Positions 1-64,000 of a DNA stretch of 64,000 nt are shown piece by piece. Origin of the DNA: Candidatus Pantoea floridensis. Its GTDB lineage: Bacteria; Pseudomonadota; Gammaproteobacteria; Enterobacterales; Enterobacteriaceae. Each line of letters opens with the position of its first letter. Within the stretch, counting starts at the first letter, position 1. The position numbers were made by a program, and so were the translations under genes. The stretch covers positions 124,001 to 188,000 of the forward strand of contig NZ_OCMY01000001.1 in the NCBI RefSeq assembly GCF_900215435.1. Reading direction: 5' to 3'. The notes beneath the pieces were generated by a model. It saw only the letters and a program-made list of their open reading frames with translations. It had not been told where the DNA came from and ran no database searches.

Positions 1-33
1 TAAGGTAAGCAAAATGTCTTAGGGAGCAGTTTT

Positions 34-702
34 ATGTCATACCGTCGTCCTGTTTTGGCCGCCATCTTTGATATGGACGGATTGTTGATTGACTCTGAAC
101 CGTTATGGGATCGGGCTGAGTTGGATATTTTCGCCAGCCTCAATGTGGATATCACCCGCCGCCATGAATTACCGGATACGCTAGGTCTGCGCATCGATCA
201 AACCGTGCGCATGTGGTATGAAGCGCTGCCCTGGAACGGTCCGGACCAGCAGGAAGTGACAAAGCGCATCATTGCGCGTGCGATCGCGCTGGTTGAAGAG
301 ACACGTCCGCTGCTGCCGGGCGTGGAGCAGGCGCTGCAACTGTGCCAGCAGCAAGGTTTGAAAATCGGTCTCGCCTCCGCTTCGCCCCTGCACATGCTGG
401 AACGCGTGCTGGAGATGTTCGACCTGCGCAACTACTTTGACGTGCTGGCTTCAGCCGAAGCGTTGCCCTACAGCAAACCGCACCCGCAGGTTTACCTGGA
501 TGCGGCAGCCAAACTGGGGATTGATCCCTTGAACTGCGTAACGCTGGAAGACTCGTTCAACGGCATGATCGCCACCAAAGCGGCACGCATGCGTTCGATT
601 GTAGTGCCTGCCCCCGAACATCGTGATGATGCGCGCTGGTCGCTGGCGAATGTTACTCTTGATGATTTAACCCAGCTCAAACCCGAGCATCTGCACGGTT
701 AA
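34..702 (+). CDS. hxpB: Hexitol / 2-deoxyglucose-6-phosphate phosphatase, HAD family
   Basis: A 222-residue HAD-superfamily phosphatase that matches E. coli HxpB (YniC) along its length from memory. It removes phosphate from sugar and sugar-alcohol phosphates (2-deoxyglucose-6-P, sorbitol-6-P) in the cytosol and is thought to relieve sugar-phosphate stress. Visible motifs are the nucleophile motif FDMDGLLIDSE (Asp13 and Asp15), the Ser motif ASASPL near residue 116, Lys in YSKPHPQVYL near 150, and the acidic LEDSFNGM near 173. The ATG has an AGGGAG ribosome-binding site 7 nt upstream. It is followed at once by a strong terminator, so it is probably a single-gene unit or the last gene of one starting outside the window. 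Confidence 0.93.
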   Translation: MSYRRPVLAAIFDMDGLLIDSEPLWDRAELDIFASLNVDITRRHELPDTLGLRIDQTVRMWYEALPWNGPDQQEVTKRIIARAIALVEETRPLLPGVEQALQLCQQQGLKIGLASASPLHMLERVLEMFDLRNYFDVLASAEALPYSKPHPQVYLDAAAKLGIDPLNCVTLEDSFNGMIATKAARMRSIVVPAPEHRDDARWSLANVTLDDLTQLKPEHLHG

Positions 703-707
703 CCGTC

Positions 708-730
708 GCCCGCTGAACGCGGGCTTTTTT
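708..730 (+). terminator. Intrinsic terminator after hxpB
   Basis: A GCCCGC/GCGGGC stem with a 5-nt loop followed by six T residues, starting 5 nt after the hxpB stop codon. Confidence 0.85.
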
Positions 731-756
731 ATGCAATTTGATCAACTGCTCAAATA

Positions 757-775
757 AATAAAACATCGTTTCATT
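757..775. promoter_or_regulatory. KdgR-like operator upstream of kduI
   Basis: AATAAAAC-ATC-GTTTCATT is an almost perfect inverted repeat with one mismatch between arms. It resembles the enterobacterial KdgR box (AATGAAAC...GTTTCATT type) and lies about 85 bp before the kduI start. KdgR represses pectin/hexuronate catabolic genes and is released by 2-keto-3-deoxygluconate; that role is family knowledge and the assignment here is inferred from the motif and from kduID downstream. Confidence 0.65.
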
Positions 776-859
776 TTTATTGAATTCGCATCCCATCCTG
801 CCTAAGATGCCCAAAGACCCGCATCGGGACCACTTCCTTTGACTCTTGAGAGGCCTGAG

Positions 860-1696
860 ATGGACGTTCGTCAAAGCATACACAGCGATCACGCCAAAAC
901 CCTCGACACCGCCGGTTTACGCCGCGAGTTTCTCATCGAGAAAATTTTCGACGCTGACAATTACACCCTCACTTACAGCCATATTGACCGCATCATCATC
1001 GGTGGCGTAATGCCGGTGCATACAGCAGTCACTATTGGCCATGAAGTCGGCAAGCAGTTAGGCGTCAGTTACTTCCTCGAACGCCGCGAGCTCGGCGTGA
1101 TTAACATCGGCGGACCGGGCTTAATTGAAGTAGACGGCAAAACCTGGGAGATTGGCCAGCAGGAAGCACTGTATGTTGGGCAAGGTGCGCAGAGCGTGAT
1201 TTTTCGCAGCAGCGATGCCCATCATCCCGCGAAGTTTTACTACAACAGCGCACCGGCGCACACGCGTTATCCTGACAAAAAAATCACCCTCAACGAAGCG
1301 GTTAAAGCCACGCTGGGCGATGCCGCCACCTCGAATCGTCGCACTATCAATAAATTCATCGTGCCGGATGTGTTGCCTACCTGCCAGCTGACCATGGGCT
1401 TAACCCGCCTCGATGACGGTAACTTGTGGAATACCATGCCGTGTCACACGCATGAGCGCCGCATGGAAGTCTATTTCTACTTTCATATGGCCGATGACAG
1501 CGCGGTATTCCACATGATGGGCCAGCCGCAAGAGACGCGTCATTTGCTGGTGCACAATGAGCAGGCGGTGATTTCCCCCAGCTGGTCGATTCATGCTGGC
1601 GTCGGTACGCAGCGTTATACCTTTATCTGGGGGATGGTAGGTGAAAACCAGGTGTTTGATGACATGGACCACGTCAACATCAGCGCGCTGCGCTAA
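860..1696 (+). CDS. kduI: 5-keto-4-deoxyuronate isomerase KduI
   Basis: A 278-residue cupin-type isomerase that converts 5-keto-4-deoxyuronate into 2,5-diketo-3-deoxygluconate, a step in breakdown of unsaturated uronates from pectin-like polymers. It matches E. coli KduI at the start (MDVRQSIHS) and throughout. The metal-binding stretch [15 protein letters not shown] (about residues 193-207) and the later His in WSIHAGVGT are present. An upstream TTG at 839 extends the frame by 7 residues, but the ATG at 860 has a GAGAGG site and aligns with the family start. kduD follows after 12 nt, so the two are an operon, probably under the KdgR-like box upstream. Confidence 0.95.
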
Positions 1697-1708
1697 CAAG
1701 GAGCAATC

Positions 1709-2470
1709 ATGATACTCAATGCATTTAATCTGGAAGGCAAAGTGGCGCTGATTACTGGCTGCAATACCGGACTGGGCCAGGGCATGGCGCTCGGTTTAGC
1801 GCAGGCGGGTTGTGACATTATTGGCGTCAACCGCGCGGGGCCTGACGATACCCAAGCTAAAGTCGTGGCGCTAGGACGCCGCTTCTGGTCGATACAGGCC
1901 GATCTCACCCAATCTTCCGTGGTTCCACACGTTGTTGAACAGGCGGTAGCCTACGCTGGTCGTATTGATATTCTGGTCAACAACGCCGGCATTATTCGCC
2001 GCGAAGATGCGCTTAATTTCAGCGAAAAAGATTGGGATGATGTGATGAACATTAACAGTAAGAGTCTGTTCTTCCTGTCGCAGCGGGTGGCGCGTCAGTT
2101 TATCGCGCAAGGCCATGGCGGCAAGATCATCAATATTGCCTCAATGCTCTCGTTCCAGGGCGGCATTCGCGTGCCCTCCTATACCGCCTCGAAAAGCGCG
2201 GTGATGGGCTTAACACGCCTGATGGCAAATGAATGGGCAAAACACGGTATCAACGTCAACGCCATTGCGCCGGGTTATATGGCGACCAATAATACTGAGC
2301 AGTTGCGCAGTGATGAAGCGCGCAATGAGGAGATTTTAGGCCGTATTCCTGCCGGACGCTGGGGCATTCCTGACGACATGATGGGGCCGATTGTCTTCCT
2401 CGCCTCAAGCGCTGCAAACTACGTGCACGGTTACACGCTGGCTGTCGACGGCGGATGGTTAGCACGCTAA
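1709..2470 (+). CDS. kduD: 2-dehydro-3-deoxy-D-gluconate 5-dehydrogenase KduD
   Basis: A 253-residue short-chain dehydrogenase, the normal length for KduD. It reduces 2,5-diketo-3-deoxygluconate to 2-keto-3-deoxygluconate using NADH. Visible are the nucleotide-binding TGCNTGLGQG near residues 17-26, the NNAG motif near 92, the catalytic Ser in NIASMLS and the YxxxK pair in PSYTASKSA. The ATG is preceded by AAGGAG. It is the second gene of kduID. Product feeding into KdgK/Eda would need genes outside this window. Confidence 0.95.
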   Translation: MILNAFNLEGKVALITGCNTGLGQGMALGLAQAGCDIIGVNRAGPDDTQAKVVALGRRFWSIQADLTQSSVVPHVVEQAVAYAGRIDILVNNAGIIRREDALNFSEKDWDDVMNINSKSLFFLSQRVARQFIAQGHGGKIINIASMLSFQGGIRVPSYTASKSAVMGLTRLMANEWAKHGINVNAIAPGYMATNNTEQLRSDEARNEEILGRIPAGRWGIPDDMMGPIVFLASSAANYVHGYTLAVDGGWLAR

Positions 2471-2483
2471 GCTAACCCCTTAT

Positions 2484-2510
2484 TTTCCCGCGTCATTGTG
2501 GCGCGGGAAA
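2484..2510 (+). terminator. Hairpin after kduD
   Basis: A 9-bp stem TTTCCCGCG/CGCGGGAAA with a 9-nt loop, 13 nt after the kduD stop. There is no T-tract, so it may be a transcript 3' end stabiliser or a weak terminator. Confidence 0.5.
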
Positions 2511-2570
2511 GCAGAAATTATTAACGCTTCGTTACAGCGTCACCATTCTCATTTACTGGATAAATCCCTA

Positions 2571-2590
2571 TACTGGATGCATCGACAGTT
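2571..2590 (+). promoter_or_regulatory. LexA (SOS) box of ydjM
   Basis: TACTGGATGCATCGACAGTT fits CTG-N10-CAG with flanking T/A bases typical of LexA operators, and lies 20 bp before the ydjM ATG. A -10-like TATACT (2569-2574) overlaps its left edge, so LexA would block the promoter. A further partial CTGG half-site occurs at 2556. E. coli ydjM is also LexA-controlled. Confidence 0.85.
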
Positions 2591-2610
2591 TTATGCAGCC
2601 AGGTTCCATC

Positions 2611-3201
2611 ATGACGGCCGAAGGCCATATCATTTTTGCCATTGCCAGCGCCATTTTTGCCAAGCGTGCGGAACTGACGCCAGTCCTGGCCAGCGCCGAC
2701 TGGTGGCATTTGGTGCCTGCTGCATTGCTAACCTGCCTGCTTCCCGATATCGATCACCCTAAATCCGTGTTAGGCCAGCGGCTAAGGTGGCTATCGCACC
2801 CCATTGCCCGCGCTTTTGGTCACCGCGGCTTTACTCACAGTTTACTGGCCGTGGCGGTGGGGTTGTGGCTGTTCCAGATTAACGTGCCTGCCGACTGGTT
2901 TTTGCCCGCTGATGTGCTGCAAGGCATGACGCTTGGCTATCTCAGCCACATCGTGGCCGATATGCTCACCCCCGCAGGCGTGCCGCTGCTGTGGCCCTGC
3001 CGTTGGCGCTTCCGCTTACCAATTCTTAATAGTCAAAAAGGTAACCAACTTGAACGCGCGCTTTGTCTCGCGCTGGTCGGTTATGCCTTATGGTTCCCGC
3101 CCGGAATGCCCTCTTTTGGTGCCAATGGCTGGCCGGAACAACTGTTCAATACGCTACAAAATGGCGTCGGTCGCATGGTTAATGGTCGAAACGGTCAATA
3201 A
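2611..3201 (+). CDS. ydjM: SOS-induced inner-membrane metal-dependent hydrolase YdjM
   Basis: A 196-residue member of the YdjM/YbcI membrane-bound hydrolase family, the same length as E. coli YdjM. It has several hydrophobic segments and conserved metal-type motifs: LLPDIDHPKS (about residues 44-53), FGHRGFTHSLL (about 69-79) and SHIVADMLTPAGVPLLWP (about 110-127). An in-frame ATG at 2593 would add six residues but would begin inside the operator region; the ATG at 2611 matches the family N-terminus MTAEGH. The molecular role is unknown; induction by DNA damage is expected from the LexA box immediately upstream. Confidence 0.9.
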   Translation: MTAEGHIIFAIASAIFAKRAELTPVLASADWWHLVPAALLTCLLPDIDHPKSVLGQRLRWLSHPIARAFGHRGFTHSLLAVAVGLWLFQINVPADWFLPADVLQGMTLGYLSHIVADMLTPAGVPLLWPCRWRFRLPILNSQKGNQLERALCLALVGYALWFPPGMPSFGANGWPEQLFNTLQNGVGRMVNGRNGQ

Positions 3202-3354
3202 CCACTCAAATACAGCGATAAAGTTATAAAACATTCTTTTTGGGTATAAGCCCGCCCAACGCTGAACTGATAACATTCTAAATATTCCCTAACGGGGACT
3301 TACTGTTATCCGCGCCATCATAATCTGCTGGCGCGGCACACTCTGGAGTTGAGC

Positions 3355-4746
3355 ATGGATTTTCCCCTAATCATTAATATTGTGGCGTTTATCGCGCTAC
3401 TGATTCTGTTGAATCGCATTGGCAACCAAAGCTGGAGCCTGTCAAAGCGCGTGCTGACCGGTTTGGTATTGGGCGTGGCCTTCGGTCTGGCGCTGCAAAC
3501 CATCTACGGCGAAAACAGCGCCACGGTAAAAGCGTCAATTGGTTGGTTCAATATCGTCGGTAATGGCTACGTTCAGCTGTTGCAAATGATTGTGATGCCG
3601 CTGGTTTTCGCTTCGATTCTGAGCGCCGTTGCGCGTCTGCATAATGCCTCATCGCTAGGTAAAATCAGCGTGCTAACCATTGGCGTGCTGCTGGTGACAA
3701 CCGCGATTTCCGCGCTGGTCGGCGTACTGGTTACCGGCCTGTTCGGCCTAAGCGCTGAAGGTCTGGTACAGGGTGCGCAGGAAACCGCGCGTCTGAGTGC
3801 GATTCAAAGCAACTATGTTGGCAAAGTCGCTGACCTCAGCACGCCGCAGCTGCTGCTGTCGTTCATTCCGAAAAACCCGTTTGCCGATCTGGCCGGTGCC
3901 AACCCTACTTCCATCATTAGCGTGGTGATTTTCGCTGCCTTCCTCGGCGTGGCGGCGCTGCAACTACTGAAAGATGACAAGGTCAAAGGCGAGCGCGTGC
4001 TGGTGGCGATCGATACTTTGCAATCCTGGGTGATGAAGCTGGTACGTTTGATCATGAAGCTGACGCCGTACGGTGTGCTGGCGTTGATGACCAAAGTGGT
4101 GGCCGGCTCCAATCTGCAGGACATCATTAAACTGGGTGGTTTTGTTGTTGCATCGTATCTCGGTCTGGCCATTATGTTTGCCGTGCACGCCCTGCTGCTG
4201 TCGGTCAACGGCATCAACCCAATGCGCTTCTTCCGTAAAGTGTGGCCGGTGATCACCTTCGCTTTCACCAGCCGCTCCAGCGCCGCGAGCATTCCGTTGA
4301 ATGTGGAAACGCAGACGCGTCGCCTCGGCGTACCCGAATCCATTGCCAGCTTCTCTGCATCGTTTGGTGCCACCATTGGTCAGAACGGTTGTGCGGGCTT
4401 GTATCCGACGATGCTGGCGGTGATGGTTGCTCCTACGGTTGGCATCAATCCCTTCGATCCGATGTGGATTGCCACGCTGGTGGGTATCGTGACGCTGAGT
4501 TCCGCCGGTGTGGCGGGCGTCGGTGGCGGTGCAACGTTTGCCGCGCTGATCGTGTTGCCGGCGATGGGCCTGCCGGTCACGCTGGTCGCGCTGCTGATCT
4601 CCATCGAGCCGCTGATTGATATGGGCCGTACCGCGCTCAACGTTAATGGCTCAATGACGGCCGGTTCACTTACCAGCCGCTGGCTCGGTTTGACCGACAA
4701 AAAAGTGTTAGAGAGCGACGAACATGCTGAATTGGCGCACCGCTAA
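3355..4746 (+). CDS. tcyP: L-cystine / dicarboxylate-type symporter TcyP
   Basis: A 463-residue secondary transporter of the DAACS family that imports cystine across the inner membrane, almost colinear with E. coli TcyP (YdjN), including length. Hydrophobic segments run through most of the protein. The conserved [15 protein letters not shown] hairpin region (about residues 304-318) and the [16 protein letters not shown] stretch are intact. The chosen ATG follows CTGGAG at 3343-3348; a TTG two codons upstream also lies in frame. In E. coli it is a CysB/sulfur-starvation gene; I cannot confirm a CysB site in the 150-bp AT-rich leader. A strong terminator follows. Confidence 0.93.
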
Positions 4747-4763
4747 CGCACCGCATTAACACA

Positions 4764-4795
4764 ACGGCAGGCCAATGGGCCTGCCGTTTTTTTAT
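4764..4795 (+). terminator. Intrinsic terminator after tcyP
   Basis: A 10-bp stem ACGGCAGGCC/GGCCTGCCGT with an AATG loop followed by seven T residues, 17 nt after the tcyP stop. Confidence 0.9.
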
Positions 4796-4943
4796 GTCCT
4801 TTTCTCCCCAATTCCCCCCAATCATGGCGGCTGTGTCAGGAAAGCGTTAAGCATAGTAAACAGAGGAAAAATCGACCGCTTTTCGCTTGAGTTTTGCCGC
4901 CAGAAGGCCAATTCTGCTGCTAATCACAGCAGGAGAATCACCG

Positions 4944-5339
4944 ATGAAAAATGTTATCGCCTCGGTGCTGGCGTTAACCTTATTAACACCAGCTATAAGT
5001 CATGCGTATCCCGGCGGTTGGGGCCCTGGTCCGCATTGGGGGAGAGATCCCCATTGGGGAAGAGGCCCGCATTGGGGTGGGCCTGGCCCGCTACGCTTCT
5101 TACCTGAAGCGGCAACGGCGGTGCTGATTGGCGGACTCACCTACTACATGCTGAATGGCAGCTACTATCAGCGTCAGGGCGACACTTACGTGGTAGTACA
5201 ACCGCCTGACAGCCCGCCCGCTGGCGGCATGCGCGTGCTCGATTTCAATGGCAAGCGCTACTATGTGCAGGAAGGTCATTACTACCAGCGCGAAATCGGC
5301 GGCAGCTATATTGAAGTGCCTCGCCCTTACGGCTTATAA
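4944..5339 (+). CDS. Small secreted DUF6515-like protein with a Gly/Pro/His/Trp-rich segment
   Basis: A 131-residue predicted exported protein. Residues 1-21 form a Sec signal peptide ending near SHA/YP. Next comes a low-complexity segment of repeated PHWG units (about residues 23-46), then a short hydrophobic helix (AATAVLIGGLTYYML) and a C-terminal part with two YYQR/YYVQ repeats typical of DUF6515-like envelope proteins. The start is set by AGGAG 8 nt before the ATG; an in-frame codon further upstream would bury the signal peptide. Function is unknown. It stands alone between two terminators. The family name is from pattern recognition only. Confidence 0.75.
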   Translation: MKNVIASVLALTLLTPAISHAYPGGWGPGPHWGRDPHWGRGPHWGGPGPLRFLPEAATAVLIGGLTYYMLNGSYYQRQGDTYVVVQPPDSPPAGGMRVLDFNGKRYYVQEGHYYQREIGGSYIEVPRPYGL

Positions 5340-5353
5340 GCCTGCAACGAAAA

Positions 5354-5378
5354 ACGGCCCGTCAATGACGGGCCGTTT
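5354..5378. terminator. Bidirectional terminator between DUF6515-like gene and osmE
   Basis: A near-perfect palindrome, ACGGCCCGTC / GACGGGCCGT around a short loop, with A residues on the left and TTTATTATT on the right. It lies between two convergent genes and can end both transcripts. Confidence 0.85.
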
Positions 5379-5393
5379 ATTATTCTGCTGCGC

Positions 5394-5729
5394 TTATTGC
5401 GCCGCTTGCGGGTCGGTATCGTAATCCTTACAGCTCTGGAAGCCGTAATTCATCACGCGACCGGTATCGTTATAGCTCACGAAGTAGGTCTGCGGTTTAC
5501 CGTCACGCTCGCCAATCACGTAAGTCTGGCAGGTACCGCGCGCATGAACCATGGTGATTTCGGTTGAGGCTGGACCTGCAATCTGACGCACTTGATCACG
5601 CGTCATGCCTTTTTTCACATCCTTTACCACCGGCTTGGTTACGTAGCTTTCAGCTTTGTCATAAGTCGTACAACCCGACAGGGCTGCCAGCGTCATAGCG
5701 GCAGCGATACATCCCATCACTTTATTCAT
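5394..5729 (-). CDS. osmE: Osmotically inducible outer-membrane lipoprotein OsmE
   Basis: A 111-residue lipoprotein matching E. coli OsmE (112 aa). A type II signal peptide ends in LSGC, so Cys20 is the lipid-modified residue. The rest is a SmpA/OmlA-like (BamE-like) fold with [20 protein letters not shown] and the C-terminal [12 protein letters not shown]. An upstream in-frame ATG at 5756 would place nine charged residues before the signal; the ATG at 5729 has GAGGAA upstream. In E. coli it is induced by osmotic stress and stationary phase. As in E. coli, nadE lies nearby on the other strand, but here an efflux gene separates them. Confidence 0.92.
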
Positions 5730-5921
5730 GTTGTTGTTCCTCGTTTTTTTGTCCATGTGAAGTAAGCCTGGAACATAAATCCAGATTTATCAACTTTATG
5801 GGATAAATTTCACCAAAATCTTAAGCGTCAGGTTTTCGTAAAAATGCTGTGTTGATGCGCCAGGGTTCGTATAATCACCCGCGAAAAAATACCGATAGCA
5901 ATGAATTAAGACTGAGGATAA

Positions 5922-7112
5922 ATGACACCTGCACCTTCTCACCGCCTGGTTTATGCCATTACGCTGGGGCTGCTCGCGGCACTCGGGCCACTTTGTATCG
6001 ATCTTTATCTACCTGCGCTGCCGGAACTGGCGCGCGATCTGCACACCGAAACGGCCACGGCGCAGCTGAGCCTAACGGCAGGTTTGCTCGGTTTGGGGGC
6101 CGGCCAGCTGCTGTTTGGACCAATGAGCGACAAATTTGGTCGCCTCCGTCCGTTACTGTTATCGCTGATATTGCTGTTTATTGCCTCGATTGGCTGCGCG
6201 CTGGCAAAAGATATCAACGCGTTGCTGGTGGCTCGTCTGTTTGAAGGATTGGCCGGTGCGGGCGGTGCCGTGCTGTCGCGCGCCATTGCCCGCGATATGT
6301 ACAGCGGCCATGAATTAACGCGTTTCTTTGCTCTGCTGATGCTGGTCAACGGCCTGGCACCGATTGGTGCGCCGGTGCTGGGCGGCGCGTTAATGACGGT
6401 GCTTAACTGGCGCGGCATTTTCGTGGTGCTCGGCTGCATTGCCATTGTGTTAATTTTCCTCACGCGCTGGAAGCTGCATGAAACCTTACCGGCCGAACGT
6501 CGTAGCCAGGGATCGATTTTTTCAGCGTGGGCAGCACTGGGCCAGGTGGTGACGCATCGTCAGTTCATGGGCTTCTGCCTGACGCAGGGTTTCATGATGT
6601 CCGGTATGTTTGCCTACATCGGGGCGTCACCGTTTGTGCTGCAGCAGCTTTACGGACTCACGCCGCAAGCATTCAGCTTCTGCTTCGCCGCCAACGGCCT
6701 CGGCCTGATTATTGCATCCCAAACCAGTGCACGCCTCTGCCCGCTGTGGGGAGAATATCGCGTGTTGAAAGGCGGTCTTACGCTGGCGTTTGTGGCGTCA
6801 AGCTGTTTACTGCTGGCTGGACTAACAGGTGCCGCGCTGCCGATCCTGCTGGTGGCCCTGTTCTTCACCATTGCCAGTAATGGCGTGATTGCCACCACAG
6901 CCTCCTCCCTGGCAATGCAGAGCCAGGGACATCGTGCGGGCAGCGCATCGGCGGTTATCGGCGTGTGTATGTTTACCTTTGGTGCCATTAGCGTGCCAAT
7001 CACCGGCCTGGGCGGCACCTCGGTGGTGAGCATGACGGGCACGATTTTTGGCTGCTTCATGCTGGCGATTGTGTCGTTCAATATATTGGTACAGAAATCA
7101 AAAAGCGCCTGA
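5922..7112 (+). CDS. Bcr/CflA-family MFS drug efflux transporter
   Basis: A 396-residue major facilitator of the DHA1 group, resembling Bcr (bicyclomycin resistance) proteins in length and motifs. About 12 hydrophobic helices are visible. Motif A-like GPMSDKFGRLRPLLLS lies near residues 66-81, DLYLPALPEL near the end of helix 1, and a second conserved stretch ARDMYSG before helix 5. It probably exports small hydrophobic compounds with proton exchange; the substrate cannot be told from sequence. The ATG has a GAGGA-like site. It sits between osmE and nadE, where E. coli has no such gene, so it may be a lineage-specific insertion. Confidence 0.85.
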   Translation: MTPAPSHRLVYAITLGLLAALGPLCIDLYLPALPELARDLHTETATAQLSLTAGLLGLGAGQLLFGPMSDKFGRLRPLLLSLILLFIASIGCALAKDINALLVARLFEGLAGAGGAVLSRAIARDMYSGHELTRFFALLMLVNGLAPIGAPVLGGALMTVLNWRGIFVVLGCIAIVLIFLTRWKLHETLPAERRSQGSIFSAWAALGQVVTHRQFMGFCLTQGFMMSGMFAYIGASPFVLQQLYGLTPQAFSFCFAANGLGLIIASQTSARLCPLWGEYRVLKGGLTLAFVASSCLLLAGLTGAALPILLVALFFTIASNGVIATTASSLAMQSQGHRAGSASAVIGVCMFTFGAISVPITGLGGTSVVSMTGTIFGCFMLAIVSFNILVQKSKSA

Positions 7113-7229
7113 TTTGTAAGCTTTTAACTTCGACAATAATCCGTGCGGCTTGTTGTTTGGGGACAGAGGCGTTAGCTTTAGCAGATGATTCGCATTGTGC
7201 CGTCAGGCTACTGACTTGAGGAGAGGTCC

Positions 7230-8057
7230 ATGTCATTGCAACAGGAAATCATTGAAGCCCTTGGTGTTAAGCCCGTTATTGACCCGCAGCAGGAGATCCG
7301 CGTCAGCGTTGATTTCCTGAAATCCTATCTGCAAGCCCACCCGTTTTTGAAAACGCTGGTCCTCGGTATCAGCGGCGGCCAGGATTCCACGCTTACCGGC
7401 ATTTTGTCACAAACGGCAATTCGCGAACTGCGTGCAGAGACCGGCGATAATGACTACACCTTTATCGCCGTACGCTTGCCGTATGGCGTGCAGGCCGATG
7501 AGCAGGATTGTCAGGATGCGCTGGCATTTATCCAGCCGGACCGCACGCTGGTGGTGAATATTAAAGAAGCGATCCTGGCCAGTGAACGTGCATTGAAAGA
7601 GGCGGGTATTACCGTTTCAGATTTCGTGCGTGGCAATGAGAAAGCCCGTGAGCGCATGAAAGCGCAGTACAGCATTGCCGGCATGACCAAAGGTGTGGTG
7701 GTAGGAACGGATCATGCGGCTGAGGCGATCACCGGCTTCTTCACAAAATACGGCGATGGCGGCAGCGATATCAATCCGATCTTCCGCTTGCATAAAGGCC
7801 AGGGCAAACAGCTGCTGAAAACGCTCGGCTGCCCGGAACATCTCTATCTGAAGCATCCGACGGCCGATCTGGAAGATGATCGCCCCGGCTTGCAGGATGA
7901 AGTGGCGCTTGGTGTCACCTATCAGCAAATCGACGCTTATCTGGAAGGCAAAACCATTGATGCCGCCGCGGCAAAAACTATTGAAGGCTGGTATCTGAAA
8001 ACCGAGCACAAACGTCGTCCGCCGATTACCGTGTTCGACGACTTCTGGAAGAAGTAA
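7230..8057 (+). CDS. nadE: NH3-dependent NAD+ synthetase NadE
   Basis: A 275-residue enzyme that amidates deamido-NAD to NAD using ammonia and ATP, matching E. coli NadE over its full length. The ATP-pyrophosphatase P-loop SGGQDSTL lies near residues 46-53. Other conserved stretches are [37 protein letters not shown] and the C-terminal [19 protein letters not shown]. There is no glutaminase domain, so ammonia is the direct nitrogen donor. GAGGAGAGG precedes the ATG. Confidence 0.96.
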
Positions 8058-8067
8058 GCGCTCCTCC

Positions 8068-8090
8068 TTTCCCGCCGTCAATGCGGGAAA
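8068..8090 (+). terminator. Hairpin after nadE
   Basis: An 8-bp stem TTTCCCGC/GCGGGAAA, 10 nt after the nadE stop, followed by a pyrimidine-rich CTTTCTCCTCC stretch. Probable terminator. Confidence 0.65.
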
Positions 8091-8134
8091 CTTTCTCCTC
8101 CCCGCTGACTGGCGAGAAAAAGCACACTTTGATA

Positions 8135-8154
8135 CACTGGATGGACAACCAGTA
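8135..8154 (+). promoter_or_regulatory. LexA (SOS) box of cho
   Basis: CACTGGATGGACAACCAGTA fits CTG-N10-CAG with TA on the right side, 13 bp before the cho start codon. E. coli cho is a LexA regulon gene. Confidence 0.85.
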
Positions 8155-8167
8155 ATCGGAGTGTGCT

Positions 8168-9028
8168 TTGGTCAGACGTGCAGCCAGCCACCGCCTCGAT
8201 TTCGATGCGGCAGCAATCTATCAATATCCCGAACATCTACGTCAATGGCTGGAAGGGTTACCTAACCAGCCAGGCGTGTATACCTTCCATGGCGAAAATG
8301 AAAATCTGCCGTTGTATATCGGCAAAAGCGTTAACCTGCGCAGTCGGGTCATGGCACATTTTCGTACGCCAGATGAAGCCAGCATGCTGCGTCAGGCGCG
8401 GCGCGTGACCTGGATCCCCACCGCAGGAGATGTCGGTGCGCAGCTGCTGGAAGCGCAAATGATCAAAACTCAGCAGCCGCTATTCAACAAGCGACTTCGT
8501 AAAAATCGTCAGCTCTGTTCGCTGCAGTTAGGCGACGGCGCGCCGCAGGTGGTTTATGCGAAGGATCTCGACTTCTCCCGTTCGCCCAATCTTTATGGCC
8601 TGTTTCGCAGCCGCTTTGCCGCGCTGGAGAAACTGAAAACGCTTGCCGATGAGCAGCGCTTGTGTCACGGCCTGCTGGGACTGGAATCGTTGCGTCCGGG
8701 GCGAGGTTGTTTTCGTGCGGCGCTTAACCGCTGTGCCGGCGCGTGCTGCGGAAAGGAGTCGGTTGCTGCGCATCAGCAGCGTCTGCATGCCGCCTTAGAG
8801 CAGATGCGTATCCTGTGCTGGCCGTGGCAAGGTCCGGTTGGCATGGTGGAGCGCGGTGCCGATATTACGCAAATCCATGTGATCGATCACTGGTTCTGGC
8901 TGGGTTCGGTGAGTAGCGAAGCCGAAGCGCGCCAGCTGCAGCGTGCCTCGCACGGCTTTGATCATGATGGCTACAAAATCCTCTGCCGTCCGCTGCTCTC
9001 AGGCGTGTTCCCGCTGATCGAGCTATAA
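8168..9028 (+). CDS. cho: Excinuclease Cho (UvrC N-terminal homologue), SOS nuclease
   Basis: A 286-residue GIY-YIG endonuclease matching E. coli Cho. It makes the 3' incision at UvrAB-bound bulky lesions, as an alternative to UvrC. The GIY-YIG core is seen as PGVYTFHGENENLPLYIGKS (about residues 36-55), followed by the conserved Arg in NLRSRV. A Cys-rich motif RCAGACCGKES lies near 188-198. It lacks the UvrC C-terminal RNase H-like and HhH domains, as expected. The start is TTG, with CGGAG 6 nt upstream and the family N-terminus MVRR; no ATG fits. A LexA box overlaps the promoter region. Confidence 0.93.
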   Translation: MVRRAASHRLDFDAAAIYQYPEHLRQWLEGLPNQPGVYTFHGENENLPLYIGKSVNLRSRVMAHFRTPDEASMLRQARRVTWIPTAGDVGAQLLEAQMIKTQQPLFNKRLRKNRQLCSLQLGDGAPQVVYAKDLDFSRSPNLYGLFRSRFAALEKLKTLADEQRLCHGLLGLESLRPGRGCFRAALNRCAGACCGKESVAAHQQRLHAALEQMRILCWPWQGPVGMVERGADITQIHVIDHWFWLGSVSSEAEARQLQRASHGFDHDGYKILCRPLLSGVFPLIEL

Positions 9029-9032
9029 AAAA

Positions 9033-9087
9033 AACCGCCAACGTTGCCCAAAGCATCGAACGCAATGGACAACGTCGGCGGTCTCTA
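9033..9087. terminator. Imperfect bidirectional terminator between cho and spy
   Basis: ACCGCC and AACGTTG on the left pair with CAACGT and GGCGGT on the right around a large loop. It has an A-run on the left and TCTCTATTC on the right. It lies between convergent genes. Confidence 0.6.
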
Positions 9088-9105
9088 TTCAGTTAGCGAA
9101 AATGC

Positions 9106-9603
9106 TTACTCAGCATCAGCCGGCGCTGGCGGGGTTTTGCCATCGTGCGGACCTTTTTCCGTTAAGCGTTTCTCAAAGTTCGCGTTGTACTGTTTTTTCT
9201 GTTCTGGCGTCAGCACGTTATAGATTTTGTTCTGGGTTTCCATCATCTGCAGAGCGCGATCTTTCGCGTTCGCGGTCATCTTCTCGGCCTGCGCTTCGGC
9301 TTTCGCGCGGTCAAAGGTATCGGAAGCGATGATGGCATGGTCAGCACGACGCTCTTCCAGCGACGGGCGTTTCATCTCTTTATGGCTATCTCGCAGGATA
9401 GTTTTGATTTGCGCTTTCTGCGCATCCGTTAGATTCAGTCCTTTAAACATCATCTCCATGCCGTGATGGCGCATCGGCGGCTTGTGCATCGGTTTTTCAC
9501 TGCCCGCTGGCGGCGGAGTCAGATTGTCTGCCGCAGCATGGACGATATTTGCAGCACCAAGAGCCATTGCGGTAGCCAGGAAAACAGAAGTTAATTTACG
9601 CAT
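9106..9603 (-). CDS. spy: Periplasmic ATP-independent chaperone Spy
   Basis: A 165-residue LTXXQ-family protein matching E. coli Spy. A signal peptide covers about residues 1-24 (ending VHA/AAD). The mature part is rich in Met, Lys and Glu and contains LNLTDAQKAQIKTILRDSHKEMKRPSLEERRA, an IIASDTFDRAKAEAQAEKM helix and LTPEQKKQYNANFEKRLTEK, the two LTxxQ motifs. The reading frame extends 21 codons upstream to 9666, but the ATG at 9603 starts the signal peptide. Spy dimers hold unfolded periplasmic proteins and in E. coli are induced by Cpx and Bae under envelope stress. Confidence 0.93.
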   Translation of the reverse strand: MRKLTSVFLATAMALGAANIVHAAADNLTPPPAGSEKPMHKPPMRHHGMEMMFKGLNLTDAQKAQIKTILRDSHKEMKRPSLEERRADHAIIASDTFDRAKAEAQAEKMTANAKDRALQMMETQNKIYNVLTPEQKKQYNANFEKRLTEKGPHDGKTPPAPADAE

Positions 9604-9930
9604 AATATTGTCCTTACTTATCAGTTTAATGACGACAGCCTGTGTCGCGTCTTCGGAAACAAGCATACGACGCTGAACGTCAACTACTCAGAGGCTGAGT
9701 AAAGCCCTGAAAGCATAAAAGACAAAAATCAGGCAATCATGGAGAGAAAGCGAAGAAATGCGTGAGGATTTGAAAAAGTTTATGACAATCAAAGGAAAAA
9801 GGCAGGAATTAAGGAGGAGTGTAACGGCATTGTCGGTTTTCAGAAAGGGAAATGTGCGCGGTGCCAGCGTCATCTCCGAAATGTCCCTCTCCCATCGGCG
9901 GGAGAGGATTAGGGTGAAGGTGAAAGCACA
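9604..9930. other. Intergenic region: spy upstream and astE downstream
   Basis: A 327-bp stretch holding the spy promoter region (leftward) and the 3' end of the ast operon. A CCTCTCCC/GGGAGAGG hairpin at 9886-9907, with the trailing GGATTAGGGTGA typical of a short palindromic element common in many proteobacterial genomes, lies 23 nt after the astE stop. A 57-codon open frame from 9758 has no ribosome site and runs through this hairpin, so it is not called as a gene. Confidence 0.6.
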
Positions 9931-10926
9931 TTAAAGCGCCAGCGCCTGCGTCTGCTCATTCTCTTCCACCAGCATCAGTCCTGCACGTAATCCTGGTGCG
10001 ACGTGAGGATTGGGAAACAGCACAAATTCGCGCGCTTGCTGCACGTAATAGCGCGTGTCGCCCTCCTCTGCCAGCAGCGTGCCCTGCGGGAAGGCGGTAA
10101 AGTTCAAGGTTTCCGGCCCCATATGCAGGACAAACTTCTCACCGTGGCGGGTAATTTGCTGCGCCACGCGATAATGACGCGGACGTTCACGCACGTCCGG
10201 CAACGTCTCGCCATACAGCAGCGCCGCCAGCGCCTGCTGTACCCCAGCAAACTGGCTCAAATCGTTTTCACCAAAAGGTAAAGCTTTTCCCAGCTCTAGC
10301 GTGCAGCTCGCCGCATCATGGTGTTCACAGCTGTAATGGGTAAAGGTGCCGCCGGGTGAACGATGGAACACCAGCGCTTCCAGTTCCGCCGCCGCTAACC
10401 AATGCATAAATTCTTCAGGCCACGGATTCGGATTGAGTGGCATCACGCCAAATCGCGCATGATATGAGCCGCGAATAGCAGTATGCAGATCGAGATGCCA
10501 GCGCACTTCATGATCGAGGCAGGCACGCCAGAAATTCTCCAGCTCCTGCTCCAGCTGTAACACACGCTGCGCTTCCGGCACATCAGCCACCTGCTGCCAG
10601 CGTCCGCCAAACAGCCGGTTGATATCGTATTGCTGATAGCGTTTACCGCTGCGTAACGCCGCGGGATTACCTAAAATCACCAGCAGGCGCACCGCTAGCG
10701 GCTTTTCACCTTTTAACAGCGGCGTCATCAATAGGTTGAGAATTTCAACCGGCGCGGTTTCATTGCCGTGAATGCCGGCGGAAAGCACTAAAGCCTGCTG
10801 CGTCGCGGTATGCGGTGTGAGGGACAACAGTCCCTCATTATGCCATTGCCAACGAAGATGTTCGTTGCTGCCCTCTTTTTGCTGTGGCGGCACACCAGAC
10901 AGTGTCTGCTGTAAAAAATCCTGCAT
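9931..10926 (-). CDS. astE: Succinylglutamate desuccinylase AstE
   Basis: A 331-residue zinc carboxypeptidase-like enzyme, last step of the arginine succinyltransferase pathway, which splits N-succinylglutamate into succinate and glutamate. The zinc motif HGNE in SAGIHGNETAPVE (about residues 50-62) and the third His in WHLDLHTAIRGS (near 147) are present, as is the Glu region CTLELGKALPFG. The frame extends upstream to 10995, but the ATG at 10926 has AGGAG upstream and matches the family start. It lies 46 nt after astB, the only real gap in the operon, and a stem-loop fills that gap. Confidence 0.94.
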   Translation of the reverse strand: MQDFLQQTLSGVPPQQKEGSNEHLRWQWHNEGLLSLTPHTATQQALVLSAGIHGNETAPVEILNLLMTPLLKGEKPLAVRLLVILGNPAALRSGKRYQQYDINRLFGGRWQQVADVPEAQRVLQLEQELENFWRACLDHEVRWHLDLHTAIRGSYHARFGVMPLNPNPWPEEFMHWLAAAELEALVFHRSPGGTFTHYSCEHHDAASCTLELGKALPFGENDLSQFAGVQQALAALLYGETLPDVRERPRHYRVAQQITRHGEKFVLHMGPETLNFTAFPQGTLLAEEGDTRYYVQQAREFVLFPNPHVAPGLRAGLMLVEENEQTQALAL

Positions 10927-10939
10927 GTTCACTCCTTTT

Positions 10940-10976
10940 TTAACGACGTGGGGCGAACCTCTCGCCCCGGCGTTAA
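10940..10976 (-). other. Intercistronic stem-loop between astB and astE
   Basis: TTAACG on the left and CGTTAA on the right enclose a perfect GGGGCGA/TCGCCCC inner stem with a 5-nt loop. It begins within the last codons of astB and ends just before the astE ribosome site. No U-tract follows, so it is more likely an mRNA processing or stability element than a terminator. Confidence 0.55.
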
Positions 10977-12300
10977 CGCTGAAACGCGTAGACACTGCCT
11001 AAGTCTAGCAGCTGCGTCAGCTCATCCAGCGCAATGCGCCCTTCACGCAGAAGCTGCGGATCGGCTAAATCCGCCTGGGTTAAGCGATCGCGATAGTGAC
11101 GGTCAACCCAATCATTCAATGTGGCGAACAGACGATCGTTCATCAGTACGGCTGGATTCAGCGCCTGGCGCTCAGCTTCCGTTAACACCACGCGCAAGCG
11201 TAAACATGCTGGACCGCCACCGTTAAACATACTTTCTCGCAGGTCAAACACGCTAAGTTCACGAATGGGGCCGCCGCTCTCCACCAGCTCACTGAGATAG
11301 CGCCACACGCCAGCATGTTGACGCGACTCTTCCGGCAGCACCAGCAGCATGCCACCCTCAGCACGTTGTAACAGCTGGCTGTTAAACAAATACGTATTTA
11401 CTGCATCGCTAACCGAGACGCTATCACGCGGCACTTCAATCGGCTGGAAACCGCTGACGCGCGCGGCGAGATCGTTGAGCAGTTGCGGTTGATTAACAAA
11501 TGCATCCTGATGGCAGAACAGCACCTGCTGATTACTCACCGCAATCACATCGTTATGGAATACGCCCTGGTCAATAACCGCTGGATTCTGCTGGGCAAAC
11601 AGCGTGCGCTCAGGGTTAAGCTGATGCAAACGCGCCACCGCTTCGCTGGCCTCACGCGTTTGCCGTGCCGGATAGCGTGCAGGTGTGGCACCCTGCTGCT
11701 GGCCATCACGACCATAGATAAACAACTGCACGCCAGCTTCACCATAGTCAGCGCCAAAGCGATTATGATTCGCCGCACCTTCATCACCAAACTGCGCCAC
11801 CTGTGGTAACGCATCGTGCACGCTGAAGTGCTGCGTGTCGCGGAAAATGGCGCGCAAAAGATCGGCCGTTTCCGGCGCTTCGATAGCGCGATGGAATTTG
11901 TTATTGAGGTTGGCGACGGTGAAGTGGACGCGACCATCGGCGCTGTCAGCCGAGGGAGAAACCGTAGCGGCATTCGCCACCCACATAGCTGAAGCCGAGC
12001 TAGCCGACGAAAGCAGTTGCGGTGCCTGCTTTGCCGCTTGCGCCAGCACTTGCTCATCGCTGCCGCTAAAGCCAAGCTGACGCAGCAGCGGCAGATTAGG
12101 ACGCTCATGCGGCGGGATGACCCCCTGCACGTAGCCCATATCAGCCAGCGTTTTCATCTTCAGCAACCCCTGTTTCGCCGCCAAACGCGGATTCGAAGGT
12201 TGCAGCTGATTGCGCGTCGACGCCTCATTACCAAACGACAGCCCGGCATAATGGTGCGTCAAACCGACCAATCCATCAAAGTTGGCTTCAAACGCTTTCA

Positions 12301-12301
<1 letters not shown>
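10973..12301 (-). CDS. astB: N-succinylarginine dihydrolase AstB
   Basis: A 442-residue amidinotransferase-fold enzyme that releases two ammonia and CO2 from succinylarginine to give succinylornithine. It aligns with E. coli AstB (447 aa) from the start [22 protein letters not shown] onward. Conserved regions carrying the catalytic residues are present: [19 protein letters not shown] (His) and the C-terminal [11 protein letters not shown] (Cys). The start is the ATG at 12301, which overlaps the astD stop as TAATG; a longer frame to 12415 is only a shadow of astD. The overlap implies translational coupling. Confidence 0.95.
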
Positions 12302-14791
<2,490 letters not shown>

Positions 14792-14795
<4 letters not shown>

Positions 14796-16012
14796 GATGT
14801 GGCTCCTTTGAGCACGCGTTCACAGGCACGTTCGAAGCGTGCCAATCCTTCCTTCACCTCACGCTCGCTGATGTTGAGCGCGGGCGCAAAGCGCACCACG
14901 TTGGCGCCAGCAATCAGAACCATTACGCCCTCTTCGGCGGCAGTAAGGTTGAACTGCTTGGCTTTACCGGCGAAGTCGTCATTGAGTACCGCGCCAATTA
15001 ACAGGCCAAGGCCGCGTACTTCTTTAAATACCGGCAGACGCTGATTCAACTCTTGCAGCGCGGCGACAAACCATTGATGACGCTCGGCAACGCCCGCCAT
15101 GAAATCAGGCTGATTGATCAGCTCCATCACTTTTCCCGCCACGGCACCGGCCAGCGGGTTGCCGCCATAGGTGGTGCCATGCGTACCCACGCCCATCACC
15201 TGCGCCAAATCTTCGCGCGTTAACATGGCACCAATCGGGAAGCCGCCACCCAGCGCTTTAGCGGTGGTGAGCACATCTGGCGTCACACCGTAGTGCATGT
15301 AGGCATACAGCGAACCGGTACGGCCTACGCCGCTCTGTACCTCATCAAAGATCAGCACCGCGTGATGTTTATCGCACAGTTCACGCAGGCCGCGCAGGAA
15401 GGAAGGGTCGGCAGGCAGCACGCCACCTTCACCCTGGATAGGCTCGACGATCACCGCGCAAGTTTGATCATTAATTAACGCCGCCGCTGACGCCAAATCG
15501 TTAAAGACAGCATGGTCAATCGCCGGAGGCAGCGGAGAAAAATCACGGGAGTAAGCTGGCTGCCCACCCGCAGTCACGGTGAACAGCGTGCGGCCGTGGA
15601 AGGCATTCTTAAACGCCACGATGCCATTTTTCTCGGCCCCGAAACGATCGTGTGCCGTTTTACGCGCCAGCTTAAGTGCCGCTTCATTCGCTTCAGCACC
15701 GGAGTTACAAAAGAACACGCGGTCGGCAAAAGTGGCATCAATCAGCTGTTTGGCAAGACGCAGGATCGGTTCATTGGTGTAGCCATTCCCGGTATGCCAC
15801 AATTTACCGGCTTGCTCAGTCAGCGCCTGTTGTAACGCAGGATGTGCATGACCCAGCGCGTTAACGGCAATGCCGCCGGCAAAATCGATATACTCTTTTC
15901 CCTGCTGATCCCACAGCGTCGAGCCCTCAGCGCGTACCGGTACAAAAGCCGCCGGAGCATAAACCGGCATCATCCATTGATCGAAATCGTGACGCGAAAC
16001 CTGCAGTGACAT
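14792..16012 (-). CDS. astC: Succinylornithine transaminase AstC
   Basis: A 406-residue class III PLP aminotransferase, first gene of astCADBE. It transfers the amino group of succinylornithine to 2-oxoglutarate. The glycine-rich [17 protein letters not shown] (about residues 103-119), the [13 protein letters not shown] motif with the PLP-ring Asp, and the Schiff-base Lys in [11 protein letters not shown] are all present. It could also act in arginine synthesis as an ArgD-like enzyme, but the operon context fixes its main role in nitrogen scavenging. A sigma-54 promoter lies about 80 bp upstream. Confidence 0.95.
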
Positions 16013-16889
16013 AGCCCGTTCTCCTGCTTCACATTTAGCAAAGCCTTTGTTTTAAAATTGTTAAAAATGTTAAGTGACCGCTCTACTGTATATTGCAGTT
16101 AGCGTGCCAGCCAGCAGGGAAAATGCATAAATGCCTGGACACTACGAAATATCAATAACTTAATCACCACCACTATTCACATAAATTGCATAAAAAGTGA
16201 ATAAATGTCTGATGAACGTTGAACGCCAGAGATTTATTTAGCGGATTTATGCATCTGCAAAATGAAATATTGCTTTTGTGATCGCACAGGAAATATTTCG
16301 CCAAAAAGGCGCAGCTGAAGCACTTTTTTGGGGCATACATGCTCGCGCGTGGTGCAAATAAAGATAAAAAGTGGGTCGAACCGGGCGTGCTCAATGTCAG
16401 AGTGTTTTAACAATTGCGTAGCAGGGTTGAATATTATTTAAGCAGGCATGCGTTTATCCAACGTTCAATATCATTTCATGACGAAGGTTATTATCATAAT
16501 GGAAATAAACAGACACAAAGCCATGAACCAAGTAATTACCCTGCTAATGATTAGCCAGATTTGAATATTTCCTTTGGAACAATAATGCATAGGCTTGTGC
16601 TATTTAACCAACAATGAATTTAAGATATTTACGCATCTTTAATTTATAAAAATTGCACTAATATCAATTAACTAAGTATTATTTCTAGTTTTAACCCTTG
16701 CTTATTATGGATAAGTTTCTCCAATGTAAAATTCCGCATAATGGAATTAAAGATTAAAAATCACACAAAAAGCCAATTGGAAATATTTAGTTACATATAT
16801 TGCACTGTCGATCTTGAACCTTTTGTGTCATTTTCTTTTCACCCCAAATCTGGGGATAAAATTAAAAAATATCACAGGGTAAAAATTAA
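16013..16889. other. Divergent regulatory region between astC and the porin gene
   Basis: An 877-bp AT-rich stretch without a credible gene. The astC side holds the sigma-54 promoter, a perfect inverted repeat TATTCAC-N16-GTGAATA at 16174-16203, and an NtrC-like half-site TGGTGCA at 16350-16356. The porin side has an OmpR-like TTTAGTTACATA at 16785-16796 and a small CCCC/GGGG hairpin (16842-16855) in the likely leader. Those last assignments are weak motif matches. The long A/T-rich leader is usual for porin genes under OmpR, H-NS and small-RNA control. Confidence 0.5.
16094..16109 (-). promoter_or_regulatory. Sigma-54 promoter of astCADBE
   Basis: On the minus strand TGGCAC-N5-CTGCA gives the -24 GG and -12 GC elements with correct spacing, about 82 bp before the astC ATG. 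E. coli astC is likewise driven by sigma-54 and NtrC under nitrogen limitation. Confidence 0.75.
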
Positions 16890-17963
16890 ATGATGAAGCG
16901 CTCCTTACTGGCAGCAGTGATGCCTTTACTGCTGGGACTTTCTACGGCTCAGGCCGCCGAAATCTATAACAAAGATGGCAATAAGCTGGATCTGACCGGC
17001 AAAATTAACGTCTCGCATCTGTTTTCTGATAACGATGCGGCCGATGGTGATAATTCGTCTTATACCCGTCTGGGCTTTAAAGGCGAAACCAAAATTAATG
17101 ACCAACTGACCGGATATGGTCAGTGGCAGTACCAGTACAGCTTGAGCAACTCTGAAGGCACCGACGCGCAGACCGGCAACAAAACCCGTCTGGGCTTTGC
17201 CGGTCTGAAGTTTGGTCAGTTCGGTTCCGTGGATTATGGTCGTAACTATGGCCTGATCTATGACGTGCTGGGCTATACCGATATGCTGCCATTCTTCGGC
17301 GGTGATTCCGGTTATACCGATGCATTTCTTTCTGGCCGCTCGGGCGGCGTGCTGACCTGGCGCAATAAAGATTTCTTCGGTCTGGTAAAAGGCTGGAGCG
17401 TGGCCGCTCAGTATGAAGGTAAAAACGATCGCACCGATCCGAGTGTCGCGGTGCGCCGTTCGAATGGGGATGGCTACGCGCTCTCTACCTCCTATGATTT
17501 CGATTTCGGTTTGAGTTTGGTCGGCGCATACGCCAGCCTGGATCGCACCAATGCGCAGAACCTGGCCACACGTGGTGAAGGCGAGAAAGCACAGCACTGG
17601 ACTGCCGGCCTGAAATACGATGCTAACCAGATCTACCTGGCCACCATCTACGGCGAAACGCTGAACGCCACGCCAATTAGCGGTGGCTTTGCGAACAAAG
17701 CAGTGAACTTTGAAGCGGTTGCGCAGTATCAGTTCCTGAACGGCCTGCGTCCCTCTGTTGGCTATGTCTCGTCGAAAGGCAAAGACATTGAAAATATTGG
17801 CGATGCTGACATCTTTAAATACGTTGCAGTCGGCGTAACCTACTACTTCAACAAAAACATGTCCGTGTACAGCGAATATAAAATCAACCTGTTGAAAGAC
17901 AACAATGCGCTGAATATTCCAACTGACGATGTGACCGCGGTAGGTTTGGTGTATCAGTTTTAA
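16890..17963 (+). CDS. General porin of the OmpC/OmpF/PhoE family
   Basis: A 357-residue outer-membrane trimeric porin. The signal peptide is about residues 1-22 (ending AQA), and the mature protein starts [17 protein letters not shown] as in OmpC/OmpF. Alternating beta-strand pattern and the C-terminal Phe (VGLVYQF), the BamA signal, are intact. The constriction-loop L3 motif, usually PEFGG, reads PFFGG here, followed by [12 protein letters not shown]. Two ATGs are adjacent; the first gives the better spacing from AGGG. I cannot decide between OmpC, OmpF and other paralogues, so no symbol is given. Confidence 0.92.
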
Positions 17964-18015
17964 CCGGCAGTACCCTCATGGCATCTTCGGCTAGTGTCGG
18001 CTGAAGATGAGCAAA

Positions 18016-18041
18016 GGGCAGCGCAAGCTGCCCATTTTTTT
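18016..18041 (+). terminator. Intrinsic terminator after the porin gene
   Basis: GGGCAGC/GCTGCCC stem with a GCAA tetraloop followed by seven T residues. Confidence 0.9.
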
Positions 18042-18047
18042 GTTTTC

Positions 18048-19484
18048 TCAGGGTGCCAGCAAATTAAAGCGGCTCTCCTGGTCCTGATCCAGCGAGAATG
18101 GCGGCTGCAGCTGTAGGATGATTTCATTCGATGTGACGTGATTCTGCTTAGTGTCCTCCAGCATCACCGACAAGCGATAACTGTTGCGAGCCCCTGGCGA
18201 GCTATCCCACGCGGGGATAATCACGCTCCAGCCCTGAGGATCATTCGGATTCGCGCCTGGCGTCAGGCTCAGCGCCTGGGTATCGCCCTGCCACAGCACT
18301 TTCGCGATGGGATTGGTGCTACGAATCTGCAATTTAAGCGGCAAACTTTCCCCGCCATTCAGCTGCCACGGCGGCGTAGCGAGAAATACCGATAGCGTTT
18401 TGCGCTGACGGAACTCCAGCACCGGCGTGGTGGAACGCGTGACATTATCGTAGCGGCTGCCGCGCAGCGAGTGTGCTTCCGCAACGTTATTGGGGCTCAA
18501 CTGCTGGCTCAGCGCCACACCAAAACGGTAGTTGAGGCGTAAGCCCAGCTGATCCTGGCTTTCACCGGTATCACTGGTTTTATGGCTGGCCGACAGCGTG
18601 ACCAGCGGCACCGGCGTATAGGTCACACCAAACGTGAGCGCTGAAGGATTATGGTAGCGGTTACCGGAACTAAAGAGATCAACGTCATCCCCCAGATATT
18701 GCTGCCAGCTGACCGATGCGCCTAACTGACGATACTGAGGCAAATAGCCCTGCGTGGTGAAGTCATAGCCACGCGCCAGACGCTGCTGCTGGAAGGGATC
18801 GCGATCCTGCCACCCTGACAGCGGGGTGTAATAATTGGCGGAAAAACGCAGATAATCGCCCCACGCTTCCGTTCCCAGCGAGGCACGTTGCTGCCCGCTA
18901 TTGAACATGCGATCGACAAAACCGTTATAACCCAGCAACCATTTACCCGCGACCCAGCGCTGGCCAAGGCCAACGTTGCCCACCAATCCATCATCGGTCT
19001 GATGAAACCCCACCTGGCTGAACGTCAGATAACGGTAGTTATCGGCCCAGGGTGTCAGCAGTGAGGCGCCGCTACCGTTGAAGTTTCCGTCGATATCGAC
19101 GTTAAAGTCGATCTGCGCTCTGCCATAAGGTGACAGCAGCGACTGCCCTTCATCCACCAGCCGACTTCCCACCTCATCGCGGAAATGATTAAAAGCCCAG
19201 AGGCTGGCTTGCTGGCTCAGGGCATTATCATCACTGCTGTTCTGGCTGGCTTCGCCAATACTTTTCGCGATGGTCGCCAGTTTTTTATCGAATGCCGCCG
19301 TTTCATCCTGATAGCCCAATGCTGGCAACGCATCGGCCATTTTCTGGAAACGTGTGGGATCGCTAAACGGCGTATCCGAGAGTTTAGTATCGGTAATCAG
19401 CGCCAGAGCGGGCGTGGCAGCGGCCAGTAAGGATATGCCAGAAACGTAACGCACGCTTTTGAGTGATAGCAAAGTAGATAACAT
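18048..19484 (-). CDS. ychO: Inverse-autotransporter-like outer-membrane barrel protein YchO
   Basis: A 478-residue relative of E. coli YchO, an intimin/invasin-like protein that has the N-terminal beta-barrel domain but lacks long passenger repeats. A signal-like segment covers about residues 1-30. Family blocks are LLSPYGRAQIDFNVD, YRYLTFSQVGFHQTDDGLVGNVGLGQRW, the conserved SLGTEAWGDYLRFSANYY, ARGYDFTTQGYLPQY and SLRGSRYDNV, then one Ig-like C-terminal domain. A TTG at 19490 is in frame, but the ATG at 19484 is preferred. Neither has a clear ribosome site. In E. coli it is linked to motility and invasion phenotypes; its role here is not shown. Confidence 0.85.
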   Translation of the reverse strand: MLSTLLSLKSVRYVSGISLLAAATPALALITDTKLSDTPFSDPTRFQKMADALPALGYQDETAAFDKKLATIAKSIGEASQNSSDDNALSQQASLWAFNHFRDEVGSRLVDEGQSLLSPYGRAQIDFNVDIDGNFNGSGASLLTPWADNYRYLTFSQVGFHQTDDGLVGNVGLGQRWVAGKWLLGYNGFVDRMFNSGQQRASLGTEAWGDYLRFSANYYTPLSGWQDRDPFQQQRLARGYDFTTQGYLPQYRQLGASVSWQQYLGDDVDLFSSGNRYHNPSALTFGVTYTPVPLVTLSASHKTSDTGESQDQLGLRLNYRFGVALSQQLSPNNVAEAHSLRGSRYDNVTRSTTPVLEFRQRKTLSVFLATPPWQLNGGESLPLKLQIRSTNPIAKVLWQGDTQALSLTPGANPNDPQGWSVIIPAWDSSPGARNSYRLSVMLEDTKQNHVTSNEIILQLQPPFSLDQDQESRFNLLAP

Positions 19485-19683
19485 AGTCAAAAATAGGGTT
19501 CGGCTCAGCTCATAATTAGAGGTAGATCACAAAATTGCATCTGTCTACCCTAGCACATTCTGCGCTAAGTGCCGGGGATGTCGGGTGCGGATTAGGACAA
19601 TGACGAGCCGGGGACAACGATTTTGCTGAGCGGAAGGGTTAAGAAAACGTGCGGCATCGTGATGTTACGGCACGCGTTGACCA

Positions 19684-19739
19684 GGTGGGCATAAATGCCC
19701 ACCCTACGCAGTTTTGTAGGGCCGGCATTTATGCCGACC
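19684..19739. repeat. Paired-hairpin 3' repeat, copy A (after cheZ)
   Basis: Two hairpins, GGTGGGCAT-AA-ATGCCCACC at 19684-19703 and GGCCGGCAT-TT-ATGCCGACC at 19720-19739 (one mismatch). They are joined by CTAC and GTAG segments that can pair with each other, giving a cloverleaf-like whole. It starts 13 nt after the cheZ stop. It belongs to a family with copies at 24625, 26564, 35056 and 59762. Confidence 0.8.
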
Positions 19740-19752
19740 GCTCGCGGAAAAA

Positions 19753-20394
19753 TTAAAACCCTAAGCTATCCAGCAGGTCATCAACCTGATCCTGGTTCGC
19801 CACCACGCCGGGTGCATTGGCATGGATCTGCGGACCGTTCAGCAGGCTATTGCCCTCTTTACGGGCCGCCGCGTTCGCTTCTGGCATGTTTTCCAGCAGC
19901 ACCATCAGCAGTTGACGTTCGATCTCCTGAATCACATCCATCATGCGCTTGATCACCTGACCGGTAAGGTCCTGGAAATCCTGTGCCATCATGATTTCGA
20001 GCAACTGCTTATTGGTATACGACGTGTGTCCCGGAACGTCAGTCAGGAACTGGCGCGTATCCGAAACCAACTCGCGCGCATCGGTCAGTTCAATCGGATT
20101 TTCAAACCACGCGTCCCAGCGGCCTTTCAGCTGGTTGGCGTTGGCTTCCATTTGGTCCTGGTGTGGCTGCGCGGCTTCAACGCAGTTCAACGCACGTTCA
20201 GCCGCCTGCGCCGTCATTTGCACAACATAGTCCAGACGATCGCGCGCATCAGGAATCGCTTCCGCCGCTTCAGCAATCGCCTGGTCTAACCCGAGCTCAC
20301 GCAGACTGTCACGCAGCATGCGCGTCAGTGAGCCGATGCGGGTAATAATGTCGTGTGCCGAGGCTTCTTCGGTTGATTTCGGAAGGTCGCTCAT
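19753..20394 (-). CDS. cheZ: CheY-P phosphatase CheZ
   Basis: A 213-residue helical protein that speeds dephosphorylation of CheY-P at the receptor array. It closely matches E. coli CheZ. The active-site segment [20 protein letters not shown] includes the essential Asp and Gln, and the C-terminal CheY-binding tail [10 protein letters not shown] is intact. A GTG one codon upstream is in frame; the ATG at 20394 has AGGAG 5 nt away. It is the last gene of the receptor-cheRBYZ unit, 9 nt after cheY. flhB, which follows cheZ in E. coli, is absent. Confidence 0.95.
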
Positions 20395-20403
20395 CACATC
20401 TCC

Positions 20404-20793
20404 TTACATACCCAGTTTTTCGAATATTTTGCCTAACTTCTCTTCCAGCGTGGCGGCAGTGAACGGTTTCACTACGTAGCCACTGGCACCCGCCTGTGCT
20501 GCCGCGATGATGTTTTCTTTCTTCGCTTCGGCAGTCACCATCAGCACCGGCAGTTTACTCAGCGCGGCATCTGCACGAATGGTCTGCAGCAGTTCCAGAC
20601 CGTCCATGTTGGGCATGTTCCAATCAGAGACCACGAAATCAAAGCCGCCAGCACGCAGTTTGGTCAGCGCATCCACGCCGTCTTCTGCTTCTTCGACGTT
20701 ATTGAATCCCAGCTCTTTTAGCAGGTTACGGACGATACGACGCATCGTATTGAAGTCATCCACCACCAAAAAGCGCATATTTTTATCAGCCAT
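20404..20793 (-). CDS. cheY: Chemotaxis response regulator CheY
   Basis: A 129-residue single receiver domain that binds the flagellar switch when phosphorylated by CheA. Acid pocket residues near 12-13 (VVDDFN), phospho-acceptor Asp57 in [12 protein letters not shown], Thr87 in MVTAEAKKE and Lys109 in YVVKPFT are all in place. It is nearly identical in pattern to E. coli CheY, with no output domain. It sits between cheB and cheZ. Confidence 0.97.
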
Positions 20794-20832
20794 ATCTACT
20801 CCTGTGTTGTCTCGTCCAGCAGGACGGGCTCG

Positions 20833-21882
20833 TTAAATTCGCAATGCCTGTCCGGCGCTAATTTTCGCCAGCATGTGCTGACTGATGTGGCCTAAATCGA
20901 CCACTTCACTGGTGCCGCCCATCGCTATCGCTTCGCGCGGCATGCCAAATACCACGCAGCTGGCTTCATCCTGGGCGATGGTCCAGGCACCCGCGCGATG
21001 CATTTCCAGCATCCCGGCCGCGCCGTCATTCCCCATCCCCGTCAGGATCACCCCAACCGCATTTCGTCCTGCATGGATCGCCACCGAACGGAACAACACA
21101 TCCACCGAGGGCTTGTGTCGGTTCACCGGCGGACCGTCATTCAGTTTCACCACATAGTTGGCGCCACTGCGCCCCAGTTCCATGTGCATTGCGCCCGGCG
21201 CGATATAGGCATGGCCCGGCAAAATACGCTCGCCATCCTCCGCTTCTTTCACGGTGATCTGGCACAGCTTGTTCAGCCGCTCGGCAAACGAGCGGGTAAA
21301 CCCTGGCGGCATATGTTGCGTAATCAGCAGTGCCGGGCTGGTGGCCGGCAGCGGCTGGAGTACGTGGCGAATCGCCTCGGTGCCGCCGGTGGAAGAGCCG
21401 ATGGCAATCAGCTTTTCGCTACTCAGCAGTGGACCGGCCTTAAGCGTCACCGGCATCGGCGAGGCCGCACGCGCATGCAGTTTGGCGCGCGCTGCGGCGC
21501 GAATCTTATCGGCAATCATCTGGCTATAGGCCAGCATGCCTTCGCGGATGCCGAGCTGCGGTTTGGTGACGAAATCCACCGCGCCTAACTCCAGCGCGCG
21601 CAGCGTCACTTCAGAGCCTTTGCCGGTCAGTGAAGAGACCATCACCACCGGCATCGGACGCAGGCGCATCAGCTTCTCAAGGAAGTCGAGACCATCCATG
21701 CGCGGCATTTCCACATCCAGCGTTAACACCTGTGGGTTGTATTGTTTGATTAAATCCCGTGCCACCAGCGGATCTGGCGCACTCGCGACCATCTCCATAT
21801 CGGGATGGCTGTTGATGATTTCCGTCATCAGCTGACGCATTAGCGCAGAGTCATCCACGCACATCACGGTGATTTTGCTCAT
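20833..21882 (-). CDS. cheB: Chemoreceptor glutamate methylesterase/deamidase CheB
   Basis: A 349-residue two-domain protein: an N-terminal receiver domain with Asp56 in [12 protein letters not shown], a linker near residues 140-155, and a C-terminal esterase with catalytic Ser in [11 protein letters not shown], His in [13 protein letters not shown] and Asp in [10 protein letters not shown]. It removes methyl groups from receptor glutamates for adaptation and is activated by CheA. It overlaps cheR by 4 nt (ATGA), so the opposing adaptation enzymes are translationally coupled. Confidence 0.96.
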
Positions 21883-22754
21883 CGTCTTTCCTTGCTCAGT
21901 CCATAGACTGTCTGTCCACGCAGCCAGAACTCTTTGCTGATCTGACTAAAGTTCTCTGAATGCCCAGCAAACAACAGGCCGCCGGGTTTCAGCAGGGGCA
22001 CGAAACGGCGCAGAATCTGTTCCTGCGTCTCTTTATCGAAGTAAATCATAACGTTGCGACAAAAAATGGCGTCGAACGGACCGGGCAACGCCCAGTCATG
22101 AGCCAGTAAATTCAGTTGCGTATAGTTCACCATGTTGGCGAGGTCAGGACGCACGCGCACCATGCCTTCGTGCGGACCGGTACCGCGCAGGAAAAAGCGC
22201 TGCAGCTGCGACTGCGACAAGGTGCGCAGCTCTTCCTGGCGATAGACGCCGGCAACGGCTTTTTCTAACACCTGCGTATCGATATCGCTGGCATGCACCT
22301 GGAACTTGCCCGGGCCGGTGCCCAGCGTTTCTGCCAGCGTCATGGCAATGGAGTATGGCTCTTCGCCCGTTGAGGCGGCCGTGCTCCAGACGCTGTAATT
22401 ACCCGTACGCTTGCGCGCATGTTCCGCGAGGATCGGAAAGTGGTGCGCCTCGCGGAAGAAGGAGGTCAGGTTGGTGGTCAGCGCATTGATAAATGCCTGC
22501 CACTCCGCACTGTTTTGGTCCTGTTCCAGCAGCGCCAGATAGCGGCCAAAGTCATCAATATTCAGCATACGCAGGCGACGCACTAAACGGTTGTAAACCA
22601 TCTCGCGCTTATGGTCGGCCAGCACAATGCCCGCTCGCTGATAGATCAGCTGGCTAATACGACGAAAATGAGTATCCGAGAGCGGTAAACGCTGCACCAT
22701 TTGCGAGAGCAGCGTTGTCGCTTCACTTTGATCCAATAACGTCGATTTCTTCAT
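21879..22754 (-). CDS. cheR: Chemoreceptor glutamate methyltransferase CheR
   Basis: A 291-residue SAM-dependent methyltransferase that methylates receptor glutamates. It has the N-terminal helical domain with basic [15 protein letters not shown] (receptor contact), [10 protein letters not shown], the SAM-binding [16 protein letters not shown], and [14 protein letters not shown]. It docks to the NWETF pentapeptide found at the end of all three receptors in this window. The ATG lies 103 nt after the receptor gene upstream, a gap that contains a GC-rich hairpin. Confidence 0.96.
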
Positions 22755-22832
22755 TTCAGGTCACCCGGCAACAAACTGATTAAATTGTGATACTGCGGTT
22801 GCTACTGTGCTGCCAGTCGCGCCATGCTTAGG

Positions 22833-22850
22833 GGCCGCCCTGCGGCGGCC
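22833..22850 (-). other. GC-rich hairpin between the serine-type receptor gene and cheR
   Basis: GGCCGCC-CTGC-GGCGGCC, a perfect 7-bp stem with a 4-nt loop, 7 nt after the receptor stop. There is no U-tract. It may tune expression or mRNA stability between the abundant receptor and low-abundance cheR. Confidence 0.55.
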
Positions 22851-22857
22851 ACAAGGG

Positions 22858-24537
22858 TTAAAAGGTTTCCCAGTTATCGTCAGAGCTACGTGCGCCTGCG
22901 GGTTGTGCCAGTGTTTTTGGCGCTACCGAACGCAAATTTTTTGCCGCTGTAGATACGTTAACGGCCTGAACGACAAATTCTTTACCAATATTGAACACCG
23001 CAACCGACTGTTTCAGTCGACTTGCCTGATCTTCCAGCGCGGCGGCGGCAGTGGCAGACTCCTCAACCAACGCGGCGTTCTGCTGCGTGACGCGATCCAT
23101 CTCATTCACCGCCAGTCCAACCTGATCGATACCACGACTCTGCTCGTCCGACGCCGAGGCGATTTCGCCCATGATGTCGGTGACGCGCGTGACCGCATTC
23201 ACGATATGCGTCATGGTTTCGCCAGCGCTCTCTACCAGCACTGAGCCGGTGTTGACGCGGCTAACCGAGTCTTCAATCAAGGCTTTAATCTCTTTGGCCG
23301 CTTGCGCACTGCGCTGTGCCAGGCTGCGCACTTCACCCGCCACCACAGCAAAACCACGGCCCTGCTCACCGGCGCGCGCGGCTTCAACCGCTGCGTTCAG
23401 TGCGAGGATGTTGGTCTGGAAGGCGATGCCATCAATCACGCTAATGATGTCAGCGATTTTCTTCGAACTGCCGGTAATCTCTTTCATGGTAGTAACCACG
23501 CCATCCACCACTTTGCCGCCCTGCTGCGCAGTTTCTGAGGCGGTTAGCGCCAGCTTCGATGCCTGGCGGGCGTTTTCCGCGTTCTGTTTCACCGTGGCGG
23601 TAAGCTGCTCCATGCTGGCCGCTGTCTCTTCCAGCGAGGCCGCCTGCTGCTCGGTACGCGAGGAGAGATCGTTATTGCCCATGGCGATTTCGCTGGCACC
23701 GGTATAAATGGCATCGGAGCCATCACGTACGGTACGCACCGTACTCGCCAGCGCTTGCTGCATCTCTTGCAGCGAAGTGAGCAACTCGCCCATCTCATTG
23801 CGCACGTTGATTTCCACCTGCTGCGTCAAGTCACCGCGGGCGATATGACGGATATGCTCGATGCTCTGCTTCAGCGGACGGATCAGCACGCTGCGCATAC
23901 CGCTCCATACCAACGCAATCACCAGCAAGGTCACCAGCAACGTGCCAACCACCAGCATGATGGATTGGCTGTAGGCCGCGTTATTGGACTCCACCCCTTT
24001 ATTGGCCAGCACGATGTTGTAGGCCATCCACGCGTTGTAATCTTTAGCAAATTTGTCCTGGAATCCTTGCGTCGGCTGATCGACAAATCCTTTGAAATTC
24101 CCGCTTCCCAGGAAATCGATCAGCTCGCTCAGCGCCCCACGATAGGCGTTGTAGTTGGCCTGCAGCGTCAGCACGTTTTCCGCCGTTTTGCCCTTTTCGG
24201 ACAAATTGGCGTTAAATTCGGCGAACCCCGCATCCGCGTTTTTCAACTCCTCACTTGCCAGCGCCACCAGATCTTTTACGGTAGCGCCCGATCCTGCCTG
24301 CTGGCTGTCCAGCAGATAGCGGATCCCCGCACGGTTTAGCGTATTACGCGCCTGCACCAGCGATACCCATGAGGTGCCCATCGCCCGCTGCAGCGTGCTG
24401 AGACGCTGGTTATAGGCAAAATTATCTTTATCGGCTTTCACCGTGGAATAGAACACTCCCCCCGAAAACAGCTGCAGTAAGGCAAACAGCGCCAGCACAA
24501 ACAGCAGACCGGAAACAACACGAATACGACTAAACAT
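22858..24537 (-). CDS. Methyl-accepting chemotaxis protein, Tsr-like (serine type)
   Basis: A 559-residue transmembrane receptor: TM1 near residues 10-30, periplasmic TarH four-helix domain, TM2 near 190-210, HAMP, and methylated signalling helices with the conserved hairpin tip ([20 protein letters not shown]). The ligand domain keeps the Tsr pattern [10 protein letters not shown] with the amino-acid-binding Arg and Asn, and [11 protein letters not shown], so serine or a similar amino acid is the likely ligand. The C-terminus DDNWETF is the CheR/CheB docking tether. The frame extends to 24636, but the ATG at 24537 begins the TM1 region and lies downstream of a near-consensus sigma-28 promoter. 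Confidence 0.92.
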
Positions 24538-24568
24538 AAACACCTCATTGGTTGGCGGAACGCTCCTG

Positions 24569-24595
24569 TTATCGGCGTATGCGAGGGGATCTTTA
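24569..24595 (-). promoter_or_regulatory. Sigma-28 (FliA) promoter of the Tsr-like receptor gene
   Basis: On the minus strand TAAAGATC-N11-GCCGATAA. The -10 is a perfect match to the flagellar consensus and the -35 matches 6 of 8 of TAAAGTTT. Confidence 0.88.
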
Positions 24596-24624
24596 TGTGT
24601 GTTCGTGGAGGGAAAGAGGAAGGA

Positions 24625-24690
24625 GGTCGCCATCAATGGCGACCCTGCGGCTGAAGTACCGATTTCGTAGGGTCGGCATGTATGCCGACC
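24625..24690. repeat. Paired-hairpin 3' repeat, copy B
   Basis: Perfect hairpins GGTCGCCAT-CA-ATGGCGACC (24625-24644) and GGTCGGCAT-GT-ATGCCGACC (24671-24690), linked by CTGCG and CGTAG segments. It begins 12 nt after the stop of the receptor gene at 24703. Same family as copy A. Confidence 0.85.
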
Positions 24691-24702
24691 TGCTACTCAG
24701 CG

Positions 24703-26367
24703 TTAAAACGTTTCCCAGTTACCGTCGCTGACCGGCGCGGCAACCACTTTGCGCGGCGCGTTGATGACCTGACGCGCGAGGGGAGTTTTGACCGGCTGAG
24801 CCTGCGATGCACGCGGAATGCGGAACACCGACACCGACTGGCTGAGACGGCTGGCCTGCTCTTCCAGCGAAGCGGCGGCGGCGGCGGACTCTTCCACCAG
24901 TGAGGCATTCTGCTGCGTAACGCGATCCATCTCGGTTACCGCTTGCCCTACCTGGTCGATGCCACGGCTCTGCTCATCGGAAGCCGAGGCAATTTCACCC
25001 ATGATATCGGTGACACGCGTCACCGCGCCGACGATATCATTCATGGTTTCACCAGCGGTGCCTACCAGCTGAGAGCCGTTATTCACGCGATTAACTGAAT
25101 CTTCAATCAGCCCTTTGATCTCTTTCGCCGCCTGGGCGCTGCGCTGTGCGAGGTTACGCACTTCACCGGCCACCACCGCAAAGCCACGGCCCTGCTCACC
25201 GGCACGCGCCGCTTCCACTGCCGCGTTCAGTGCCAGGATATTGGTCTGGAAGGCAATGCCATCGATCACACTGATAATATCGGCGATTTTCTTCGAGCTA
25301 CCGGCAATGTCATGCATGGTACGGACAACGCCATCCACCACTTCTCCGCCTTTGCGCGCGGTATCAGAAGCGCTTAGCGCCAGCTGTGATGCCTGACGCG
25401 CATTCTCGGCGTTCTGTTTCACCGTGGCAGTCAGCTGTTCCATGCTGGCGGCCGTTTGCTCCAGCGACGCGGCTTGCTCTTCGGTACGCGCCGATAGATC
25501 GTTGTTCCCGGCAGAAATTTCGCTGGCGCCCGTGAAAATGGCGTCGGAACCATCACGCACATTGCTTACGGTGCTAACCAGCGACTGCTGCATCTCATGC
25601 AGGCTGCTCGCCAGCTGGCTCATTTCGTTACGTCCTTCCACCGCAATGGTTTGGGTAAGATCGCCCGCCGCGATATGACGAATATGTCCCAGTAATTGAT
25701 GCAGCGGCTGGATCAGCACGCTGCGCAGGCCAAACCAGCAGCCGATAATGACCACCACGACAACCAGCGCAACCGCCGCCAATAGCCACATCATGGTCTG
25801 GAAAGCACGCTGATTTTGCGCCACGCCTTCCGCTGCCAGCTCACTTTGCGCGCTGCGCCACTCTTCGTAGGTGGCTTTCATTGCCACCTGTTTGGTTTCG
25901 ATATTTTGCGCAAACATGCCTTGTAGATCGTTCGCCTTCAGGCGTTCCAGCATCGCTTTCAGCCCGTCGTTAAACGCAGCGTAGTTGGCTTCTAACTTAT
26001 CGCGCAGCGCCTGCGGCAAGCCCGGCGTGGCGGGCAAACTGGCATAACGCTGATAATGGCCCGCGGCGACATCGAGCTGTTTTTCGGTTTGCGCAATCAG
26101 CGCGCCGAGCTGACCGCCGTTAGCCTGCGCGGCCATGGTGCCTTGCATACGCAACATGGCGCGATTCAGTACCGTGCGCGTTTGATTCAGTTCGATCCAG
26201 GCATCGGACATCGCTGCCACGTTGTTGCTTGAGATCTGCGCAACGGCAAATGCCTCTTTATCCTTTTGTAATGCGGACCAGAACAGCCCGCCAGAAAATA
26301 ACTGCAAAGCACCAAAAACCAGCAATACGACGATTAAACTGGTCACAACATTGATTCGTTTTAACAT
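24703..26367 (-). CDS. Methyl-accepting chemotaxis protein (TarH family), second receptor
   Basis: A 554-residue receptor with the same layout as its neighbours: TM1 about residues 10-30, periplasmic TarH domain, TM2 about 190-212, HAMP and a standard signalling domain ending DGNWETF. The ligand-helix segment reads [19 protein letters not shown]: the Arg equivalent to Tar/Tsr Arg64 is kept but nearby residues differ from both Tar and Tsr, so the ligand is uncertain. The cytoplasmic half is almost the same as the receptor at 26637, pointing to duplication followed by ligand-domain divergence. It has its own sigma-28-like promoter. Confidence 0.9.
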
Positions 26368-26400
26368 GGGGTCTCCAGAAATGTGTTTCGGCTCCCCCAG

Positions 26401-26427
26401 TTATCGACCGGCAACCTGAATTTTTCA
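26401..26427 (-). promoter_or_regulatory. Sigma-28-like promoter of the second receptor gene
   Basis: Minus strand TGAAAAAT-N11-GTCGATAA. The -10 differs from GCCGATAA by one base; the -35 is weak (4 of 8). Spacing is correct and it lies 33 bp before the start codon. Confidence 0.65.
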
Positions 26428-26503
26428 GGGTGCCCATGCGACTTTACGAATTAAAATTCTGTGTTTTAGTGTGATTGCAGTGTTTTATAACTAAAGAAAT
26501 TAA

Positions 26504-26548
26504 CACTAAAAAAAATGCGCCTTTATCGGGTGAGCGATAAAGGCGCAT
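26504..26548 (-). terminator. Intrinsic terminator between the third and second receptor genes
   Basis: A perfect 14-bp stem (26515-26528 with 26535-26548), ATGCGCCTTTATCG/CGATAAAGGCGCAT, followed on the minus strand by a long T-run. It separates the receptor gene at 26637 from that at 24703. Confidence 0.9.
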
Positions 26549-26563
26549 TTTCAGGGTTGTTCT

Positions 26564-26622
26564 GGTCGCCATGAATGGCGACCCTACGGGTCAATCGTGT
26601 CCGGTCGGCATTGATGCTGACC
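26564..26622. repeat. Paired-hairpin 3' repeat, copy C
   Basis: GGTCGCCAT-GA-ATGGCGACC at 26564-26583 followed by CTACG, then GGTCGGCAT-TG-ATGCTGACC at 26603-26622 (one G-T type mismatch). The GTAG partner before the second arm has decayed. It begins 14 nt after the stop of the receptor gene at 26637. Confidence 0.8.
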
Positions 26623-26636
26623 GGACTTTCAGCGAA

Positions 26637-28316
26637 TTAAAACGTTTCCCAGTTACTGTCGCCTGCCGCGGCGATCACCGCTTTACGCGGTGCGCTCAGG
26701 GTTGGCGGCGCAATCTGCGGGTGACGCATACCCGCTGTTGCCTGCGGCGGCGAAGATGCAGCACGCGGCACGCGGAACACCGCCACCGACTGGCTCAAGC
26801 GGCTCGCCTGCTCTTCCAGCGAGGCCGCCGCTGCGGCAGACTCTTCCACCAGCGAGGCGTTCTGCTGCGTGACGCGATCCATCTCCGTCACGGCCTGGCC
26901 GACCTGATCGATGCCGCGGCTCTGCTCATCTGACGCCGACGCAATTTCTCCCATGATATCGGTGACGCGTGTGACCGCATTGACGATATCGCTCATGGTT
27001 TCACCGGCGGTGCCCACCAGCTTCGAACCTGAATTGACGCGGTTCACCGAGTCCTCAATCAAGGCTTTAATCTCTTTCGCCGCCTGAGCGCTACGCTGCG
27101 CCAGATTACGCACCTCACCCGCGACGACCGCAAATCCGCGCCCTTGTTCCCCGGCACGCGCAGCTTCTACCGCAGCGTTCAGTGCCAGAATATTGGTCTG
27201 GAAAGCGATGCCGTCAATCACGCTGGTGATATCGGCAATTTTCCTCGAACTACCGGCGATGTCGCTCATGGTACGCACCACGCCCTGCACCACATCGCCC
27301 CCCTTCTGGGCGGTTTCTGACGCGCTCAACGCCAGCTGCGACGCCTGACGCGCATTTTCCGCGTTCTGTTTTACCGTTGCGGTTAGTTGTTCCATGCTGG
27401 CCGCGGTCTGCTCCAGTGAGGCAGCCTGCTCTTCAGTACGCGCCGAGAGATCGTTATTACCGGCGGAAATCTCACTGGCTCCGGTAAAAATGGCATCCGA
27501 ACCGTCGCGCACATCACTCACCGTACGCACCAGCGACTGCTGCATATCATGCAGGCTGGCCGCCAGCTGGCTCATCTCATTACGTCCCGTCACAACGATG
27601 TGCTGGGTGAGATCGCCCTGCGCGATATGCTGGATGTGTTGAATATTCCCGTTGAGCGGGGTAATCAGGATTTTGCGCATGCCAAACCAGCACAGCACAA
27701 TCACGGCCACCACCAGCGCCATGACCGCGCTCAGCAGCCATATCATGTGCTGATACGCCAGGCTGTTGGCCGCCGCGCCCGCCGCCGTTAAACGGTCCTG
27801 GTCGGCACGCCACTGGCGGTACTCTTTCAGGAATGCACTCTGGCTTGGCGCCACCGGGACCTTGCCGGCCTGCACCAAATCTTTTGCCACCAGCGCATCC
27901 TGCATCTGAGCCAGCGCGCGCGCGTAAGCTGAATAGGTATCATCAACCCGCTGATTCAGCGCAGCATCCTGTCCCGGCGTATCCGGCGTGGCTTTAAACA
28001 GCTGGTAGTTATCCGCCGCATCTTTTTGGAAGGCTTTGCTGTCTTCATACAAGCCCGCCACATCCGCTTCACTGCCGCTGAGCTTGCTGGTTGCCATGCG
28101 GAGCTGGATGCGGGTTAATACCACGCGGCTTTGATTCAGACTCATGAAGGCATCGTTGATGGCGGCGATATTTTTGCTCGCCAGCTGTGAAACGTTAAAA
28201 CTGTTTTTGTCATCGCTCAGCGCTTTGAAAAACAGCGAGCCGGACGACAACTGCAGAAAACCAAATACCAACAACACCAGCAATAAACTGGTCACAACGC
28301 GGATTTTCGTAAACAT
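26637..28316 (-). CDS. Methyl-accepting chemotaxis protein (TarH family), third receptor
   Basis: A 559-residue receptor. TM1 lies near residues 8-30, TM2 near 190-212, then HAMP and a signalling domain, ending DSNWETF. The ligand segment LNQSRVVLTRIQLRMATSK keeps two Arg residues but otherwise departs from Tar and Tsr; the ligand cannot be named. Its cytoplasmic region is very similar to the receptor at 24703. It is the first receptor gene after cheW, in the place where E. coli has tar, but with its own sigma-28-like promoter and preceded by a hairpin after cheW. Confidence 0.9.
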   Translation of the reverse strand: MFTKIRVVTSLLLVLLVFGFLQLSSGSLFFKALSDDKNSFNVSQLASKNIAAINDAFMSLNQSRVVLTRIQLRMATSKLSGSEADVAGLYEDSKAFQKDAADNYQLFKATPDTPGQDAALNQRVDDTYSAYARALAQMQDALVAKDLVQAGKVPVAPSQSAFLKEYRQWRADQDRLTAAGAAANSLAYQHMIWLLSAVMALVVAVIVLCWFGMRKILITPLNGNIQHIQHIAQGDLTQHIVVTGRNEMSQLAASLHDMQQSLVRTVSDVRDGSDAIFTGASEISAGNNDLSARTEEQAASLEQTAASMEQLTATVKQNAENARQASQLALSASETAQKGGDVVQGVVRTMSDIAGSSRKIADITSVIDGIAFQTNILALNAAVEAARAGEQGRGFAVVAGEVRNLAQRSAQAAKEIKALIEDSVNRVNSGSKLVGTAGETMSDIVNAVTRVTDIMGEIASASDEQSRGIDQVGQAVTEMDRVTQQNASLVEESAAAAASLEEQASRLSQSVAVFRVPRAASSPPQATAGMRHPQIAPPTLSAPRKAVIAAAGDSNWETF

Positions 28317-28355
28317 AGCTTGCCCTGGAAAATGAAGAAAAATCGTACAGAGCAG

Positions 28356-28382
28356 TTATCGACTGAGCGGCTGGAATATTGA
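28356..28382 (-). promoter_or_regulatory. Sigma-28-like promoter of the third receptor gene
   Basis: Minus strand TCAATATT-N11-GTCGATAA, one mismatch in the -10 and 5 of 8 matches in the -35, about 40 bp before the start codon. Confidence 0.68.
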
Positions 28383-28449
28383 GGAAAAACGCGGGTATTT
28401 TACTGTTTTCTTGTTTACTAACAAAGAATTAGTTCATAGACGTGATGAT

Positions 28450-28473
28450 AACGGGCCGCCGCAGCGACCCGTT
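28450..28473 (-). terminator. Hairpin after cheW
   Basis: AACGGGCCGC and GCGACCCGTT form a 10-bp stem with one mismatch and a 4-nt loop, 6 nt after the cheW stop. It lacks a U-tract, so it may be a weak terminator or 3' stabiliser. Confidence 0.5.
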
Positions 28474-28479
28474 GGTTTC

Positions 28480-28977
28480 TTACGCGGAGCGCAGGTTGTC
28501 CACCAGCGCCATCTCTTCGCTGCTCAGCAGCTTTTCGATGTCGACCAGAATCAGCATGCGTTCACCCAACGCGCCAAGGCCGGTGAGGTATTCGGTAGAC
28601 ATGGTGACAGCAAATTCCGGTGCCGGGCGAATCTGCTCTTGCGTCAGCGACAGCACATCCGAAACGCCGTCAACCACAATACCCACCACGCGCTGAACCA
28701 GATTCAGCACGATAACCACGGTATTTTCGTTATATTCCACATCCGGCTGCGAGAATTTCACTCGCAGGTCGATAATTGGCACGATCACGCCGCGCAAATT
28801 GGTGACGCCTTTGATGAACTCTGGCGTATTGGCGATGCGGGTGACCTGATCGTAGCCGCGGATCTCCTGCACTTTCAGAATGTCGATGCCGTACTCTTCG
28901 TCACCCAGAGTGAAAACTAAGAATTCCTGGCCAACGGTTTCGCCAGCGATTTTGGTCACGGTTGCCATGTCAGTCAT
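28480..28977 (-). CDS. cheW: Chemotaxis coupling protein CheW
   Basis: A 165-residue SH3-like adaptor that links receptors to CheA in the signalling array, colinear with E. coli CheW (167 aa). Conserved blocks are [33 protein letters not shown] (the family core), [13 protein letters not shown] with the Arg needed for receptor contact, and [13 protein letters not shown]. The start MTDM parallels MTGM in E. coli. It follows cheA after 22 nt in the motAB-cheAW operon. Confidence 0.96.
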
Positions 28978-28999
28978 TTTTTTACCCTTTGGTTATCTA

Positions 29000-30988
29000 T
29001 TACGCTGCGGCACCGGCCACACGTTTTTCACGGTTCAACGATTGCAGTGCTGAGACATCCACAATCAGCGCCACGCTACCATCGCCAAGAATGGTGGCGG
29101 CTGAGATGCCCGGCACTTTGCGATAGTTGCTTTCAAGGTTCTTCACTACCACCTGATGCTGCCCAATCAGCTGATCGACCAGCAGTGCGTAGCGACGGCC
29201 TGCGCTTTGCAGGATCACCACGATGCCTTGCGTGGCGTCTGTTTTGGCGTTCTCTACCTCAAACACATTCCACAGCTCCACCAGCGGCAGATATTCGCCA
29301 CGCACTTCCAGCACGCGCTCGCCGCCGGCCAGCGGTTTCAACTCTTCGGCGGTTGGCTGCAGCGATTCCATCACCGCGTTGAGCGGCAGAATGAACACTT
29401 CATTCGCCACGCGCACCGACATGCCATCAAGGATCGCCAGCGTCAGTGGCAGCAGAATGCGAATGGTAGTGCCTTTACCCTGCTTCGAGGAAATTTCGAC
29501 GTGGCCGCCCATCTCCTGAATATTTCGTTTCACCACGTCCATGCCCACGCCACGGCCTGACACGTCGGTAACCTGCTCGGCGGTGGAGAAGCCAGGGGCG
29601 AAGATCAACATGCCAACTTCTTCATCGCTCATGCTTTCGCTGACCGGCAAGCCGGATGAGAGCGCTTTGGCCAGGATGCGTTCGCGGTTGAGACCGGCAC
29701 CGTCATCGATCACTTCGATGCAGATATTGCCGCCCTGATGTTCCGCAGACAGCGTGAGATTACCGACCGCGGTTTTGCTGGCCGCGAGGCGTTTCTCCGG
29801 GGTTTCGATGCCGTGATCGAGGCTGTTTCGCACCAGGTGCGTTAACGGATCGATGATGCGTTCGATCAAACTCTTATCCAGTTCAGTCGAGCTGCCGAGT
29901 AGCGTGAGCTCCACTTCTTTGCCCAGCTTGCTGGCCAAATCGCGTACCAGCCGTGGGAAGCGGCTGAAGACATACTCCATCGGCATCATACGAATCGACA
30001 TCACCGATTCCTGCAAATCGCGGGCGTTGCGTTCCAGCTGTCCCATGCTATTCAGCAGGTCACCGTGTGCCACCGGATCCAGCGCGCCAGAACGCTGCGC
30101 CAGCATCGATTGGGTGATCACCAGTTCGCCCACCAGGTTAATCAGCTGGTCAACTTTTTCCACCGCCACGCGAATGCTGCTGGATTCGCTCACTTTCGCC
30201 GGTGCCGCTGCACGCTTAGGCTCGCGTTTCGCGGCGGGGGTAATCTCGGTCACGGTGGCAGTTTGTACCGGTGCCGGTTCCGCGACCACCGCGTCGGCCA
30301 TTGGCGTCTCGGCAGCAGCGGGGGCGCGCTCTTGCGGGAAGAGGATTTGTGCTTCTTCCAGCACAAAACAGAGCACGGCGACGATGTCATCCTGGCCCAC
30401 GCCATCAATCGTGACCTCGAGTGAATTCGCGCTCTTTATCACATTGCTGACCGTGCCAAGGTTGCCGAGCTCTTCCAGCATTAGCTCCGGTTCTTTTTCT
30501 TTCAGATCAACCAGCTGCAGGCGCAGGCCTGAGGTGGCAGCCGGCGCAGCGATGGCCACCACCTCGGCGACGTTTGCCGCTTCAGGCGCGATGCCTTTTG
30601 CTTCCAGGGCCAGTTGGCGCAGCGCTTCGCAGATGTATTTAAAACTTTCTGCATTCGGCTCCTGCGCCGTTTTATAGGCATCGAGCTGTTCTTGCATAAT
30701 ATCTTTGGTTTCCAAAAACAGGTTGATGATATCGGTGCTGAGCTGCATCTCGCCGCGGCGCGCACCATCCAGAATGTTTTCCAGGATGTGGGTGGTTTCC
30801 TGTAAAACCGTAAAGCCAAACGTACCGGCGCCCCCTTTGATGGAGTGGGCGGCGCGGAAAATGGCATTCAACTGCTCGGAATCGGGCTCCTGGGGATCGA
30901 GTCCCAACAGGTGTTGCTCCATATCCGCTAACAGCTCATCGGCTTCATCAAAAAACGTCTGGTAAAAATCGCTGATGTCCATGCTCAC
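29000..30988 (-). CDS. cheA: Chemotaxis histidine kinase CheA
   Basis: A 662-residue kinase with the five CheA domains in order: P1 with phospho-His48 in FRAAHSIKGG, P2 (CheY/CheB binding, about 155-235), P3 dimerisation, P4 ATPase with LTHLVRNSLDHGIE, DDGAGLN and GRGVGMDVV, and P5 for CheW coupling (about 515-655). The start is GTG at 30988 with GAGGTGA upstream, the same unusual start as in E. coli; an ATG two codons in is also possible. Met98 in ETKDIMQEQLD is conserved, so a short CheA form could start there. It begins 4 nt after motB. Confidence 0.96.
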   Translation of the reverse strand: MSMDISDFYQTFFDEADELLADMEQHLLGLDPQEPDSEQLNAIFRAAHSIKGGAGTFGFTVLQETTHILENILDGARRGEMQLSTDIINLFLETKDIMQEQLDAYKTAQEPNAESFKYICEALRQLALEAKGIAPEAANVAEVVAIAAPAATSGLRLQLVDLKEKEPELMLEELGNLGTVSNVIKSANSLEVTIDGVGQDDIVAVLCFVLEEAQILFPQERAPAAAETPMADAVVAEPAPVQTATVTEITPAAKREPKRAAAPAKVSESSSIRVAVEKVDQLINLVGELVITQSMLAQRSGALDPVAHGDLLNSMGQLERNARDLQESVMSIRMMPMEYVFSRFPRLVRDLASKLGKEVELTLLGSSTELDKSLIERIIDPLTHLVRNSLDHGIETPEKRLAASKTAVGNLTLSAEHQGGNICIEVIDDGAGLNRERILAKALSSGLPVSESMSDEEVGMLIFAPGFSTAEQVTDVSGRGVGMDVVKRNIQEMGGHVEISSKQGKGTTIRILLPLTLAILDGMSVRVANEVFILPLNAVMESLQPTAEELKPLAGGERVLEVRGEYLPLVELWNVFEVENAKTDATQGIVVILQSAGRRYALLVDQLIGQHQVVVKNLESNYRKVPGISAATILGDGSVALIVDVSALQSLNREKRVAGAAA

Positions 30989-30992
30989 GGGA

Positions 30993-32024
30993 TCACCTCG
31001 GCTGTGAGGGTTGGTCTGGTGTCACCGCGCCAGCCGCCGGAGTGGCCACTGCCGCAGGTGTCGCTGTCGCAGCCGGCGCAGCCGGTGTCGCAGTGGAACC
31101 TGTCGGAGCAGTCGGCGCAGCCGGTACAGCCGGTGCGGTAATGTCGGGAATAATTTGCGCCGGGTCGCTCACCTGTACGGCATCGCTCTCGGCATTCTCT
31201 TTTTCAATCGCCGCTTCGGTGTCGTGATTCAACACCAGCAGGCTAATGCGGCGGTTGACTGCATCATTAGCACCACGGTTTTTCAGCTTCATGGTGTCGG
31301 CCATACCGACCACACGCAGCATTTTGCTGCCGTCCAACCCACCGACCATCAACTCACGACGTGAGGCATTGGCACGATCTGCCGACAGTTCCCAGTTGCT
31401 GTAGCCACGATCGCCGTTGGCATACTGGATATCATCGGTGTGGCCTGACAGGCTAATTTTGTTGGGAATATCGTTCAGTACCGGAGCGATGGTGCGCAGA
31501 ATATCGCGCATGTAAGGCTCAACTTCCGCACTGCCGGTTTTAAACATCGGGCGATTCTGACTATCGATAATCTGAATACGCAGCCCCTCCTGCACCATAT
31601 TAATGATCAGGTGCGGGCGCAGTGCTTTCAGGCGCGGATCGGCTTCAATCAGCTGGTCGAGTTTTTCACGCAGACGATTCAGGCGAATCTCTTCCAGCTT
31701 TTTTTTCTGCGCATCCATATCAACGATTTTCTTCACTTCTCCCTTCTGCTGCGTGGGATCGTCACCGCCGCCAGGGATCGGGCTTTCACTGTCGCTGCTG
31801 CGCTGGCCGCCGGTTAATGCCACCCGCAGCGGGGTTTTGAAGTATTCCGCAATTTGTACCAACTCTTTGGGGCTGGAGATGGAGAGCAGCCACATCACCA
31901 TAAAGAACGCCATCATCGCCGTCATAAAGTCGGCATAGGCAATCTTCCACGAACCGTGGCTGCCATGGTGACCTTTATGTTTGCGCTTTTTAACCAGCAC
32001 AATGGGGCGATTGCCAGCTTTCAT
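30993..32024 (-). CDS. motB: Flagellar stator protein MotB
   Basis: A 343-residue stator subunit: a basic N-terminal tail, one TM helix at about residues 28-48 with the proton-carrying Asp32 in [12 protein letters not shown], and a C-terminal OmpA-like peptidoglycan-binding domain with [27 protein letters not shown]. It is longer than E. coli MotB (308 aa) because of a low-complexity Ala/Pro/Thr tail of about 55 residues after position 285. It overlaps motA by 4 nt. Confidence 0.96.
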
Positions 32025-32908
32025 GAATTCTCATCCGAAGTTTGTTTCGCCGGGTTCTTCGCGTTACGCACATGCTCTTCCAGTTCGGTAAACGACGGGC
32101 GCTCGGCGGAATACAACGTTTTGCGACCAAACTCGACCGCAATCTGCGGCGCGTAGCCGTTCAGGCTGGAGAGCAATGTCACTTTCACGCACTGCATCAT
32201 CTTGGTGGTTTCGGCACATTTCTGACGCAGCACGGATGCCAGCGGCGAGATAAAGCCGTAGGCGAGCAGGATGCCGAGGAAAGTACCGACCATCGCATGG
32301 GCCACTAATGCCCCTAACTCTGCCGCAGGACGATCGGCCGAGGCCAGCGCGTGAACCACGCCCATTACCGCCGCCACGATGCCGAAAGCCGGTAAGCCAT
32401 CACCCACTGCAGATATACTTTGCGCTGGTACTTCACACTCGTGTTCGTAAGTTTCGATTTCTTCATCCATCAGGGCTTCGATTTCGAATGCATTCATATT
32501 TCCACTAACCATTAAACGTAAATAGTCGGTAATAAAGTCCACCAACTGTTTATCGGACAAAATACGTGGATAGTTAGCAAAAATTTCACTCTGGTTCGGG
32601 TCTTCAATATCGCGTTCTAATGACAGCATGCCCTGCTGGCGTGATTTCGCCATCAGTCGATAAAGCAGCGCCATTAAATCCATGTATACGGCTTTGTTAT
32701 ATTTCGAGCCGCGCATTAACAATGGCAACGCTTTTAATGTCTTCTTGATCGACTTGCCATTATTGCCGACTAAAAAGGCACCAATACCGGCCCCGCCGAT
32801 AATCAGCAGCTCCGACGGTTGATAAAGCGCACCTAAATGTCCACCGACCATCATGTAGCCGCCCAACACGGAGCCGACGACCACGATATAACCCAGAATA
32901 ATCAGCAC
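32021..32908 (-). CDS. motA: Flagellar stator protein MotA
   Basis: A 295-residue inner-membrane protein, same length and pattern as E. coli MotA. It has four TM helices (near 2-20, 34-50, 170-190 and 200-222), the cytoplasmic loop with charged residues for FliG contact, and the conserved Pro near [20 protein letters not shown]. The start is GTG, as in E. coli, with AAGGA 6 nt upstream. First gene of motAB-cheAW. Confidence 0.96.
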
Positions 32909-32965
32909 AAAAAATCCTTACGTCCGTAACGTGTTGATGGAAGTTAAGCCAGAGAGCCGCAGGTG

Positions 32966-32992
32966 TTATTCGCTAATCGCAGGCAAAAAAAA
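32966..32992 (-). promoter_or_regulatory. Possible sigma-28 promoter of motA
   Basis: Minus strand GCGAATAA (6 of 8 of the -10) preceded by N11 and a run of T (4 of 8 of the -35). It overlaps the U-tract of the flhDC terminator. Position fits the known motA promoter of enterics, but the sequence match is weak. Confidence 0.3.
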
Positions 32993-33014
32993 AGCAGCGG
33001 TATTAACCGCTGCT
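32984..33014 (-). terminator. Intrinsic terminator after flhDC
   Basis: AGCAGCGGT/ACCGCTGCT stem with a 4-nt loop followed on the minus strand by nine or more T residues, 26 nt after flhC. Confidence 0.9.
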
Positions 33015-33040
33015 GGATGTTTTCCACGATGCGAACAAAC

Positions 33041-33619
33041 TTAAACGGCGCGTTTAACCTGTTCATCCAGCAGTTGTGGAAAGGTATCGGCAGAATCTGC
33101 AGAAAGTTTACGTCTTTTTACGGCACGTGATGGCGGCTGGCACAGGCTGCAGACAAAGCTGCCGACTGGCTGGTGTGCGTGGTTGATAAAGCTTCCACCG
33201 CAGCACTTACAGTCAGAAAGTTCCAGCATGCCGCTTTCAACGAATCGCACCAGGGTCCATGCGCGCGTCAGCGCCAACAGCGGGCCCTCGTCCGATTGCG
33301 GACACTGCTCAAGGTATAAACGATACGCTTTGATCACCGCTTCAACGCCGCTGCTTAATCCGGTTTTTAACAGGAACTGCCAGGCGTTACAGAACATAGA
33401 GGAGTGGATATTTTGTTCCCAGGTCATGAACCAATCGGTTGAGAATGGCAGCATGCCTTTCGGTGGGGGTGCACCGCGTAATTCTTTGTACAATTTAATC
33501 AGGCGTCCGCGGCTCAATTGCGTTTCGCTCTCGAGCATTTGCAGACGCGCGCCCAATGTAATCAGCTCCATTGCCAGCTGAATATCGCGCGCTTCCTGAA
33601 CAATACTTTTTTCACTCAT
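33041..33619 (-). CDS. flhC: Flagellar master regulator subunit FlhC
   Basis: A 192-residue subunit of the FlhD4C2 activator, which turns on class 2 flagellar genes. The C-terminal zinc site is visible as CKCCGG and CSLC (four Cys near residues 138-161). The N-terminal part carries [41 protein letters not shown]. Its ATG overlaps the flhD stop codon (TAATG), giving coupled translation. Confidence 0.96.
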
Positions 33620-33969
33620 TAAACTGCCCTCTTCTTCGCAGAAACGTCATCTTTCGACGCGTTACGCAGTAAGCGGCTGGATAATAAAATACCGGTGTGG
33701 ATTTGCTGCAAGTCATCCACGCGTGACTCTTGGGTCAGACGATTAATATGGTTGTGATCGGTAAAGCGGAACTGGCAAACCAGTTGATTGGTTTCCGCTA
33801 ATTTTACCATCTCAGGTAAAGTTAATTGTGACAATGCATCCGCCATCGATTCATCGATGCCTAAACGAAACATTGCTGAAGCTTTTTCCTGGTTAATTAA
33901 ACGCTGAGCAAGAAGCAAATATGACAAATTGATGTCATATATATGTTTTAGTAATTCTGATGTACCCAT
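33619..33969 (-). CDS. flhD: Flagellar master regulator subunit FlhD
   Basis: A 116-residue helical protein with the same length as E. coli FlhD; core [23 protein letters not shown] and [20 protein letters not shown] are intact. The frame extends 31 codons upstream to 34062, but the ATG at 33969 is the family start. A leader of about 250 nt separates it from the predicted promoter, consistent with the strongly regulated flhDC leader of enterics. Confidence 0.95.
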
Positions 33970-34280
33970 TTTTTTCCATCCTGATAGACGCGACACATAT
34001 ACGGCCACAGAATTAAATGTTCTATGGTTCGGGCTGCTGGTTGGTAAATCTAAAGATGGCAAAAAAATAATCAGGCTTGAGCCAACGCGTTCCTGACCGT
34101 TTCATTTCCTGTCAGGACGCTGATCAGTAGTAATCAAAACTCCAGGCCATTCTTTGCTTGAGTTGTAACCATCTTCCGTGACGTCTGCTTACAGTTTTTT
34201 AAGACTATTCCGAAAACAAGGCAAATCTATATCGTCTGATTTCGACATACAACGTGAGTGGCGCGAAATTTTAGATAAAG

Positions 34281-34296
34281 TGTGATCTGTGTCACA
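34281..34296 (-). promoter_or_regulatory. CRP site of the flhDC promoter
   Basis: TGTGA-TCTGTG-TCACA is a perfect match to the CRP consensus core. It is centred about 70 bp upstream of the start expected from the TATAGA -10 at 34226-34231, the same spacing as class I activation of E. coli flhDC. Confidence 0.85.
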
Positions 34297-35055
34297 CTTT
34301 TAAGGCAAATTTTTTTCTGAAACCTTCAGCATCGCTTTTATGTTGTGCGTTTTTTGTACGAATTCGAATTGTTTCCTTAATATTTCATCGACGCAACACC
34401 GGTTTTAGTCTCTGCCGGAGATTGCCATTACCACACGATCAGTTATCTGCCCATCTGCACTATTAGTGCTATATCCCGCTACAATAGCCGTTATATGCAG
34501 GATAATACTCCGAAACAGAGCGAAATTATTCGCTTCTAAATTAATCACTTACAGGGAATATTGCCTGCAAGCACCATTACTATGCCGCAAGCGAAGCGTG
34601 AAGACTGGGCGCGCTGCGCCAGGGAACTGTCAGTAGATCGTAGGGAGTGTTTAGCGTACGACAGGGTATGTAACAGAGCGTTACATTAGAGAAATGAATG
34701 AATCAGCGGATTTGCGGTTTATCTCACGATAACTATCGGCGTGCCACGACGAATCTTTAGGGTTGCGACAAAAAAAAGCGCTTTTTGCCGTTTGACTGCC
34801 TGCTTTTTAACCAAAATGTGCTTTTTTTCTGATGTGTCAGCCCATTACGGCATTAAGAAATGAAATCGATTTCGTCAGGTTATGGTGGCGCGTGAAAACG
34901 CTTTGCAGTACAGCGGGCAGCAGGACACGATTCAGGCTAATAAAGTGGCAGGCTGCAAATGGAGAGCTAGTGGTTTGTGGAGTATGCGATGCGTGTAGAG
35001 CCACCATTGTTGGCGTAATGCCGCTCACTTAAGCAAAAAAATGCCTGTTTATGCA

Positions 35056-35123
35056 GGTGCGCATGAATGCGCACCCTACGAAAACCCGGCGATATCCACG
35101 TAGGGTCACCATTAATGGTGACC
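35056..35123. repeat. Paired-hairpin 3' repeat, copy D
   Basis: Perfect hairpins GGTGCGCAT-GA-ATGCGCACC (35056-35075) and GGTCACCAT-TA-ATGGTGACC (35104-35123), joined by CTACG and CGTAG segments that can pair. It lies 65 nt after the otsA stop. The two stems differ from each other and from other copies, yet stay fully paired. Confidence 0.85.
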
Positions 35124-35188
35124 GATTCATGCTTAACTGACGAGCATTACACCATTGTTGGCGGCCCTACATGACCAAAGGGTCTGTC

Positions 35189-36628
35189 TTACGCTAATTT
35201 GGGAAAGGTAGCGACTTTATTTACCGTACCGTGATCTTCACTACGCACCGGCAAGGTATTCAGATCTTTCAGGAAGCTTTCACGCCAATGTGAAATGTCC
35301 TGTTTGCGCAACACAGCCATCATGTCGTTGTAGCGCGAAATACGCTCGGTACGCGGCATGGTCAAGGCGCGATCCAGCGCGGCCGCTACGTCATCACGAT
35401 CGTAAGGGTTAACGATCAGCGCGGACGTCAGCTCCTGCGCCGCACCGGCAAAGCGCGACAGCACCAGTACGCCTGGGTTATCGGGGTCCTGCGCCGCAAC
35501 ATACTCCTTCGCCACCAAATTCATCCCATCACGTAATGGCGTTATCAAGCCAACGTTGGTCAGGCGGAAGATCTTCATTAACAGGCGGCGATCGAAGTGC
35601 TGGTTGAGATAATAAAGCGGCGTCCAGCCCAAGGTGCCGTATTTACCGTTAATGCGCCCCGCTTCGGTTTCCAGCTGGTGACGAATGTCCTGATACGCCT
35701 GCACATCACCGCGTGAGGTTGGCGCAATCTGCGAGTAACGCACTTTGCCGCGATGCTGCGGGAAATTCGCCAGTAAAGCTTCGTATGCCAGAAAACGCTC
35801 TGGCAGACCTTTTGAATAGTCCAGACGCTCGCAGGCAATAATATTTTGCAAATCACCCAGATCGCGTTTCATCGCGGCCATCTTCGGTGGCAATGGTCCT
35901 TCAGCCATCTCTTTAATGGTGTCCGGTTCGATACCAATGGGATACACCTCGGTCATAAAGGTGTTGCCAAAGGCAAGGTGCTTTTTCTCACCTTTATTCT
36001 GCAACTGCGTTAGCTGGCTCAGGCTATCGAGGAACGCAACGCGATCGGATTCTGTCTGGAATCCCAGCAGATCGTAATCGCTCATCATCTCCAGCAGCTC
36101 CTGATGCGGCGGCAGAGCGTTGAAGATCTCTGGCGTCGGGAACGGAATATGCAGGAAGAAGCCAATGCGGTTATTAATGCCGAGTTTACGTAGCTCGGCA
36201 GCAAACGGCAGCAGATGATAATCGTGGATCCACAAAATATCGTCCGGCTGCAGCAGCGGTTTTAGGCGCTGCGCCAGTAAGGTATTAACCCGGCAGTAAC
36301 CGTCCCAGGCTTCACGTTGATACTCAACCAGATCAAGGCGATAGTGGAAGGCCGGCCAAATCACGGTATTCGAAAATTGGAGATAATATTGATCGTAATC
36401 GTTCTGATTGAGCGGCAATGACGCGTAGGTAATTCCGTTATGCTCGAGCTGCGTGAGCTCTTCATCCTCATCTTCACCAGAGAACTCGCTAATCTCTCCG
36501 TTCCAGCCAAACCATAATCCTCCGGTATCTTGCAGTGCATCCAAAATACCGACAGCAAGTCCGCCTGCGCTGGCCTTGCTGCCATCGGGAATAGCGATAC
36601 GGTTAGATACGACGACTAAACGACTCAT
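35189..36628 (-). CDS. otsA: Trehalose-6-phosphate synthase OtsA
   Basis: A 479-residue GT20 glycosyltransferase that joins UDP-glucose and glucose-6-P into trehalose-6-P, matching E. coli OtsA (474 aa). Substrate-binding blocks are SNRIA and SAGGLAVGI near the N-terminus, WPAFHYRLD, IWIHDYHLLPFA, ERLDYSKGLPERF and RDGMNLVAKEYVAAQ. The C-terminus KVATFPKLA is as in E. coli. It overlaps otsB by 4 nt. It makes the osmoprotectant trehalose in osmotic and stationary-phase stress. Confidence 0.96.
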   Translation of the reverse strand: MSRLVVVSNRIAIPDGSKASAGGLAVGILDALQDTGGLWFGWNGEISEFSGEDEDEELTQLEHNGITYASLPLNQNDYDQYYLQFSNTVIWPAFHYRLDLVEYQREAWDGYCRVNTLLAQRLKPLLQPDDILWIHDYHLLPFAAELRKLGINNRIGFFLHIPFPTPEIFNALPPHQELLEMMSDYDLLGFQTESDRVAFLDSLSQLTQLQNKGEKKHLAFGNTFMTEVYPIGIEPDTIKEMAEGPLPPKMAAMKRDLGDLQNIIACERLDYSKGLPERFLAYEALLANFPQHRGKVRYSQIAPTSRGDVQAYQDIRHQLETEAGRINGKYGTLGWTPLYYLNQHFDRRLLMKIFRLTNVGLITPLRDGMNLVAKEYVAAQDPDNPGVLVLSRFAGAAQELTSALIVNPYDRDDVAAALDRALTMPRTERISRYNDMMAVLRKQDISHWRESFLKDLNTLPVRSEDHGTVNKVATFPKLA

Positions 36629-37413
36629 AACCTAAACTCCTTACCAACATTGTCATGTTCTAGTTGTAATAATAGTTGTTCAAGCCAGTGCCACACTGCC
36701 TCAACGCTGTTCAGACGAAAGCGTGCGTGGCTGGCACCTTCACCGACTTTGACAGAAATCCCCTGCATCGCGTTCACCGCGAGAAATCCTTTTTCATCTG
36801 TCAGGTCGTCTCCCACAAATACCGGAATACGTCCGATAAACGGGGCTTCCTGCATAAACTCACGCACCGCGGCACCTTTATCAATGCCCTGCGGTTTCAG
36901 TTCTACGACACATTTTCCTGGCTGAAGCGCCAGCTCGGGAAAACGTGCAACGGCATCTTCCGCCAGCTGCATAATGGCGTTTTCGTACTGCGGCGCATTG
37001 CGATAGTGCAGCGCGAAAGCCATACCCTTGACTTCCAGCAGGGTGTCGGGCCATTGATCCAGCGTTTGCTGCAGCTCAGTTTGCAAGGTATGGGCGATAT
37101 CGCCCGGCAAGCTGTGACGATGGACGCGTCCGCTGGCATCACGCCGCTCAGCGCCGTGCACGCCGGCCGCTGGCGCTTCAAGTGGCGCAACCAGTTCATC
37201 CAGTTGCGCAATCGGGCGTCCAGAGACCAGTGCTAACGCGCCGTGGCTAAGATTGGAAATGTGTTGCAGGTGCTGGCGAACCGAGGCGGGAATTGAAACC
37301 GACTCGGGCTGCGACTGAATCGCCGCCAGCGTACCGTCGACGTCAAAAAAGAAGGCATAAAGTCCGCCGCTCAACGACGGCAACGTGTTGTTCTGATTAA
37401 CCGCGGGGGTCAC
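36625..37413 (-). CDS. otsB: Trehalose-6-phosphate phosphatase OtsB
   Basis: A 262-residue HAD phosphatase that completes trehalose synthesis. Motif I FFFDVDGTLA, motif II LVSGRPI, GVHGAERRD, the Lys of KPQGIDKG and the Asp pair in VGDDLTDEKGF are present. The frame starts at 37464, but a perfect AGGAGG at about 37420-37425 lies 6 nt before a GTG at 37413, which I take as the start. It precedes otsA with an ATGA overlap, the usual otsBA order. Confidence 0.93.
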   Translation of the reverse strand: MTPAVNQNNTLPSLSGGLYAFFFDVDGTLAAIQSQPESVSIPASVRQHLQHISNLSHGALALVSGRPIAQLDELVAPLEAPAAGVHGAERRDASGRVHRHSLPGDIAHTLQTELQQTLDQWPDTLLEVKGMAFALHYRNAPQYENAIMQLAEDAVARFPELALQPGKCVVELKPQGIDKGAAVREFMQEAPFIGRIPVFVGDDLTDEKGFLAVNAMQGISVKVGEGASHARFRLNSVEAVWHWLEQLLLQLEHDNVGKEFRL

Positions 37414-37965
37414 GACTCTCCTCCTGTATCCTGGGGTTTCGCTTCTGTGGATGTTCGGAGACAAGTTGAATGAGAGAGGCGGTTAAAAACCGCAGAATGG
37501 CGTGCGAGGAGATTTTGCCGACAACACGGTATTTCGATAGTTAACTCCCCACAAACAAACATGATCTGGACTCACATGGCAACCTGACAGCGAACATCGT
37601 CAGCTTTAAGTGTAGACGTAGATCACGATATTGCCAGATGCATACGGCTTCGCTATAGGATAAGTGGCCGTTTTAAGCTTCAGGCAGGAAAAAAATTGCA
37701 TCCGTGGCTTTTCAGGCGCTTCGCTTAGTTTTCTGACTGCCACAACCTCGTCGGACACCACCATGCCGGCAAACATTTCCCAGATTAAGCCGACTTGATT
37801 CGGCGGCAAAGATTGTCATATGGTGCGTCTACCGCGCGGTCACAGTGCGGAGTTACGGCTCTTGAGAGCATAAATCAGCGCATTGAGATGACTTCAGGCA
37901 GGAATCAGGATGATGGAAAACCGATCAACTTCACATTTTGGCCATGTCAGGGTGGGAGGTAGAAA
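37414..37965. other. Intergenic region between otsB and an unknown gene
   Basis: A 552-bp stretch with the otsBA promoter region on the left. Apart from a small GCGGTT/AACCGC hairpin (37479-37493) I see no clear element. A 67-codon minus-strand frame (37606-37809) has only a TTG start without ribosome site and is not called. Confidence 0.4.
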
Positions 37966-38259
37966 ATGATGCCGCAAAACTACAGCCAGCGCGTTCACTT
38001 CTATTACTGCATTTTGATTGCGCTGAAAATCAATGCCAAAACGAAAAAGTCGGGTGGCGTACGCGGTAAGAATAACTTTCTGCTTAAGTGGCTGCGCAAT
38101 GCGCAGAACAACACCATTTTCCCTCCGGATATCACCAGCGAAATAGAGTGGCTGCGCGGCAAGATTATCAGTTCCGGCCCCGATACCGATTTGGAACCCA
38201 TGCTGCAATATGTTTATGACACCGCAAAACGCGCCGAGAATATGCGGTTAGGTTCCTGA
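37966..38259 (+). CDS. Unknown 97-residue basic protein
   Basis: A small soluble protein I do not recognise. The start is well supported: GGGAGGT lies 5 nt before the ATG, and a second ATG follows directly. It is basic in the first half (ALKINAKTKKSGGVRGKNNFLLKWLRNAQNN) and acidic in the second (SEIEWLRGKIISSGPDTDLEPMLQYVYDTAKRAEN). There is no signal peptide or TM helix, and probably mostly helical structure with possible nucleic-acid or protein binding. It stands alone, divergent from otsBA and 250 bp before fucO. Confidence 0.65.
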   Translation: MMPQNYSQRVHFYYCILIALKINAKTKKSGGVRGKNNFLLKWLRNAQNNTIFPPDITSEIEWLRGKIISSGPDTDLEPMLQYVYDTAKRAENMRLGS

Positions 38260-38509
38260 TCGCCCCCGCCAACGCTGGCTGCATCGCTGGCAGCCTTTCG
38301 CCATTTCCGCCCTGCGCACTCTTCGACTCTCCGTTACTTTCCTCTCACTTGCGCGTCGCCAGTCCAGCAGGCGGGAAACAGCGCTTTTATTGAGGAAACG
38401 CAATATAAACATCCCTTTTACCCCGTAGATCTAAATAGGGTTAAATCATTTTATCTTGATGATTTTAATCAAAAAAATCAAATATGGCATCTACGTGAAG
38501 GTAATTAAC

Positions 38510-39661
38510 ATGATTAACAGAATGATCCTCAATGAAACGGCTTACTTTGGTTCGGGTGCTATCAACGCCATTGTTGATGAGATTAACAAGCGCGGTTTTA
38601 CCAAAGCGCTGGTGGTCACGGATAAAGATCTGATCAAGTTTTCTGTCGCCACTCGAATTACCGACCTGCTGGCGCAAAACGGCCTGGATTATGAGGTTTA
38701 TGATCGCGTGATCCCTAATCCAACCGTAGAGGTGGTACACGCGGGCGTCACTGCATTTCGCCGTGCGGGCGCGGATTATCTGATTGCCGTGGGCGGTGGC
38801 TCGCCGCAGGACACCTGCAAAGCCATCGGTATGATGATTGCTAATCCCGAATTTACCGACGTGCGCATGCTGGAAGGTGGTGCCGCCACGCGCCATCCCT
38901 CGGTGCCAATTATTGCTGTGCCCACCACATCCGGCACGGCTGCAGAAGTCACGATCAATTACGTCATCACCGATGAAGAGAAGAAACGCAAATTTGTCTG
39001 CTACGATCCGCATGACATCCCGGCGATCGCTATTATCGATCCCGACATGATGGCCAGCATGCCAGCCAGCCTGAAAGCGGCAACCGGCGTAGACGCACTG
39101 ACCCACGCCATTGAAGGATTTATTACCCGCGGCGCCTGGGAACTGACCGACATGTTCCATCTCAAAGCGATTGAGATTATTGGCCGTTCGCTGCGTGATT
39201 CCGTGAAAGGTGTGTCAGCCGGCGTGGCCGATATGGCGCTGGGGCAATACATTGCTGGTATGGGCTTTTCCAATGTCGGACTGGGGCTGGTACACGGCAT
39301 GGCGCACCCGCTGGGCGCTTTTTATGGCACACCGCACGGTATCGCCAACGCCGTGTTGCTTCCGCATATTATGGCTTTCAATGCGGAATATACCGGTGAG
39401 AAATACCGCGATATCGCGCATGCGCTGGGTATCAAAGGCGCCTATGAATGTTCTTTGTCGGAGGCGCGTACGCTGGCGATTGACGCCGTGACCCGCCTCA
39501 ATCGTGACATCGGTATTCCGCTCAAATTACGCGATATCGGTATGCGGGTGGAGGATGCCGCAGCATTGGCCGCGGCCGCCTATGACGATATTTGCACCGG
39601 TGGAAATCCCCGCGAGTGTAGCGTTGAGATGATTAAATCACTCTATCTTGAGCTTTTCTGA
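38510..39661 (+). CDS. fucO: Iron-dependent alcohol dehydrogenase, FucO-like lactaldehyde reductase
   Basis: A 383-residue group III Fe-ADH that matches E. coli FucO closely; it interconverts lactaldehyde and 1,2-propanediol with NADH. The NAD-binding GGGSPQDTCKAIG (about residues 94-106), PTTSGTAAEVT, and the metal ligands in DALTHAIEG, LVHGMAHPLGAFYGTPHG (Asp and three His) are present. The frame reaches back to 38456, but the ATG at 38510 has GAAGG upstream and matches the family start. No other fuc or rha gene is in the window, so it probably reduces aldehydes from other routes. Confidence 0.88.
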   Translation: MINRMILNETAYFGSGAINAIVDEINKRGFTKALVVTDKDLIKFSVATRITDLLAQNGLDYEVYDRVIPNPTVEVVHAGVTAFRRAGADYLIAVGGGSPQDTCKAIGMMIANPEFTDVRMLEGGAATRHPSVPIIAVPTTSGTAAEVTINYVITDEEKKRKFVCYDPHDIPAIAIIDPDMMASMPASLKAATGVDALTHAIEGFITRGAWELTDMFHLKAIEIIGRSLRDSVKGVSAGVADMALGQYIAGMGFSNVGLGLVHGMAHPLGAFYGTPHGIANAVLLPHIMAFNAEYTGEKYRDIAHALGIKGAYECSLSEARTLAIDAVTRLNRDIGIPLKLRDIGMRVEDAAALAAAAYDDICTGGNPRECSVEMIKSLYLELF

Positions 39662-39674
39662 TCGCAAAAATAAA

Positions 39675-39700
39675 AGCAGCTGTAATTTATTATGGCTGCT
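39675..39700 (+). terminator. Possible terminator after fucO
   Basis: AGCAGC/GCTGCT inverted arms around a 14-nt A/T-rich loop, followed by TGTCTATTTATT. Weak. Confidence 0.35.
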
Positions 39701-39846
39701 GTCTATTTATTCCTCTCCGTTTTTATTACCTGCTGGCAGATTAATCCGGAAAGTTACCGATATCATCCATCACGCCGCCTTTAAGCGCGTAGCTGTCGAG
39801 GGATGTGCCATAGTTTGTGTTGGCATGAATAAAAGGATCCCTCGCT

Positions 39847-40044
39847 ATGTTTGGTTTTTTAACGTCTATGTTCGGTAGTCCAGAGGCGCTGGTGCAAGTG
39901 ATGACTCGCCAGGATATTCAGGAATCGATACAGGAAGGCGACAGAATAATTATCGATGAAGATGGTAACGCCTCGGTAAATGCATTGAGCCCTGAAGTAC
40001 AGCGCGATTTTGCTCAGCATGTCATGACGTTGAAGGATATTTAA
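39847..40044 (+). CDS. Unknown 65-residue acidic protein, first gene of a two-gene operon
   Basis: A small protein with a hydrophobic start (MFGFLTSMFGSPEALVQVM) and an acidic body: TRQDIQESIQEGDRIIIDEDGNASVNALSPEVQRDFAQHV. The GDRIIIDEDGNASVN stretch looks like a beta-hairpin. AAAGGA precedes the ATG. Its TAA stop directly touches the ATG of the next gene, so the two are very likely co-translated and may interact. I do not recognise the family. Confidence 0.7.
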   Translation: MFGFLTSMFGSPEALVQVMTRQDIQESIQEGDRIIIDEDGNASVNALSPEVQRDFAQHVMTLKDI

Positions 40045-40854
40045 ATGGGTACCGCAATATTTATGGTCATGATGGTATGCGGCTACTGGTATACCAGTCG
40101 TGATATGTCGAGTCGCTTAAAGATTAAGCGTTCGTTCGGCTGGGATGTCTATTTTCTTATTGCACTTTATGGCTGCATATTTGTGCTACAAGGCGTGCTG
40201 GCAACGGGAATAATCTGGCTCATATTGCTTATCGCATCGGGGGTGAACAACGCTTTTGCGCTGTCGTCGATGGAGAATGTTCACTGGAATGTCGATTTCA
40301 TGACCTGGAGTTTTTTAGGCATTCAGGCACCGGTCGTATTGATGCTGGCCTTCGCCATTCTGTTTTGTATGTATCGCTCTAACTGGGCTGTCAGCGCACG
40401 CCTTAATCCGGGCAGCCGCAAAGAGCTTTATCAGCGACTTTCGCGCTCTAATGGCATTGAGCAGCTATTACTGCAGTGCATGGAAGAAGGTGAATTAGCC
40501 TGGGTGACGCTGAAATCAAAGCGTATATATATTGGTATGATTCATGCCGCTACGTTCGAATATGCCAACACGGCAAATATTGTGTTGATTCCGATGCTCA
40601 GCGGTTATCGCGACGCCCGTACGCTGAATCTGGCGATCGAGCATAACTACAGTAAGTGGTACCACAATCACAGTATTGATTTCTCTTCCACGCCGAAAAG
40701 CGCGCTGGAATTTCGTAAAGTGATTATGGTGCACCAGATAGAAAGCCTGTCACTTTTTGATCCTGCCAGCGCCAGCGCATTAGCGATGGATAAGCAAAGC
40801 GGGAGTAAACGTAAATGGCTGAAGCGATCCGTCGCGAAACGTGGCTATCCGTGA
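40045..40854 (+). CDS. Unknown 269-residue membrane protein, second gene of a two-gene operon
   Basis: An inner-membrane protein with a very short N-terminal hydrophobic start (about residues 1-16), two strong TM helices at about 33-62 and 83-108, and a soluble C-terminal domain of about 150 residues (RLSRSNGIEQLLLQCMEEGELAWVTLKSKRIYIGMI onward). That domain ends in a very basic tail (SGSKRKWLKRSVAKRG). The phrase GELAWVTLKSKRIYIGMI resembles SH3/Sm-like beta strands, but I cannot assign a family. The start codon abuts the stop of the 65-residue gene. No enzyme motif is visible. Confidence 0.75.
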   Translation: MGTAIFMVMMVCGYWYTSRDMSSRLKIKRSFGWDVYFLIALYGCIFVLQGVLATGIIWLILLIASGVNNAFALSSMENVHWNVDFMTWSFLGIQAPVVLMLAFAILFCMYRSNWAVSARLNPGSRKELYQRLSRSNGIEQLLLQCMEEGELAWVTLKSKRIYIGMIHAATFEYANTANIVLIPMLSGYRDARTLNLAIEHNYSKWYHNHSIDFSSTPKSALEFRKVIMVHQIESLSLFDPASASALAMDKQSGSKRKWLKRSVAKRGYP

Positions 40855-40959
40855 TTTAAGCGACTCAGTTCAACATGTGCTGGCTTACTCTCTGCATAGG
40901 TTTACGCTATATGAAGCCAGCTCCTCTTGCTATCAACTTAGAATAATAAGGGCATGATG

Positions 40960-41217
40960 ATGGACTTTAAAAAGTTCGAAGCTATTCTGCATTTGCGCAA
41001 AGAAATGCATTTCACGGGAATTGAGTTGCAACACCGTGAAAATAAAAGTGAATTCTATGCGCTGGGTATGAATAATCATACGCAGAGTCAGCTTTATATT
41101 TGCACGCTTTCTAATGAAAGCTCCTCACAAGCCCAGCTGAAGCAGTTTCGCACCTGGTTACACAGATTTAACATTGATAGAGCGAAACAGAAAGCGGCGC
41201 TATTGAAAAAAGAGTAA
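40960..41217 (+). CDS. Unknown 85-residue protein
   Basis: A small soluble protein with a mixed alpha/beta look: FKKFEAILHLRKEMHFTGIELQHRENKSEFYALGMNN, then a Ser/Gln-rich turn and a basic C-terminal helix (LHRFNIDRAKQKAALLKKE). Three ATGs occur in a row (40954, 40957, 40960); AAGGG at 40948-40952 gives best spacing to the third. It follows the two-gene membrane operon by about 100 bp and precedes the YcgZ/YmgA/AriR cluster. Not recognised. Confidence 0.55.
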   Translation: MDFKKFEAILHLRKEMHFTGIELQHRENKSEFYALGMNNHTQSQLYICTLSNESSSQAQLKQFRTWLHRFNIDRAKQKAALLKKE

Positions 41218-41380
41218 ATTTTTTCACGCTACTATTTTGGCTTAACCCGCGCATTTATCACACATTATCGCTTAATTAACGCTTCGCTTATTTATTCCTT
41301 CCCTCAACACAACGCACGAAAAAGGTATCGCCGTCTATTTCCCTATGCCAGACTGTATATATATACAAGCATCGGAGGTG

Positions 41381-41584
41381 ATGTTGAGAGATGAAAACCG
41401 TCCAACACCGGACCTTTATGCGCTCATCGGTATGGCCGTCGCGGAGTTCATCAGGGAGGAGCGCGTTTTCAAAGCGCATGATATTTCTTTATCGCTTCAT
41501 GTAATGAAGTCAGGGACAAAGGATAAAGAGTTGCGGCGCCTGTGCGATGCCGCGATGCGGTTACTGGCAGGTATGATGCACTAA
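41381..41584 (+). CDS. Small YmgA/AriR-like connector protein
   Basis: A protein of about 67 residues whose core LYALIGMAVAEFIREERVFKAHDISLSLHVMKSGTKDKELRRLCDAAMRLL follows the same helix pattern as YmgA-type proteins encoded just downstream (IGEAA...LL...V...L...L..MK). A strong GGAGGTG lies directly before the ATG at 41381, only 2 nt after GGAGG. The next codon, TTG at 41384, has better spacing, and an ATG at 41345 lacks any ribosome site, so the exact start is uncertain. It is transcribed towards ariR, unlike the other cluster members. The family placement is an inference. Confidence 0.6.
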   Translation: MLRDENRPTPDLYALIGMAVAEFIREERVFKAHDISLSLHVMKSGTKDKELRRLCDAAMRLLAGMMH

Positions 41585-41585
41585 A

Positions 41586-41610
41586 TTGCCCCCCACGGCT
41601 GGGGGGGCAA
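41586..41610. terminator. Shared hairpin between convergent small genes
   Basis: TTGCCCCCC pairs with GGGGGGCAA around a short loop, with AAAAATC on the right. It lies between the convergent genes ending at 41584 and 41621. Confidence 0.6.
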
Positions 41611-41620
41611 AAATCAACTA

Positions 41621-41887
41621 TCAGGCATCGTCTGGCGTATAGCCCACAACGATTTCCAGCGTTCTACGCAGGATATCGCCTTCAGCATCGGTATCCGCAG
41701 ATTCCAGTGCCATAATCAGGCAGAGAATGATCGATTTATTACTGACGCGCCCTTCGGTGGCCAGCACGTGGCGAATAACTCTATCCAATACTGCCGATTC
41801 ATGCTTTAGGCTGCTGTCTGCATTGCGAAAATGCTCTGCCAACTCAATGTCAGGCAGTGCAGAGTAGAGGTCGTGATTTTCCGACAT
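41621..41887 (-). CDS. ariR: Biofilm/acid-resistance connector AriR (YmgB)
   Basis: An 88-residue protein of the same length as E. coli AriR/YmgB and sharing its pattern: LAEHFRNADSSLKHESAVLDRVIRHVLATEGRVSNKSIILCLIMALESADTDAEGDILRRTLEIVVGYTPDD. In E. coli it is a small helical dimer that acts with YcgZ and YmgA through the Rcs phosphorelay to favour colanic acid and reduce biofilm, and is induced by blue light through BluF/BluR. That function is known for the family, not shown here. It is downstream of a YmgA-like gene (64-nt gap) on the same strand. Confidence 0.85.
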   Translation of the reverse strand: MSENHDLYSALPDIELAEHFRNADSSLKHESAVLDRVIRHVLATEGRVSNKSIILCLIMALESADTDAEGDILRRTLEIVVGYTPDDA

Positions 41888-41951
41888 GATTCCAGTCCCG
41901 TACTGATAGCGATACGTTCAAATGATAATTCACTAAACACGAGGCAAACGC

Positions 41952-42242
41952 TTAATGCTTGCGGTTGCTGCCAGACTGTTCCTTATCACCAAATAGCGGC
42001 AGAACATTGTCCCTGTTTGGTTGCTCTTCCCGCAGTTTCTTACCCGCCAGGATGCTGTTACGCACATCGGTAATAGCGGCGATAATCGCTTCACGCTGTT
42101 CGTGGTCGGTGCTCTGCTCTTTCATACATATAAGCTGATCAATCAGCGCTTGAGTATTTACCGGCCCCGCCTTTTGCAACAGCACTAGCGCCGCTTCCCC
42201 GATTATTTCATCGATTATTTTCTGGTATTCACTTCTATTCAT
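41952..42242 (-). CDS. ymgA: YmgA-like connector protein
   Basis: A 96-residue protein with a YmgA-type core (IIGEAALVLLQKAGPVNTQALIDQLICMKEQSTDHEQREAIIAAITDVR) and a polar C-terminal tail ending SGSNRKH. It lies between ycgZ and ariR on the same strand, the same relative order as ycgZ-ymgA-ariR in E. coli. AGAG upstream gives a modest ribosome site. A 10-bp hairpin lies between ycgZ and this gene. Confidence 0.72.
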   Translation of the reverse strand: MNRSEYQKIIDEIIGEAALVLLQKAGPVNTQALIDQLICMKEQSTDHEQREAIIAAITDVRNSILAGKKLREEQPNRDNVLPLFGDKEQSGSNRKH

Positions 42243-42294
42243 AACGAATCTCTGAATGCCGCTTCGCCCTCAACCCGGCACACGGCAAAATGGG

Positions 42295-42320
42295 TGCGCT
42301 ACACAAGTCAGTGTAGCGCA
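42295..42320 (-). other. Strong hairpin between ycgZ and ymgA
   Basis: TGCGCTACAC-AAGTCA-GTGTAGCGCA, a perfect 10-bp stem. On the minus strand it is followed by CCCATTTTGCC. It could be a partial terminator that lowers ymgA-ariR expression relative to ycgZ, or a regulatory structure. Confidence 0.6.
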
Positions 42321-42406
42321 GTACAGCCTGTCACAGGTCATACACAAGGAAGTGCGTTATCAGAGTAAAGTCTTATAGTTGTACAACCTGGACGTCAAAT
42401 CAGTTC

Positions 42407-42652
42407 TTAGCTTTCACGTTCGAACAACAGACCGATCAACTGATGATAATGGTGCTCTTCTTCCGCATTGGAAGCGAGTTCAAGTCTGCGCAGAAGCTTG
42501 GTGCAAAGCGATTTGCGGTTCAGATTACGTCCTTCACGCAGGATTTCGACCACAACCTGTCCTAATGTTTCTTGCTGCGATGGCAGAGACGCTTTGCTGA
42601 AATAGTTGGCAATGGCCTCGACTGAACTTGGCGTATATCCGTTCTGACGCAT
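42407..42652 (-). CDS. ycgZ: YcgZ, small connector protein of the Rcs/blue-light biofilm cluster
   Basis: An 81-residue protein clearly related to E. coli YcgZ: SVEAIANYFSKASLPSQQETLGQVVVEILREGRNLNRKSLCTKLLRRLELASNAEEEHHYHQLIGLLFE. The frame opens at a TTG (42664), but the ATG at 42652 has GGGGTC upstream. In E. coli, YcgZ is the first gene of ycgZ-ymgA-ariR-ymgC, repressed by the MerR-type BluR. Two perfect inverted repeats sit just upstream here. Confidence 0.88.
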   Translation of the reverse strand: MRQNGYTPSSVEAIANYFSKASLPSQQETLGQVVVEILREGRNLNRKSLCTKLLRRLELASNAEEEHHYHQLIGLLFERES

Positions 42653-42676
42653 AATTGACCCCAATAAATTAAAATG

Positions 42677-42694
42677 TTAGGTCAGCTGACCTAA
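42677..42694. promoter_or_regulatory. Perfect 18-bp palindrome upstream of ycgZ
   Basis: TTAGGTCAGCTGACCTAA is fully self-complementary and lies 24 bp before the ycgZ ATG, where a repressor would cover the start region. The cognate regulator is unknown. Confidence 0.65.
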
Positions 42695-42700
42695 TGAAAG

Positions 42701-42728
42701 TTGTACAGGTTAATCTAAAGCTGTACAA
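42701..42728. promoter_or_regulatory. Inverted repeat TTGTACAG-N12-CTGTACAA upstream of ycgZ
   Basis: A perfect 8-bp inverted repeat with a 12-bp spacer, 48 bp before ycgZ. A related palindrome GTTGTACAAC occurs at 42378-42387, just past the ycgZ stop. The half-site and its place in front of ycgZ suggest an operator for a dimeric regulator such as a BluR-like protein; this link is inference. Confidence 0.6.
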
Positions 42729-42824
42729 AAAGCTTACTGAACTTATACGGGGGTGTTTGTTGCAAAAAGTGCTAATGGGAGCGGATTCGGATAATTGGAA
42801 ACTTATTATTTCCAAATTCGTGAG

Positions 42825-42852
42825 CCCAGCGCCGGCAGCGACCGGCGCTGGG
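42825..42852 (-). terminator. Hairpin after the second YmgA-like gene
   Basis: CCCAGCGCCGG/CCGGCGCTGGG, a perfect 11-bp stem with a 6-nt loop, 10 nt after the stop codon of the gene at 42863. There is no U-tract. Confidence 0.6.
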
Positions 42853-42862
42853 CCCTGTGGCG

Positions 42863-43141
42863 TCAACTGTCGTCTCCATCCGCAGAGGGCATTCTAACGC
42901 TCCCTTCCTGTCGACTCAGGCCACGTAACGCCGAATGGGCGCGATTATCGCTTTCTGCCGGCTGACGATGCGCCATTAACCATTGGCGGGCATGCGCAAT
43001 GCGCTCCAGCCGCTGACGACTTTTCTCGTTTTCCGACATGCGCGCAAGTTCGGCCAGCAGCGAGTAGACGTTGACTTCCTCGCGACGTACCAGCAAGGCG
43101 TAGGCCGCTTCACCGATAATTTTAGGTTGCGAATCTGACAT
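42863..43141 (-). CDS. Second YmgA-like connector protein
   Basis: A 92-residue protein with the YmgA-type core IIGEAAYALLVRREEVNVYSLLAELARMSENEKSRQRLERIAHARQWL, followed by a polar disordered tail rich in Arg, Ser and Asp. CAGGAGGT lies 7 nt before the ATG, a strong ribosome site. It is separated from ycgZ by about 200 bp containing a hairpin and the operator palindromes, so it is probably its own unit. It is a paralogue of the gene at 41952. Confidence 0.7.
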   Translation of the reverse strand: MSDSQPKIIGEAAYALLVRREEVNVYSLLAELARMSENEKSRQRLERIAHARQWLMAHRQPAESDNRAHSALRGLSRQEGSVRMPSADGDDS

Positions 43142-43569
43142 CTTTTACCTCCTGAGAATATGGGCTTACGCTTGCTTCTCAGTGTTAACTATAGATCATC
43201 GGCTTCCCGCCTTACGCAGCGCGTGCTGCAACGATACTGCGGTATTATCGGGTAATGGTTGTCAGTTAAGACATGAAAACCCTCATTACCGAGAGCACAC
43301 CTTGTAGCGGCGCAATGTATTGCGCGATAAATCGCGCCGCTACGGAAGGTGCGGTGATGTGAGACGGCGCTTAACTGTTCGGCATTACGGTATTATCGGG
43401 TCATTGAGTAAGAAGATAAAGATCGACGCCGTTGCTGCGCGCATTTGTTAACAGTAATCGCCTGTTTTCTTGGGTTTTTGTTACTAACACGCTATGGTAA
43501 GTGCCCTTCGGTCATGATTGTGATGACCGACGATAAGGTTAATAACAAGAATGAGAAAGGATAGCTGGC
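43142..43569. other. Intergenic region carrying a candidate miniature element
   Basis: A 428-bp non-coding stretch. Its middle is occupied by the 135-bp candidate element at 43253-43387 with flanking direct repeats. The right part, from 43402, leads to the acetyltransferase gene and is plain AT-rich promoter DNA. Confidence 0.55.
43240..43400. mobile_element. Candidate MITE-like element with 13-bp direct repeats
   Basis: CGGTATTATCGGG occurs at 43240-43252 and again at 43388-43400. Between them, the 135-bp segment starts TAATGGTTGTCAGTTAAG and ends CTTAACTGTTCGGCATTA, an 18-bp imperfect terminal inverted repeat (13 of 18 match). At its centre (43304-43343) is a three-way structure: GTAGCGGCGC/GCGCCGCTAC as outer stem and two inner hairpins (GCGCAATGTATTGCGC and GCGCGATAAATCGCGC). 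No coding capacity. Inferred from structure only; no transposase is nearby. Confidence 0.5.
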
Positions 43570-44082
43570 ATGGAGTTCACCATACGTAAAGCCCAGGCGG
43601 AGGATGCAGAGCTGCTGCACCAGCTGGGACGCATGACCTACAGTGCGCATTTCAAGCATATGTGGGTTTCCGCAGAAGAACTGGATGCCTTTATCGACAA
43701 AGAGTACGGCCTCATCGAGCTTGCCAGCAGTCTGGCCGCATCGAATGAGAGCTGGCTTATCGCCGAGACGGACAAACCCATTGGCTTTGCCAAAGTCACC
43801 TGGAACACACCGGTACCGGATTCAGGCATGAGCGGCGCACTGCTGAACAAGCTGTACCTCAACCCGGAAGAAACCGGCAAGAATTACGGCAGATGGATGT
43901 TCGAGAGCATTATTAATGAGGCACGCGATAAGCGCGAAGGCTACTTGTGGCTGGAAGTATTAGGCGAGAATGTCCGCGCACGTAAGTTCTATGAAGCCTT
44001 CGGCATGCAACACATCAAAGACATTCCATTCATCACCGCTTCGCAGCAGAGCACGCTGCAGATTTTGGGGATGATGATTTAG
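43570..44082 (+). CDS. GNAT-family N-acetyltransferase
   Basis: A 170-residue acetyltransferase of the RimI/PaiA-like group. The N-terminus MEFTIRKAQAEDAELLHQL is typical of the fold; the acetyl-CoA loop is seen in LYLNPEETGKNYGRWMFESII (about residues 95-115), and WLEVLGENVRARKFYEAFGM is the usual C-terminal motif. AAAGGA precedes the ATG. The substrate (polyamine, peptide N-terminus or antibiotic) cannot be deduced. It stands alone between the candidate MITE and umuDC. Confidence 0.85.
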   Translation: MEFTIRKAQAEDAELLHQLGRMTYSAHFKHMWVSAEELDAFIDKEYGLIELASSLAASNESWLIAETDKPIGFAKVTWNTPVPDSGMSGALLNKLYLNPEETGKNYGRWMFESIINEARDKREGYLWLEVLGENVRARKFYEAFGMQHIKDIPFITASQQSTLQILGMMI

Positions 44083-44215
44083 CCTTCGCATCCCGTTTAT
44101 GGCTTGCCTCTGCATGGGCAAGCCGCGGCCTCTCACTAAAATTAAATTCCCTTTCCTGCCAATTGTTTTGCAGATAGTCGCCGGTACTGGCTTGATCAAC
44201 CTGCCCACTCGATAT

Positions 44216-44235
44216 TACTGTATACACATACAGTA
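44216..44235 (+). promoter_or_regulatory. LexA (SOS) box of umuDC
   Basis: TACTGTATACACATACAGTA is an essentially consensus LexA operator, 19 bp before the umuD ATG, and the best of the three LexA boxes in this window. Confidence 0.95.
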
Positions 44236-44254
44236 ATAATTTGAGATCGCAGCC

Positions 44255-44677
44255 ATGCAGTTTTATCAGCCCGCGGAAATCCGTGCCATTGTAGACTTTC
44301 CTTTATTCATTAGCCGGGTGCCCTGTGGCTTTCCCTCGCCGGCTCAGGACTACGTTGAACAGCGCATTGACCTCAACCACTTTTTAGTGGATCACCCCAG
44401 TTCAACCTACTTCATCAGAGTAAGCGGTGATTCCATGATTGAAGGCGGTATTGCGGAGGGGGACCTGCTGGTGGTAGACAGCTCCCCCAAGCCCAGGCAC
44501 GGCGATATTGTGGTCGCCTCTCTCTCGGGTGAATTCACCGTCAAACAACTTATGCTGCGGCCCTACCTGCACCTCAAACCCATGAATGCGGCCCATGCGA
44601 TCATCCCCATTCCCGATGTGGATCAGTTCGAAGTCTTCGGCATCGTCAAACACGTGATCAAAACGTTGGGCCGCTAA
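44255..44677 (+). CDS. umuD: DNA polymerase V accessory protein UmuD
   Basis: A 140-residue LexA-like S24 peptidase. The self-cleavage site Cys-Gly in [19 protein letters not shown] (near residues 23-25), the catalytic Ser in [11 protein letters not shown] (near 60) and the Lys in [11 protein letters not shown] (near 97) are all in place. After RecA-driven self-cleavage, UmuD' dimers join UmuC to form Pol V. Its stop codon overlaps the umuC ATG (TAATG). Confidence 0.95.
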
Positions 44678-45939
44678 TGTTCGCCTTAGTGGACGTGAAC
44701 TCTTTCTACGCCAGCTGCGAAACCGTGTTTCGCCCGGATCTGCGCGGCAAACCGATTGTGGTGCTGTCCAACAACGACGGCTGTATTATTTCGCTGAGTA
44801 AAGAAGCCAAAAAGCTCGGCATTAAAATGGGTGCGCCCTACTTTAAACATCGCGAAGAGTTAACGCGCCATAACGTGGTGGTGTTCTCCTCCAACTATGC
44901 GCTTTATGGCGATATGTCGCGGCGCGTGATGGAGACGCTGGCGCTGATCTCCACACGCGTCGACGAGTACTCCATTGATGAAGCCTTTGTTGATGTCACC
45001 GGCATCAACGCCTGTATGACGCTAGAACAGCTGGGGCGGGATATTCGCGATCGCATCTATCAGGACACGCATCTGCGCGTGGGGGTCGGTATCGCCCCCA
45101 CCAAAACCCTCGCCAAACTGGCCAACTGGGCCGCCAAGCGCTGGACCAAAGCCGAGAATGTGATGGATCTTTCCGCACCGCTGCGCCAGCGTGAATTGAT
45201 GAAGCGGGTCAAGGTTGAAGAGGTATGGGGTGTCGGTCGCCGCTTATCGAAAAAGCTCAATCTCATGGGCATTGATACCGCGCTGCAGTTAGCTGAAACG
45301 CCCACAGCGTTGATCCGCAAACACTTCGGCGTGGTTCTGGAGCGCACCGTACGTGAATTATGCGGTGAGCCTTGCCTGGCGTTTGATGAGGTGATCCCGA
45401 ATCGGCAAAATATATTGTGCTCGCGCTCGTTTGGCGACCGCATTACCGACTATCACGATATGCGCGAGGCTATTGCCAATTACGCTGCCCGCGCCGCCGA
45501 AAAGCTGCGCAGCGAGCGGCAATATTGTCGCCATATTGGCACCTTTATTCGCACCAGCCCACACGATCCGCATCATCCCTATTATGCGAATGCCGCTAGC
45601 CAGACGCTTATTACGCCAACTGCCGATAGTCGTGACATCATTCAGGCGACGCTCAACTGTTTGGATCGCATCTGGGTTCCCGGTAAGCGCTACATGAAAG
45701 GCGGCGTGATGCTGGGGGATTTTTTCAGCGATGGCGTGGCGCAGTTCGACCTGTTTGCCGAATATCAGCCGCGTCACAACAGCGAGCAGCTAATGGCACT
45801 GATCGACAAGATGAATGCCCACCAGCGCGGTGCGTTATGGTTTGCCGGACAGGGTATCCAGAAGCCCTGGGCAATGAAGCGTGAGATGCTTTCACCGGCA
45901 TATACAACACGTTTATCCGATCTTCCCGTGGCAAAGTAA
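44677..45939 (+). CDS. umuC: DNA polymerase V catalytic subunit UmuC
   Basis: A 420-residue Y-family translesion polymerase. Catalytic acidic residues occur in FALVDVNSFYASCE (Asp6) and DEYSIDEAFVDVT (near 100). The little-finger domain follows at about residues 240-350, with a beta-clamp binding motif QFDLF near 357 and a C-terminal UmuC-specific extension. It copies past lesions at the cost of mutation. Coupled to umuD. Confidence 0.95.
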   Translation: MFALVDVNSFYASCETVFRPDLRGKPIVVLSNNDGCIISLSKEAKKLGIKMGAPYFKHREELTRHNVVVFSSNYALYGDMSRRVMETLALISTRVDEYSIDEAFVDVTGINACMTLEQLGRDIRDRIYQDTHLRVGVGIAPTKTLAKLANWAAKRWTKAENVMDLSAPLRQRELMKRVKVEEVWGVGRRLSKKLNLMGIDTALQLAETPTALIRKHFGVVLERTVRELCGEPCLAFDEVIPNRQNILCSRSFGDRITDYHDMREAIANYAARAAEKLRSERQYCRHIGTFIRTSPHDPHHPYYANAASQTLITPTADSRDIIQATLNCLDRIWVPGKRYMKGGVMLGDFFSDGVAQFDLFAEYQPRHNSEQLMALIDKMNAHQRGALWFAGQGIQKPWAMKREMLSPAYTTRLSDLPVAK

Positions 45940-46148
45940 CCTCGATGCGCTTCGGTTTATTGACGCCTATCGCTAAATAATCGAGGCCAATTATTTCTCA
46001 TGAATGGGTTATTACCAGCCAATGCAAATTGTTAATAAGGTAACGTTAACCGTTTCCTTTCCCTTGAATTAATAACAGGCCAATGCGATATTCTGGCTAT
46101 ATCATCCTTCCCCTACACCGTTAAATTTGATTAACACCCGGAGGCAGT

Positions 46149-46400
46149 ATGTCGAGTGAAGAGAGAGTGAAAGAACTTGAAGAGAACGTAAACAGGCTGG
46201 AAATCGAAGTTGCTGCCTTGCGCGAACTGATGATCAAGCAAGTTGCGGTAAATAACATCACCTTTAAGGGAAAATATGATGAGGTTATCATTCAGCTAGC
46301 AAAAGAATATGAAGAGCGCGGGTTAGATGATGAGCTAAATAGCCAAATGCACGAAGCGCTTCGCCAATATATCAACTATCAGCTGCCGACGGTGGAATAA
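46149..46400 (+). CDS. Unknown 83-residue coiled-coil protein
   Basis: A small acidic protein whose first 30 residues (EERVKELEENVNRLEIEVAALRELMIKQ) form a clear heptad coiled coil, likely for dimer or trimer formation. The rest is mixed: VNNITFKGKYDEVIIQLAKEYEERGLDDELNSQMHEALRQYINYQL. GGAGG lies 6 nt before the ATG. It is a single gene convergent with the diguanylate cyclase downstream. Not recognised; it has no signal peptide or TM helix. Confidence 0.65.
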   Translation: MSSEERVKELEENVNRLEIEVAALRELMIKQVAVNNITFKGKYDEVIIQLAKEYEERGLDDELNSQMHEALRQYINYQLPTVE

Positions 46401-46424
46401 GCCAGAGACGAGAATGTCAGTCGG

Positions 46425-47996
46425 TTACTCCCTTCTCTGCTCTGGCAACGCCGGCACATCGATCCCTTGCGCACGATTACGCCCGCCACGCTTCGCCCTA
46501 TACAAAGCATGGTCGGCATGCTCCAGCAGTTTTACTGCGGAAACCGTGGCGGGCGTGGACGTCGTGGCACAGCCGGCGCTAAGCGTCACGTGACCGAGCG
46601 GTGAAGAAGCATGGGGCAGCTTCATCATCCTCACGGCTTCTACCGCGCGGTTAGCCAGCGCTATCCCCTCATCGAATGCGGTATCCGGCAAGATAAGCGC
46701 AAACTCCTCACCACCGTAGCGGGCCGCCATATCCGATCGCCTCACGGATAACGAAGCCAGTAGCTCACCTATCACCTTCAACCCTTCATCTCCCGCAATG
46801 TGTCCGTAGGTGTCGTTGTAATGTTTGAAAAAATCGATATCGATCATGATGAGCGAAAGGGGTTTACCGCTTGCGGCCGCGTTGCCCAGCGCTTCACGGA
46901 GGAAGCGATCGAATTCCCGGCGATTCGCTAACCCGGTAAGCCCGTCAATATGTGCGAGCTTGTCCAGCGACAGATTGGCCTTGTGCAGCTCATCACGTAG
47001 GCTGGTCAGTTCCTGCTGATAGCGCAATACGCGCCGTGCATGACGCAGCTGAAACGTCCCCAGTAATAAGATGGTCAACAGCAGAATCAGGCTGAGGATA
47101 ATGTCCTGCCCCCGCCCATTAATCCAAATGCTAAAGAGATCGTCGGCGTTGTAACCCGCGGCGACGATGATCGGATAGCGGTCAGAACGCGCAAAGCCAA
47201 AGATCCGCGCTTGCCCGTCCAGCGCCGCCTTCCATTGACCGCTGCCGCGATCCATTTTGGCGAGCATATGCTGAAACAGCGGACTTGAGGAGAGATCTTT
47301 ACCAATGTAACTGTCTGGCATCGGACGAGCATAAAGCACGGTGCTGTCGGACAACATTAATACCAGCACATCGCGTTTGCCGAGCTCGTAGTAGCTGTAA
47401 AAACGACGGAAATAATCCACCTTTATGGTCGCCAACAATACCCCTTTGAATCCGCCACTGGCATCGCTCACCCGCAGGGAAACGGGGATCACCAGATCGC
47501 CCGTGCTGCGGCTGCGAATCACCGGGCCAATGTGCAGGTTATTGCGTCGGTTGCTGCGCTGATAAGTAAAGTATTCACGATCGGCGTTATTGATGTTGCT
47601 GGGCACGCGATCGGCAGAGGTCGCGATCCATGTGCCGTCCGCATCGTAATAAAACAGTCCGTGCAGTTGCGGCAGGCGGTGCTGCAACTCACGCATAGTA
47701 TGGCTCAGATCCGCCCCCTGAATCCCTGTCGCCAACTGCAGTTGCAGATCGCGCTGTATCTGTCTCAGCGAAAGTTCTGCCTGGAGAAAGGTATCTTCCG
47801 CCTGGCGCGACTGCGACACGGCGAGATTCATCGCCGTTTCCTGCGTTTGATGCACCGTGGCCAGCCAGTCTTCCCGTAGCGTCCAAAGACTCATACCGAC
47901 CACCGTGAGGATCAGGAAGAGACCGGACAGCACAATGCTTTTCAGCAGGCCAGATTCGGTGTTGACCTTTTTATCCATTTTCCTTTTTAACGGCAT
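46425..47996 (-). CDS. Membrane diguanylate cyclase with dCACHE-like sensor and GGEEF domain
   Basis: A 523-residue enzyme. TM1 lies near residues 18-38, a periplasmic double-CACHE-type sensor fills about 45-295, TM2 is near 298-318, then a short coil and a GGDEF domain from about 345. The active site reads RYGGEEF, a functional variant, and RRSD five residues upstream is an intact I-site for product inhibition. KRGGRNRAQ closes the domain. It makes c-di-GMP from two GTP, favouring sessile growth, a counterweight to the motility genes in this window. GAGGA supports the ATG at 47996; Met7 is an alternative. Confidence 0.92.
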   Translation of the reverse strand: MPLKRKMDKKVNTESGLLKSIVLSGLFLILTVVGMSLWTLREDWLATVHQTQETAMNLAVSQSRQAEDTFLQAELSLRQIQRDLQLQLATGIQGADLSHTMRELQHRLPQLHGLFYYDADGTWIATSADRVPSNINNADREYFTYQRSNRRNNLHIGPVIRSRSTGDLVIPVSLRVSDASGGFKGVLLATIKVDYFRRFYSYYELGKRDVLVLMLSDSTVLYARPMPDSYIGKDLSSSPLFQHMLAKMDRGSGQWKAALDGQARIFGFARSDRYPIIVAAGYNADDLFSIWINGRGQDIILSLILLLTILLLGTFQLRHARRVLRYQQELTSLRDELHKANLSLDKLAHIDGLTGLANRREFDRFLREALGNAAASGKPLSLIMIDIDFFKHYNDTYGHIAGDEGLKVIGELLASLSVRRSDMAARYGGEEFALILPDTAFDEGIALANRAVEAVRMMKLPHASSPLGHVTLSAGCATTSTPATVSAVKLLEHADHALYRAKRGGRNRAQGIDVPALPEQRRE

Positions 47997-48307
47997 TGTG
48001 TCCTCTGTTTTAAGCCCACAACAGAGTTAAGCATGTAAATAACAGAGGGGAAGTTGATAGTGGATAAATCAGCGAGTGAAGGTGAACTATCAGATTAGTC
48101 TCTGCGGATAATCGGCTGGGATGAAATATCAATACAACCGCTTAAAACGCCGCGGTGACTCGCAGATAATGGCAGGTTAGCGCGCCATCACTACCGCCTA
48201 TGACCGTTACAAGCGAGTACGGTAGTATGAGTCGACCACTTTCCGTGGTCGACTCATACCGCACGCGTTACATACGCGATCGTTGGGCCAGCGCTATGCG
48301 GGCTTTT
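47997..48307. other. Intergenic region with a 15-bp perfect hairpin
   Basis: A 311-bp stretch between two minus-strand genes. It holds a perfect 15-bp stem at 48224-48238/48244-48258 (core GAGTCGACCAC) with a 5-nt loop. CTACCG (48190) and CGGTAG (48219) just left of it could add a second arm. A plus-strand T-run (48302-48307) follows a GC-rich region. I see no gene. Confidence 0.5.
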
Positions 48308-50131
48308 TTATGATGGCTTCAGAGCATGACTAATGCCCTGAGCCGCGAAGATCAGCGCCAGATGGCTGAGCCCCTGAGGCATATTCCCTCGCCATGACTG
48401 CGTGCGGACATCATACATTTCATTGAAAATGTCGACGTTACCCTGACGATTAAGCGCGACCAAAATCTCTTCCATCATCGCTTCTGCACCGGCGCCATCG
48501 CCCATGGCCGCCCAGGCTTCCACCATCCAGAAAGAGCACGCCAGGAAAGTACTCTCCTCTTTATCTACGTTGCTATAGCGATAAAGCATCGCACCGTTAT
48601 TCCCCAGTTCGCGCCGGATTACGCGATAAGAGGAGAGCATCCTTTGCGGATTAACGCTGTTGCCATAATGGTGCATCAGCGTCAGCGCGGCATCGACCTG
48701 CTCATCACTGCCCACATAAAAGGTATAGCTCTGCAGCGTCTCAGACCAGCAGTGCGTTTCGATCCAGTGGCTAATGCGGTCACGTTCTCGCTTCCAGCGT
48801 TCAACCCAGGTGGGCTCAATGTATTTCTTTTCGGCCAATACCACCGCACGATCTAAAGCCAGCCAGCATGCCATCTTCGAATGGGTATAGTGCTGTTCTT
48901 CCGGCAACTCCCAAATGCCAGAATCCTTCTGGCGCCAGCTATCCGCACAGCAGTTTGCCAGCTCACCCAGCAGGCGCGCGGTGGTGAGGTCCAGCACGTG
49001 TCCGGCCTCCACGAAGCCCTGCGCCGTGGCCAGCATATCGCCGTACATGCTGAGCTGAATCTGATCGCGCGCGTTATTACCAATACGCACCGGCTGCGAA
49101 TCCTGATAGCCGCGTAACGCTGGATAGCGCTCCTCAGGGACTTTCTCACCTTCCAGGGTGTAGCAGGCGCGGAGCCGTACGCCATGATCGATGATGGTCT
49201 GCGTGAGCCAGGAGAACGCGGCTTTACAATCTTCCAGCGCGCCCAGGCAAATAAAGGCTTTAATGATCAGACAGGCATCGCGTACCCAGGCGTAGCGGTA
49301 GTCGTAGTTCTTCTCTTTGCCGATACCTTCAGGCAGTGATGTGGTGGCGGCCGCCGCCAGCGCGCCCGTCGGCGAGTACCAGAGAAATTTCAACGACAGC
49401 GCCGAACGTATCACCAGCGGCGCATAACGGCCGCTATAGCTCAGGCTGTTGACCCAGTCACGCCATGCCGTGTCGCTGGTTTCGATGCGGCCATCAATGG
49501 CATTCATGTCCGGAACCGCCAGCGGCTCTTTTTCCGTTACCAGCAGGGCACAAAGCGAACGTGCGCCTTTGCTCACGGTGAGCGTGCCGGTCACTAATTC
49601 ATCGTCGATATGATCGAGAATAATGTCTTCACTGGTGCGCAGCATCGCCATCAAATCGGCAATGTGATACACCTTGCCCTGTGCGCTGTCCGCAATCCAC
49701 GGGGAACGCGTCTCGGCGGCGGTGCCGAAGCGCAGCGTAATTCTTAAGGTCACCTCACCTGCCAGCCCCTCAATACGCCTGGCCAGTTCACTCCAGGGTA
49801 AGCGCCCTGCCAGCGTGCTATTGATCGATTCTGTTAGCAGCACCGACCCGCTATCGGTATCGAAACGGGTCTCAAGCACATTACTTTTTTCGCGATAGTT
49901 GCGCGTGACGCGGTAATCCGCCACGGGGACGATCTGAAAGAAACCGCCAATCTGTGGATCAAGTATTTGGTCAAAAAGGGGTTTTGAATCGAGATTAGGT
50001 GCGCACCACCAGTCGATAGAACCATCTGGCGCAATAAGCGCCACGGATCGTCCTTCCCCAATTGCCGCATAGTCACCCAGTCCGGCGAATCCATTAATAC
50101 GTTGCGGATGAGAATATTGCTGATTTTCCAA
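48308..50131 (-). CDS. Glycoside hydrolase family 15 (glucoamylase/trehalase-like) protein
   Basis: A cytosolic (alpha/alpha)6-barrel enzyme of about 607 residues. GH15 signatures include GLGDYAAIGEGRSVALIAPDGSIDWWCAPNLDS at the N-terminus, YDYRYAWVRDACLIIKAF, DSGIWELPEEQHYTHSKMACWLALDRAV with the likely acid Glu, and GNMPQGLSHLALI near the end. Such bacterial enzymes hydrolyse alpha-linked glucans or trehalose; the exact substrate is unknown. The frame begins with a GTG at 50179, but AGGA followed 8 nt later by TTG at 50131 gives MENQQYSHPQRING, which suits the family better. Confidence 0.87.
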   Translation of the reverse strand: MENQQYSHPQRINGFAGLGDYAAIGEGRSVALIAPDGSIDWWCAPNLDSKPLFDQILDPQIGGFFQIVPVADYRVTRNYREKSNVLETRFDTDSGSVLLTESINSTLAGRLPWSELARRIEGLAGEVTLRITLRFGTAAETRSPWIADSAQGKVYHIADLMAMLRTSEDIILDHIDDELVTGTLTVSKGARSLCALLVTEKEPLAVPDMNAIDGRIETSDTAWRDWVNSLSYSGRYAPLVIRSALSLKFLWYSPTGALAAAATTSLPEGIGKEKNYDYRYAWVRDACLIIKAFICLGALEDCKAAFSWLTQTIIDHGVRLRACYTLEGEKVPEERYPALRGYQDSQPVRIGNNARDQIQLSMYGDMLATAQGFVEAGHVLDLTTARLLGELANCCADSWRQKDSGIWELPEEQHYTHSKMACWLALDRAVVLAEKKYIEPTWVERWKRERDRISHWIETHCWSETLQSYTFYVGSDEQVDAALTLMHHYGNSVNPQRMLSSYRVIRRELGNNGAMLYRYSNVDKEESTFLACSFWMVEAWAAMGDGAGAEAMMEEILVALNRQGNVDIFNEMYDVRTQSWRGNMPQGLSHLALIFAAQGISHALKPS

Positions 50132-50415
50132 AATGGTTTTCCTGAAGAGTTTAACGATGTGGACGCCGAATGCAGCCACTAAATAACTGCCACGATCAAG
50201 GCTAGTTCAGATTTCAGAATAAAAATGAAAATCACACGTTAACGCGGCAATCAGGAATAACTGGTTACCTTAATAAATGATTTCGGGTGATACTTAAATT
50301 CACCTTTAATCCAACTTATCAGGAAGGATATTTCTTAAAATCCTCATCATGCTCGACTTTCAAATAAACAATGCTAAACCTGAAAGTGAAATAATATTTT
50401 TGCGGGAGAGGACAG

Positions 50416-50541
50416 ATGAAGAAGATATGGATTGGGCTAACGTTGGCGGCCGCACTAAGCTGTTCTGTGATGGCCTCGCAAGGCGTGTTTGAGATTAAGC
50501 CGATGGTGACCGACGCCCACACTCACCAGCCGGAAAAATAG
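50416..50541 (+). CDS. Small secreted peptide (41 aa precursor)
   Basis: A short gene with good signals: GAGAGG precedes the ATG, and the product MKKIWIGLTLAAALSCSVMA is a textbook Sec signal peptide, leaving a mature peptide of about 21 residues (SQGVFEIKPMVTDAHTHQPEK). A terminator hairpin follows 8 nt after the stop. A Cys within the hydrophobic core (position 16) is not in a clear lipobox. Function unknown. It is divergent from the GH15 gene and convergent with katE. Confidence 0.6.
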   Translation: MKKIWIGLTLAAALSCSVMASQGVFEIKPMVTDAHTHQPEK

Positions 50542-50549
50542 CCTGCAGA

Positions 50550-50572
50550 GGGCGGAGCAATTCACTCCGCCC
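50550..50572. terminator. Hairpin between the small peptide gene and katE
   Basis: GGGCGGAG/CTCCGCCC stem with a 7-nt loop, followed on the plus strand by ACGGCTTTTA. Shared by two convergent genes. Confidence 0.7.
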
Positions 50573-50579
50573 ACGGCTT

Positions 50580-52844
50580 TTATGCCGCTACAGTCAATGC
50601 TTTCTTACTGCGCGACCAGACCCGGTGGGACGCCATTACGGTCAGGAAATCATCCATCAATGTTCCCTCCGCTTTGGCGGCTTCCACCAGCCCCTCCTCC
50701 GTTTCGCTGTCCTGCACGTTGAACTGCGCTTTAAACCGACGCGCATCGCCGCTCAGACCAATCGCTTTGAGGTGTTTATAGGCTTCCAGCAAGAAATAGC
50801 GCGCATCACCGCTGAGCAGTAACGCATCGATATTGCCATCAGGCACAATCACCGCGTCGAAGGTGAGCGAAGGAAGTCCGGTAAAGGTCGCGTCAATCGG
50901 CAGAACGGAACCATCATCGGCCAGCACTTGCCCCATATGCGCGGCCAGCAGTTTAGCATGCACACCTTTTGCCTTCAGTGCCTGAAGGATGGCAAGAACG
51001 TCGGCTGCTTTCGTGCCGTCACTGAGCAGTAAGGCCACCTGGCGACCTTTAACGTCACCACTCGGCTGCGCATACAGACTCAGGCTTTCATCTTTTTGCA
51101 GGCCATTCACATCTTTTGGCGGCGCCGTCTTAAGCTGCTCATCGCTCAGCTTGAGGCCCAGATTTTTCGCCACGCCTTGCGCCAGGTTGACATCGATTTG
51201 CAGCAGATGATCAACGACGCGCTCACGGATATAGGGACGCGCCACCTTACTGAGCTCAAACGAGTAAGCGCCAATAATATGTTGCTGCTCTTCCGCTGTC
51301 TGGCTCAGCCAGAACAGCCTTGGCTGGGAGTAGTATTCACCAAACGACGGACTGCGCTCGCGTACTTTGCTGCCTTCCACCCGCTCCTGATAGCTTTCGA
51401 ATCCACCCTGCTTGGCCGCCGGTGGGACTTCGCGCGGCCAGTTATTGTTGATCGAGTTGGGTTCATAGTTGGCCGGGTTAGTGTCAATTTCCGTACGATG
51501 CATGCCCTGTCGCTGGAAATTATGGTAAGGGCAAACCGGACGGTTAATCGGGATCTCATGGAAGTTGGGGCCACCGAGGCGGCTAATTTGCGTGTCGGTG
51601 TAGGAAAACAGTCGTCCCTGTAGCAGCGGATCGTTGGTGAAGTCCAGTCCCGGAACAATGTGTCCCGGATGGAACGCTACCTGCTCGGTTTCCGCAAAGA
51701 AATTGTCTGGATTGCGATTGAGTACCATTTTACCGACCAGCTCAACCGGTACCAGCTCTTCAGGAATGAGTTTTGTCGCATCAAGAATATCAAAATCGAA
51801 TGTAAACTCGTCTTCCTCAGGTATTAGCTGCAGGCCTAATTCGTATTCCGGGTAATCACCGGCTTCAATCGCTTCCCACAGATCGCGGCGGTGGAAATCG
51901 GGATCGCGGCCCGTAAGCTTCTGTGCTTCATCCCACAACAGCGAGGCTTTGCCGGCAACCGGTTTCCAGTGGAATCGCACGAAGGTGGCTTTACCCTCCG
52001 CGTTAATCAGGCGGAAGGTATGAATGCCGAACCCTTCCATGGTGCGATAACTGCGCGGAATACCGCGATCGGACATCGCCCAAATCACGTTATGCAACGT
52101 CTCAGGCTGCAGCGACACATAGTCCCAGAAAGTGTCATGTGCGCTCTGTCCCTGCGGAATTTCGTTATGCGGCTCGGGTTTTACCGCGTGCACAAAGTCC
52201 GGGAATTTATGCGCATCCTGAATGAAAAATACCGGGGTATTGTTGCCGACCAAATCAAACACGCCCTCATCGGTGTAAAACTTGGTGGCGAATCCACGGA
52301 TATCACGCACGGTATCGGCCGATCCGGCGCCCCCCTGCACGGTGGAAAAGCGCACGAAGACAGGTGTGGTTTTGTCGGGATCGCTGAGAAAGCCGGCTTT
52401 GGTCAGGGCTTCTAACGAACGATAGGGCTGGAAATAGCCGTGTGCGGCTGAACCACGCGCATGGACGATACGCTCTGGGATACGTTCATGGTCAAAATGC
52501 GTGATTTTTTCACGCATGATAAAGTCTTCCAGCAACGTTGGCCCACGCGAACCCGCGGTAAGCGAGTTCTGATCGTTTGCAATCCGCGTGCCCTGGTTGG
52601 TCGTAAGCCCGGCGTTTTCGCCATTTTTACGATACTCATCAAGCTGCTCAAGTTTCGCGTTTTGCGTCTCGGGGGCTTTAAGGCTGCCCGGTGCAGTGGG
52701 CTGTTTGCCCGGTGGCGTCGGTTCTGCCGCAGGTTTATGTCCTCCGCCCTGCGGCGCTAAATCCCCTAATCCCGGTTGAGATGTTTCAGGCCCTTTATGC
52801 GGGGCGGTATGTTCTAAATTCTGTTCTTTTTTTTCTTTCGACAT
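50580..52844 (-). CDS. katE: Catalase HPII (large-subunit, clade 2)
   Basis: A 754-residue monofunctional catalase matching E. coli KatE. It has a long Pro/Gly-rich N-terminal arm (first 70 residues). The catalytic His lies in [11 protein letters not shown] (near 128), the distal Asn in [11 protein letters not shown], and the proximal heme-ligand Tyr in [19 protein letters not shown]. The C-terminal flavodoxin-like domain of large catalases covers about residues 600-754. It degrades hydrogen peroxide, in E. coli mostly in stationary phase under RpoS. AGGAG lies 10 nt before the ATG. A TATACA (52913-52918, minus strand) could be its -10. Confidence 0.96.
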
Positions 52845-53165
52845 GTCACATGCTCCTTCAGGTTAAGACCCCATTAACTGTAGAGCATAAAATCAGAAAG
52901 ATTGCCGCTTCATGTATAAATGATGCGCGAATGAATCAATAACATTGATTTAAAGAGGCGTAATTTTAAACGAAGCGTTTAATTATTTTTTTAGACTTAC
53001 TCGTTCAGTCACTAAATACCCGTTTCGCTTAGGTTGACTTGACGCAAATAATAGCTTGTCAGAGTGGATTAATCAGGGACATCTCTTTTCTGATTGCAGG
53101 CCGGGTTAATCGTCACGGTCGACATCGCGTAAAGGATGGCGACCGTGGCGCCACAAGCGGGCAAT
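52845..53165. other. Intergenic region: katE promoter and dehydrogenase 3' end
   Basis: A 321-bp AT-rich stretch with the katE promoter on the left. On the right, CACGGTCG (53114-53121) pairs with CGACCGTG (53140-53147) to form a hairpin 18 nt after the dehydrogenase stop, probably its 3' end. No gene seen. Confidence 0.5.
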
Positions 53166-54299
53166 TTAGGGTTTAAGGATAACCTTGGTCCAGCCATCGT
53201 CGCGATCGTCAAAATGACGGTAGCCGTCGGGCCCCTCTTCCAACGATAAGCGATGAGAGATAATACTGCCCGGCTGAGCTTTACCTGTTGCAATTAGCCG
53301 GGCTAACTGGCGGTTATACGCTTTTACATTCGCCTGGCCAGTACGAATTGACTGCCCTTTAAACCAGAAGCTACCAAAATCAAACGGCATTTTACCGACC
53401 TTTGCCAGCTCACTGGCTGCGTTTGGATCCTGCGGAATAAATACCCCCACCACGCCAATACCGCCGGTTGCTTTGGTCGAGGCGACCAGGCTATTCATCG
53501 TCGCGCTATTGTCTTCATGCCCATGCCGATTACAGCATTGGTAGCCCACACATTCGCAGCCGCAATCCGTACCACGGCCATTGGTCAGCGCAAGAATTTT
53601 CTCAACGGCATCTTCCCCCACGGCATTGATTGCCGTAGCGCCCATTTTCTCTGCCAGCGCAAGACGGTCGGCATGCGTATCCACCACGAAGACCTGTGAC
53701 GCCCCTTTGATCACGGCGGAATGGGCCGCCATCAAGCCTACTGGCCCGGCCCCATAAATGGCTACACTATCGCCGGGCCGCATACCTGCGAGTTCGGTCG
53801 CATGCCAGCCGGTGGGGAAGATATCTGACAACATGACATAATCCTCCTCCTTCTCTTGCGCATCCGAAGGAAGCACAAGGCAATTGAAATCGGCAAAAGG
53901 CACCCGCAGCAGCTCGGCCTGGCCCCCTTCCCAGGCGCCCATCTCGGCAAATCCATAGGCAGCCCCCGCTGTGCCCGGATTGGCTGTCAGGCAGAAGCCG
54001 GTTAAGCCTTTTTCACAGTTTTCACAGAAACCACATCCGACATTAAAAGGCATGCAAACGTAGTCTCCGACCTTGATACGTTCTATTCCGCTGCCAACTT
54101 CAATCACCTCTCCAAGATTTTCATGACCAAAAATACGCCCCTCTTCGAAGCTGGTACGCCCTTCATACATATGTAAATCTGAGCCGCAGATATTCGTGGT
54201 CGTAATACGAATCAGCGCATCTGTTGGGCGGACAATTTTGGCATCCGGTACATTTTTTACCGATACATCAAAAGGTCCGTTATAGACGATAGCTTTCAT
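53166..54299 (-). CDS. Zinc-dependent alcohol dehydrogenase, glutathione-independent formaldehyde dehydrogenase-like
   Basis: A 377-residue medium-chain dehydrogenase. The catalytic zinc site is CGSDLHMYEG with GHENLGEV; the structural zinc Cys cluster is GCGFCENCEKGLTGFC; and the NAD-binding Rossmann motif is GAGPVGLMAA (near residues 182-191). The insert DCGCECVGYQCCNRHGHED is typical of the FdhA (glutathione-independent formaldehyde dehydrogenase) branch, so formaldehyde or a related aldehyde is a likely substrate. AGGA lies 10 nt before the ATG. Single gene between katE and an OB-fold stress protein. Confidence 0.85.
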   Translation of the reverse strand: MKAIVYNGPFDVSVKNVPDAKIVRPTDALIRITTTNICGSDLHMYEGRTSFEEGRIFGHENLGEVIEVGSGIERIKVGDYVCMPFNVGCGFCENCEKGLTGFCLTANPGTAGAAYGFAEMGAWEGGQAELLRVPFADFNCLVLPSDAQEKEEDYVMLSDIFPTGWHATELAGMRPGDSVAIYGAGPVGLMAAHSAVIKGASQVFVVDTHADRLALAEKMGATAINAVGEDAVEKILALTNGRGTDCGCECVGYQCCNRHGHEDNSATMNSLVASTKATGGIGVVGVFIPQDPNAASELAKVGKMPFDFGSFWFKGQSIRTGQANVKAYNRQLARLIATGKAQPGSIISHRLSLEEGPDGYRHFDDRDDGWTKVILKP

Positions 54300-54518
54300 G
54301 CGTTATTGTCCTAATTAATGGGATTTAATTTTAGGTGTGCTAATAAGCGCACCGCGAATGAAATGGCTCGCTTATCCCGATTGATAAAAAAGTCACCTTT
54401 ATACCCTGGCATAAATACTCAGAAGTGGCGTTTGTTATTACCGGTGCGCTTGCAGTGCAATCGTGAATATTTGTGCCAGACTTAATCCAGCATGAACGAA
54501 TAAATCCATGGAGAGACG

Positions 54519-54911
54519 ATGAAACCTATTATTTTGGCTTCGGTAATAATGATGTTTAGTTTAGGTGTGAGTGCCGCTGAAGGTGGATTCAAAGCCGGGG
54601 AAACCCCGCCGCCGCAGAATAAACAGGATGCGGGTTACAAAGGTTCTGAAGATACCGGACAGACCGCAATATCCCAAATACGGGATTTCCGTCAGGGAGG
54701 ATACGTTACGCTGGAGGGATATATCGTCGAAAAATTAAAAGGTGACAGTTACAAATTTCGCGATAACACCGGAAACGTAACAATTATCGCAGATGCAAAG
54801 GCCTTTAAGGGAAAAACCTATTCGGCAGATGACAAAGTCCGCGTCAGCGGAAAAGTGTATGGTCACGGGGAACAAACCACATTAAAAGTCGCGCGTATTG
54901 ATGAGCCCTGA
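54519..54911 (+). CDS. Periplasmic YgiW/YdeI-family (BOF) OB-fold stress protein
   Basis: A 130-residue exported protein. The signal peptide ends near residue 19 (VSA/AEG). The mature part has a polar linker (FKAGETPPPQNKQDAGYKG), then the OB-fold VTLEGYIVEKLKGDSYKFRDNTGNVTIIADAKAFKGKTYSADDKVRVSGKV. The relatives YgiW and YdeI in E. coli and Salmonella help survival under peroxide, acid or peptide stress. GGAGAG precedes the ATG. I cannot separate YgiW from YdeI by eye. Confidence 0.85.
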   Translation: MKPIILASVIMMFSLGVSAAEGGFKAGETPPPQNKQDAGYKGSEDTGQTAISQIRDFRQGGYVTLEGYIVEKLKGDSYKFRDNTGNVTIIADAKAFKGKTYSADDKVRVSGKVYGHGEQTTLKVARIDEP

Positions 54912-54932
54912 AAACCGAGAGTGAAAGGATGA

Positions 54933-54968
54933 AAAATCTGCACCGAAGGGCTTAGCGGTGCAGATTTT
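54933..54968. terminator. Bidirectional terminator after the YgiW/YdeI-like gene
   Basis: A perfect 13-bp stem AAAATCTGCACCG/CGGTGCAGATTTT with a 10-nt loop followed by TTTCTTT. It lies between convergent genes. Confidence 0.88.
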
Positions 54969-54985
54969 CTTTGGCGCCGATTTCA

Positions 54986-55852
54986 TTAGCCTGCGGTTTT
55001 GAGCAAAGCGCGCAACACCACTTCAAGTTCCGTCTCACCCATTACCCGTTCTGCCTGCGGCTTTTCAAAGCAGATCCACTCCTCATTGAAGCCATCGATC
55101 ATCCGCATGCGCGGTAAAGGATGCTGATGCCCCTGCGAACGAAAAATCGCTTCCCACGCATCACGCTCGACGGCTTCCGCAACCACCGGGCGCCCTAGAA
55201 TGGAGGCAAACGTGTTAGCAATGTCGTTGGGTGTCACGCACTGCGGGCCTTCTAACTCAACAATGCGTTTCCCCTGCCACTCTTGCTGCAGCAACATTGC
55301 GGCCAGGGTGCCGACATCAGCGGTGGCGATCATCGGTACCGCTTTATCCAGCGGATGTAAATAGCTGTGAATCACACCATTATCACGCGCAGAGACGACA
55401 TCTAATGCGCAGTTCTCCATAAACCAGCCCGGACGCAGGAAAGTAACCGGCAGATCCAGTGCATTGAGCGCCTGCTCCAGCAGGGTACGCTGGGTTAACA
55501 GGTTCGTTTTCTCGGCCTGAGCACCAATGGTCGAGAGGCAAACCACTTTCTCAGGCGATGCGCAACGAATAGCCTGGACCACTGCATCAATGATGAGGCG
55601 GGCGGCGGGAAATCCCGGCGCGGGATCAAAATCCGACGGGGGAAGAATGAACACGCCAGTCGCACCGTTAAACGCATCGGCCAATGCGCTGGCATCCTTC
55701 ATTTCGGCAAAGGCAACCTCACAGCCCAGGTCCTGCCACTGGGCGGCCTTACTGACATCTCGCATTACGCCGCGCACGGGAAGATTGTTGCTGAGTAAGG
55801 CGCGCGCAACTGCGCCGCCAACCTTTCCGGTAATACCAGTGATCACATACAT
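54986..55852 (-). CDS. NmrA-like NAD(P)-binding atypical SDR
   Basis: A 288-residue Rossmann protein of the NmrA/QOR2 type. The nucleotide-binding motif is VITGITGKVGGAVARALL at the N-terminus; the adenine-end RGVMRDVSKA and the central RPGWFMENCA follow. It lacks the YxxxK catalytic pair of classic SDRs, so it may be a quinone/aldehyde reductase or a redox sensor. It is divergent from the adjacent lysR gene across 129 bp, the typical setup of a LysR regulator and its target. Confidence 0.82.
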   Translation of the reverse strand: MYVITGITGKVGGAVARALLSNNLPVRGVMRDVSKAAQWQDLGCEVAFAEMKDASALADAFNGATGVFILPPSDFDPAPGFPAARLIIDAVVQAIRCASPEKVVCLSTIGAQAEKTNLLTQRTLLEQALNALDLPVTFLRPGWFMENCALDVVSARDNGVIHSYLHPLDKAVPMIATADVGTLAAMLLQQEWQGKRIVELEGPQCVTPNDIANTFASILGRPVVAEAVERDAWEAIFRSQGHQHPLPRMRMIDGFNEEWICFEKPQAERVMGETELEVVLRALLKTAG

Positions 55853-55981
55853 GGGTTAATTTCCTGTTTGCTTAAAGAAACGGTACGGACGGCAGTATAG
55901 GAAACCCGGTTAATTGACAGAATGCACATCGACTCATTACTTTGATGACATAGAATCACCCTGCGTATGTGAGAAATTTTG

Positions 55982-56893
55982 ATGAGCATTGATGGCCGTT
56001 TGTTGTCAAATATCAGCGTGTTAGCCGCTATCGTACACAGCGGCAGTTTTGCTCGCGCGGCTGACGCGCTCAATTTGTCGCCCTCTGGCGTGAGTCGTGC
56101 GGTGACACGTCTGGAAACCAGCATCGGCGTACGACTGTTTGACAGAACCACCCGCGCCGTCACCCTGACAGATGAGGGGCGGACACTGTATGAAGAGATA
56201 AGCCCATTGCTGGCGGGCATTGGCGATGCGGTGAGTCTGGCCTCCGGCGCTTCCACCGCGATACATGGGCGGCTGCGCATTAATGTTGATCCCTTTTTCT
56301 CACGCCACATTCTGGCGCCGCATATTGATAGGTTTATGCAGCGCTATCCGGAGATTGCTCTGGAGCTGGTGGTGCGCGATCGGCTTGGCGATATGGTGGC
56401 TGAAGGTTTTGATATTGCCGTGCGCTTTGGGCATCCACCCACGTCTTCGCTGGTTGCACGCAAGCTACTGGAGACGCGCACGGTGACGGTCGCATCGCCA
56501 GACTATGTGCGTCAGCATGGCCAACCTGCCACACCTGACGATCTGGCTCATCACGCCTGTATCCAGATGAAAAGCACCATGACCGGGTTGCCGCTCGAGT
56601 GGGAGTACCGTTTAAATGGCGACGTGGTTGCGGCCAAAATTTCCAGCCGCCTGATGGTCAATGAATCCGGCACGCTGCTCGCGGCCTGTCTGGCGGGTGC
56701 CGGTATTGCGCGCATCAAAGCCAGCGGTATTGAAACGCTGCTTGCTGAAGGCCGCTTAGTAGAATTACTCACCGAATGGCAAGGCGAGCGTTTTCCGCTT
56801 TACGCCTTGTATCCTTCGCGGCACCTTCCCCCTGCCAAAGTGCGTGCCTTCATCGACTTTGTTATCCCGCTACTGAACGCTGAGCGTCAATGA
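55982..56893 (+). CDS. LysR-family transcriptional regulator
   Basis: A 303-residue LTTR. The N-terminal winged HTH reads LSNISVLAAIVHSGSFARAADALNLSPSGVSRAVTRLETSIGVRLFDRTTRAVTLTDEG (about residues 8-66). The rest is a substrate-binding domain of the CrgA-like type (LRINVDPFFSRHILAPHIDRF, VRFGHPPTSSLVARKL). The ATG at 55982 follows a TTG in the same frame. It probably controls the divergent NmrA-like gene; the ligand is unknown. It is convergent with the nitronate monooxygenase, with a 16-nt gap. Confidence 0.88.
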   Translation: MSIDGRLLSNISVLAAIVHSGSFARAADALNLSPSGVSRAVTRLETSIGVRLFDRTTRAVTLTDEGRTLYEEISPLLAGIGDAVSLASGASTAIHGRLRINVDPFFSRHILAPHIDRFMQRYPEIALELVVRDRLGDMVAEGFDIAVRFGHPPTSSLVARKLLETRTVTVASPDYVRQHGQPATPDDLAHHACIQMKSTMTGLPLEWEYRLNGDVVAAKISSRLMVNESGTLLAACLAGAGIARIKASGIETLLAEGRLVELLTEWQGERFPLYALYPSRHLPPAKVRAFIDFVIPLLNAERQ

Positions 56894-56909
56894 ACGCGCT
56901 TTTGCCGCC

Positions 56910-57971
56910 TTACGCCGCCTGCCACTCCGCAACGAGCGTTTTCACTAGCTCTGCCGCAGGCATCTCTCGCGCCAGTGCAGCGCCCTGACCGGCCCACTGA
57001 GCACCAAATCCATGATCACCTTTGGCCGCTGCAGCGGCAGCCAGCGCTTTGCCTAGCGCGTAGGCCAGCGGATAAGGCGGAATGGAATCCTGCGCAAATC
57101 CACGCGCCAGGTGGCAAAAATCGTTAGTGATACATCTGGCCGAACGGCCAGAGATGGCCGCAATAATCTCGGTGCTATTGGCCTGCTCGCTGTTTAACGC
57201 CTGACGATAAGCCGCATTGGCGGCTGATTCCGGGCACAAGATAAACGCGGTACCTAACTGTACGCCCGCCACGCCCAGCTTGAGCATGGCAGCAATTCCC
57301 GCACCATCCATCACCCCACCCGCGGCAATTAATGGCAGGCGCGAAACCTTGCGAAGCGTTTGTACCAGCGTAAAGGTGCTGAGCTGCTGATCTTCATCTG
57401 CAGGATTAAACATCCCGCGATGTCCCCCGGCCTCAATGCCCTGCGCGACAATAAAATCGATGTCGGCGGCTTCGATAGCCTGTGCTTCAGCAAGGCTAGT
57501 TGCGCTCGCAAGCGTAATAATGCCGCGGCTTTTCAATCGCTGCACAAATGCGGCGGAAGGTAACCCGAAATGGAAACTCACTGCGGCAGGTGCGTTAGCC
57601 AGCAGCACCTCCAGCATCGCGTCGTTATCGAGGAAAGTTTGATAAATCTCCGACAGCGACGCGGGCAGCGCCGCATCATAACGCTCAAATACGGGCTGGA
57701 AGCGTGTAATCCACGCCTGTTCTAACTGCGCATTGCGCTGTACCGGCGCGTGACAAAAGACGTTGACGTTAATGGGCGCGGAGGTCAGAGAACGTGTTTT
57801 ACGGATCATGATATCCGCCTGCTGCGGCGTTGAAGCACCTACGCTGATCGATCCCAGCGCGCCGCTGTTACTGACCGCCGCCGCCATTTCCGGCGTGGAG
57901 ACGCCCGCCATCGGCGCCTGGATAATCGGATAGGTGAGATTGAGCGTCTGACATAAAGAAGGGTTCATCAT
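56910..57971 (-). CDS. Nitronate monooxygenase (2-nitropropane dioxygenase type)
   Basis: A 353-residue FMN-dependent TIM-barrel enzyme of the NMO/FabK-like family. Motifs: YPIIQAPMAGVSTPEMAAAVSNSGALGSI at the N-terminus, IDFIVAQGIEAGGHRGMF with the catalytic His, PLIAAGGVMDGAGIAAMLKLGVAGVQLGTAFILCPESA for FMN phosphate binding. It oxidises toxic alkyl nitronates. The ATG directly follows the TAA of the upstream ATPase gene; the second ATG at 57968 has better spacing from AGG. Co-transcribed with that ATPase. Confidence 0.88.
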   Translation of the reverse strand: MMNPSLCQTLNLTYPIIQAPMAGVSTPEMAAAVSNSGALGSISVGASTPQQADIMIRKTRSLTSAPINVNVFCHAPVQRNAQLEQAWITRFQPVFERYDAALPASLSEIYQTFLDNDAMLEVLLANAPAAVSFHFGLPSAAFVQRLKSRGIITLASATSLAEAQAIEAADIDFIVAQGIEAGGHRGMFNPADEDQQLSTFTLVQTLRKVSRLPLIAAGGVMDGAGIAAMLKLGVAGVQLGTAFILCPESAANAAYRQALNSEQANSTEIIAAISGRSARCITNDFCHLARGFAQDSIPPYPLAYALGKALAAAAAAKGDHGFGAQWAGQGAALAREMPAAELVKTLVAEWQAA

Positions 57972-58487
57972 TTACCTGCTTAATTCGCTATGCGTTACCA
58001 CGTTAAAGCCCTCTTCACTCTGGGGCGCAACGAAGTAGCTGCTGATCAGCGCAAACTGCGCATCGGTTGCGGCGAAGTCATGCTGCCCGCTGGCGTTGCG
58101 CGCATGCAGGCGTGTTTTACACACGTCATCGGGCACATCAAGATAATGGAGCTGATGCTCTGCCCCGGCGCTGTGGATCACCGCCTTCATCCACTGCCGT
58201 TGATTGACAGTATTGGCTGGAAAATCCAGCACGACCGAAACGCCACGCTGCAACAAGGCGATCAGGTGCGGCGTCATCGCGTTACGCAACTTACCCGCAC
58301 AACGCAAATAATCAGCCACATCATGCATCTCTTCGGCAAATAGATGGGCCAACCACGCATCCTCGCTGACGATCACCGCACCCGTGTGCTGCGCCAGCTG
58401 ATGGGCCAACGTTGATTTCCCGGCAGCAATTTTGCCACAAAGCAGATGTAAGGTCGGGCGGGATGTCGATGCGCACACAGATTCCAT
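57972..58487 (-). CDS. Small P-loop kinase-like ATPase (zeta-toxin/AAA type)
   Basis: A protein of about 171 residues with a Walker A GKIAAGKST near residues 20-28, a switch region VIVSEDAWLAHLF, and VSVVLDFPANTVNQRQWM as the Walker B-like strand. This layout is common in small-molecule kinases and zeta-toxin-like proteins; no partner antitoxin is present, so a metabolic kinase is more likely. The frame opens at 58520, but GGAG 8 nt before the ATG at 58487 supports the later start. Its stop abuts the monooxygenase ATG. Confidence 0.72.
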   Translation of the reverse strand: MESVCASTSRPTLHLLCGKIAAGKSTLAHQLAQHTGAVIVSEDAWLAHLFAEEMHDVADYLRCAGKLRNAMTPHLIALLQRGVSVVLDFPANTVNQRQWMKAVIHSAGAEHQLHYLDVPDDVCKTRLHARNASGQHDFAATDAQFALISSYFVAPQSEEGFNVVTHSELSR

Positions 58488-58593
58488 AAAACAGCTCCAG
58501 ATAAGATGACGCATTAACATGCCGCGAAATTGCCGCCCAGTAAAGGCTGGCAGCTACACTTAGAACATCGCTACCTACAACAGGAGAAGCCCG

Positions 58594-59148
58594 ATGCATA
58601 AAATCGACTTTCCGGTCAGCAAAGCGCGGAAATATCTGGAGCCGGGTCCGGTGGTATTAGTGAGTTCTCAGTATGAGGATCGACGCGACATCATGACGCT
58701 CGGCTGGCACACCATTCTGGAATTTTCGCCGTCGCTGGTTGGCTGCATGATCGCTGGCGGCAACCACAGCCATGAACTGATCCGCCAGAGCGGCCAGTGC
58801 GTGATCAACGTCCCATCGGCGGATCTGGTCGACAACGTGGTGGCGATTGGTAATAGCCACGGCGATCGCCTTGATAAGTTTGATGCCTTTAAACTGACGC
58901 CTGAACCGGCAAGCGTGGTCAATGTCCCGTTAATTAATGAGTGTTTTGCCAGCTTTGAGTGTCAGCTGTATGACGATTCGATGGTGAATAATTACAACTT
59001 CTTCATTTTCGAGATCGTTAAAGCGCATGTCACCGAAACGCCAGAGTTTCCGCCCACGTTACACTACACGGGCGAAGGCCGCTTTAGCGTGATGAGCAAA
59101 TTACTGCTCGATAAGCGCGATGACTTTAAGCCAGAAATGTTAATTTAA
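58594..59148 (+). CDS. Flavin reductase-like FMN-binding protein
   Basis: A 184-residue protein of the flavin reductase/split-barrel family. Family features are PGPVVLVSSQYEDRRDIMTLGWHTILEFSPSLVGCMI, HSHELIRQSGQCVINVPSADL, and FASFECQLYDDSMVNNYNFFIFEIVKAH. These bind FMN and usually reduce flavin with NAD(P)H or act as redox sensors. AGGAG lies 7 nt before the ATG. It is divergent from the kinase-monooxygenase pair and could supply reduced flavin, which is an inference. Confidence 0.82.
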   Translation: MHKIDFPVSKARKYLEPGPVVLVSSQYEDRRDIMTLGWHTILEFSPSLVGCMIAGGNHSHELIRQSGQCVINVPSADLVDNVVAIGNSHGDRLDKFDAFKLTPEPASVVNVPLINECFASFECQLYDDSMVNNYNFFIFEIVKAHVTETPEFPPTLHYTGEGRFSVMSKLLLDKRDDFKPEMLI

Positions 59149-59212
59149 CTGCTTGAATTGCTATAGGCTTGACCCCACTTTGATGCTTTCGCCCTGACAG
59201 GAGTAAAAAACA

Positions 59213-59749
59213 ATGGCAACCGAATATGCGGTGATCGCCGGTGGCTGTTTCTGGTGTACCGAAGCAGTTTTTAAAGATGTGATTGGCGTGGAGTCAGTCG
59301 AGAGCGGTTATACCGGCGGCGCACGTCCGAATCCGACTTATGAGCAAGTGTGCAGCGGCGCTACGGGCCACGCGGAGGCGATTCGCATTGGTTTCGATCC
59401 GGCGCAGGTGAGCTATGGCGATCTGCTGGATATTAGCTTTGCTACCCACGATCCAACCCAGCTGAACCGCCAGGGTAACGATATTGGCACGCAATACCGT
59501 TCGGCGATTTTCCCCGCCAACCCCGAGCAGGAAGCCGAAGCGATTGCCGCCATTGCGCGCGCGCAGGAAGGCCTGAGCGATCCGGTGGTGACCACCATCG
59601 AGCCGCTGAAAGAGTGGTATGCGGCGGAAGGATATCATCAGGATTATTGGGAAGGCGCCGGGCAGCGCAACGGTTACTGCATGGCGGTGATTCCACCGAA
59701 ATTGCAGAAGCTGCGTAAGAGCTTTGCTAATCGCGTTAAATCGAGTTAA
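59213..59749 (+). CDS. msrA: Peptide methionine sulfoxide reductase MsrA
   Basis: A 178-residue MsrA of the short type. The catalytic motif [11 protein letters not shown] lies near residues 10-20, with the substrate-binding Glu/Tyr stretch [27 protein letters not shown]-terminal Cys in GYCMAVIPP may act as the resolving residue. It reduces Met-S-sulfoxide in proteins with thioredoxin. It lacks the N-terminal extension of the 212-aa E. coli MsrA, so a second, longer copy may exist elsewhere. Fits the oxidative-stress neighbourhood with katE. Confidence 0.93.
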
Positions 59750-59761
59750 TTCCGAACCCCA

Positions 59762-59781
59762 GGTGCGCGTACATGCGCACC
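59762..59781. repeat. Paired-hairpin 3' repeat, copy E (one arm decayed)
   Basis: GGTGCGCGT-AC-ATGCGCACC followed by CTAC, beginning 12 nt after the msrA stop. The expected GTAG and second hairpin are degenerate. Same family as copies A-D. Confidence 0.75.
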
Positions 59782-59880
59782 CTACACAATCAAACCCGGC
59801 ACGATGCCATGGATGAGAGTACGCGACCTTCCCTCTATTATCCGTCATACTAAGCGCCCTCTTCTCTACCGAGAGCGATC

Positions 59881-61512
59881 ATGTCTTCTTCACAGCAAGG
59901 AATCGCGGCGCGTAAGCAGCCGATGAAGCTTAATACGCTGGTTACCCTGATGCTCAGCGCGGTCATTGTGCTGGTGCTGCTCAGCGTGCACATGTTTTAT
60001 TTTTTCCAGATTGGCGCCTCAACCCGCGCGCAGCTGGAAGATAAAGCCATGGCGGTGGCGCGCACCCTGGCGGATTCGCCCGAAATACAGCGCGCTTTAG
60101 CCTATCCGCCCAATGGTACGCGCATCCAACCGATTGCCAAAGCCGTTGAGGAGAGCAATAACCTGTTGTTCATCACGGTGACCAATATGGACGGCATCCG
60201 CTATTCGCATCGCAACCCTGAACTGATTGGTAAACACTTCATCGGTGAAGATATTGAGCCGGCCCTGCACGGCCATGAGAACGTCTCGGTGAATCAAGGT
60301 TCACTGGCGAAAGCGCTACGCGTCTTCACCCCGGTTTTCAATGCGCAGCATCAGCAGATTGGCGTGGTGGCGATTGGCATCTCGCTGGATGCCGTCACCG
60401 TGCAGATCAACCAGAGCCGCTGGAGTATCCTGTGGACCATTTTTATTGGTACGCTGGCGGGCGCTATCGGTACCTTTGTCTTAGTACGCGTGCTGAAACG
60501 CATTCTGTTTGGTCTTGAACCCTACGAAATTTCGACGCTGTTCGAACAGCGCCAGGCGATTCTCAACTCGCTGAAAGAAGGCGTGGTGGCAATGGACGAC
60601 CAGGCGCAGGTGACGCTGGTGAATCAGGCGGCACGTTCGCTGCTTAACGATCCGATGGCCAGCGGCATGATGAGCGGCGACCGTATTTATGATGCTTCGG
60701 TGATCAACGATCATCTGCAGCATGTGTTGCACAACGGGAGAGCGCGCCGTGATGAAGAGCTCAATGTGAATGGGCGCGTTTTACTGAGCAATACCGTACC
60801 GGTGCGAAATCAGGGGCGGATTATCGGCGCCGTGTGTACCTTCAGGGATAAAACAGAAATCAGTCAGCTAATGCAGCGCCTGACGGGCATGGTAAACTAC
60901 GTTGATGCGCTGCGTGAACGTTCGCACGAGTTTATGAATAAGCTGCATGTGATTTTAGGCCTGCTGCACATGAAAAATTACGCGCAGGTAGAAGCCTATA
61001 TTCTCAAGACCGCCAACAATTATCAGACCGAAATTGGCTTTCTGCTCGATAAAATTAAGTCGCCGGTGATTGCGGGTTTTCTGTTGAGTAAAATTAATCG
61101 CGCGTCAGATTGTGGTCATCGCCTCACGATCAGCGATGCCAGTTTCTTGCCTGACAGCGGCAATGAGCAACAAATGGCGGCCCTGATCACCGTGATCGGC
61201 AACCTGATTGAGAACGCCCTTGATGCGCTCAGCGAGCAGGTTGAGGGTGAGATCCACGTCATGCTGCATTATCAGAATGGCTGGCTGACGTGTGAAGTGA
61301 GTGACGACGGTCCCGGTATTGAAGCTGAACGCCTGAATACCATTTTCGAAAAAGGCTTCTCTACCAAAGGTGAAAATCGCGGCGTCGGGCTGTTTTTGCT
61401 GAAGCAGCAAACGGAAAACCTCGGCGGCAGCGTGAGCGTAGAGTCAGAAGCCGGGATATTTACCCAATTTTTAGTCCAACTTCCCTGGGATGGAGGAAAC
61501 CAATCCGCATGA
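59881..61512 (+). CDS. dcuS: C4-dicarboxylate sensor histidine kinase DcuS
   Basis: A 543-residue sensor matching E. coli DcuS: TM1 near residues 22-45, periplasmic PAS domain for fumarate/succinate (LADSPEIQRALAYPP, MDGIRYSHRNPELIGKHF), TM2 near 180-202, a cytoplasmic PAS (about 215-325) and a kinase core. The phospho-His is in LRERSHEFMNKLHVILGLL, with N box GNLIENALDAL and G boxes DDGPGIE and GVGLFLLKQQ. It senses C4-dicarboxylates and phosphorylates DcuR. It overlaps dcuR by 4 nt. Confidence 0.94.
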   Translation: MSSSQQGIAARKQPMKLNTLVTLMLSAVIVLVLLSVHMFYFFQIGASTRAQLEDKAMAVARTLADSPEIQRALAYPPNGTRIQPIAKAVEESNNLLFITVTNMDGIRYSHRNPELIGKHFIGEDIEPALHGHENVSVNQGSLAKALRVFTPVFNAQHQQIGVVAIGISLDAVTVQINQSRWSILWTIFIGTLAGAIGTFVLVRVLKRILFGLEPYEISTLFEQRQAILNSLKEGVVAMDDQAQVTLVNQAARSLLNDPMASGMMSGDRIYDASVINDHLQHVLHNGRARRDEELNVNGRVLLSNTVPVRNQGRIIGAVCTFRDKTEISQLMQRLTGMVNYVDALRERSHEFMNKLHVILGLLHMKNYAQVEAYILKTANNYQTEIGFLLDKIKSPVIAGFLLSKINRASDCGHRLTISDASFLPDSGNEQQMAALITVIGNLIENALDALSEQVEGEIHVMLHYQNGWLTCEVSDDGPGIEAERLNTIFEKGFSTKGENRGVGLFLLKQQTENLGGSVSVESEAGIFTQFLVQLPWDGGNQSA

Positions 61513-62228
61513 TCAATGTGCTAGTGGTCGACGATGACGCCATGGTCGCCGAGCTGAATCGCGCTTATATCGGCCAAATACAGGGCTTTAACTGCTGCGG
61601 CACCGCCTCAACGCTGAAGCAGGCCAAAGAGATCCTGTTTAACAGTGATACCGAGGTCGATCTGGTGCTGCTGGATATCTATATGCAGCAGGAAAATGGT
61701 CTCGATCTGTTGCCGGAATTGCGCACGGCGCAGAGCGCAGTCGAAGTGATCATCATTTCGTCCGCCGCGGATGCGGAGAATATCAAAACTTCGCTGCATT
61801 ACGGCGTGGTGGATTATCTGATCAAACCATTCCAGTTCCCGCGCTTTGAAGAGGCACTGACCGGTTGGCGACAGAAGAAATCGCTGATGGACAATCAGCA
61901 TTACTATCAGCAGTCCGATGTTGATTTGCTGATTCACGGCAGCCCGGCAACGCAGCACGACAATAAGCGCCTGCCAAAAGGCTTAACGCCGCAGACGCTG
62001 CGCACGCTGTGTCAGTGGATTGATGCCCATCCAGGTCACGAATTCTCAACCGATGAGCTGGCGGCGGAAGTGAATATTTCGCGCGTGTCCTGTCGTAAAT
62101 ATCTGATTTGGCTGGCGCAGATTAATATTCTGTTTACCAGCATTCACTATGGCGCGACCGGTCGACCGGTATATCGCTATCGCCTGCAGCCGGAGTACCA
62201 TTCGCTGCTGCAGCAATATTGTCAGTAA
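61509..62228 (+). CDS. dcuR: C4-dicarboxylate response regulator DcuR
   Basis: A 239-residue CitB-type response regulator. The receiver has VVDDDAMVAELN and the phospho-Asp in VDLVLLDIYMQQENGLDLLPEL (near residue 56), with Lys in VDYLIKPFQFPRF. The C-terminal helix-turn-helix includes FSTDELAAEVNISRVSCRKYL. In E. coli it activates dcuB, dctA and frdABCD. Here the adjacent, convergent genes encode ApbE and a flavin-type fumarate reductase, plausible local targets. Confidence 0.94.
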   Translation: MINVLVVDDDAMVAELNRAYIGQIQGFNCCGTASTLKQAKEILFNSDTEVDLVLLDIYMQQENGLDLLPELRTAQSAVEVIIISSAADAENIKTSLHYGVVDYLIKPFQFPRFEEALTGWRQKKSLMDNQHYYQQSDVDLLIHGSPATQHDNKRLPKGLTPQTLRTLCQWIDAHPGHEFSTDELAAEVNISRVSCRKYLIWLAQINILFTSIHYGATGRPVYRYRLQPEYHSLLQQYCQ

Positions 62229-62236
62229 CGCAGCTG

Positions 62237-63181
62237 TCAGGCGAAATCGCGCTGCTGGAACTGGAAGTGGCGCGGCGAGGAGCAGATAATCTGCCGATCG
62301 CGCGTGACAAATACCGCATCGATGTCGGGCTGGTCAGCGAGATACGCCAGCCCTTGCTCTACGCCCATGCCGTACAATAGCGTGGTGTAGATATCACCAT
62401 CAATTGAGCGATCGGAAATCACCGTCACGCTCAGCAATTCGTTATCGAGCGGATAACCGGTTTGCGGGTCAAAAATATGGTGCCAGCAGCGCCCATCCAG
62501 CTCAAAATAGCGCTCATAAATCCCCGACGTCACCACCGATTTTCCCTGCACCTGCAGCACGCCTAACAGTTCATCGTCGCGGCCAAACGGCTTTTTCAGG
62601 CCGATGCCCCAACCTTGCGGCTCATGCGGCGGCGAGCCCAGCGTTTGTACGTTGCCGCCCAGATTGATTAGCGCCTGCTGCACGCCCTGTTGGCGCAGAA
62701 ATGCCTGCACGCGATCGGCGATATAGCCTTTGGCGATGGCACCCAGATCGATCTCCATGCCCGGCTGCTGCAGAAATACCGAGCAATCGGCGGAATTAAG
62801 CACCACCTGATGTGGATCGGTCAGTTTCAATAGAGCAGCAATCTCGTTTGCCGGCGGCACCGCGCGCCCCTGAAATCCAATTTTCCAGCGCTTCACCACC
62901 GGCCCGATAGTGAAATTAAACGCGCTTTCCGGCAGCAAACTCACGGCGTGTGCCACGCTGATTAAGGCAAATACCGGCTCGCTCACCACCACCGGATGAT
63001 GACCAGCCGCCTGATTGATCGACATCACTTCAGATTCAGCGCGATTAACGGTGAAGAGATTTTCTTGCTGTTTAATGAGTTGAAAAACCTGGCGGGCTAA
63101 CGTGGGATTGTCATCGAAGAGTTTAAGCAGAATGGGCGAACCCATGAGCACGGCAGAGTAAGAAAAGACGCCAGCGGTCAT
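62237..63181 (-). CDS. apbE: FAD:protein FMN transferase ApbE
   Basis: A 314-residue flavinyltransferase that attaches FMN through a phosphoester to Thr of target proteins. Family motifs are GSPILLKLFDD at the N-terminus, FNFTIGPVVKRWKIG, MEIDLGAIAKGYIADRV (near residues 147-163), LINLGGNVQTLG, and the metal-site region SIDGDIYTTLLYGMG. It has no lipoprotein signal, so it should act in the cytosol. It follows the fumarate reductase gene by about 50 nt, beyond a terminator-like hairpin. This fits flavinylation of that enzyme's FMN-binding domain. Confidence 0.9.
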   Translation of the reverse strand: MTAGVFSYSAVLMGSPILLKLFDDNPTLARQVFQLIKQQENLFTVNRAESEVMSINQAAGHHPVVVSEPVFALISVAHAVSLLPESAFNFTIGPVVKRWKIGFQGRAVPPANEIAALLKLTDPHQVVLNSADCSVFLQQPGMEIDLGAIAKGYIADRVQAFLRQQGVQQALINLGGNVQTLGSPPHEPQGWGIGLKKPFGRDDELLGVLQVQGKSVVTSGIYERYFELDGRCWHHIFDPQTGYPLDNELLSVTVISDRSIDGDIYTTLLYGMGVEQGLAYLADQPDIDAVFVTRDRQIICSSPRHFQFQQRDFA

Positions 63182-63201
63182 TGCATGCCTCTAAAGAAAA
63201 T

Positions 63202-63224
63202 GATGCCCGCACGAGGCGGGCATC
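63202..63224 (-). terminator. Terminator-like hairpin between the fumarate reductase gene and apbE
   Basis: GATGCCCGC/GCGGGCATC stem with a 5-nt loop, followed on the minus strand by ATTTTCTTTAG. Partial read-through would set apbE at a lower level than its target. Confidence 0.72.
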
Positions 63225-63232
63225 TTTACAGC

Positions 63233-64000
63233 TTAGTGTCCTAGCGCCAGTTTAGCGGCATTGTGACCAGCTTTGATACCAAAGATGATGATATCTGCCA
63301 CCGCGTTACCGCCGATGCGGTTTGCACCGTGGATGCCGCCGACCACTTCACCTGCCGCCCACGCACCTGGAATCACCGCTTTCTGTGCATCCAGCACCGC
63401 AGTATCGGTGTTGATGGTGACGCCGCCCATGGTGTGGTGCACGCCCGGTGCGATACGAATCGCAAAGTACGGACCTTTATTCAGCGGATGACGCAGCGCC
63501 GTTTTACGGCCAAAGTCTTCGTCATCCTGCTTCGCCACGAACTCATTGTAACGACCCAGCGTAGTTTGCAGCGCTTCCTGATCCATGTTGAGTTTCACCG
63601 CCAGCTCGTGCGGAGTGGGTGCGCTGATCACGAAACCTTTGGCGATATATTCATCCGCCGCTTTGTTATTGGCGCGTACCTGCTCATCAAACACGATCCA
63701 TGCGCTCTTCTCTGGCAGCGCAATGATCTCAGCAGAGACTTTGTCACGGGTTTCCATTTCGTTATAGAAACGCTTGCCCGCCTGACTCACCAGAATCGCC
63801 CCGCCGCCGCGCATCGCTTCGGAAATCAGATACGAGGTGGTTTGCTCAACCGTTGGGTGAATCTGGATTTCGCCCATATCGACGGTATCCGCACCAATGT
63901 GCTGCAGCATGGCGATGCCACTACCGGTTGCGCCTTTATGGTTCGTGGTGACGAAACCATCCAGCTCAGGGCGATACTTCACCACCATTTCGCGGTTAGC
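63233..64000 (-). CDS. Flavocytochrome c/fumarate reductase-type flavoprotein, 3' part
   Basis: The last 255 codons of a larger gene that continues past the window end; the frame is open through 64000 (residues ANRE precede MVVKYRPELDGFVTTNHKGATGSG). It carries the C-terminal part of the FAD/capping domains of the soluble fumarate reductase/flavocytochrome c family: IQIHPTVEQTTSYLISEAMRGGGAILVS, the substrate-binding HHTMGGVTINT, and the FAD motif WAAGEVVGGIHGANRIGGNAVADIIIFG. It probably reduces fumarate to succinate, with an N-terminal FMN-binding domain (outside the window) flavinylated by ApbE. It could instead act on urocanate or acrylate. Confidence 0.85.
   Translation of the reverse strand, partial: ANREMVVKYRPELDGFVTTNHKGATGSGIAMLQHIGADTVDMGEIQIHPTVEQTTSYLISEAMRGGGAILVSQAGKRFYNEMETRDKVSAEIIALPEKSAWIVFDEQVRANNKAADEYIAKGFVISAPTPHELAVKLNMDQEALQTTLGRYNEFVAKQDDEDFGRKTALRHPLNKGPYFAIRIAPGVHHTMGGVTINTDTAVLDAQKAVIPGAWAAGEVVGGIHGANRIGGNAVADIIIFGIKAGHNAAKLALGH

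Follow-up and report, generated by a model that had tools for sequence, protein, structure and literature searches.

Related repeats and transposons

The spread of REP sequences is thought to depend on RAYT proteins. The REPs considered here lie in a 64,000-nucleotide stretch of the genome of Candidatus Pantoea floridensis (the window, to which the coordinates below refer). Their closest described relatives are the GTAG REPs and BIMEs (PMC3733652), with which they share, as far as that account extends, the GTAG tag, the palindrome, head-to-head dimers, the preference for heterodimers given for many families, siting at the 3' ends of genes (<20 bp), and a RAYT nearby, as in many species. The comparison is one of descriptions rather than of stem consensus. 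Pantoea is not mentioned in the main text of that paper, and the enterobacterial family it describes, GTAG-3, is limited to enterocluster 1. Its section 7 presents REP dimers inside longer inverted repeats (GTAG-15 of Anabaena variabilis and CGTC-1 of H. neapolitanus), as is the case for one site in the window, but nothing is said in that section of target duplications, of the ends of a transposon, or of REPs as insertion sites. REPINs (PMC3116915) also have as their unit an inverted REP doublet with a spacer, with RAYT as the proposed mover. Their doublets are there called random in extragenic space, whereas those of Pantoea favor 3' ends, 16 of the 75 head-to-head Pantoea pairs sampled stand next to the end of a MITE, and the RAYT gene of the window's genome is truncated.

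Two groups of transposons are also pertinent. Certain IS elements insert at the axis of REP palindromes, among them ISRm22 of the IS4 family (Tobes and Pareja 2006, PMC1525189). Those presented there are full IS elements, while the Pantoea element is short, non-autonomous, and REP-bearing, so that it creates new targets. Elements of the IS4 subgroup are characterized in PMC2266710 by ends beginning TAATGCC, direct repeats of about 10–13 bp, and, in some members, specificity for target arms. The Pantoea element resembles them in its ends and probably in its targeting but is only 134 bp long, lacks a transposase gene, carries a REP dimer, and has target duplications of 13–14 bp, slightly above the range published there. 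What is new in the window is the REP-bearing MITE at site D. REPs on the 3' sides of genes, together with a MITE-borne site D, are very probably the best explanation of the whole.

The REPs of the window and their family

A preliminary description of the window reported five paired hairpins following stop codons. All five were found where it placed them, its distances to the stop codons (13, 12, 14, 65, and 12 nt for sites A to E) are correct, and so are the names of the genes (CheZ, two chemoreceptors, OtsA, and MsrA). The arms of the plan it proposed are likewise present, but its view of them as hairpins first needs recasting: the arms are single REP units, with GTAG followed by a palindrome (GTAGGGTnnnCATnnATGnnnACC), and each pair consists of two such units head to head, mostly heterodimers. 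A search of the window with GGTnnnCATnnATGnnnACC, allowing up to two mismatches, gave 12 matches, nine of them the arms described, whereas 100 shuffles yielded 2.05 on average and never more than 5.

Site A consists of unit 1 at 19684–19707 (- strand), an exact match with GTAGGGTGGGCATTTATGCCCACC on that strand, and unit 2 at 19716–19739 (+), with one mismatch to the consensus and a distance of 13 nt to the stop of cheZ (19753). The units of site B are at 24625–24648 (-) and 24667–24690 (+), the latter at a distance of 12 nt from a chemoreceptor stop codon, and those of site C at 26564–26587 (-) and 26599–26622 (+), the latter 14 nt from the stop of the second chemoreceptor gene. Site D has units at 35056–35079 (-) and 35100–35123 (+), separated by a 20-nt spacer, and site E is a lone unit at 59762–59785 (-), 12 nt after the msrA stop. 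The five are thus less uniform than described: unit 1 of B has the tag GCAG, unit 2 of C begins with the degenerate tag GTCC, and E has no second arm (blastn at an E-value of 1e-6 matched only site E itself). An Rfam scan of the window gave no family reaching its gathering threshold.

The window's genome contains 371 exact copies of this REP, a palindrome within the range of 20–40 bp with GTAG at one end; the same pattern read backwards occurs 0 times. The tag, the head-to-head dimers, a copy number in the hundreds, a RAYT-like gene with REPs on its flanks, and a bias towards 3' ends together uphold the REP-like nature that had been suggested. Simple head-to-head pairs predominate, making up 60 of the 93 clusters, and a pair moving alone was not among the observations. 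Exact copies occur in 21 of 61 genomes of the genus and in 2 of 246 genomes of a family-level sample, both of them Pantoea. Sites A, B, C, and E are members of this Pantoea family, probably spread by a RAYT-like HUH/tyrosine transposase from a REP-flanked locus, with copies persisting chiefly downstream of stop codons. A locus of P. endophytica (L021) considered as an empty site for A was dropped, because the sequence following cheZ is different there.

A REP-bearing MITE at site D

Site D had been taken for a plain pair of hairpins. It is embedded in a larger repeat, at about 34994–35170, and is the REP-dimer cargo of a 134-bp MITE with IS4-type ends (35016–35149, + strand, TAATGC...GCATTA). 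The terminal inverted repeats, at 35016–35033 (+) and 35132–35149 (-), both match TAATGCNNNTCANTTAAG with 0 mismatches, and a 14-bp target duplication, CACCATTGTTGGCG, flanks the element at 35002–35015, where it is the core of a degenerate host REP, and at 35150–35163. The host REP closes with CTAC at 35170, which leaves 18 nt to the stop of otsA (35189), and the 65-nt offset of D is odd because the MITE surrounds it. The MITE evidently entered an older REP behind otsA, at the apex, and doubled the 14-bp palindromic core of that REP. Each insertion of this type adds two REPs and splits one, and the mover was probably a transposase of the IS4 subgroup preferring hairpin apices. A second MITE of the same kind (43253–43387, +) has as its cargo a dimer from a different REP class (GTAGCGGCGCAATGTATTGCGC...) and is flanked by a 13-bp duplication, CGGTATTATCGGG (43240–43252 and 43388–43400); its target is not a REP. 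It found no match in E. coli genomes.

Copies of the MITE were surveyed in DNA of the window's genome fetched for a REP, a match to site D, or an IS4-like end, and the fractions given are those of this sample. IS4-like ends number 92 in the genome and the reversed pattern 11. All 26 complete copies read contain a REP dimer, from two REP classes, and 23 of them are 132–136 bp in size (range 93–164); they are short, without a transposase gene, and bounded by the inverted repeats of a parent IS, as expected of a MITE. A target was counted as a REP if no more than 4 of 16 positions differed from class 1, or no more than 3 of 16 from class 2. By these thresholds 22 copies are inserted at the symmetry axis of a REP (19 of class 1, 3 of class 2), and four, among them the window's second MITE, lie outside REPs. 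Duplications of 13–14 bp with no more than one mismatch flank 17 copies, and nine have none within one mismatch; since the targets are palindromic, the exact end of a duplication can be read in more than one way. At least five pairs of the palindrome are formed in 20 of the 26 duplications, as compared to 1.77 of 7 pairs for 14-mers at random sites, a baseline that covers palindromy only. Of four plasmid sites compared with the 98–99% identical plasmid of BRR-3P, three lack the MITE there, and the REP core is single.

The ends of the MITE agree with those of E. coli IS4 (target duplication 12 bp) and of IS4 elements in Pantoea. The related Pantoea IS4-family elements lie in hairpin apices with perfect duplications, 10–14 bp long, in all 11 copies examined (loci L263, L266, and L267 were omitted, either for an end pair that was not clean or as an element seen twice). 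Eight IS4 copies in one genome, G074, are in terminator-like hairpins outside its 22 REPs, and the target of E. coli IS4 is not palindromic (5 of 14 pairs), and hence "hairpin apex" is the most that can be claimed as a target rule within the clade. The IS4 transposase profile PF13006, which a more distant transposase could escape, hit 5 of the 61 genomes of the genus and nothing in the window's own. By this measure the window's genome offers no autonomous partner, and nothing seen there is now able to move the MITE.

Placement of REPs relative to genes

Placement was assessed in the first 2.55 Mb of contig 1, with exact copies on its + strand; of 100 such copies listed, 85 were used, the final 14 and a single further copy being omitted. 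Clusters less than 500 nt from the end of a stretch were dropped, and genes were called with a codon score of my own making, for which 25 ORFs of the window served as the training set. Two of the 93 clusters overlap a called gene and were excluded from distances. Of the other 91, 45 lie in tandem gaps, 45 in convergent gaps, and 1 in a divergent gap; divergent gaps make up 2506 of the 10569 bp of intergenic DNA in the window. REPs are therefore intergenic and mostly not between divergent genes, and the proposed preference for the 3' ends of genes holds. A fixed offset of 12–14 nt from the stop is not upheld as a genome-wide rule, since only 9 of 90 clusters have it and the distances spread broadly across 0–30 nt. 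The suggested role in termination fares no better: in 8 of 90 gene-side instances the first 8 nt beyond the element contain at least five T, as against 5 of 90 further downstream (mean T 2.46 versus 1.98).

Alternative explanations

The repeat around D could be read as a longer REP mosaic (a BIME) whose outer arms merely resemble the inverted repeats of a transposon. Its outer sequences are indeed REP cores, and the REP dimers within longer palindromes presented elsewhere are not called transposons in section 7 of Di Nocera 2013 (PMC3733652). I consider this highly improbable, given that the flanks of the MITE agree left and right and covary among copies (17 of 26 within one mismatch), that some sites have one core and are free of the MITE, that the copy at 43253 has a duplication that is not a REP, and that the ends are like those of E. 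coli IS4. The covariation of the stems poses a different problem. Compensatory change, as first described, does occur: among the 137 units read that fit the pattern exactly, 126 have all three variable positions paired (2000 shuffles: mean 46.8, maximum 63), in eight distinct triplet classes, while the other 11 have one mismatch apiece and none has two. To conclude that the fold is selected goes too far, because copying by a hairpin-recognizing transposase or template-switch correction predicts the same pattern. I give appreciable, though not the greater, weight to an origin by template-switch correction of imperfect palindromes or copying of perfect ones. The scarcity of mismatched units suits such an origin, as does the dominance of GCG (54 of 137) and CGC (53), from which it follows that many units are copies and not independent changes. 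The existence of eight separate fully paired classes argues against it, as do one-sided forms such as CGC/GTG (5 units), which link CGC with CAC in the manner of a stepwise path.

If selection on the RNA fold were nevertheless primary and mobility secondary, the hairpins would be functional 3'-UTR elements, either stabilizers of mRNA or, within 15 nt of the stop, hairpins that stall ribosomes. RNA folding at the sites is strong (z of -3.6 to -8.2), and 47 of 90 clusters lie 0–15 nt from a stop, where random placement in the same gaps gives 31.9 (maximum 43). The excess is found in tandem gaps when MITE-borne clusters are set aside (19 of 39 near stops, 5.6 expected, maximum 14), but it is absent from convergent gaps (25 of 34, 23.7 expected). 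E. coli REPs less than 16 nt from a stop reduce translation, according to work cited in PMC12306157. On the other hand, cheZ loci from other species were examined in 36 cases out of 80 fetched, and 35 have no REP-like unit and the single exception has a REP of another class, which speaks against a conserved role near A–C; 40 of the 61 genomes of the genus have no exact copy; a terminator-type T run is not clear; and the purging of insertions from genes and promoters would yield the 3'-end bias equally well. Both variants of a primarily functional element therefore seem to me unlikely.

RAYT-like genes and the spread of REPs

The preliminary description advised looking for a RAYT gene in the same genome. 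A RAYT-like gene is present, flanked by these REPs, but it ends prematurely, cut off by an in-frame stop ahead of the tyrosine presumed to be catalytic. Open-frame genes flanked by the same REP class occur in three relatives (G004, G006, and G028). I call them RAYT-like because their scores against NF047646 are 60–71 bits (best 70.6), below its curated cut-off of 80, which is exceeded in none of the 61 genomes. The HUH motif is H-L-H in all seven Pantoea proteins aligned, and six have x-Y-I-x-x-N-P, which presumably contains the catalytic tyrosine; the protein of the window's genome stops before it. PF01797, which gave no hit in that genome and at first hinted at orphan REPs, was discarded as a test because the RAYT of E. 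coli matches no Pfam family (E 0.001), yet matches NF047646.

The two tend to occur together: this REP is present in 8 of the 11 genomes with RAYT and in 13 of the remaining 50 (Fisher p 0.005, uncorrected for relatedness). A weak NF047646 hit in G061 and the second hit of G019, each of 24 bits, were not counted as RAYT, the raw tally being 12 of 61. In three of the eight carriers with RAYT (G019, G023, and G064), the gene is beside another REP class. RAYT is not detectable in 13 of the 21 carriers, one of which has 330 copies, and carriers with RAYT show no significant rise in copy number over those without (Mann-Whitney p 0.16).

Most REP-bearing genomes of the genus are thus without a detectable RAYT, contrary to the assumed dependence. 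The insertions of REP-dimer MITEs are observed, and therefore IS4-type transposition, by a transposase whose existence I infer, would be a second, RAYT-independent route by which REPs increase. It is possible, though I offer this tentatively, that MITE and REPs feed one another, in that the IS4-type element has REP apices as its targets and a REP dimer as its cargo, each jump adding two landing sites by virtue of that cargo. If true, this could sustain REP populations in the 13 carriers without RAYT. A second carrier of REPs has come into view, a mobile element producing its own preferred targets. With empty and filled sites available at 98–99% identity, the question of REP spread is directly testable, and the sites provide named, polymorphic markers for the comparison of Pantoea strains. 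Complete MITE-like copies are found in 5 of the 13 carriers without RAYT (G018, G034, G066, G079, and G083).

Architecture and range of the REP units

The five sites at which a paired-hairpin family had been described, lying after cheZ (A), two chemoreceptor genes (B and C), otsA (D) and msrA (E), are all present in the window, and the adjoining genes encode CheZ, two chemoreceptors, OtsA and MsrA. No Rfam family matched the window at the gathering threshold. Read from the tag side, the unit has the plan GTAG-GGTnnnCATnnATGnnnACC, that is, a GTAG tag, a 9-bp stem and a 2-nt loop, and the pairs at the sites are two such units placed head to head. The two-arm plan attributed to all five sites holds in general, with exceptions: the first-unit tag of B is GCAG, C has the degenerate tag GTCC in its second unit, and only one unit is present at E. 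I will refer to these GTAG-tagged REPs as class 1.

There are 371 exact matches to the pattern in the 5.45-Mb genome of Candidatus Pantoea floridensis (G000), where the window occupies 124001–188000 of contig 1; the reversed pattern has none. It is found in 21 of 61 genomes of the genus (1 to 703 copies each), in 12 of 60 genomes representing 25 genera, all 12 being Pantoea, and in only two genomes of a family sample of 246 genomes from 154 genera, both again Pantoea. The best 20 matches to cheZ loci include 19 from Pantoea, with P. endophytica at the top (99%). In a related genus, Winslowiella arboricola has a different class of GTAG-tagged palindrome, GTAGGGGCGGCGTTCTCGCCGCCC, near cheZ (L055, about 14124–14183 and 20247).

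Structure was assessed on 80 stretches, each about 4 kb long, that surround 83 of the 100 listed copies, and on the window with two more, giving 93 clusters and 193 units. The simple head-to-head pair accounts for 60 of the 93 clusters. Neighbouring units in such pairs share a stem class in 8 of 75 cases, as compared to a mean of 23.2 (minimum 11) over 5000 shuffled trials, and the excess of heterodimers holds when pairs associated with MITEs are set aside (8 of 59, with 20.7 expected, minimum 10). A preference for heterodimers is known in other REP families, with protection from SbcCD suggested as the reason, according to section 14 of Di Nocera 2013 (PMC3733652).

The reported covariation of stem bases is confirmed: in 126 of 137 exact-pattern units all three free positions are paired, as compared to 46.8 (maximum 63) in shuffled sets, and there are eight fully paired stem classes. 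Since the copies are not independent events, these figures demonstrate that pairing is kept and say nothing of how. Concluding from compensatory change that the fold is selected goes too far.

Placement relative to genes

Gene positions were taken from a simple codon-based gene caller. By this measure tandem and convergent gaps hold 45 clusters each and divergent gaps 1. In 47 of 90 instances the outer hairpin edge is 0–15 nt away from the closest stop, where random positions within these gaps give 31.9 (sd 3.1, maximum 43), and 41 of the 45 tandem clusters are nearer the upstream stop than the downstream start. The target preference proposed for a REP-like element is supported by a bias toward gene 3' ends. 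In tandem gaps, 19 of 39 clusters without MITE ends are near the stop (5.6 expected, maximum 14), and in convergent gaps there is no such excess (25 of 34, with 23.7 expected). For the 18 clusters associated with MITEs the median stop distance is 59 nt, with no clear near-stop excess (3 of 17, against 2.4).

Two other proposals of the preliminary description are not supported by the larger sample. A regular offset of 12–14 nt after stops fits just 9 of 90 instances, and, as to a role in termination, a T run is rarely seen 3' of the element (8 of 90 instances, compared with 5 of 90 for a control stretch). Other REPs have likewise been reported close to stops (PMC3733652, section 15), and an effect on translation of E. 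coli REPs less than 16 nt from a stop is cited in PMC12306157.

A MITE carrying a REP dimer

A search of site D against sampled DNA returned a longer repeat, from about 34994 to 35170, in whose alignment a REP dimer lies within arms ending GTAATGC...GCATTAC. Outside these ends there is a REP core on both sides, variable between copies and identical left and right within a copy. The element, a MITE (short non-autonomous element with IS4-type ends) bounded by TAATGC...GCATTA, occupies 35016–35149 (134 bp) and is flanked on both sides by CACCATTGTTGGCG. Its host REP ends 18 nt from the otsA stop; this accounts for the unusual 65-nt offset noted earlier for D. A second MITE of the same type, at 43253–43387, carries another REP class, GTAGCGGCG... 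(class 2), and lies at a target that is not a REP, 13 bp of which are duplicated.

The IS4-like end pattern occurs 92 times in G000 with at most 3 mismatches, against 11 for the reversed pattern. Of the 26 complete G000 copies in the DNA sampled, 17 show a 13–14 bp duplication differing at no more than one position. Joining the flanks gives a class 1 REP in 19 copies and a class 2 REP in 3. In 20 the duplication has at least 5 of 7 palindromic pairs, where random 14-mers of the window have 1.77. Every copy carries a REP dimer or unit (class 1 in 18, class 2 in 7, both in 1). An IS4-like end lies within 30 nt of 16 of the 75 sampled head-to-head pairs on at least one side, and of 6 on both; REP dimers with a similar 20-nt spacer occur both with and without MITE arms.

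Four copies on the 742-kb contig 2 of G000 were compared with plasmids of Pantoea sp. BRR-3P (NZ_CP155067.1) and Pantoea sp. SOD02 (NZ_CP102605.1; matched at the coordinates of the G004 hits), and the insertions are polymorphic between these near relatives. The BRR-3P plasmid, 98–99% identical around the compared sites, has the MITE at 3518 in common with G000 and lacks it at 106827, 315610 and 622952, where it has one REP core and G000 has two (the adjacent REP unit is also different at 315610). SOD02 lacks all four, and at 3518 the REP as well. With SOD02 as outgroup, the simplest reading of these alignments is that the three MITEs absent from BRR-3P would have been gained in the window's lineage. 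At 622952 the MITE lies in a REP dimer that matches its cargo in type.

IS4-type target choice

The E. coli IS4 sequence has ends TAATGCCAGTCAGTTAAG and TAATGCCGATCAGTTAAG and a 12-bp duplication; PMC2266710 describes ends -AATR and 10–13 bp repeats for the IS4 subgroup, with some members strongly specific in the target arms. A profile search of G000 gave no Nterm_IS4 match; the domain is present in 5 of 61 genus genomes, and in two of these, G074 and G006, NCBIfam identifies the tested ORFs as IS4 transposases. All 11 Pantoea IS4 copies examined (one, from G030, just 691 bp long) have perfect 10–14 bp duplications at a palindrome apex, with 9–14 of 14 pairs, the E. coli target site having 5 of 14. 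Two lie in class 2 REPs and nine in mostly terminator-like hairpins. From this placement the Pantoea group seems to target hairpin apices, REPs being common ones there. In G074, eight IS4-family copies (L260, L265, L268–L273) each occupy the apex of a hairpin, mostly one resembling an intrinsic terminator, and none is in the REPs of that genome.

RAYT-like genes and proposed mobility

PF01797, a profile for RAYT (the transposase proposed as REP mover), matched nothing in G000; E. coli rayT (L101) is itself without a Pfam match at E 0.001, which means that PF01797 can miss RAYTs. Of the 61 genus genomes, 11 have a RAYT-like gene by profile NF047646, with scores of 60–71 bits that lie under the cut-off of 80; G061, scoring 24 bits, was left out of this count. 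A search with the G004 protein recovered the identical 11. Class 1 REPs flank the genes of G000, G004, G006 and G028, and one class 1 unit lies beside that of G001, near a contig end. At the genes of G019 (L110) and G062 (L107) the flanking units are of the kind GTAGGGG...CCC, at those of G023 (L112) and G064 (L115) of the kind GTAGCGGCG, and the same flank test detected no REP units at those of G030 and G071. With such genes beside two other REP classes, a change of RAYT may go along with a change of REP class.

The frame of the RAYT-like gene of G000 stops at 123 residues with an in-frame TAA, upstream of the xYIxxNP stretch presumed to hold the catalytic Tyr; relatives have copies with an open frame. 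Class 1 REPs occur in 8 of 11 RAYT genomes as compared to 13 of 50 others (Fisher p 0.005). Of the 21 carriers 13 have no RAYT, and 3 of the other 8 have theirs beside a different REP class; copy number is not significantly higher in carriers with RAYT than in those without (p 0.16).

A RAYT might copy REP dimers via single-stranded hairpins, an IS4-subgroup transposase would move the MITE, and insertions away from gene 3' ends would be lost. Given the truncated RAYT and the IS4 transposase not found in G000, both routes may be silent in this strain today. Each kind of element involved here is already known, be it REP, RAYT, MITE or IS element that targets REPs. In literature on Pantoea REPs, MITEs with REPs, and IS4 with REPs or terminators, the combination is undescribed among the matches listed (titles and abstract openings, with most subscription journals outside the scope).

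Four ends of the MITE type, all pointing one way and spaced by about 103 nt, form an apparent tandem array on contig 2 of G000, at 564078–564409 (L281).
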